From Saccoglossus kowalevskii (taxonomy: Eukaryota; Hemichordata; Enteropneusta; Harrimaniidae), in contig NW_003109254.1 in assembly GCF_000003605.2 (NCBI RefSeq), positions 1 through 33,600 of the forward strand: a DNA stretch of 33,600 nucleotides. The letters are read 5' to 3'. The position numbers were made by a program, and so were the translations under genes. The notes beneath the pieces are model-generated. The model had not been told where the DNA came from. It searched no databases and saw only the letters and a program-made list of their open reading frames with translations. The first letter of the stretch is position 1. Each line of letters opens with the position of its first letter. Below are positions 1-33,600 of this stretch, in pieces.

Positions 1-130
1 GTATTGAGCGAATTTGAATAAATTCAGTTTTTCGAATAACTTCAGGTATATTTGAAATATCAATTGTTTTGCATCGTATTTCATTTCACGAATTTGTAAT
101 CGCTTTTATTAAAATTGAAATATTTTTGGA

Positions 131-147
131 AGACATTTCAAACGTCT
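131..147. repeat. Imperfect spacer dyad
   Basis: The 17 bases agac-a-ttt-c-aaa-c-gtct form a near-palindrome with one mismatched pair around a central base. It recurs in each spacer. Two main forms exist, differing in the central base (c or a). Function unknown. Confidence 0.5.
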
Positions 148-186
148 ATATTAGCATTATGAATATATTTAATTGGTTATAATTGT

Positions 187-217
187 AAAAATTATATTTC
201 AAACATCAATGTTTGAA
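187..217 (-). terminator. Trailer hairpin plus T-run of copy 1 (model for all units)
   Basis: Read on the minus strand, 17 bases after the tRNA comes the perfect inverted repeat TTCAAACA / TGTTTGAA with a 4-base loop (198-217), then 6 A/T bases, then T5 (187-191). There is no T4 between the tRNA and this T-run, so Pol III, which normally stops at four or more Ts, should make a trailer of about 44-48 bases carrying the hairpin. The same arrangement sits about 18-48 bases left of nearly every tRNA start. Loop sequence and T-run length vary between copies and are given in the tRNA entries. T5 applies where no run is stated. Confidence 0.75.
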
Positions 218-245
218 TTGTGAATCATAATTACTGCCTCGTGTG

Positions 246-256
246 AGGATCGAACT
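246..256 (-). promoter_or_regulatory. Pol III B box inside copy 1
   Basis: tRNA positions 52-62 read AGTTCGATCCT, matching the GTTCRANNCC B-box core bound by TFIIIC. It is intact in most copies. C56, a key B-box base, is changed in copies 68, 76 and 84, and U55 in copy 44. Confidence 0.9.
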
Positions 257-288
257 CACGACCTTCAGATTATGAGACTGACGCGCTG

Positions 289-300
289 CCTACTGCGCTA
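289..300 (-). promoter_or_regulatory. Pol III A box inside copy 1
   Basis: tRNA positions 8-19 read TAGCGCAGTAGG, a full match to the TRGYNNARNNGG A box. Recurrent changes at position 9 (A>T in copies 20, 24, 27, 31, 85, 95) and at positions 10-12 in a few copies could weaken it. Confidence 0.9.
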
Positions 301-321
301 ACGAGGCGGCGATGACAATAA

Positions 322-336
322 CAATTCTTTGTATTG
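322..336 (-). promoter_or_regulatory. Conserved upstream block, candidate Pol III upstream element
   Basis: At -15 to -29 from the tRNA 5' end the transcript strand reads CAATACAAAGAATTG. The CAATACAAAGAATT core is kept in both main spacer types although the bases on its tRNA side differ (GTTATTG versus ATGTATTG). Its position and A/T content fit a TATA-like element that supports start-site choice at some animal tRNA genes. This is inferred from conservation and position only. Confidence 0.4.
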
Positions 337-339
337 AGC

Positions 340-356
340 GAATTTGAAATAAATTC
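340..356. repeat. GAATTT/AAATTC dyad in spacer
   Basis: A 6-bp perfect inverted repeat with a 5-base loop, present in type A spacers. In type B spacers the right arm becomes ATATTC with one mismatch. No function is apparent. Confidence 0.4.
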
Positions 357-565
357 AGTTTTTCGAATAACTTCAGGTATATTTGAAATATCAATTGTTT
401 TGCATCGTATTTCATTTCACGAATTTGTAATCGCTTATATTAAAATTGAAATATTTTTGGAAGACATTTAAAACGTCTGTATTAGCATTATGAATATATT
501 TAATTGGTTATAATTGTAAAAATTATATTTCAAACAGCACTGTTTGAATTGTGAATCATAATTAC

Positions 566-638
566 TGCCTCATGTGAGGATCGAACTCACGACCTTCAGA
601 TTATGAGACTGACGCGCTGCCTACTGCGCTAACGAGGC
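566..638 (-). tRNA. tRNA-Met-CAT: tRNA-Met(CAT) copy 2
   Basis: C67>U gives a tolerated G6-U67 wobble. The trailer hairpin loop GTGC can extend the stem to 9 bp. Confidence 0.92.
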
Positions 639-896
639 GGCGATGACAATAACAATTCTTTGTATTGAGCGAATTTGAAATAAATTCAGTTTTTCGAATA
701 ACTTCAGGTATATTTGAAATATCAATTGTTTTGCATCGTGTTTCATTTCACGAATTTGTAATCGCTTTTATTAAAATTGAAATATTTTTGGAAGACATTT
801 CAAACGTCTATATTAGCATTATGAATATATTTAATTGGTTATAATTGTAAAAATTATATTTCAAACATCACTGTTTGAATTGTGAATCATAATTAC

Positions 897-969
897 TGCC
901 TCGTGTGAGGATCGAACTCACGACCTTCAGATTATGAGACTAACGCGCTGCCTACTGCGCTAACAAGGC
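897..969 (-). tRNA. tRNA-Met-CAT: tRNA-Met(CAT) copy 3
   Basis: C28>U and C5>U, both leaving G-U wobbles (28-42 and 5-68). Trailer loop GTGA. This pair of changes recurs in copies 36, 91, 96 and 99. Confidence 0.92.
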
Positions 970-1227
970 GGCGATGACAATAACAATTCTTTGTATTGAG
1001 CGAATTTGAAATAAATTCAGTTTTTCGAATAACTTCAGGTATATTTGAAATATCAATTGTTTTGCATCGTATTTCATTTCACGAATTAGTAATCGCTTTT
1101 ATTAAAATTGAAATATTTTTGGAAGACATTTAAAACGTCTATATTAGCATTATGAATATATTTAATTGGTTATAATTGTAAAAATTATATTTCAAACATT
1201 AGTATTTGAATTGTGAATCATAATTAC

Positions 1228-1300
1228 TGCCTCGTGTGAGGATCGAACACACGACCTTCAGATTATGAGACTGACGCGCTGCCTACTGCGCTAACGAGGC
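1228..1300 (-). tRNA. tRNA-Met-CAT: tRNA-Met(CAT) copy 4
   Basis: A52>U creates a U-U mismatch in the T stem. Trailer loop CTAA with one G-U in the stem. Same allele as copy 10, which lies 1,988 bp away. Confidence 0.85.
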
Positions 1301-1559
1301 GGCGATGACAATAACAATTCTTTGTATTGAGCGAATTTGAAATAAATTCAGTTTTTCGAATAACTTCAGGTATATTTGAAATATCAATTGTTTTGCATCG
1401 TATTTCATTTCACGAATTAGTAATCGCTTTTATTAAAATTGAAATATTTTTGGAAGACATTTAAAACGTCTATATTAGCATTATGAATATATTTAATTGG
1501 TTATAATTGTAAAAAATTATATTTCAAACATCACTGTTTGAATTGCGAATCATAATTAC

Positions 1560-1632
1560 TGCCTCGTGTGAGGATCGAACTCACGATCTTCAGATTATGA
1601 GACTGACGCGCTGCCTACTGCGCTAACAAGGC
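1560..1632 (-). tRNA. tRNA-Met-CAT: tRNA-Met(CAT) copy 5
   Basis: G46>A in the variable loop and C5>U (wobble). Trailer loop GTGA, T6. Confidence 0.88.
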
Positions 1633-1891
1633 GGCGATGACAATAACAATTCTTTGTATTGAGCGAATTTGAAATAAATTCAGTTTTTCGAATAACTTCA
1701 GGTATATTTGAAATATCAATTGTTTTGCATCGTATTTCATTTCACGAATTAGTAATCGCTTATATTAAAATTGAAATATTTTTGGAAGACATTTCAAACG
1801 TCTATATTAGCATTATGAATATATTTAATTGGTTATAATTGTAAAAAATTATATTTCAAACATCACTGTTTGAATTGCGAATCATAATTAC

Positions 1892-1964
1892 TGCCTCGTG
1901 TGAGGATCGAACTCACGACCTTCAGATTATGAGACTGGCGCGCTGCCTACTGCGCTAACGAGGC
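1892..1964 (-). tRNA. tRNA-Met-CAT: tRNA-Met(CAT) copy 6
   Basis: U27>C leaves a C-A mismatch at the base of the anticodon stem. Trailer loop GTGA, T6. Confidence 0.85.
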
Positions 1965-2222
1965 GGCGATGACAATAACAATTCTTTGTATTGAGCGAAT
2001 TTGAAATAAATTCAGTTTTTCGAATAACTTCACGTATATTTGAAATATCAATTGTATTGCATCGTCTATCATTTCACGAATTTGTAATCGCTTTTATTAA
2101 AATTGAAATATTTTTTGAAGACATTTCAAACGTCTATATTAGCATAATCAATATATTTAATTGGTTATAATTGTAAAAATTATATTTCAAACATTAGTGT
2201 TTGAATTGTGAATCATAATTAC

Positions 2223-2295
2223 TGCCTCGTGTGAGGATCGAACTCACAAACTTCAGATTATGAGACTGACGCGCTGTCTACTGCGCTAACGAGGC
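2223..2295 (-). tRNA. tRNA-Met-CAT: tRNA-Met(CAT) copy 7, D-loop damaged
   Basis: G18>A removes the G18-U55 tertiary contact; C48>U and G46>U change the variable loop. Possibly a poor substrate for folding. Trailer loop CTAA. Confidence 0.75.
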
Positions 2296-2554
2296 GGCGA
2301 TGACAATAACAATTCTTTGTATTGAGCGAATTTGAAATAAATTCAGTTTTTCGAATAACTTCAGGTATATTTGAAATATCAATTGTTTTGCATCGTGTTT
2401 CATTTCACGAATTTGTAATCGCTTATATTAAAATTGAAATATTTTTGGAAGACATTTAAAACGTCTATATTAGCATTATGAATATATTTAATTGGTTATA
2501 ATTGTAAAAAATTATATTTCAAACATCACTGTTTGAATTGCGAATCATAATTAC

Positions 2555-2627
2555 TGCCTCGTGTGAGGATCGAACTCACGACCTTCAGATTATGAGGCTG
2601 ACGCGCTGCCTACTGCGCTAACAAGGC
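2555..2627 (-). tRNA. tRNA-Met-CAT: tRNA-Met(CAT) copy 8
   Basis: U31>C beside the anticodon loop and C5>U wobble. Trailer loop GTGA, T6. Confidence 0.88.
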
Positions 2628-2884
2628 GGCGATGACAATAACAATTCTTTGTATTGAGCGAATTTGAAATAAATTCAGTTTTTCGAATAACTTCAGGTAT
2701 ATTTGAAATATCAATTGTTTTGCATCGTATTTCATTTCACGAATTAGTAATCGCTTTTATTAAAATTGAAATATTTTTGGAAGACATTTAAAACGTCTAT
2801 ATTAGCATTATGATATATTTAATTGGTTATAATTGTAAAAATTATATTTCAAACATTAGTGTTTGAATTGTGAATCATAATTAC

Positions 2885-2957
2885 TGCCTCGTGTGAGGAT
2901 CGAACTCACGACCTTCAGATTATGAGACTGACGCGCTGCCTACTGCGCTAACGAGGC
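2885..2957 (-). tRNA. tRNA-Met-CAT: tRNA-Met(CAT) copy 9
   Basis: Exact consensus. Trailer loop CTAA. Confidence 0.96.
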
Positions 2958-3215
2958 GGCGATGACAATAACAATTCTTTGTATTGAGCGAATTTGAAAT
3001 AAATTCAGTTTTTCGAATAACTTCAGGTATATTTGAAATATCAATTGTTTTGCATCGTATTTCATTTCACGAATTAGTAATCGCTTTTATTAAAATTGAA
3101 ATATTTTTGGAAGACATTTAAAACGTCTATATTAGCATTATGAATATATTTAATTGGTTATAATTGTAAAAATTATATTTCAAACATTAGTATTTGAATT
3201 GTGAATCATAATTAC

Positions 3216-3288
3216 TGCCTCGTGTGAGGATCGAACACACGACCTTCAGATTATGAGACTGACGCGCTGCCTACTGCGCTAACGAGGC
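3216..3288 (-). tRNA. tRNA-Met-CAT: tRNA-Met(CAT) copy 10
   Basis: A52>U (U-U in the T stem), as in copy 4. Trailer loop CTAA with one G-U in the stem. Confidence 0.85.
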
Positions 3289-3547
3289 GGCAATGACAAT
3301 AACAATTCTTTGTATTGAGCGAATTTGAAATAAATTCAGTTTTTCGAATAACTTCAGGTATATTTGAAATATCAATTGTTTTGCATCGTATTTCATTTCA
3401 CGAATTAGTAATCGCTTTTATTAAAATTGAAATATTTTTGGAAGACATTTAAAACGTCTATATTAGCATTATGAATATATTTAATTGGTTATAATTGTAA
3501 AAAATTATATTTCAAACATCACTGTTTGAATTGCGAATCATAATTAC

Positions 3548-3620
3548 TGCCTCGTGTGAGGATCGAACTCACGACCTTCAGATTATGAGACTGACGCGCT
3601 GCCTACTGCGCTAACGAGGC
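3548..3620 (-). tRNA. tRNA-Met-CAT: tRNA-Met(CAT) copy 11
   Basis: Exact consensus. Trailer loop GTGA, T6. The 5' flank differs from its neighbours (ggggaagacaatgac on the plus strand). Confidence 0.96.
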
Positions 3621-3878
3621 GGGGAAGACAATGACAATTCTTTGTATTGAGCGAATTTGAAATAAATTCAGTTTTTCGAATAACTTCAGGTATATTTGAA
3701 ATATCAATTGTTTTGCATCGTGTTTCATTTCACGAATTTGTAATCGCTTACATTAAAATTGAAATATTTTTGGAAGACATTTCAAACGTCTATATTAGCA
3801 TTATGAATATATTTAATTGGTTATAATTGTAAAAATTATATTTCAAACACCACTGTTTGAATTGTGAATCATAATTAC

Positions 3879-3951
3879 TGCCTCGTGTGAGGATCGAACT
3901 CATGACCTTCAGATTATGACACTGACGCGCTGCCTACTGCGCTAACGAGGC
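3879..3951 (-). tRNA. tRNA-Met-CAT: tRNA-Met(CAT) copy 12
   Basis: C32>G in the anticodon loop and G49>A (A-C in the T stem). Trailer loop GTGG. The spacer 5' of it starts the mixed central region. Confidence 0.78.
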
Positions 3952-4210
3952 GGCGACGACAATACATACTTCTTTGTATTGGGCGAATTGAAAATAAATT
4001 CAGTTTTTCGAATAACTTCAGGTATATTTGAAATATCAATTGTTTTGCATCGTGTTTCATTTCACGAATTTGTAATCGCTTATATTAAAATTGAAATATT
4101 TTTGGAAGACATTTCAAACGTCTATATTAGCATTATGAATATATTTAATTGGTTATAATTGTAAAAATTATATTTCAAACATCAGTGTTTGAATTGTGAA
4201 TCATAATTAC

Positions 4211-4283
4211 TGCCTCGTGTGAGGATCGAACTCACGACCTTCAGATTATGATACTGACACGCTGCCTACTGCGCTAACGAGGC
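4211..4283 (-). tRNA. tRNA-Met-CAT: tRNA-Met(CAT) copy 13
   Basis: C32>A in the anticodon loop and C25>U (wobble with G10). Trailer loop CTGA. Confidence 0.82.
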
Positions 4284-4541
4284 GGCGACGACAATTACAA
4301 TTCTTTGTATTGAGCGAATTTGAAATAAATTCAGTTTTTCGAATAACTTCAGGTATATTTGAAATATCAATTGTTTTGCATCGTGTTTCATTTCACGAAT
4401 TTGTAATCGCTTATATTAAAATTGAAATATTTTTGGAAGACATTTAAAACGTCTATATTAGCATTATGAATATATTTAATTGGTTATAATTGTAAAAATT
4501 ATATTTCAAACAGCACTGTTTGAATTGTGAATCATAATAAC

Positions 4542-4614
4542 TGCCTCGTGTGAGGATCGAATTCACGACCTTCAGATTATGAGACTGACGCGCTGCCTAC
4601 TGCGATAACGAAGC
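4542..4614 (-). tRNA. tRNA-Met-CAT: tRNA-Met(CAT) copy 14, degenerate
   Basis: G53>A, G10>U and C3>U disturb the T stem and D stem; the last leaves a U3-G70 wobble. Trailer loop GTGC. Confidence 0.75.
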
Positions 4615-4873
4615 GGCGACGACAATACATAATTCTTTTTATTGGGCGAATTGAAAATAAATTCAGTTTTTCGAATAACTTCATGTATATTTTAAATATC
4701 AATTGTATTGCATCGTGTTTCATTTCACGAATTTGTAATCGCTTATATTAAAATTGAAATATTTTTGGAAGACATTTAAAACGTCTATATTAGCATTATG
4801 AATATATTTAATTGGTTATAATTGTAAAAATTATATTTCAAACAGCACTGTTTGAATTGTAAATCATAATAAC

Positions 4874-4946
4874 TGCCTCGTGTGAGGATCGAACTCACGA
4901 CCTTCAGATTATGAGACTGACGCGCTGCCTACTGCGCTAACGAGGC
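4874..4946 (-). tRNA. tRNA-Met-CAT: tRNA-Met(CAT) copy 15
   Basis: Exact consensus. Trailer loop GTGC. Confidence 0.96.
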
Positions 4947-5205
4947 GGCGACGACAATACATAATTCTTTGTATTGGGCGAATTTAAAATATATTCAGTT
5001 TTTGGAATAACTTCACGTATATTTGAAATATCAATTGTATTGCATCGTCTATCATTTCACGAATTTGTAATCGCTTTTATTAAAATTCAAATATTTTTGG
5101 AAGACATTTCAAACGTCTATATTAGCATAATCAATATATTTAATTGGTTATAATTGTAAAAATTATATTTCAAACATCAGTGTTTGAATTGTGAATCATA
5201 ATTAC

Positions 5206-5278
5206 TGCCTCGTGGGAGGATCGAACTCACGACCTTCAGATTATGAGACTGACGCACTGCCTACTGCGCTAACGAGAC
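5206..5278 (-). tRNA. tRNA-Met-CAT: tRNA-Met(CAT) copy 16
   Basis: A64>C breaks a T-stem pair; C23>U and C2>U leave wobbles. Trailer loop CTGA. Confidence 0.8.
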
Positions 5279-5536
5279 GGCGATGACAATAACAATTCTT
5301 TGTATTGAGCGAATTTGAAATAAATTCAGTTTTTCGAATAACTTCATGTATATTTGAAATATCAATTGTATTGCATCGTCTATCATTTCACGAATTTGTA
5401 ATCGCTTTTATTAAAATTGAAATATTTTTGGAAGACATTTCAAACGTCTATATTAGCATTATGAATATATTTAATTGGTTATAATTGTAAAAATTGTATT
5501 TCAAACACCACTATTTGAATTGTGAATCATAATTAC

Positions 5537-5609
5537 TGCTTCGTGTGAGGATCGAACTCACGACCTTCAGATTATGAGACTGACGCGCTGCCTACTGCGC
5601 TAACGAAGC
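5537..5609 (-). tRNA. tRNA-Met-CAT: tRNA-Met(CAT) copy 17, compensated acceptor pair
   Basis: C3>U together with G70>A converts the 3-70 pair from C-G to U-A, so the stem stays fully paired. Copies 14, 19, 33 and 51 carry only C3>U with a U-G wobble, the likely intermediate. Trailer loop GTGG. Confidence 0.92.
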
Positions 5610-5867
5610 GGCGATGACAATTACAATTCTTTGTATTGAGCGAATTTAAAATATATTCAGTTTTTGGAATAACTTCACGTATATTTGAAATATCAATTGT
5701 ATTGCATCGTCTATCATTTCACGAATTTGTAATCGCTTTTATTAAAATTCAAATATTTTTGGAAGACATTTCAAACGTCTATATTAGCATAATCAATATA
5801 TTTAATTGGTTATAATTGTAAAAATTATATTTCAAACATCAGTGTTTGAATTGTGAATCATAATTAC

Positions 5868-5940
5868 TGCCTCGTGTGAGGATCGAACTCACGACCTTCA
5901 GATTATGAGACTGACGCGCTGCCTACTGCGCTAACGAGGC
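5868..5940 (-). tRNA. tRNA-Met-CAT: tRNA-Met(CAT) copy 18
   Basis: Exact consensus. Trailer loop CTGA. Its 5' flank is the type B spacer with the 5949-5970 dyad. Confidence 0.96.
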
Positions 5941-5948
5941 GGCGACGG

Positions 5949-5970
5949 CAATACATAATTCTTTGTATTG
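5949..5970. repeat. Upstream dyad of type B units (model copy 18)
   Basis: caataca and tgtattg form a perfect 7-bp inverted repeat around 8 bases, lying 9-30 bases before the tRNA 5' end. It overlaps the conserved upstream block. In type A units only the outer caata/tattg is kept, so the dyad is a marker of the type B spacer. Confidence 0.5.
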
Positions 5971-6199
5971 GGCGAATTTAAAATATATTCAGTTTTTGGA
6001 ATAACTTCACGTATATTTGAAATATAAATTGTATTGCATCGTCTATCATTTCACGAATTTGTAATCGCTTTTATTAAAATTCAAATATTTTTGGAAGACA
6101 TTTCAAACGTCTATATTAGCATTATGAATATATTTAATTGGTTATAATTGTAAAAATTGTATTTCAAACACCACTGTTTGAATTGTGAATCATAATTAC

Positions 6200-6272
6200 T
6201 GCCTCGTGTGAGGATCGAACTCACGACCTTCAGATTATGAGACTGACGCGCTGCCTACTGCGCCAACGAAGC
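6200..6272 (-). tRNA. tRNA-Met-CAT: tRNA-Met(CAT) copy 19
   Basis: A9>G and C3>U (U3-G70 wobble). Trailer loop GTGG. Confidence 0.88.
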
Positions 6273-6531
6273 GGCGATGACAATTACAATTCTTTGTATT
6301 GAGCGAATTTGAAATAAATTCAGTTTTTCGAATAACTTCAGGCATATTTGAAATATCAATTGTTTTGCATCGTGTTTCATTTCACGAATTTGTAATCGCT
6401 TATATTAAAATTGAAATATTTTTGGAAGACATTTAAAACGTCTATATTAGCATTATGAATATATTTAATTGGTTATAATTGTAAAAAAATATATTTCAAA
6501 CATCACTGTTTGAATTGTGAATCATAATTAC

Positions 6532-6604
6532 TGCCTCGTGTGATGATCGAACTCACGACCTTCAGATTATAAGACTGACGCGCTGCCTACTGCGCAAACG
6601 AGGC
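6532..6604 (-). tRNA. tRNA-Met-like copy 20, anticodon TAT, degenerate
   Basis: C34>U changes the anticodon from CAT to TAT, the isoleucine AUA-reading anticodon. C61>A breaks the closing T-stem pair and A9>U alters the A box, so function is doubtful. Trailer loop GTGA, T7. Confidence 0.72.
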
Positions 6605-6863
6605 GGCGACGGCAATACATAATTCTTTGTATTGGGCGAATTGAAAATAAATTCAGTTTTTCGAATAACTTCAGGTATATTTGAAATATCAATTGTTTTG
6701 CATCGTGTTTCATTTCACGAATTTGTAATCGCTTTTATTAAAATTGAAATATTTTTGGAAGACATTTAAAGCGTCTATATTAGCATTATGAATATATTTA
6801 ATTGGTTATAATTGTAAAAATTATATTTCAAACATCACTGTTTGAATTGTGAATCATAATTAC

Positions 6864-6936
6864 TGCCTCGTGTGAGGATCGAACTCACGACCTTCAGATT
6901 ATGAGACTGACGCGCTGCCTACTGCGCTAACGAGGC
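6864..6936 (-). tRNA. tRNA-Met-CAT: tRNA-Met(CAT) copy 21
   Basis: Exact consensus. Trailer loop GTGA. Confidence 0.96.
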
Positions 6937-7195
6937 GGCGACGACAATACATAATTCTTTGTGTTGGGCGAATTGAAAATAAATTCAGTTTTTCGAATAA
7001 CTTCAGGTATATTTGAAATATCAATTGTTTTGCATCGTGTTTCATTTCACGAATTTGTAATCGCTTATATTAAAATTGAAATATTTTTGGAAGACATTTA
7101 AAACGTCTATATTAGCATTATGAATATATTTAATTGGTTATAATTGTAAAAATTATATTTCAAACATCACTGTTTGAATTGTGAATCATAATTAC

Positions 7196-7268
7196 TGCCT
7201 CGTGTGAGGATCGAACTCACGACCTTCAGATTATGAGACTGACGCGCTGCCTACTGCGCTAACGAGGC
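7196..7268 (-). tRNA. tRNA-Met-CAT: tRNA-Met(CAT) copy 22
   Basis: Exact consensus. Trailer loop GTGA. Confidence 0.96.
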
Positions 7269-7527
7269 GGCGATGAGAATAACAATTCTTTGTATTGAGC
7301 GAATTTGAAATAAATTCAGTTTTTCGAATAACTTCAGGTATATTTGAAATATCAATTGTTTTGCATCGTGTTTCATTTCACGAATTTGTAATCGCTTTTA
7401 TTAAAATTGAAATATTTTTGGAAGACATTTCAAACGTCTATATTAGCATTATGAATATATTTAATTGGTTATAATTGTAAAAAATTGTATTTCAAACATC
7501 ACTGTTTGAATTGTGAATCATAATAAC

Positions 7528-7600
7528 TGCCTCGTGTGATGATCGAACTCACGACCTTCAGATTATGAGACTGACGCGCTGCCTACTGCGCTAACTAGGC
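7528..7600 (-). tRNA. tRNA-Met-CAT: tRNA-Met(CAT) copy 23, degenerate
   Basis: C61>A (T stem) and C5>A (acceptor stem) are both unpaired. Trailer loop GTGA, T6. Confidence 0.75.
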
Positions 7601-7810
7601 GGCGATGACAATAACAATTCTTTGTATTGAGCGAATTTGAAATAAATTCAGTTTTTCGAATAACTTCAGGTATATTTGAATTATCAATTGTATTGCATCG
7701 TCTATCATTTCACGAATTTGTAATCGCTTATATTAAAATTGAAATATTTTTGGAAGACATTTCAAACGTCTATATTAGCATTATGAATATATTTAATTGG
7801 TTATAATTGT

Positions 7811-7818
7811 AAAAAAAA
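7811..7818 (-). terminator. Longest T-run, copy 24
   Basis: T8 at the standard trailer position, the longest I see in the array; the general length is T4-T6. Confidence 0.7.
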
Positions 7819-7860
7819 TATATTTCAAACATGACTGTTTGAATTGTGAATCATAATTAC

Positions 7861-7933
7861 TGCCTCGTGTGAGGATCGAACTCACGACCTTCAGATTATG
7901 AGACTGACGCGCTGCCTACTGCGCAAACAAGGC
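7861..7933 (-). tRNA. tRNA-Met-CAT: tRNA-Met(CAT) copy 24
   Basis: A9>U and C5>U (wobble). Trailer loop GTCA, unique in the window, with T8. Confidence 0.87.
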
Positions 7934-8191
7934 GGCGATGACAATAACAATTCTTTGTATTGAGCGAATTTAAAATATATTCAGATTTTGGAATAACTTC
8001 ACGTATATTTGAAATATCAATTGTATTGCATCGTCTATCATTTCACGAATTTGTAATCGCTTTTATGAAAATTGAAATATTTTTGGAAGACATTTCAAAC
8101 GTCTATATTAGCATAATCAACATATTTAATTGGTTATAATTGTAAAAATTATATTTCAAACATTAGTGTTTGAATTGTGAATCATAATTAA

Positions 8192-8264
8192 TGCCTCGTG
8201 TGAGGATCGAACTCACGACCTTCAGATTATGAGACTGACGCGCTGCCTACTGCGCTAACGAGGC
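8192..8264 (-). tRNA. tRNA-Met-CAT: tRNA-Met(CAT) copy 25
   Basis: Exact consensus. Trailer loop CTAA. The first bases after A73 are ATTAAT-like, shared with copy 34 at 2,980 bp. Confidence 0.96.
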
Positions 8265-8522
8265 GGCGATGACAATAACAATTCTTTGTATTGAGCGAAT
8301 TTGAAATAAATTCAGTTTTTCGAATAACTTCAGGTATATTTGAAATATCAATTGTTTTGCATCGTGTTTCATTTCACGAATTTGTAATCGCTTATATTAA
8401 AATTGAAATATTTTTGGAAGACATTTCAAACGTCTATATTAGCATTATGAATATATTTAATTGGTTATAATTGTAAAAATTATATTTCAAACATCACTGT
8501 TTGAATTGTGAATCATAATTAC

Positions 8523-8594
8523 TACCTCGTGTGAGGATTGAACTCACGACCTTCAGATTATGATACTGACGCGCTGCCTACTGCGCTAACGAGC
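8523..8594 (-). tRNA. tRNA-Met-CAT: tRNA-Met(CAT) copy 26, acceptor-stem deletion
   Basis: Only 72 bases: one of C2/C3 is deleted, shifting the 5' acceptor strand. C72>U, G57>A and C32>A are also present. Probably a pseudogene. Trailer loop GTGA. Confidence 0.65.
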
Positions 8595-8852
8595 GGCGAT
8601 GACAATAACAATTCTTTGTATTGAGCGAATTTGAAATAAATTCAGTTTTTCGAATAACTTCACGTATATTTGAAATATCAATTGTATTGCATCGTCTATC
8701 ATTTCACGAATTTGTAATCGCTTTTATTAAAATTGAAATATTTTTGGAAGACATTTCAAACGTCTATATTAGCATTATGAATATATTTAATTGGTTATAA
8801 TTTACAAAATCATATTTCAAACATCACTGTTTAAATTGTGAATCATAATTAC

Positions 8853-8925
8853 TGCCTCGTGTGAGGATCGAACTCACGACCTTCAGATTATGAGACTGAC
8901 GCGCTGCCTACTGCGCAAACAAGGC
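8853..8925 (-). tRNA. tRNA-Met-CAT: tRNA-Met(CAT) copy 27
   Basis: A9>U and C5>U. The trailer stem has a G-U pair; loop GTGA; T4 in a rearranged context (8816-8819). Copies 31 and 95 share this trailer. Confidence 0.87.
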
Positions 8926-9183
8926 GGCGATGACCATAACAATTCTTTGTATTGAGCGAATTTGAAATAAATTCAGTTTTTCGAATAACTTCAGGTATAT
9001 TTGAAATATCAATTGCTTTGCATCGTATTTCATTTCACGAATTTGTAATCGCTTATATTAAAATTGAAATATTTTTGGAAGACATTTAAAACGTCTATAT
9101 TAGCATTATGAATATATTTAATTGGTTATAATTGTAAAAATTATATTTCAAACAGCACTGTATGAATTGTGAATCATAATTAC

Positions 9184-9256
9184 TGCCTCGTGTGGGGATC
9201 GAACTCACGACCTTCAGATTATGAGACTGACGCGCTGCCTACTGCTATAACGAGGC
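9184..9256 (-). tRNA. tRNA-Met-CAT: tRNA-Met(CAT) copy 28, degenerate
   Basis: G10>U and C11>A break half the D stem and the A box; U62>C breaks a T-stem pair. Trailer loop GTGC with a stem mismatch. Probably inactive. Confidence 0.65.
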
Positions 9257-9515
9257 GTCGACGACAATACATAATTCTTTGTATTGGGCGAATTTAAAAT
9301 ATATTCAGTTTTTGGAATAACTTCACGTATATTTGAAATATCAATTGTATTGCATCGTCTATCATTTCACGAATTTGTAATCGCTTTTATTAAAATTGAA
9401 ATATTTTTGGAAGACATTTCAAACGTCTATATTAGCATAATCAACATATTTAATTGGTTATAATTGTAAAAATTGTATTTCAAACATTAGTGTTTGAATT
9501 GTGAATCATAATTAC

Positions 9516-9588
9516 TGCCTCGTGTGAGGATCGAACTCACGACCTTCAGATTATGAGACTGACGGGCTGCCTACTGCGCTAACGAGGC
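9516..9588 (-). tRNA. tRNA-Met-CAT: tRNA-Met(CAT) copy 29
   Basis: G24>C opposes C11 and breaks one D-stem pair. Trailer loop CTAA. Confidence 0.82.
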
Positions 9589-9846
9589 GGCGATGACAAT
9601 AAGAACTCTTTGTATTGAGCGAATTTGAAATAAATTCAGTTTTTCGAATAACTTCAGGTATATTTGAAATATCAATTGTTTTGCATCGTGTTTCATTTCA
9701 CGAATTTGTAATCGCTTATATTAAAATTGAAATATTTTTGGAAGACATTTCAAACGTCTATATTAGCATTATGAATATATTTAATTGGTTATAATTGTAA
9801 AAATTATATTTCAAACATCACTGTTTGAATTGTGAATCATAATTAC

Positions 9847-9919
9847 TACCTCGTGTGAGGATCGAACTCACGACCTTCAGATTATGAGACTGACGCGCTG
9901 CCTACTGCGCTAACGAGGC
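9847..9919 (-). tRNA. tRNA-Met-CAT: tRNA-Met(CAT) copy 30
   Basis: C72>U gives a G1-U72 wobble at the end of the acceptor stem. Trailer loop GTGA. Confidence 0.9.
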
Positions 9920-10177
9920 TTCGATGGCAATAACAATTCTTTGTATTGAGCGAATTTGAAATAAATTCAGTTTTTCGAATAACTTCACGTATATTTGAAA
10001 TATCAATTGTATTGCATCGTCTATCATTTCACGAATTTGTAATCGCTTTTATTAAAATTGAAATATTTTTGGAAGACATTTCAAACGTCTATATTAGCAT
10101 TATGAATATATTTAATAGGTTATAATTTACAAAATCATATTTCAAACATCACTGTTTAAATTGTGAATCATAATTAC

Positions 10178-10250
10178 TGCCTCGTGTGAGGATCGAACTC
10201 ACGACCTTCAGATTATGAGACTGACGCGCTGCCTACTGCGCAAACAAGGC
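10178..10250 (-). tRNA. tRNA-Met-CAT: tRNA-Met(CAT) copy 31
   Basis: A9>U and C5>U. Trailer like copy 27, loop GTGA, T4. Confidence 0.87.
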
Positions 10251-10508
10251 GGCGATGACAATAACAATTCTTTGTATTGAGCGAATTTAAAATATATTCA
10301 GTTTTTGGAATAACTTCACGTATATTTGAAATATCAATTGTTTTGCATCGTGTTTCATTTCACGAATTTGTAATCGCTTATATTAAAATTGAAATATTTT
10401 TGGAAGACATTTAAAACGTCTATATTAGCATTATGAATATATTTAATTGGTTATAATTGTAAAAATTATATTTCAAACATCACTGTTTGAATTGTGAATC
10501 ATAATAAC

Positions 10509-10581
10509 TGCCTCATGTGAGGATCGAACTCACGACCTTCAGATTATGAGACTGACGCGCTGCCTACTGCGCTAACGAGGC
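10509..10581 (-). tRNA. tRNA-Met-CAT: tRNA-Met(CAT) copy 32
   Basis: C67>U (wobble with G6). Trailer loop GTGA. Confidence 0.92.
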
Positions 10582-10839
10582 GGCGATGACAATAACAATT
10601 CTTTGTATTGAGCGAATTTGAAATAAATTCAGTTTTTCGAATAACTTCAGGTATATTTGAAATATCAATTGCTTTGCATCGTATTTCATTTCACGAATTT
10701 GTAATCGCTTATATTAAAATTGAAATATTTTTGGAAGACATTTAAAACGTCTATATTAGCATTATGAATATATTTAATTGGTTATAATTGTAAAAATTAT
10801 ATTTCAAACAGCACTGTATGAATTGTGAATCATAATTAC

Positions 10840-10912
10840 TGCCTCGTGTGAGGATCGAACTCACGACCTTCAGATTATGAGACTGACGCGCTGCCTACTG
10901 CGATAACGAAGC
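10840..10912 (-). tRNA. tRNA-Met-CAT: tRNA-Met(CAT) copy 33
   Basis: G10>U breaks the outer D-stem pair; C3>U leaves a wobble. Trailer loop GTGC with the same stem mismatch as copy 28, 1,656 bp away. Confidence 0.8.
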
Positions 10913-11171
10913 GGCGACGACAATACATAATTCTTTGTATTGGGCGAATTTAAAATATATTCAGTTTTTGGAATAACTTCACGTATATTTGAAATATCAA
11001 TTGTATTGCATCGTCTATCATTTCACGAATTTGTAATCGCTTTTATTAAAATTGAAATATTTTTGGAAGACATTTCAAACGTCTATATTAGCATAATCAA
11101 CATATTTAATTGGTTATAATTGTAAAAATTATATTTCAAACATTAGTGTTTGAATTGTGAATCATAATTAA

Positions 11172-11244
11172 TGCCTCGTGTGAGGATCGAACTCACGACC
11201 TTCAGATTATGAGACTGACGCGCTGCCTACTGCGCTAACGAGGC
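11172..11244 (-). tRNA. tRNA-Met-CAT: tRNA-Met(CAT) copy 34
   Basis: Exact consensus. Trailer loop CTAA. Confidence 0.96.
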
Positions 11245-11502
11245 GGCGATGACAATAACAATTCTTTGTATTGAGCGAATTTGAAGTAAATTCAGTTTTT
11301 CGAATAACTTCAGGTATATTTGAAATATCAATTGTTTTGCATCGTGTTTCATTTCAAGAATTTGTAATCGCTTATATTAAAATTGAAATATTTTTGGAAG
11401 ACATTTCAAACGTCTATATTAGCATAATCAATATATTTAATTGGTTATAATTGTAAAAATTATATTTCGAACATTAGTATTTGAATTGTGAATCATAATT
11501 AC

Positions 11503-11575
11503 TGCCTCGTGTGAGGATCGAACTCACGACCTTCAGATTATGAGACTGACGCGCTGCCTACTGCGCTAACGAGGC
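11503..11575 (-). tRNA. tRNA-Met-CAT: tRNA-Met(CAT) copy 35
   Basis: Exact consensus. The trailer hairpin (loop CTAA) has an extra mismatch and a G-U. Confidence 0.95.
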
Positions 11576-11833
11576 GGCGATGACAATAACAATTCTTTGT
11601 ATTGAGCGAATTTGAAATAAATTCAGTTTTTCGAATAACTTCAGGTATATTTGAAATATCAATTGTTTTGCATCGTGTTTCATTTCACGAATTTGTAATC
11701 GCTTATATTAAAATTGAAATATTTTTGGAAGACATTTCAAACGTCTATATTAGCATTATGAATATATTTAATTGGTTATAATTGTAAAAATTATATTTCA
11801 AACATCACTGTTTGAATTGTGAATCATAATTAC

Positions 11834-11906
11834 TGCCTCGTGTGAGGATCGAACTCACGACCTTCAGATTATGAGACTAACGCGCTGCCTACTGCGCTAA
11901 CAAGGC
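11834..11906 (-). tRNA. tRNA-Met-CAT: tRNA-Met(CAT) copy 36
   Basis: C28>U and C5>U wobbles. Trailer loop GTGA. Its 5' spacer carries four one-base deletions. Confidence 0.92.
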
Positions 11907-12160
11907 GGCGATGACAATACAATTCTTTGTATTGAGCGAATTTAAATAAATTCAGTTTTTGAATAACTTCAGGTATATTTGAAATATCAATTGTTTTGCA
12001 TCGTGTTTCATTTCACGAATTTGTAATCGCTTATATTAAAATTGAAATATTTTGGAAGACATTTAAAACGTCTATATTAGCATTATGAATATATTTAATT
12101 GGTTATATTTGTAAAAATTATATTTCAAACATCACTGTTTGAATTGTGAATCATAATTAC
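11907..12160. other. Spacer with a cluster of one-base deletions
   Basis: Relative to the consensus this spacer lacks one base in acaata(a)caattc, attt(g)aaataa, ttttt(c)gaata and the tattttt run, giving a 327-bp unit. No other spacer shows so many. It may be a decayed unit or a locally uncorrected assembly stretch. Confidence 0.75.
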
Positions 12161-12233
12161 TGCCTCGTGTGAGGATCGAACTCACGACCTTCAGATTATG
12201 AGACTGACGCGCTGCCTACTGCGCTAACGAGTC
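12161..12233 (-). tRNA. tRNA-Met-CAT: tRNA-Met(CAT) copy 37
   Basis: C2>A opposes G71 in the acceptor stem. Trailer loop GTGA. First member of the block repeated at copies 54-59. Confidence 0.82.
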
Positions 12234-12490
12234 AGCGACGACAATAATAATTCTTTGTATTGAGAGAATTGAAAATAAATTCAGTTTTTCGAATAACTTC
12301 ACGTATATTTGAAATATAAATTGTATTGCATCGTCTATCATTTCACGAAATTGTAATCGCTTTTATTAAAATTGAAATATTTTTGGAAGACATTTCAAAC
12401 GTCTATATGAGCATTATGAAATATTTAATTGGTTATAATTTACAAAATTATATTTCAAACACCACTGTTTGAATTGTGAATCATAATTAC

Positions 12491-12563
12491 TGCCTCGTGT
12501 GAGGTTCGAACTCACGACCTTCAGATTATGAGACTGACGCGCTGCCTACTGCGCTAACGAGGC
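12491..12563 (-). tRNA. tRNA-Met-CAT: tRNA-Met(CAT) copy 38
   Basis: U59>A in the T loop, outside the key B-box bases. Trailer loop GTGG, T4. Confidence 0.91.
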
Positions 12564-12821
12564 GGCGATGACAATAACAATTCTTTGTATTGAGCGAATT
12601 TGAAATAAAGTCAGTTTTTCGAATAACTTCAGGTATATTTGAAATATCAATTGTTTTGCATCGTGTTTCATTTCACGAATTTGTAATCGCTTTTATTAAA
12701 ATTGAAATACTTTTGGAAGACATTTCAAACGTCTATATTAGCATAATCAATATATTTAATTGGTTATAATTGTAAAAATTATATTTCAAACATCACTGTT
12801 TGAATTGTGAATCATAATTAC

Positions 12822-12894
12822 TGCCTCGTGTGAGGATCGAACTCACGACCTTCAGATTATGAGACTGACACGCTGCCTACTGCGCTAACTAGGC
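12822..12894 (-). tRNA. tRNA-Met-CAT: tRNA-Met(CAT) copy 39
   Basis: C25>U wobble and C5>A, an acceptor mismatch. Trailer loop GTGA. Confidence 0.82.
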
Positions 12895-13152
12895 GGCGAC
12901 GACAATAATAATTCTTTGTATTGGGAGAATTGAAAATAAATTCAGTTTTTCGAATAACTTCAGGTATATTTGAAATATCAATTGTTTTGCATCGTGTTTC
13001 ATTTCACGAATTTGTAATCGCTTATATTAACATTGAAATATTTTTGGAAGACATTTAAAACGTCTATATTAGCATTATGAATATATTTAATTGGTTATAA
13101 TTGTAAAAATTATATTTCAAACAGCACTGTTTGAATTGTGAATCATAATTAC

Positions 13153-13225
13153 TGCCTCGTGTGAGGATCGAACTCACGACCTTCAGATTATGAGACTGAC
13201 GCGCTGCCTACTGCGCTAACGAGGC
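13153..13225 (-). tRNA. tRNA-Met-CAT: tRNA-Met(CAT) copy 40
   Basis: Exact consensus. Trailer loop GTGC. Confidence 0.96.
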
Positions 13226-13484
13226 GGCGACGACAATACGTAATTCTTTGTATTGGGCGAATTTAAAATATATTCAGTTTTTGGAATAACTTCACGTATA
13301 TTTGAAATATCAATTTAATTGCATCGTCTATCATTTCACGAATTTGTAATCGCTTTTATTAAAATTCAAATATTTTTGGAAGACATTTCAAACGTCTATA
13401 TTAGCATAATCAATATATTTAATTGGTTATAATTGTAAAAATTATATTTCAAACATCAGTGTTTGAATTGTGAATCATAATTAC

Positions 13485-13557
13485 TGCCTCATGTGAGAAT
13501 CGAACTCACGACCTTTAGATTATGAGACTGACGCGCTGCCTACTGCGCTAACGAGGC
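13485..13557 (-). tRNA. tRNA-Met-CAT: tRNA-Met(CAT) copy 41
   Basis: C67>U (wobble), C60>U in the T loop, and G42>A, which opposes C28 in the anticodon stem. This three-base haplotype recurs in copies 53, 58, 69 and 77. Trailer loop CTGA. Confidence 0.8.
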
Positions 13558-13815
13558 GGCGATGACAAGAACAACTCTTTGTATTGAGCGAATTTGAAAT
13601 AAATTCAGTTTTTTGAATAACTTCAGGTATATTTGAAATATCAATTGTTTTGCATCGTGTTTCATTTCACGAATTTGTAATCGCTTATATTAAAATTGAA
13701 ATATTTTTGGAAGACATTTAAAACGTCTATATTAGCATTATGAATATATTTAATTGGTTATATTTGTAAAAATTATATTTCAAACATCACTGTTTGAATT
13801 GTGAATCATAATTAC

Positions 13816-13888
13816 TGCCTCGTGTGAGGATCGAACTCACGACCTTCAGATTATGAGACTGACGCGCTGCCTACTGCGCTAACGATTC
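13816..13888 (-). tRNA. tRNA-Met-CAT: tRNA-Met(CAT) copy 42, acceptor stem damaged
   Basis: C2>A and C3>A leave two adjacent acceptor mismatches. Trailer loop GTGA. Confidence 0.72.
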
Positions 13889-14145
13889 GGCGACGACAAT
13901 AATAATTCTTTGTATTGAGAGAATTGAAAATAAATTCAGTTTTTCGAATAACTTCACGTATATTTGAAATATAAATTGTATTGCATCGTCTATCATTTCA
14001 CGAAATTGTAATCGCTTTTATTAAAATTGAAATATTTTTGGAAGACATTTCAAACGTCTATATTAGCATTATGAAATATTTAATTGGTTATAATTTACAA
14101 AATTATATTTCAAACACCACTGTTTGAATTATGAATCATAATTAC

Positions 14146-14218
14146 TGCCTCGTGTGAGGTTCGAACTCACGACCTTCAGATTATGAGACTGACGCGCTGC
14201 CTACTGTGCTAACGAGAC
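14146..14218 (-). tRNA. tRNA-Met-CAT: tRNA-Met(CAT) copy 43
   Basis: U59>A, G12>A (A-C in the D stem) and C2>U wobble. Trailer loop GTGG, T4. Confidence 0.8.
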
Positions 14219-14476
14219 GGCGATGACAATAAAAATTGTTTGTATTGAGCGAATTTGAAATAAATTCAGTTTTTCGAACAACTTCATGTATATTTGAAAT
14301 ATCAATTGTATTGCATCGTCTATCATTTCACGAATTTGTAATCGCTTTTATTAAAATTGAAATATTTTTGGAAGACATTTCAAACGTCTATATAAGCATT
14401 ATGAATATATTTAATTGGTTATAATTGTAAAAATTATATTTCAAACACCACTGTTTGAATTGTGAATCATAATTAC

Positions 14477-14549
14477 TGCCTCGTGTGAGGATCGTACTCA
14501 CGACCTTCAGATTATGAGACTGACGCGCTGCCTACTGCGCTACCGAGGC
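14477..14549 (-). tRNA. tRNA-Met-CAT: tRNA-Met(CAT) copy 44, T-loop damaged
   Basis: U55>A removes the universal pseudouridine-55 site and hits the B box; U7>G opposes A66. Probably weakly transcribed or misfolded. Trailer loop GTGG. Confidence 0.7.
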
Positions 14550-14807
14550 GGCGATGACAATAACAATTCTTTGTATTGAGCGAATTTGAAAAAAATTCAG
14601 TTTTTCGAATAACTTCAGGTATATTTGAAATATCAATTGTTTTGCATCGTGTTTCATTTCACGAATTTGTAATCGCTTTTATTAAAATTGAAATATTTTT
14701 GGAAGACATTTCAAACGTCTATATTAGCATTATGAATATATTTAATTGGTTATAATTGTAAAAATTATATTTCAAACATCAGTGTTTGAATTGTGAATCA
14801 TAATTAC

Positions 14808-14880
14808 TGCCTCGTGTGAGGATCGAACTCACGACCTTCAGATTATGAGACTGACGCGCTGCCTACTGTGCTAACGAGAC
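14808..14880 (-). tRNA. tRNA-Met-CAT: tRNA-Met(CAT) copy 45
   Basis: G12>A (D-stem mismatch) and C2>U wobble. Trailer loop CTGA. Confidence 0.82.
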
Positions 14881-15138
14881 GGCGATGACAATAACAATTG
14901 TTTGTATTGAGCGAATTTGAAATAAATTCAGTTTTTCGAATAACTTCATGTATATTTGAAATATCAATTGTATTGCATCGTCTATCATTTCACGAATTTG
15001 TATTCCCTTTTATTAAAATTCAAATATTTTTGGAAGACATTTCAAACGTCTATATTAGCATAATCAATATATTTAATTGGTTATAATTGTAAAAATTATA
15101 TTTCAAACATTAGTGTTTGAATTGTAAATCATAATTCC

Positions 15139-15211
15139 TGCCTCGTGTGAGGATCGAACTCACGACCTTCAGATTATGAGACTGACGCGCTGCCTACTGC
15201 GCTAACGAGGC
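15139..15211 (-). tRNA. tRNA-Met-CAT: tRNA-Met(CAT) copy 46
   Basis: Exact consensus. Trailer loop CTAA. Confidence 0.96.
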
Positions 15212-15469
15212 GGCGATGACAATAACAATTCTTTGTATTGAGCGAATTTGAAATAAATTCAGTTTTTCGAATAGCTTCAGGTACATTTGAAATATCAATT
15301 GTTTTGCATCGTGTTTCATTTCATGAATTTGTAATCGCTTACATTAAAATTGAAATATTTTTGGAAGACATTTAAAACGTCTATATTAGCATTATGAATA
15401 TATTTAATTGGTTATAATTTTAAAAATTATATTTCAAACAGCATTGTTTGAATTGTGAATCATAATTAC

Positions 15470-15542
15470 TGCCTCGTGTGAGGATCGAACTCACGACCTT
15501 CAGATTATGAGACTGACGCACTGCCTACTGCGCTAACGAGGC
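15470..15542 (-). tRNA. tRNA-Met-CAT: tRNA-Met(CAT) copy 47
   Basis: C23>U wobble with G12. Trailer loop ATGC. Its 5' end abuts an 18-bp insertion built from repeats of its own first bases. Confidence 0.9.
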
Positions 15543-15558
15543 TAACGCCGCTAACTAG
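15532..15558 (-). repeat. 9-bp triplication at the tRNA 5' end of copy 47
   Basis: Plus-strand gctaacgag, gctaacgcc and gctaactag lie in tandem. The first overlaps the tRNA 5' end and the other two displace the normal 5' flank by 18 bp, giving the only 350-bp unit. Slippage or a small templated insertion would explain it. Confidence 0.85.
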
Positions 15559-15819
15559 GCGGCGACGACAATACATAATTCTTTGTATTAGGCGAATTTA
15601 AAATATATTCAGTTTTGGAATAACTTCACGTATATTTGAAATATCAATTGTATTGCATCGTCTATCATTTCACGAATTTGTAATCGCTTTTATTAAAATT
15701 GAAATATTTTTGGAAGACATTTTCAAACGTCTATATTAGCATAATCAATATATTTAATTGGTTATAATTGTAAAATTTATATTTCAAACATCACTGTTTG
15801 AATTGTGAATCATAATTAC

Positions 15820-15892
15820 TGCCTCGTGTGAGGATCGAACTCACGACCTTCAGATTATGAGACTGACGCGCTGCCTACTGCGCTAACGAGGC
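15820..15892 (-). tRNA. tRNA-Met-CAT: tRNA-Met(CAT) copy 48
   Basis: Exact consensus. Trailer loop GTGA, T4 (AAATTTTAC context). Confidence 0.96.
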
Positions 15893-16150
15893 GGCGACGA
15901 CAATAATAATTCTTTGTATTGGGAGAATTGAAAATAAATTCAGTTTTTCGAATAACTTCAGGTATATTTGAAATATCAATTGTTTTGCATCGTGTTTCAT
16001 TTCACGAATTTGTAATCGCTTATATTAACATTGAAATATTTTTGGAAGACATTTAAAACGTCTATATTAGCATTATGAATATATTTAATTGGTTATAATT
16101 GTAAAAATTATATTTCAAACAGCACTGTTTGAATTGTGAATCATAATTAC

Positions 16151-16223
16151 TGCCTCGTGTGAGGATCGAACTCTCGACCTTCAGATTATGAGACTGACGC
16201 GCTGCCTACTGCGCTAACGAGGC
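16151..16223 (-). tRNA. tRNA-Met-CAT: tRNA-Met(CAT) copy 49
   Basis: U50>A opposes A64 in the T stem. Trailer loop GTGC. Confidence 0.83.
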
Positions 16224-16482
16224 GGCGACGACAATACATAATTCTTTGTATTGGGCAAATTTAAAATATATTCAGTTTTTGGAATAACTTCACGTATATT
16301 TGAAATATCAATTGTATTGCATCGTCTATCATTTCACGAATTTGTAATCGCTTTTATTAAAATTCAAATATTTTTGGAAGACATTTCAAACGTCTATATT
16401 AGCATAATCAATATATTTAATTGGTTATAATTGTAAAAATTATATTTCAAACATCAGTGTTTGAATTGTGAATCATAATTAC

Positions 16483-16555
16483 TGCCTCGTGTGAGGATCG
16501 AACTCACGACCTTCAGATTATGAGACTGACGCGCTGCCTACTGCGCTAACGAGAC
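16483..16555 (-). tRNA. tRNA-Met-CAT: tRNA-Met(CAT) copy 50
   Basis: C2>U wobble with G71. Trailer loop CTGA. Confidence 0.92.
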
Positions 16556-16813
16556 GGCGATGACAATAACAATTCTTTGTATTGAGCGAATTTGAAATAA
16601 ATTCAGTTTTTCGAATAACTTCATGTATATTTGAAATATCAATTGTATTGCATCGTCTATCATTTCACGAATTTGTAATCGCTTTTATTAAAATTGAAAT
16701 ATTTTTGGAAGACATTTCAAACGTCTATATAAGCATTATGAATATATTTAATTGGTTATAATTGTAAAAATTATATTTCAAACACCACTGTTTGAATTGT
16801 GAATCATAATTAC

Positions 16814-16886
16814 TGCCTAGTGTGAGGATCGAACTCACGACCTTCAGATTATGAGACTGACGCGCTGCCTACTGCGCTAACGAAGC
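16814..16886 (-). tRNA. tRNA-Met-CAT: tRNA-Met(CAT) copy 51
   Basis: G68>U opposes C5; C3>U leaves a wobble. Trailer loop GTGG. Confidence 0.8.
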
Positions 16887-17144
16887 GGCGATGACAATTA
16901 CAATTCTTTGTATTGAGCGAATTTGAAATAAATTCAGTTTTTCGAATAACTTCAGGTATATTTGAAATATCAATTGTTTTGCATCGTGTTTCATTTCACG
17001 AATTTGTAATCGCTTATATTAAAATTGAAATATTTTTGGAAGACATTTAAAACGTCTATATTAGCATTATGAATATATTTAATTGGTTATAATTGTAAAA
17101 ATTATATTTCAAACAGCACTGTTTGAATTGTGAATCATAATTAC

Positions 17145-17217
17145 TGCCTCGTGTGAGGATCGAACTCACGACCTTCAGATTATGAGACTGACGCGCTGCC
17201 TACTGCGCTAACGAGGC
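17145..17217 (-). tRNA. tRNA-Met-CAT: tRNA-Met(CAT) copy 52
   Basis: Exact consensus. Trailer loop GTGC. Confidence 0.96.
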
Positions 17218-17476
17218 GGCGACGACAATACATAATTCTTTGTATTGGGCGAATTTAAAATATATTCAGTTTTTGGAATAACTTCACGTATATTTGAAAT
17301 ATCAATTGAATTGCATCGTCTATCATTTCACGAATTTGTAATCGCTTTTATTAAAATTCAAATATTTTTGGAAGACATTTCAAACGTCTATATTAGCATA
17401 ATCAATATATTTAATTGGTTATAATTGTAAAAATTATATTTCAAACATCAGTGTTTGAATTGTGAATCATAATTAC

Positions 17477-17549
17477 TGCCTCATGTGAGAATCGAACTCA
17501 CGACCTTTAGATTATGAGACTGACGCGCTGCCTACTGCGCTAACGAGGC
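17477..17549 (-). tRNA. tRNA-Met-CAT: tRNA-Met(CAT) copy 53
   Basis: C67>U, C60>U, G42>A, the copy 41 haplotype. Trailer loop CTGA. Confidence 0.8.
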
Positions 17550-17807
17550 GGCGATGACAAGAACAACTCTTTGTATTGAGCGAATTTGAAATAAATTCAG
17601 TTTTTTGAATAACTTCAGGTATATTTGAAATATCAATTGTTTTGCATCGTGTTTCATTTCACGAATTTGTAATCGCTTATATTAAAATTGAAATATTTTT
17701 GGAAGACATTTAAAACGTCTATATTAGCATTATGAATATATTTAATTGGTTATATTTGTAAAAATTATATTTCAAACATCACTGTTTGAATTGTGAATCA
17801 TAATTAC

Positions 17808-17880
17808 TGCCTCGTGTGAGGATCGAACTCACGACCTTCAGATTATGAGACTGATGCGCTGCCTACTGCGCTAACGAGTC
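17808..17880 (-). tRNA. tRNA-Met-CAT: tRNA-Met(CAT) copy 54
   Basis: C2>A mismatch and G26>A between the D and anticodon stems. Trailer loop GTGA. Confidence 0.82.
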
Positions 17881-18137
17881 GGCGACGACAATAATAATTC
17901 TTTGTATTGAGAGAATTGAAAATAAATTCAGTTTTTCGAATAACTTCACGTATATTTGAAATATAAATTGTATTGCATCGTCTATCATTTCACGAAATTG
18001 TAATCGCTTTTATTAAAATTGAAATATTTTTGGAAGACATTTCAAACGTCTATATGAGCATTATGAAATATTTAATTGGTTATAATTTACAAAATTATAT
18101 TTCAAACACCACTGTTTGAATTGTGAATCATAATTAC

Positions 18138-18210
18138 TGCCTCGTGTGAGGTTCGAACTCACGACCTTCAGATTATGAGACTGACGCGCTGCCTACTGCG
18201 CTAACGAGGC
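18138..18210 (-). tRNA. tRNA-Met-CAT: tRNA-Met(CAT) copy 55
   Basis: U59>A only. Trailer loop GTGG, T4. Confidence 0.92.
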
Positions 18211-18468
18211 GGCGATGACAATAACAATTCTTTGTATTGAGCGAATTTGAAATAAAGTCAGTTTTTCGAATAACTTCAGGTATATTTGAAATATCAATTG
18301 TTTTGCATCGTGTTTCATTTCACGAATTTGTAATCGCTTTTATTAAAATTGAAATACTTTTGGAAGACATTTCAAACGTCTATATTAGCATAATCAATAT
18401 ATTTAATTGGTTATAATTGTAAAAATTATATTTCAAACATCACTGTTTGAATTGTGAATCATAATTAC

Positions 18469-18541
18469 TGCCTCGTGTGAGGATCGAACTCACGACCTTC
18501 AGATTATGAGACTGACACGCTGCCTACTGCGCTAACGAGGC
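18469..18541 (-). tRNA. tRNA-Met-CAT: tRNA-Met(CAT) copy 56
   Basis: C25>U wobble with G10. Trailer loop GTGA. Confidence 0.92.
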
Positions 18542-18799
18542 GGCGACGACAATAATAATTCTTTGTATTGGGAGAATTGAAAATAAATTCAGTTTTTCGA
18601 ATAACTTCAGGTATATTTGAAATATCAATTGTTTTGCATCGTGTTTCATTTCACGAATTTGTAATCGCTTATATTAACATTGAAATATTTTTGGAAGACA
18701 TTTAAAACGTCTATATTAGCATTATGAATATATTTAATTGGTTATAATTGTAAAAATTATATTTCAAACAGCACTGTTTGAATTGTGAATCATAATTAC

Positions 18800-18872
18800 T
18801 GCCTCGTGTGAGGATCGAACTCACGACCTTCAGATTATGAGACTGACGCGCTGCCTACTGCGCTAACGAGGC
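18800..18872 (-). tRNA. tRNA-Met-CAT: tRNA-Met(CAT) copy 57
   Basis: Exact consensus. Trailer loop GTGC. Confidence 0.96.
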
Positions 18873-19131
18873 GGCGACGACAATACGTAATTCTTTGTAT
18901 TGGGCGAATTTAAAATATATTCAGTTTTTGGAATAACTTCACGTATATTTGAAATATCAATTTAATTGCATCGTCTATCATTTCACGAATTTGTAATCGC
19001 TTTTATTAAAATTCAAATATTTTTGGAAGACATTTCAAACGTCTATATTAGCATAATCAATATATTTAATTGGTTATAATTGTAAAAATTATATTTCAAA
19101 CATCAGTGTTTGAATTGTGAATCATAATTAC

Positions 19132-19204
19132 TGCCTCATGTGAGAATCGAACTCACGACCTTTAGATTATGAGACTGACGCGCTGCCTACTGCGCTAACG
19201 AGGC
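19132..19204 (-). tRNA. tRNA-Met-CAT: tRNA-Met(CAT) copy 58
   Basis: C67>U, C60>U, G42>A. Trailer loop CTGA. Confidence 0.8.
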
Positions 19205-19462
19205 GGCGATGACAAGAACAACTCTTTGTATTGAGCGAATTTTAAATAAATTCAGTTTTTTGAATAACTTCAGGTATATTTGAAATATCAATTGTTTTGC
19301 ATCGTGTTTCATTTCACGAATTTGTAATCGCTTATATTAAAATTGAAATATTTTTGGAAGACATTTAAAACGTCTATATTAGCATTATGAATATATTTAA
19401 TTGGTTATATTTGTAAAAATTATATTTCAAACATCACTGTTTGAATTGTGAATCATAATTAC

Positions 19463-19535
19463 TGCCTCGTGTGAGGATCGAACTCACGACCTTCAGATTA
19501 TGAGACTGACGCGCTGCCTACTGCGCTAACGAGTC
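19463..19535 (-). tRNA. tRNA-Met-CAT: tRNA-Met(CAT) copy 59
   Basis: C2>A acceptor mismatch. Trailer loop GTGA. Confidence 0.83.
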
Positions 19536-19792
19536 GGCGACGACAATAATAATTCTTTGTATTGAGAGAATTGAAAATAAATTCAGTTTTTCGAATAACT
19601 TCACGTATATTTGAAATATAAATTGTATTGCATCGTCTATCATTTCACGAAATTGTAATCGCTTTTATTAAAATTGAAATATTTTTGGAAGACATTTCAA
19701 ACGTCTATATGAGCATTATGAAATATTTAATTGGTTATAATTTACAAAATTATATTTCAAACACCACTGTTTGAATTGTGAATCATAATTAC

Positions 19793-19865
19793 TGCCTCGT
19801 GTGAGGTTCGAACTCACGACCTTCAGATTATGAGACTGACGCGCTGCCTACTGCGCTAACGAGGC
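19793..19865 (-). tRNA. tRNA-Met-CAT: tRNA-Met(CAT) copy 60
   Basis: U59>A only. Trailer loop GTGG, T4. Confidence 0.92.
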
Positions 19866-20123
19866 GGCGATGACAATAACAATTCTTTGTATTGAGCGAA
19901 TTTGAAATAAAGTCAGTTTTTCGAATAACTTCAGGTATATTTGAAATATCAATTGTTTTGCATCGTGTTTCATTTCACGAATTTGTAATCGCTTTTATTA
20001 AAATTGAAATACTTTTGGAAGACATTTCAAACGTCTATATTAGCATAATCAATATATTTAATTGGTTATAATTGTAAAAATTATATTTCAAACATCACTG
20101 TTTGAATTGTGAATCATAATTAC

Positions 20124-20196
20124 TGCCTCGTGTGAGGATCGAACTCACGACCTTCAGATTATGAGACTGACACGCTGCCTACTGCGCTAATGAGGC
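20124..20196 (-). tRNA. tRNA-Met-CAT: tRNA-Met(CAT) copy 61
   Basis: C25>U wobble and G6>A, which opposes C67. Trailer loop GTGA. Confidence 0.83.
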
Positions 20197-20454
20197 GGCG
20201 ACGACAATAATAATTCTTTGTATTGGGAGAATTTAAAATAAATTCAGTTTTTCGAATAACTTCAGGTATATTTGAAATATCAATTGTTTTGCATCGTGTT
20301 TCATTTCACGAATTTGTAATCGCTTATATTAACATTGAAATATTTTTGGAAGACATTTAAAACGTCTATATTAGCATTATGAATATATTTAATTGGTTAT
20401 AATTGTAAAAATTATATTTCAAACAGCACTGTTTGAATTGTGAATCATAATTAC

Positions 20455-20527
20455 TGCCTCGTGTGAGGATCGAACTCACGACCTTCAGATTATGAGACTG
20501 ACGCGCTGCCTACTGCGCTAACGAGGC
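20455..20527 (-). tRNA. tRNA-Met-CAT: tRNA-Met(CAT) copy 62
   Basis: Exact consensus. Trailer loop GTGC. Confidence 0.96.
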
Positions 20528-20786
20528 GGCGACGACAATACGTAATTCTTTGTATTGGGCGAATTTAAAATATATTCAGTTTTTGGAATAACTTCACGTA
20601 TATTTGAAATATCAATTTAATTGCATCGTCTATCATTTCACGAATTTGTAATCGCTTTTATTAAAATTCAAATATTTTTGGAAGACATTTCAAATGTCTA
20701 TATTAGCATAATCAATATATTTAATTGGTTATAATTGTAAAAATTATATTTCAAACATCAGTGTTTGAATTGTGAATCATAATTAC

Positions 20787-20859
20787 TGCCTCGTGTGAGG
20801 ATCGAACTCACGACATTCAGATTATGAGACTGACGCGCTGCCTACTGTGCTAACGAGAC
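20787..20859 (-). tRNA. tRNA-Met-CAT: tRNA-Met(CAT) copy 63
   Basis: G45>U, G12>A (D-stem mismatch) and C2>U wobble; related to copies 43 and 45. Trailer loop CTGA. Confidence 0.8.
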
Positions 20860-21117
20860 GGCGATGACAATAAAAATTGTTTGTATTGAGCGAATTTGAA
20901 ATAAATTCAGTTTTTCGAATAACTTCAGGTATATTTGAAATATCAATTGTATTGCATCGTCTATCATTTCACGAATTTGTAATCGCTTTTATTAAAATTG
21001 AAATATTTTTGGAAGACATTTAAAACGTCTATATTAGCATTATGAATATATTTAATTGTTTATAATTGTAAAAAATTTATTTCAAACAGCACTGTTTGAA
21101 TTGTGAATCATAATTAC

Positions 21118-21190
21118 TGCCTTGTGTGAGGATCGAACTCACGACCTTCAGATTATGAGACTGACGCACTGCCTACTGCGCTAACGAGGC
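21118..21190 (-). tRNA. tRNA-Met-CAT: tRNA-Met(CAT) copy 64
   Basis: G68>A opposes C5; C23>U is a wobble. Trailer loop GTGC, T6. Confidence 0.82.
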
Positions 21191-21449
21191 GGCGACGACA
21201 ATACATAATTCTTTGTATTGGGCGAATTTAAAATATATTCAGTTTTTGGAATAACTTCACGTACATATGAAATATCAATTGTATTGCATCGTCTATCATT
21301 TCACGAATTTGTAATCGCTTTTATTAAAATTGAAATATTTTTGGAAGACATTTCAAACGTCTATATTAGCATAATCAATATATTTAATTGGTTATAATTG
21401 TAAAATTTATATTTCAAACATAACTGTTTGAATTATGAATCATAATTAC

Positions 21450-21522
21450 TGCCTCGTGTGAGGATCGAACTCACGACCTTCAGATTATGAGACTGACGCA
21501 CTGCCTACTGCGCTAACGAGGC
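21450..21522 (-). tRNA. tRNA-Met-CAT: tRNA-Met(CAT) copy 65
   Basis: C23>U wobble. Trailer loop GTTA, shared only with copy 74; T4. Confidence 0.91.
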
Positions 21523-21781
21523 GGCGACGACAATACATAATTCTTTGTATTGGGCGAATTGAAAATAAATTCAGTTTTTGGAATAACTTCACGTATATTT
21601 GAAATATCAATTGTATTGCATCGTCTATCATTTCACGAATTTGTAATCGCTTTTATTAAAATTGAAATATTTTTGGAAAACATTTCAAACGTCTATATTA
21701 GCATAATCAATATATTTAATTGGTTATAATTGTAAAATTTATATTTCAAACATCGCTGTTTGAATTGTGAATCATAATTAC

Positions 21782-21854
21782 TGCCTCGTGTGAGGATCGA
21801 ACTCACGACCTTCAGATTATGAGACTGACGCGCTGCCTACTGCGCGAACGAGGC
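21782..21854 (-). tRNA. tRNA-Met-CAT: tRNA-Met(CAT) copy 66
   Basis: A9>C in the A box. Trailer loop GCGA, a GNRA variant shared only with copy 75; T4. Confidence 0.87.
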
Positions 21855-22060
21855 GGCGACGACAATACGTAATTCTTTGTATTGGGCGAATTTAAAATAT
21901 ATTCAGTTTTTGGAATAACTTCACGTATATTTGAAATATCAATTGTATTGCATCGTCTATCATTTCACGAATTTGTAATCGCTTTTATTAAAATTGAAAT
22001 ATTTTTGGAAGACATTTCAAACGTCTATATTAGCATTATGAAATATTTAATTGGTTATAA

Positions 22061-22095
22061 TTTACACAATTATATTTCAAACACCACTGTTTGGA
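22061..22095 (-). terminator. Defective trailer terminator of copy 67
   Basis: The plus strand reads tttacacaat where sister copies have tttacaaaat, so the T4 run is interrupted. The hairpin also has a mismatch from tttgga. The next T4 on the transcript strand is about 120 bases beyond the tRNA 3' end. This is the only unit I found without a T-run of at least four at this site. Confidence 0.75.
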
Positions 22096-22112
22096 TTGTG
22101 AATCATAATTAC

Positions 22113-22185
22113 TGCCTCGTGTGAGGATCGAACTCACGACCTTCAGATTATGAGACTGACGCGCTGCCTACTGCGCTAACGAGGC
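22113..22185 (-). tRNA. tRNA-Met-CAT: tRNA-Met(CAT) copy 67
   Basis: Exact consensus tRNA with a disrupted terminator. Trailer loop GTGG. Read-through toward copy 66 is predicted. Confidence 0.95.
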
Positions 22186-22443
22186 GGCGATGACAATAAC
22201 AATTCTTTGTATTGAGCGAATTTGAAATAAAGTCAGTTTTTCGAATAACTTCAGGTATATTTGAATTATCAATTGTTTTGCATCGTGTTTCATTTCACGA
22301 ATTTGTAATCGCTTTTATTAAAATTGAAATATTTTTGGAAGACATTTCAAACGTCTATATTAGCATAATCAATATATTTAATTGGTTATAATTGTAAAAA
22401 TTATATTTCAAACATCAGTGTTTGAATTGTGAATCATAATTAC

Positions 22444-22516
22444 TGCCTCGTGTGAGGATCAAACTCACGACCTTGGGATTATGAGACTGACGCGCTGCCT
22501 ACTGCGCTAACGAGGC
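22444..22516 (-). tRNA. tRNA-Met-CAT: tRNA-Met(CAT) copy 68, degenerate
   Basis: C56>U removes the G19-C56 contact and a core B-box base. G42>C and U41>C break two anticodon-stem pairs. Probably a pseudogene. Trailer loop CTGA. Copy 76 is identical. Confidence 0.65.
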
Positions 22517-22775
22517 GGCGACGACAATACATAATTCTTTGTATTGGGCGAATTGAAAATAAATTCAGTTTTTCGAATAACTTCACGTATATTTGAAATA
22601 TTAATTGTATTGCATCGTCTATCATTTCACGAATTTGTAATCGATTTTATTAAAATTGAAATATTTTTGGAAGACATTTCAAACGTCTATGTTAGCATAA
22701 TCAATATATTTAATTGGTTATAATTGTAAAATTTATATTTCAAACATCACTGTTTGAATTGTGAATCATAATTAC

Positions 22776-22848
22776 TGCCTCATGTGAGAATCGAACTCAC
22801 GACCTTTAGATTATGAGACTGACGCGCTGCCTACTGCGCTAACGAGGC
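22776..22848 (-). tRNA. tRNA-Met-CAT: tRNA-Met(CAT) copy 69
   Basis: C67>U, C60>U, G42>A as in copy 41, but the trailer loop is GTGA with T4, so this unit is a recombinant of that haplotype with another trailer. Confidence 0.8.
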
Positions 22849-23106
22849 GGCGATGACAAGAACAATTCTTTGTATTGAGCGAATTTGAAATAAATTCAGT
22901 TTTTTGAATAACTTCAGGTATATTTGAAATATCAATTGTTTTGCATCGTTTTTCATTTCACGAATTTGTAATCGCTTATATTAAAATTGAAATATTTTTG
23001 GAAGACATTTAAAACGTCTATATTAGCATTATGAATATATTTAATTGGTTATATTTGTAAAAATTATATTTCAAACATCACTGTTTGAATTGTGAATCAT
23101 AATTAC

Positions 23107-23179
23107 TGCCTCGTGTGAGGATCGAACTCACGACCTTCAGATTATGAGACTGACGCGCTGCCTACTGCGCTAACGAGTC
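23107..23179 (-). tRNA. tRNA-Met-CAT: tRNA-Met(CAT) copy 70
   Basis: C2>A acceptor mismatch. Trailer loop GTGA. Confidence 0.83.
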
Positions 23180-23436
23180 GGCGACGACAATAATAATTCT
23201 TTGTATTAAGAGAATTGAAAATAAATTCAGTTTTTCGAATAACTTCACGTATATTTGAAATATAAATTGTATTGCATCGTCTATCATTTCACGAAATTGT
23301 AATCGCTTTTATTAAAATTGAAATATTTTTGGAAGACATTTCAAACGTCTATATGAGCATTATGAAATATTTAATTGGTTATAATTTACAAAATTATATT
23401 TCAAACACCACTGTTTGAATTGTGAATCATAATTAC

Positions 23437-23509
23437 TGCCTCGTGTGAGGTTCGAACTCACGACCTTCAGATTATGAGACTGACGCGCTGCCTACTGCGC
23501 TAACGAGGC
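23437..23509 (-). tRNA. tRNA-Met-CAT: tRNA-Met(CAT) copy 71
   Basis: U59>A only. Trailer loop GTGG, T4. Confidence 0.92.
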
Positions 23510-23767
23510 GGCGATGACAATAACAATTCTTTGTATTGAGCGAATTTGAAATAAAGTCAGTTTTTCGAATAACTTCAGGTATATTTGAAATATCAATTGT
23601 TTTGCATCGTGTTTCATTTCACGAATTTGTAATCGCTTTTATTAAAATTGAAATACTTTTGGAAGACATTTCAAACGTCTATATTAGCATAATCAATATA
23701 TTTAATTGGTTATAATTGTAAAAATTATATTTCAAACATCACTGTTTGAATTGTGAATCATAATTAC

Positions 23768-23840
23768 TGCCTCGTGTGAGGATCGAACTCACGACCTTCA
23801 GATTATGAGACTGACACGCTGCCTACTGCGCTAACGAGGC
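23768..23840 (-). tRNA. tRNA-Met-CAT: tRNA-Met(CAT) copy 72
   Basis: C25>U wobble. Trailer loop GTGA. Confidence 0.92.
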
Positions 23841-24098
23841 GGCGACGACAATGATAATTCTTTGTATTGGGAGAATTGAAAATAAATTCAGTTTTTCGAA
23901 TAACTTCAGGTATATTTGAAATATCACTTGTTTTGCATCGTGTTTCATTTCACGAATTTGTAATCGCTTATATTAACATTGAAATATTTTTGGAAGACAT
24001 TTAAAACGTCTATATTAGCATTATGAATATATTTAATTGGTTATAATTGTAAAAATTATATTTCAAACAGCACTGTTTGAATTGTGAATCATAATTAC

Positions 24099-24171
24099 TG
24101 CCTCGTGTGAGGATCGAACTCACGACCTTCAGATTATGAGACTGACGCACTGCCTACTGCGCTAACGAGGC
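24099..24171 (-). tRNA. tRNA-Met-CAT: tRNA-Met(CAT) copy 73
   Basis: C23>U wobble. Trailer loop GTGC. Counterpart of copy 64 without G68>A. Confidence 0.91.
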
Positions 24172-24430
24172 GGCGACGACAATACATAATTCTTTGTATT
24201 GGGCGAATTTAAAATATATTCAGTTTTTGGAATAACTTCACGTACATATGAAATATCAATTGTATTGCATCGTCTATCATTTCACGAATTTGTAATCGCT
24301 TTTATTAAAATTGAAAAATTTTTGGAAGACATTTCAAACGTCTATATTAGCATAATCAATATATTTAATTGGTTATAATTGTAAAATTTATATTTCAAAC
24401 ATAACTGTTTGAATTATGAATCATAATTAC

Positions 24431-24503
24431 TGCCTCGTGTGAGGATCGAACTCACGACCTTCAGATTATGAGACTGACGCACTGCCTACTGCGCTAACGA
24501 GGC
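24431..24503 (-). tRNA. tRNA-Met-CAT: tRNA-Met(CAT) copy 74
   Basis: C23>U wobble. Trailer loop GTTA, T4. Confidence 0.91.
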
Positions 24504-24762
24504 GGCGACGACAATACATAATTCTTTGTATTGGGCGAATTGAAAATAAATTCAGTTTTTGGAATAACTTCACGTATATTTGAAATATCAATTGTATTGC
24601 ATCGTCTATCATTTCACGAATTTGTAATCGCTTTTATTAAAATTGAAATATTTTTGGAAGACATTTCAAACGTCTATATTAGCATAATCAATATATTTAA
24701 TTGGTTATAATTGTAAAATTTATATTTCAAACATCGCTGTTTGAATTGTGAATCATAATTAC

Positions 24763-24835
24763 TGCCTCGTGTGAGGATCGAACTCACGACCTTCAGATTA
24801 TGAGACTGACGCGCTGCCTACTGCGCTAACGAGGC
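24763..24835 (-). tRNA. tRNA-Met-CAT: tRNA-Met(CAT) copy 75
   Basis: Exact consensus. Trailer loop GCGA, T4. Counterpart of copy 66 without A9>C. Confidence 0.96.
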
Positions 24836-25094
24836 GGCGACGACAATACGTAATTCTTTGTATTGGGCGAATTTAAAATATATTCAGTTTTTGGAATAAC
24901 TTCACGTATATTTGAAATATCAATTGTTTTGCATCGTGTTTCATTTCACGAATTTGTAATCGCTTTTATTAAAATTGAAATATTTTTGGAAGACATTTCA
25001 AACGTCTATATTAGCATAATCAATATATTTAATTGGTTATAATTGTAAAAATTATATTTCAAACATCAGTGTTTGAATTGTGAATCATAATTAC
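24836..25094. other. Hybrid spacer at an unequal-crossover junction
   Basis: The left part, up to about 24925, matches the spacer right of copy 66 (gacgacaatacgtaattc, tttttgg, cacgtata). The right part (ttttgcatcgtgtttc, cataatcaat, CTGA loop) matches the spacer left of copy 68. One full unit has been lost between them. Confidence 0.7.
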
Positions 25095-25167
25095 TGCCTC
25101 GTGTGAGGATCAAACTCACGACCTTGGGATTATGAGACTGACGCGCTGCCTACTGCGCTAACGAGGC
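25095..25167 (-). tRNA. tRNA-Met-CAT: tRNA-Met(CAT) copy 76, degenerate
   Basis: Same C56>U, G42>C and U41>C as copy 68. Trailer loop CTGA. Confidence 0.65.
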
Positions 25168-25425
25168 GGCGACGACAATACATAATTCTTTGTATTGGGC
25201 GAATTGAAAATAAATTCAGTTTTTCGAATAACTTCACGTATATTTGAAATATCAATTGTATTGCATCGTCTATCATTTCACGAATTTGTAATCGATTTAT
25301 TAAAATTGAAATATTTTTGGAAGACATTTCAAACGTCTATGTTAGCATAATCAATATATTTAATTGGTTATAATTGTAAAATTTATATTTCAAACATCAC
25401 TGTTTGAATTGTGAATCATAATTAC

Positions 25426-25498
25426 TGCCTCATGTGAGAATCGAACTCACGACCTTTAGATTATGAGACTGACGCGCTGCCTACTGCGCTAACGAGGC
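25426..25498 (-). tRNA. tRNA-Met-CAT: tRNA-Met(CAT) copy 77
   Basis: C67>U, C60>U, G42>A. Trailer loop GTGA, T4, as in copy 69. Confidence 0.8.
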
Positions 25499-25756
25499 GG
25501 CGATGACAAGAACAATTCTTTGTATTGAGCGAATTTGAAATAAATTCAGTTTTTTGAATAACTTCAGGTATATTTGAAATATCAATTGTTTTGCATCGTG
25601 TTTCATTTCACGAATTTGTAATCGCTTATATTAAAATTGAAATATTTTTGGAAGACATTTAAAACGTCTATATTAGCATTATGAATATATTTAATTGGTT
25701 ATATTTGTAAAAATTATATTTCAAACATCACTGTTTGAATTGTGAATCATAATTAC

Positions 25757-25829
25757 TGCCTCGTGTGAGGATCGAACTCACGACCTTCAGATTATGAGAC
25801 TGACGCGCTGCCTACTGCGCTATCGAGGC
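25757..25829 (-). tRNA. tRNA-Met-CAT: tRNA-Met(CAT) copy 78
   Basis: U7>A opposes A66. Trailer loop GTGA. From its 5' side rightward the array returns to type A spacers. Confidence 0.83.
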
Positions 25830-26086
25830 GGCGATGACAATAACAATTCTTTGTATTGAGCGAATTTGAAATAAATTCAGTTTTCGAATAACTTCACGTA
25901 TATTTGAAATATCAATTGTATTGCATCGTCTATCATTTCACGAATTTGTAATCACTTTTATTAAAATTGAAATATTTTTGGAAGACATTTAAAACGTCTA
26001 TATTAGCATTATGAATATATTTAATTGGTTATAATTGTAAAAATTATATTTCAAACATCACTGTTTGAATTGTGAATCATAATTAC

Positions 26087-26159
26087 TACCTCGTGTGAGG
26101 ATCGAACTCACGACCTTCAGATTATGAGACTGACGCGCTGCCTACTGCGCTAACGAGGC
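26087..26159 (-). tRNA. tRNA-Met-CAT: tRNA-Met(CAT) copy 79
   Basis: C72>U (G1-U72). Trailer loop GTGA. The spacer on its left has the marker taatcactttt, shared with the units of copies 80, 86 and 92, which also carry C72>U. Confidence 0.9.
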
Positions 26160-26417
26160 GGCGATGACAATAACAATTCTTTGTATTGAGCGAATTTGAA
26201 ATAAATTCAGTTTTTCGAATAACTTCACGTATATTTGAAATATCAATTGTATTGCATCGTCTATCATTTCACGAATTTGTAATCACTTTTATTAAAATTG
26301 AAATATTTTTGGAAGACATTTAAAACGTCTATATTAGCATTATGAATATATTTAATTGGTTATAATTGTAAAAATTATATTTCAAACATCACTGTTTGAA
26401 TTGTGAATCATAATTAC

Positions 26418-26490
26418 TACCTCGTGTGAGGATCGAACTCACGACCTTCAGATTAAGAGACTGACGCGCTGCCTACTGCGCTAACGAGGC
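26418..26490 (-). tRNA. tRNA-Met-like copy 80, anticodon CTT
   Basis: A35>U changes the anticodon from CAT to CTT, a lysine (AAG) anticodon. The only other change is C72>U. The unit is otherwise nearly identical to copy 79 beside it, so the change is recent. Trailer loop GTGA. Confidence 0.82.
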
Positions 26491-26749
26491 GGCGATGACA
26501 ATAACAATTCTTTGTATTGAGCGAATTTGAAATAAATTCAGTTTTTCGAATAACTTCAGGTATATTTGAAATATCAATTGTTTTGCATCGTGTTTGATTT
26601 CACGAATTTGTAATCGCTTTTATTAAAATTGAAATATTTTTGGAAGACATTTAAAACGTCTATATTAGCATTATGAATATATTTAATTGGTTATAATTGT
26701 AAAAAATTATATTTCAAACATCACTGTTTGAATTGCGAATCATAATTAC

Positions 26750-26822
26750 TGCCTCGTGTGAGGATCGAACTCACGACCTTCAGATTATGAGACTGACGCG
26801 CTGCCTACTGCGCTAACGAGGC
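26750..26822 (-). tRNA. tRNA-Met-CAT: tRNA-Met(CAT) copy 81
   Basis: Exact consensus. Trailer loop GTGA, T6. Confidence 0.96.
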
Positions 26823-27080
26823 GGCGATGACAATAACAATTCTTTGTATTGAGCGAATTTGAAATAAATTCAGTTTTTCGAATAACTTCAGGTATATTTG
26901 AAATATCAATTGTTTTGCATCGTATTTCATTTCACGAATTTGTAATCGCTTATATTAAAATTGAAATATTTTTGGAAGACATTTAAAACGTCTGTATTAG
27001 TATTATGAATATATTTAATTGGTTATAATTGTAAAAATTATATTTCAAACATCACTGTTTGAACTGTGAATCATAATTAC

Positions 27081-27153
27081 TGCCTCATGTGAGGATCGAA
27101 CTCACGACCTTCAGATTATGAGACTGACGCGCTGCCTACTGCACTAACGAGGC
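27081..27153 (-). tRNA. tRNA-Met-CAT: tRNA-Met(CAT) copy 82
   Basis: C67>U and C11>U, both wobbles. Trailer loop GTGA. Confidence 0.89.
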
Positions 27154-27411
27154 GGCGATGACAATAACAATTCTTTGTATTGAGCGAATTTGAAATAAAT
27201 TCAGTTTTTCGAATAACTTCACGTATATTTGAAATATCAATTGTATTGCATCGTCTATCATTTCACGAATTTGTAATCGCTTTTATTAAAATTCAAATAT
27301 TTTTGGAAGACATTTCAAACGTCTATATTAGCATAATCAATATATTTAATTGGTTATAATTGTAAAAATTATATTTCAAACATTAGTGTTTGAATTGTGA
27401 ATCATAATTAC

Positions 27412-27484
27412 TGCCTCGTGTGAGGATCGAACTCACGACCTTCAGATTATGAGACTGACGTGCTGCCTACTGCGCTAACGAGGC
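27412..27484 (-). tRNA. tRNA-Met-CAT: tRNA-Met(CAT) copy 83
   Basis: G24>A opposes C11 in the D stem. Trailer loop CTAA. Confidence 0.84.
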
Positions 27485-27742
27485 GGCGATGACAATAACA
27501 ATTCTTTGTATTGAGCGAATTTGAAATAAATTCAGTTTTTCGAATAACTTCAGGTATATTTGAAATATCAATTGTTTTGCATCGTGTTTCATTTCACGAA
27601 TTTGTAATCGCTTATATTAAAATTGAAATATTTTTGGAAGACATTTCAAACGTCTATATTAGCATTATGAATATATTTAATTGGTTATAATTGTAAAAAT
27701 TATATTTCAAACATCACTGTTTGGATTGTGAATCATAATTAC

Positions 27743-27815
27743 TACCTCGTGTGAGGATCAAACTCACGACCTTCAGATTATGAGACGGACGCGCTGCCTA
27801 CTGCGCTAACGAGGC
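27743..27815 (-). tRNA. tRNA-Met-CAT: tRNA-Met(CAT) copy 84, degenerate
   Basis: C56>U (B box), A29>C (anticodon-stem mismatch) and C72>U. Trailer loop GTGA with a stem mismatch. Confidence 0.7.
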
Positions 27816-28073
27816 GGCGATGGCAATAACAATTCTTTGTATTGAGCGAATTTGAAATAAATTCAGTTTTTCGAATAACTTCAGGTATATTTGAAATATC
27901 AATTGTTTTGCATCGTATTTCATTTCACGAATTTGTAATCGCTTTTATTAAAATTGAAATATTTTTGGAAGACATTTCAAACGTCTATATTAGCATTATG
28001 AATATATTTAATTGGTTATAATTGTAAAAATTATATTTCAAACATCACTGTTTGAATTGTGAATCATAATTAC

Positions 28074-28146
28074 TGCCTCGTGTGAGGATCGAACTCACGA
28101 CCTTCAGATTATGAGACTGACGCGCTGCCTACTGCGCAAACAAGGC
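28074..28146 (-). tRNA. tRNA-Met-CAT: tRNA-Met(CAT) copy 85
   Basis: A9>U and C5>U. Trailer loop GTGA. Confidence 0.88.
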
Positions 28147-28404
28147 GGCGATGACCATAACAATTCTTTGTATTGAGCGAATTTGAAATAAATTCAGTTT
28201 TTCGAATAACTTCACGTATATTTGAAATATCAATTGTATTGCATCGTCTATCATTTCACGAATTTGTAATCACTTTTATTAAAATTGAAATATTTTTGGA
28301 AGACATTTAAAACGTCTATATTAGCATTATGAATATATTTAATTGGTTATAATTGTAAAAATTATATTTCAAACATCACTGTTTGAATTGTGAATCATAA
28401 TTAC

Positions 28405-28477
28405 TACCTCGTGTGAGGATCGAACTCACGACCTTCAGATTATGAGACTGACGCGCTGCCTACTGCGCTAACGAGGC
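28405..28477 (-). tRNA. tRNA-Met-CAT: tRNA-Met(CAT) copy 86
   Basis: C72>U only. Trailer loop GTGA. Confidence 0.91.
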
Positions 28478-28735
28478 AGCGATGGCAATAACAATTCTTT
28501 GTATTGAGCGAATTTGAAATAAATTCAGTTTTTCGAATAACTTCAGGTATATTTGAAATATCAATTGTTTTGCATCGTATTTCATTTCACGAATTTGTAA
28601 TCGCTTATATTAAAATTGAAATATTTTTGGAAGACATTTAAAACGTCTGTATTAGCATTATGAACATATTTAATTGGTTATAATTGTAAAAATTATATTT
28701 CAAACAGCACTGTTTGAATTGCGAATCATAATTAC

Positions 28736-28808
28736 TGCCTCGTGTGAGGATCGAACTCACGACCTTCAGATTATGAGACTGACGCGCTGCCTACTGCGCT
28801 AACGAGGC
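28736..28808 (-). tRNA. tRNA-Met-CAT: tRNA-Met(CAT) copy 87
   Basis: Exact consensus. Trailer loop GTGC. Confidence 0.96.
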
Positions 28809-29066
28809 GGCGATGGCAATAACAATTCTTTGTATTGAGCGAATTTGAAATAAATTCAGTTTTTCGAATAACTTCAGGTATATTTGAAATATCAATTGTT
28901 TTGCATCGTATTTCATTTCACGAATTTGTAATCGCTTTTATTAAAATTGAAATATTTTTGGAAGACATTTCAAACGTCTATATTAGCATTATGAATATAT
29001 TTAATTGGTTATAATTGTAAAAATTATATTTCAAACATCACTGTTTGAATTGTGAATCATAATTAC

Positions 29067-29139
29067 TGCCTCGTGTGAGGATCGAACTCACGACCTTCAG
29101 ATTATGAGACTAACGCGATGCCTACTGCGCTAACAAGGC
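29067..29139 (-). tRNA. tRNA-Met-CAT: tRNA-Met(CAT) copy 88
   Basis: C28>U and C5>U wobbles plus G22>U, which opposes C13. Copies 89, 93 and 94 carry the same set. Trailer loop GTGA. Confidence 0.83.
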
Positions 29140-29397
29140 GGCGATGACAATAACAATTCCTTGTATTGAGCGAATTTGAAATAAATTCAGTTTTTCGAAT
29201 AACTTCACGTATATTTGAAATATCAATTGTATTGCATCGTCTATCATTTCACGAATTTGTAATCGCTTTTATTAAAATTGAAATATTTTTGGAAGACATT
29301 TCAAACGTCTATATTAGCATTATGAATATATTTAATTGGTTATAATTTTAAAAATTATATTTCAAACATCACTGTTTGAATTGTGAATCATAATTAC

Positions 29398-29470
29398 TGC
29401 CTCGTGTGAGGATCGAACTCACGACCTTCAGATTATGAGACTAACGCGATGCCTACTGCGCTAACAAGGC
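29398..29470 (-). tRNA. tRNA-Met-CAT: tRNA-Met(CAT) copy 89
   Basis: C28>U, G22>U, C5>U; tandem duplicate of copy 88. Trailer loop GTGA. Confidence 0.83.
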
Positions 29471-29728
29471 GGCGATGACAATAACAATTCCTTGTATTGA
29501 GCGAATTTGAAATAAATTCAGTTTTTCGAATAACTTCACGTATATTTGAAATATCAATTGTATTGCATCGTCTATCATTTCACGAATTTGTAATCGCTTT
29601 TATTAAAATTGAAATATTTTTGGAAGACATTTCAAACGTCTATATTAGCATAATCAATATATTTAATTGGTTATAATTGTAAAAATTATATTTCAAACAT
29701 TAGTGTTTGAATTGTGAATCATAATTAC

Positions 29729-29801
29729 TGCCTCGTGTGAGGATCGAACTCACGACCTTCAGATTACGAGACTGACGCGCTGCCTACTGCGCTAACGAGG
29801 C
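29729..29801 (-). tRNA. tRNA-Met-like copy 90, anticodon CGT
   Basis: A35>G is the only change from the consensus and turns the CAT anticodon into CGT, which reads the threonine codon ACG. Cloverleaf, A box and B box are intact, so transcription is expected. Whether it is charged with Met, Thr or nothing cannot be seen. Trailer loop CTAA, T5. Confidence 0.88.
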
Positions 29802-30060
29802 GGCGATGACAATAACAATTCTTTGTATTGAGCGAATTTGAAATAAATTCAGTTTTTCGAATAACTTCAGGTATATTTGAAATATCAATTGTTTTGCATC
29901 GTATTTCATTTCACGAATTAGTAATCGCTTTTATTAAAATTGAAATATTTTTGGAAGACATTTAAAACGTCTATATTAGCATTATGAATATATTTAATTG
30001 GTTATAATTGTAAAAAATTATATTTCAAACATCACTGTTTGAATTGCGAATCATAATTAC

Positions 30061-30133
30061 TGCCTCGTGTGAGGATCGAACTCACGACCTTCAGATTATG
30101 AGACTAACGCGCTGCCTACTGCGCTAACAAGGC
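30061..30133 (-). tRNA. tRNA-Met-CAT: tRNA-Met(CAT) copy 91
   Basis: C28>U and C5>U wobbles. Trailer loop GTGA, T6. Confidence 0.92.
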
Positions 30134-30391
30134 GGCGATGACAATAACAATTCTTTGTATTGAGCGAATTTGAAATAAATTCAGTTTTTCGAATAACTTC
30201 ACGTATATTTGAAATATCAATTGTATTGCATCGTCTATCATTTCACGAATTTGTAATCACTTTTATTAAAATTGAAATATTTTTGGAAGACATTTAAAAC
30301 GTCTATATTAGCATTATGAATATATTTAATTGGTTATAATTGTAAAAATTATATTTCAAACATCACTGTTTGAATTGTGAATCATAATTAC

Positions 30392-30464
30392 TACATCGTG
30401 TGAGGATCGAACTCACGACCTTCAGATTATGAGACTGACGCGCTGCCTACTGCGCTAACGAGGC
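30392..30464 (-). tRNA. tRNA-Met-CAT: tRNA-Met(CAT) copy 92
   Basis: G70>U opposes C3; C72>U is a wobble. Trailer loop GTGA. Confidence 0.82.
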
Positions 30465-30720
30465 GGCGATGGCAATAACAATTCTTTGTATTGAGCGAAT
30501 TTGAAATAAATTCAGTTTTTCGAATAACTTCAGGTATATTTGAAATATCAATTGTTTTGCATCGTATCATTTCACGAATTTGTAATCGCTTTTATTAAAA
30601 TTGAAATATTTATGGAAGACATTTCAAACGTCTATATTAGCATTATGGATATATTTAATTGGTTATAATTTTAAAAATTATATTTCAAACATCACTGTTT
30701 GAATTGTGAATCATAATTAC

Positions 30721-30793
30721 TGCCTCGTGTGAGGATCGAACTCACGACCTTCAGATTATAAGACTAACGCGATGCCTACTGCGCTAACAAGGC
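30721..30793 (-). tRNA. tRNA-Met-like copy 93, anticodon TAT
   Basis: C34>U gives anticodon TAT (isoleucine AUA) on the C28>U/G22>U/C5>U background, so the D stem has a mismatch. Trailer loop GTGA. Confidence 0.78.
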
Positions 30794-31051
30794 GGCGATG
30801 ACAATAACAATTCCTTGTATTGAGCGAATTTGAAATAAATTCAGTTTTTCGAATAACTTCACGTATATTTGAAATATCAATTGTATTGCATCGTCTATCA
30901 TTTCACGAATTTGTAATCGCTTTTATTAAAATTGAAATATTTTTGGAAGACATTTCAAACGTCTATATTAGCATTATGAATATATTTAATTGGTTATAAT
31001 TTTAAAAATTATATTTCAAACATCACTGTTTGAATTGTGAATCATAATTAC

Positions 31052-31124
31052 TGCCTGGTGTGAGGATCGAACTCACGACCTTCAGATTATGAGACTAACG
31101 CGATGCCTACTGCGCTAACAAGGC
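31052..31124 (-). tRNA. tRNA-Met-CAT: tRNA-Met(CAT) copy 94
   Basis: C28>U, G22>U, C5>U plus G68>C, so pair 5-68 is U-C and lost. Trailer loop GTGA. Confidence 0.76.
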
Positions 31125-31382
31125 GGCGATGACAATAACAATTCCTTGTATTGAGCGAATTTGAAATAAATTCAGTTTTTCGAATAACTTCACGTATATT
31201 TGAAATATCAATTGTATTGCATCGTCTATCATTTCACGAATTTGTAATCGCTTTTATTAAAATTGAAATATTTTTGGAAGACATTTCAAACGTCTATATT
31301 ATCATTATGAATATATTTAATTGGTTATAATTTACAAAATCATATTTCAAACATCACTGTTTAAATTGTGAATCATAATTAC

Positions 31383-31455
31383 TGCCTCGTGTGAGGATCG
31401 AACTCACGACCTTCAGATTATGAGACTGACGCGCTGCCTACTGCGCAAACAAGGC
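31383..31455 (-). tRNA. tRNA-Met-CAT: tRNA-Met(CAT) copy 95
   Basis: A9>U and C5>U. Trailer as in copies 27 and 31: loop GTGA, G-U in the stem, T4. Confidence 0.87.
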
Positions 31456-31715
31456 GGCGATGACAATAACAATTCTTTTGTAGTGAGCGAATTTAAAATA
31501 TATTCAGATTGTGGAATAACTTCACGTATATTTGAAATATCAATAGTATTGCATCGTCTATCATTTCACGAATTTGTAATCGCTTTTATTAAAATTGAAA
31601 TATTTTTGGAAGACATTTCAAACGTCTATATAAGCATAATCAACATATTTAATTGGTTATAATTGCAAAAAATTATATTTCAAACATTAGTGTTTGAATT
31701 GTGAATCATAATTAC

Positions 31716-31788
31716 TGCCTCGTGTGAGGATCGAACTCACGACCTTCAGATTATGAGACTAACGCGCTGCCTACTGCGCTAACAAGGC
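31716..31788 (-). tRNA. tRNA-Met-CAT: tRNA-Met(CAT) copy 96
   Basis: C28>U and C5>U wobbles. Trailer loop CTAA, T6. Confidence 0.92.
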
Positions 31789-32045
31789 GGCGATGACAAT
31801 AACAATTCTTTGTATTGAGGGAATTTGAAATAAATTCAGTTTTTCGAATAACTTCACGTATATTTGAAATATCAATTGTATTGCATCGTCTATCATTTCA
31901 CGAATTTGTAATCGCTTTTATTAAAATTGAAATATTTTTGGAAGACATTTCAAACGTCTATATTAGCATAATCAATATATTTAATTGGTTATAATTGTAA
32001 AAATTATATTTCAAACATTAGTATCGAATTGTGAATCATAATTAC

Positions 32046-32117
32046 TGCCTCATGTGAGGATCGAACTCACGACCGTCAGATTATGAGACTGACGCGCTGC
32101 TACTGCGCTAACGAGGC
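32046..32117 (-). tRNA. tRNA-Met-CAT: tRNA-Met(CAT) copy 97, D-loop deletion
   Basis: Only 72 bases: one of G18/G19 is deleted, removing a D-loop/T-loop contact and damaging the A box. C67>U and A44>C are also present. The trailer hairpin is destroyed (tattagtatcgaat region). Probably a pseudogene. Confidence 0.65.
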
Positions 32118-32375
32118 GGCGATGACAATAACAATTCTTTGTATTGAGCGAATTTGAAATAAATTCAGTTTTTCGAATAACTTCACGTATATTTGAAATA
32201 TCAATTGTATTGCATCGTCTATCATTTCACGAATTTGTAATCGCTTTTATTAAAATTGAAATATTTTTGGAAGACATTTCAAACGTCTATATTAGCATAA
32301 TCAATATATTTAATTGGTTATAATTGTAAAAATTATATTTCAAACATTAGTGTTTGAATTGTGAATCATAATTAC

Positions 32376-32448
32376 TGCCTCGTGTGAGGATCGAACTCAC
32401 GACCTTCAGATTACGAGACTGACGCGCTGCCTACTGCGCTAACGAGGC
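32376..32448 (-). tRNA. tRNA-Met-like copy 98, anticodon CGT
   Basis: Identical to copy 90: consensus body with A35>G only. Two copies with an intact body show this variant has been propagated by array duplication. Trailer loop CTAA. Confidence 0.88.
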
Positions 32449-32707
32449 GGCGATGACAATAACAATTCTTTGTATTGAGCGAATTTGAAATAAATTCAGT
32501 TTTTCGAATAACTTCAGGTATATTTGAAATATCAATTGTTTTGCATCGTATTTCATTTCACGAATTAGTAATCGCTTTTATTAAAATTGAAATATTTTTG
32601 GAAGACATTTAAAACGTCTATATTAGCATTATGAATATATTTAATTGGTTATAATTGTAAAAAATTATATTTCAAACATCACTGTTTGAATTGCGAATCA
32701 TAATTAC

Positions 32708-32780
32708 TGCCTCGTGTGAGGATCGAACTCACGACCTTCAGATTATGAGACTAACGCGCTGCCTACTGCGCTAACAAGGC
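32708..32780 (-). tRNA. tRNA-Met-CAT: tRNA-Met(CAT) copy 99
   Basis: C28>U and C5>U wobbles. Trailer loop GTGA, T6. Confidence 0.92.
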
Positions 32781-33038
32781 GGCGATGACAATAACAATTC
32801 TTTGTATTGAGCGAATTTGAAATAAATTCAGTTTTTCGAATAACTTCACGTATATTTTAAATATCAATTGTATTGCATCGTGTTTCATTTCACGAATTTG
32901 TAATCGCTTATATTAAAATTGAAATATTTTTGGAAGACATTTAAAACGTCTATATTAGCATTATGAATATATTTAATTGGTTATAATTGTAAAAATTATA
33001 TTTCAAACAGCACTGTTTGAATTGTAAATCATAATAAC

Positions 33039-33111
33039 TGCCTCGTGTGAGGATCGAACTCACGACCTTCAGATTATGAGACTGACGCGCTGCCTACTGC
33101 GCTAACGAGGC
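33039..33111 (-). tRNA. tRNA-Met-CAT: tRNA-Met(CAT) copy 100
   Basis: Exact consensus. Trailer loop GTGC; flank shared with copy 15 (gtaaatcataataactg). Confidence 0.96.
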
Positions 33112-33370
33112 GGCGACGACAATACATAATTCTTTGTATTGGGCGAATTTAAAATATATTCAGTTTTTGGAATAACTTCACGTATATTTGAAATATCAAT
33201 TGTATTACATCGTCTATCATTTCACGAATTTGTAATCGCTTATATTAAAATTGAAATATTTTTGGAAGACATTTCAAACGTCTATATTAGCATAATCAAT
33301 ATATTTAATTGGTTATAATTGTAAAAATTATATTTCAAACATCAGTGTTTGAATTATGAATCATAATTAC

Positions 33371-33443
33371 TGCCTCGTGCGAGGATCGAACTCACTACCT
33401 TCAGATTATGAGACTGACGCGCTGCCTACTGCGCTAACGAGGC
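33371..33443 (-). tRNA. tRNA-Met-CAT: tRNA-Met(CAT) copy 101
   Basis: A64>G (G-U in the T stem) and C48>A, which removes the usual G15-C48 contact. Trailer loop CTGA. Confidence 0.83.
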
Positions 33444-33600
33444 GGCGACGACAATATATAATTCTTTGTATTGGGCGAATTTAAAATATATTCAGTTTTT
33501 GGAATAACTTCACGTATATTTGAAATATCAATTGTATTGCATCGTCTATCATTTCACGAATTTGTAATCGCTTTTATTAAAATTGAATATTTTTGGGAGA
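33444..33600. other. Partial type B spacer at right edge
   Basis: 5' flank of copy 101 with type B markers (gggcg, tttttgg, cacgtata, tattgcatcgtctatc). The last 20 bases depart from the consensus by a missing a and an extra g. No gene seen. Confidence 0.85.

Follow-up and report, generated by a model that had tools for sequence, protein, structure and literature searches.

The 5S rRNA arrays, which undergo concerted evolution, carry in each tandem unit one short Pol III gene with an internal promoter and a short spacer. Large tandem arrays of tRNA genes, such as the 3.18-kb tDNA repeat of Xenopus and the tRNA arrays of Entamoeba, contain several tRNA types per unit, and presumably so does the human tRNA VNTR at 1q23.3. 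The Entamoeba arrays are named in both PMC2888827 and PMC4041453, and the latter calls homogeneous tandem tRNA gene repeats uncommon outside Entamoeba. As defined in PMC2888827, homogeneous tDNA clusters consist of units of one isotype lying less than 1 kb apart; the same source describes tDNA pairs as mostly homogeneous in drosophilids and mostly heterogeneous in Nematostella and zebrafish, and reports for Nematostella and teleosts tDNA clusters with 50 or more members. Several tandem arrays are described individually. The Arabidopsis tRNA-Cys cluster comprises four to six units of ~420 bp that are 84–94% alike, its copy number differs among ecotypes, and it overlaps Helitron annotations (PMC10701932). 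Maize chromosome 2 bears 28 tandem tRNA-Ile genes and Arabidopsis chromosome 1 bears 25 or 27 tRNA-Pro genes (PMC11700998). The maize satellite tRNASAT_ZM forms a 91.95-kb array on chr4L of Mo17 (PMC10335936), and the human 1q23.3 locus is a polymorphic repeat of 9–43 GC-rich units of 7.3 kb (PMC4041453).

The stretch of Saccoglossus kowalevskii DNA analysed here (the window, 33,600 nt) is, from its first to its last position, one tandem array, for which Tandem Repeats Finder gives a period of 331, 101.4 copies and 94% matches. As the sequence-only reading had proposed, it consists of at least 101 head-to-tail units of elongator tRNA-Met and runs past the window at both ends (Table 1). All 101 tRNA positions lie on the minus strand, and the spacing between the 100 successive pairs is exactly 331 bp in 56 cases and 329–333 bp in 98, the remaining two being 327 and 350 bp. 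The alignment omits the copy nearest the window start (235–307), whose downstream neighbour falls outside the window, and alignment-based counts are accordingly given per 100 units. The mean pairwise identity among these units is 95.1%, which excludes chance. Only two closed ORFs of at least 70 codons are found in the window, each of 80 codons.

The layout is that of the 5S rRNA arrays, with a different gene and promoter type, while the Xenopus and Entamoeba arrays, likewise large and tandem, differ in having multiple tRNA types per unit. The array belongs with the homogeneous clusters as defined in PMC2888827, its five copies with a changed anticodon being point variants of the same gene. Like it, the Arabidopsis tRNA-Cys cluster has a single type of tRNA per short tandem unit, but it has far fewer units, which are less alike than the 95% seen here, and the Helitron overlap is on the Arabidopsis side (PMC10701932). 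The maize tRNA-Ile and Arabidopsis tRNA-Pro clusters are also tandem and of a single isotype, but they hold about a quarter of the copies, belong to plants and concern other isotypes (PMC11700998). With tRNASAT_ZM, a plant sequence, the comparison covers array size and name, the likeness being that of a tRNA-named tandem satellite extending over tens of kilobases (PMC10335936); with the human VNTR the likeness is the presence of tRNA genes in a tandem repeat, the 7.3-kb unit being unlike the present one (PMC4041453). The sequence-only reading had regarded a single-tRNA satellite as unusual beside arrays of several tRNA types. The rarity agrees with what PMC4041453 states for genomes other than that of Entamoeba, but the contrast was drawn too strongly, since tandem arrays of a single isotype have been published (Arabidopsis tRNA-Cys, maize tRNA-Ile). 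Because single-tRNA tandem arrays are known from other genomes, the present array is a large example and not a new kind. Among the matches listed from the open-licence literature, none names an elongator tRNA-Met satellite of an animal in its title, which is not a claim of absence from print. Exact matches were found neither in viral contigs (one spacer and two tRNA patterns) nor in prokaryotic contigs (one trailer and one tRNA pattern), both being uninformative on eukaryotes.

Table 1. Coordinates of the array and of features discussed in the text
Feature	Position	Strand	Basis or remark
Tandem array of 101 head-to-tail tRNA-Met units of ~331 bp, one orientation	1..33600	-	both ends outside the window
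tRNA-Met gene nearest the window start, consensus sequence	235..307	-	other 100 at ~331-bp steps, last at 33371-33443
Box A, first unit, TAGCGCAGTAGG	289..300	-	pattern match
Box B core, first unit, GTTCGATCC	247..255	-	pattern match
3' trailer hairpin, first unit, 8-bp stem, 4-nt variable loop	198..217	-	all 8 pairs in 94/100 aligned copies
T5 run, likely Pol III terminator, first unit	187..191	-	43 nt past the tRNA 3' end
Copy with anticodon TAT	6532..6604	-	ARAGORN
Copy with anticodon CTT	26418..26490	-	ARAGORN
Copy with anticodon CGT, lying in a stretch that has an exact repeat 8 units away	29729..29801	-	ARAGORN and exact-repeat analysis
Copy with anticodon TAT	30721..30793	-	ARAGORN
Copy with anticodon CGT	32376..32448	-	ARAGORN and exact-repeat analysis
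Clearest higher-order structure	12161..24171	-	unit-difference and exact-repeat analysis

The gene, an elongator tRNA-Met of eukaryotic type without an intron, is 73 nt long and has its full canonical form in nearly every copy. We take it to be of the elongator and not the initiator type from the G1–C72 pair, TTC in the T-loop and an anticodon stem without three G–C pairs. In cmscan all 101 copies exceed the Rfam tRNA cut-off, with 45.4–68.3 bits where the gathering score is 29, and every other Rfam family stays below its gathering score in the window. The claim that one tRNA species occupies the window without any other gene is thus borne out at this level, and the locus is neither an ordinary cluster of mixed tRNA genes, the finding that would have spoken against that claim, nor a multi-tRNA repeat, each unit holding one tRNA type. 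A permissive scan of positions 1–2000 gave weak matches to two other families, below their cut-offs. ARAGORN called 98 tRNAs (93 Met, 2 Ile-TAT, 2 Thr-CGT and 1 Lys-CTT) and missed the copies at 4542–4614, 22444–22516 and 25095–25167. The CAT anticodon is kept in 96 of the 101 copies, that is, in 95 of the 100 aligned ones and in the excluded copy; the other five (TAT, CTT or CGT) are anticodon point variants. Altogether, 53 distinct tRNA sequences occur among 100 copies.

The signals expected of a Pol III gene accompany most copies. Judged by consensus patterns, box A is retained in 87 of the 100 aligned copies, box B in 93 and both in 82, and a run of at least four T begins at +42 to +44 in 100 of the 101 units, reaching at least five T in 85. 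Five integrity checks are passed together by 46 of 100 copies. The idea that the trailer hairpin forms an RNA of exceptional stability was considered and rejected, its z of −0.98 not being significant. The 331-bp unit may be read, in order, as a leader, the tRNA gene with box A and box B inside it, a hairpin-bearing trailer of 43 nt, and a T-run terminator. This anatomy is seen directly in the letters; its use by Pol III we infer.

The units have evidently exchanged sequence. Higher-order structure is clearest at 12161–24171, where six-unit runs recur at lags of 5 and 17 units and four-unit runs at lags of 11, 16, 22 and 33, the longest exact match there being 705 bp. Linkage decays rapidly: mean r2 is 0.29 for sites within 30 bp of each other and about 0.07 for those more than 60 bp apart. 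Recombined haplotypes, multi-unit duplications and this fast decay together indicate exchange between units. The data do not support the tRNA gene itself as a recombination hotspot, since r2 at equal distance is similar whether or not a pair of sites spans it, and D' at 100–140 bp is even higher across the tRNA (0.87 versus 0.63 otherwise). Nor is there a five-unit higher-order repeat throughout the array: neighbouring units differ at 16.17 positions versus 16.21 in random order, and lag 5 is favoured only locally. Two further candidates were set aside, namely an excess of palindromes in the spacer (inverted repeats whose arms reach at least 7 number two, versus 0.48 expected; p 0.09, not significant) and a unit made of two related halves, for which the best self-shift, 37% identity at 170 bp, is unconvincing.

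Our preferred interpretation, to which we give about an even chance of being right, is a homogeneous tandem array of nuclear elongator tRNA-Met genes, probably of animal type to judge from animal tRNA-Met sequences, made of self-contained Pol III units that are kept alike by exchange and provide a redundant supply. The copies would have spread and been homogenized through unequal exchange and gene conversion, in the manner of 5S rDNA. Since the array as a whole would supply redundant tRNA-Met, any single copy would be nearly dispensable and under weak selection. New mutations would then accumulate in individual copies, and damaged genes, to judge from the frequency pattern, would rarely spread.

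The tests of selection give a mixed picture. The tRNA is poor in common variants, those present in more than five copies, with 53 variant cells where 195 are expected for sites matched by base class (p 0.0045), and rich in singletons (36 versus 25 expected, p 0.004); against this, among 331 placements that of the tRNA ranks 31st for scarcity of common variants and 12th for abundance of singletons. On the spacer tree, which ignores recombination, tRNA changes fall on terminal branches more often than spacer changes (p 0.024), and the comparison of broken with paired changes on the same tree is not significant (p 0.15). Alleles that keep a stem pair (10) occur in more copies than those that break one (29; Mann–Whitney p 0.0003), a difference confounded with mutation type; on the spacer tree, C-to-T changes outnumber G-to-A changes in the tRNA (42 versus 15) and also in the spacer (29 versus 13). 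When columns were permuted among tRNA sites sharing the same base, no avoidance of paired positions was seen (49 broken pairs versus 43 expected, p 0.82–0.84), and any avoidance of critical positions was slight at best (intact in 89 of 100 copies versus 81 expected, p 0.14–0.15). At least one pair is broken in 41 of the 100 copies. Against 60 simulated neutral sets, the 59 copies without a broken pair (mean 21, range 0–79), the total of 49 broken pairs (mean 175, range 28–284) and the 89 copies with critical sites kept (mean 64, range 0–99) are all better than the neutral mean, yet inside the range. ARAGORN, by contrast, recognizes 97 of the 100 real copies versus 45–95 (mean 71) in 30 sets simulated with spacer-like variation.

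These results bear most directly on the alternative of a neutral satellite, in which a tRNA gene was caught in an amplified segment; the array would then have little or no activity, and its copies would look intact owing to recent amplification. We consider this distinctly possible. Rare variants in the tRNA match or exceed those of the spacer in frequency, paired positions are not avoided and the observed pairing lies inside the simulated neutral range, while five copies have lost the Met anticodon; the unit length may also correspond to about two nucleosomes, and clustered tRNA genes of Arabidopsis are described as silenced in most tissues (PMC12308677). A neutral satellite is harder to reconcile with the depletion of common variants in the tRNA, with the recognition of more real copies by ARAGORN than in any of the 30 simulated sets and, less securely, with the T run of at least four in 100 of 101 units. 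Of the roles put forward in the sequence-only reading, among them a source of tRNA fragments, which stays a mere candidate, the data bear solely on the choice between a neutral satellite and a maintained gene array, and they lean to the latter without deciding the matter. An unlikely reading makes the array a natural record of mutation accumulation in a Pol III gene, since among some hundred redundant copies one can still see mutations that in ordinary tRNA genes are hidden by selection; the peak of tRNA singletons would then reflect transcription-associated mutagenesis of the gene body and hence transcription of the array in the germline. The singleton excess in the tRNA is, however, found at A/T sites (11/32 versus 27/195, p 0.009) and not at G/C sites (15/41 versus 23/63), and A/T singletons per site are similar in the presumed leader (0.17), the trailer (0.16) and elsewhere (0.13), all of which counts against mutagenesis.

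The remaining alternatives appear considerably less probable. That the array serves as a chromatin boundary or clustering element, with TFIIIC on its box B sites and an action through chromatin and not through tRNA, is improbable: the better retention of the box B than of the box A pattern (93 versus 87) would fit, as would the proposal, together with CTCF binding, that the human 1q23.3 tDNA repeat is a boundary (PMC4041453), but these are raw counts of two patterns unequal in length, and the flanks of the array lie outside the window, so that nothing to insulate is in view. We hold it very improbable that a mobile element carrying a tRNA promoter gave rise to the unit, be it a TRIM of the Helenus kind, a SINE or a tRNA-carrying Helitron. 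The Helitron annotations over the Arabidopsis tRNA-Cys cluster speak for such an origin (PMC10701932), but a paper cited for this idea finds the predicted structures generally unsupportive of tRNA function, and here the full canonical 73-nt elongator gene is present in nearly every copy. Least probable of all is a real array whose assembled length was inflated through misjoined reads. Tandem arrays are difficult to assemble, but wrong long-read overlaps should leave exact copies of several kilobases; here exact repeats extend to no more than 719 bp, which argues against inflation, and only 11 of the 4950 pairs of aligned units are free of substitutions. Collapse, the true array being longer than assembled, is possible.

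Large single-tRNA arrays make it possible to ask what redundant tRNA genes are for, and whether such genes are kept silent or serve as a reserve, and also at what rate a Pol III gene acquires mutations under weak selection on its individual copies; copy-specific variants render these questions of redundancy, silencing and mutation addressable by tRNA sequencing. In Arabidopsis most tissues keep the SYY cluster silent, but it is active in cells of the root cap (PMC12308677). If the present array, in the same manner, supplies elongator tRNA-Met in one tissue or at one stage, it would be a counterpart of that cluster.

The whole window is occupied by a single tandem array (positions 1–33600), for which Tandem Repeats Finder gave a period of 331, 101.4 copies and 94% matches. 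The 101 sites that match the tRNA consensus all lie on the minus strand, with a tRNA-to-tRNA spacing of 329–333 bp in 98 of the 100 successive intervals; both ends of the array lie outside the window, so that 101 units is a lower bound. Every copy exceeded the Rfam gathering score in a cmscan of the window, in which no other family reached its own cut-off, and ARAGORN predicted 98 tRNAs. Only two closed ORFs of at least 70 codons are present, each of 80 codons. The spacer consensus is AT-rich (24% G+C), and its CpG observed/expected ratio of 2.09, calculated from few sites, gives no sign of CpG loss.

The consensus tRNA is 73 nt long and intronless, with a fully paired acceptor stem, the anticodon CAT and a T-loop containing TTC. 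Its sequence marks it as an elongator tRNA of the eukaryotic kind, and we take the gene to be nearly identical to the human and insect elongator tRNA-Met gene. Exact consensus matches were found in 21 of the 101 copies (ungapped count), and the 100 aligned copies comprise 53 distinct tRNA sequences. Among these 100, all 20 tested pairs are intact in 59, the CAT anticodon is retained in 95, box A in 87 and box B in 93, and a run of four or more T residues (T4+) occurs at most 58 nt past the tRNA in 99; all five features coincide in 46. The first T4+ run begins 42–44 nt past the tRNA in 100 of the 101 units, and T5 or longer begins at 42 or 43 nt in 85. Between the tRNA and this putative terminator lies a hairpin: its 4-nt loop occurs in nine versions among 100 copies, its 8-bp stem is complete in 94, and its stability by itself is not unusual (z −0.98).

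Five copies carry a non-Met anticodon (TAT, CTT or CGT), both CGT copies scoring 66.8 bits in cmscan. If transcribed and charged with Met, such copies would decode codons for Ile, Lys or Thr as Met.

Table. Individual features of the array
Positions	Feature	Remark
198–217	Trailer hairpin	Equivalent site in other units
6532–6604	tRNA-Met body	Changed anticodon
11907–12160	Short spacer (4 bp below the usual length)	tRNA spacing 327
15543–15819	Long spacer (19 bp above the usual length)	tRNA spacing 350 vs 331
26418–26490	tRNA-Met body	Changed anticodon
29729–29801	tRNA-Met body	Changed anticodon
30721–30793	tRNA-Met body	Changed anticodon
32376–32448	tRNA-Met body	Changed anticodon

Mean divergence from the consensus is 2.1% in the tRNA versus 3.4% in the spacer, and this gap resides in common variants. 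When alleles found in one copy are counted as rare and those in more than five as common, the rare/common numbers are 36/6 in the tRNA and 51/31 in the spacer (Fisher p 0.007; 0.0008–0.027 over the six threshold pairs tried). Site permutation within base classes likewise gave a singleton excess (p 0.004) and a deficit of common variants (p 0.0045) in the tRNA. Stem alleles that keep a pair occur in more copies than those that break one (p 0.0003), and in the tRNA C-to-T alleles are spread over more copies than G-to-A ones (p 0.0008), a difference not seen in the spacer (p 0.46). This pattern fits tolerance of G-U pairs, but also strand-biased mutation. On a spacer tree, which takes no account of recombination, changes in the tRNA (p 0.024), and likewise those at stem positions that become unpaired (p 0.044), fall on terminal branches more often than spacer changes do; broken and paired stem changes did not differ significantly (p 0.15). 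Inside the tRNA, paired positions are not spared by variants (p 0.82–0.84), and critical positions are spared slightly at most (p 0.14–0.15). ARAGORN recognized 97 of the 100 real copies, more than in any of 30 sets simulated with spacer-like neutral variation (45–95); pairing and critical sites are better than the simulated mean, yet inside the range of 60 sets. From these tests, weak selection on the gene, acting at the level of the array, is moderately supported, the p-values assuming an independence of sites that linkage and shared descent weaken and coming from several tests without correction.

As regards mutation input, the singleton count in 73-bp sliding windows reaches its maximum of 38 at position −3 relative to the tRNA start, the tRNA itself ranking 12 of 331 with 36; for start points between +80 and +240, taken in 20-bp steps, the count is 12–16. 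The excess in the tRNA is found at A/T sites (11/32 versus 27/195, p 0.009), also when these have a G/C neighbour (11/28 versus 11/81, p 0.006). It is absent from G/C sites (15/41 versus 23/63) and small at A/T positions in what are presumed to be the leader and the trailer. Transcription-associated mutagenesis at tRNA loci was reported by Thornlow et al. 2018, as cited in PMC8113476, where it is described for flanks, gene bodies being under strong purifying selection. Germline transcription of the array is therefore no more than a possibility.

The aligned units share a mean pairwise identity of 95.1%, and 11 of 4950 unit pairs are without any substitution. Adjacent units resemble each other no more than they would if the order were random. 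When up to three differences per unit are allowed, six-unit runs repeat at lags 5 and 17, and four-unit runs at lags 11, 16, 22 and 33. Mean r2 between variants is 0.29 below 30 bp, 0.15 at 30–60 bp and 0.04–0.08 farther apart, decaying about equally across the tRNA and within the spacer. Together, the recurring runs and this decay would be the pattern expected of unequal exchange plus gene conversion. The longest exact match within the window is 719 bp, and the lack of long exact copies argues against an array inflated by misassembly; the assembly may have collapsed the array.

The array belongs to a known kind, that of homogeneous tandem tRNA repeats. Homogeneous tDNA clusters are treated as a class in PMC2888827, which lists clusters of fifty or more in Nematostella and teleosts and tDNA pairs mainly of mixed type in Nematostella and zebrafish. 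The authors of the human 1q23.3 study regarded homogeneous tandem repeats of tRNA genes as uncommon in organisms other than Entamoeba; the unit of that human repeat is 7.3 kb (PMC4041453), in contrast to 331 bp here. Short units with one tRNA each, as in the present array, are described for Arabidopsis (PMC10701932), and maize is reported to have 28 tRNA-Ile genes in tandem (PMC11700998) and a tRNA satellite of 92 kb (PMC10335936). What is notable in the S. kowalevskii array is its scale, the shortness of its unit and the type of tRNA.
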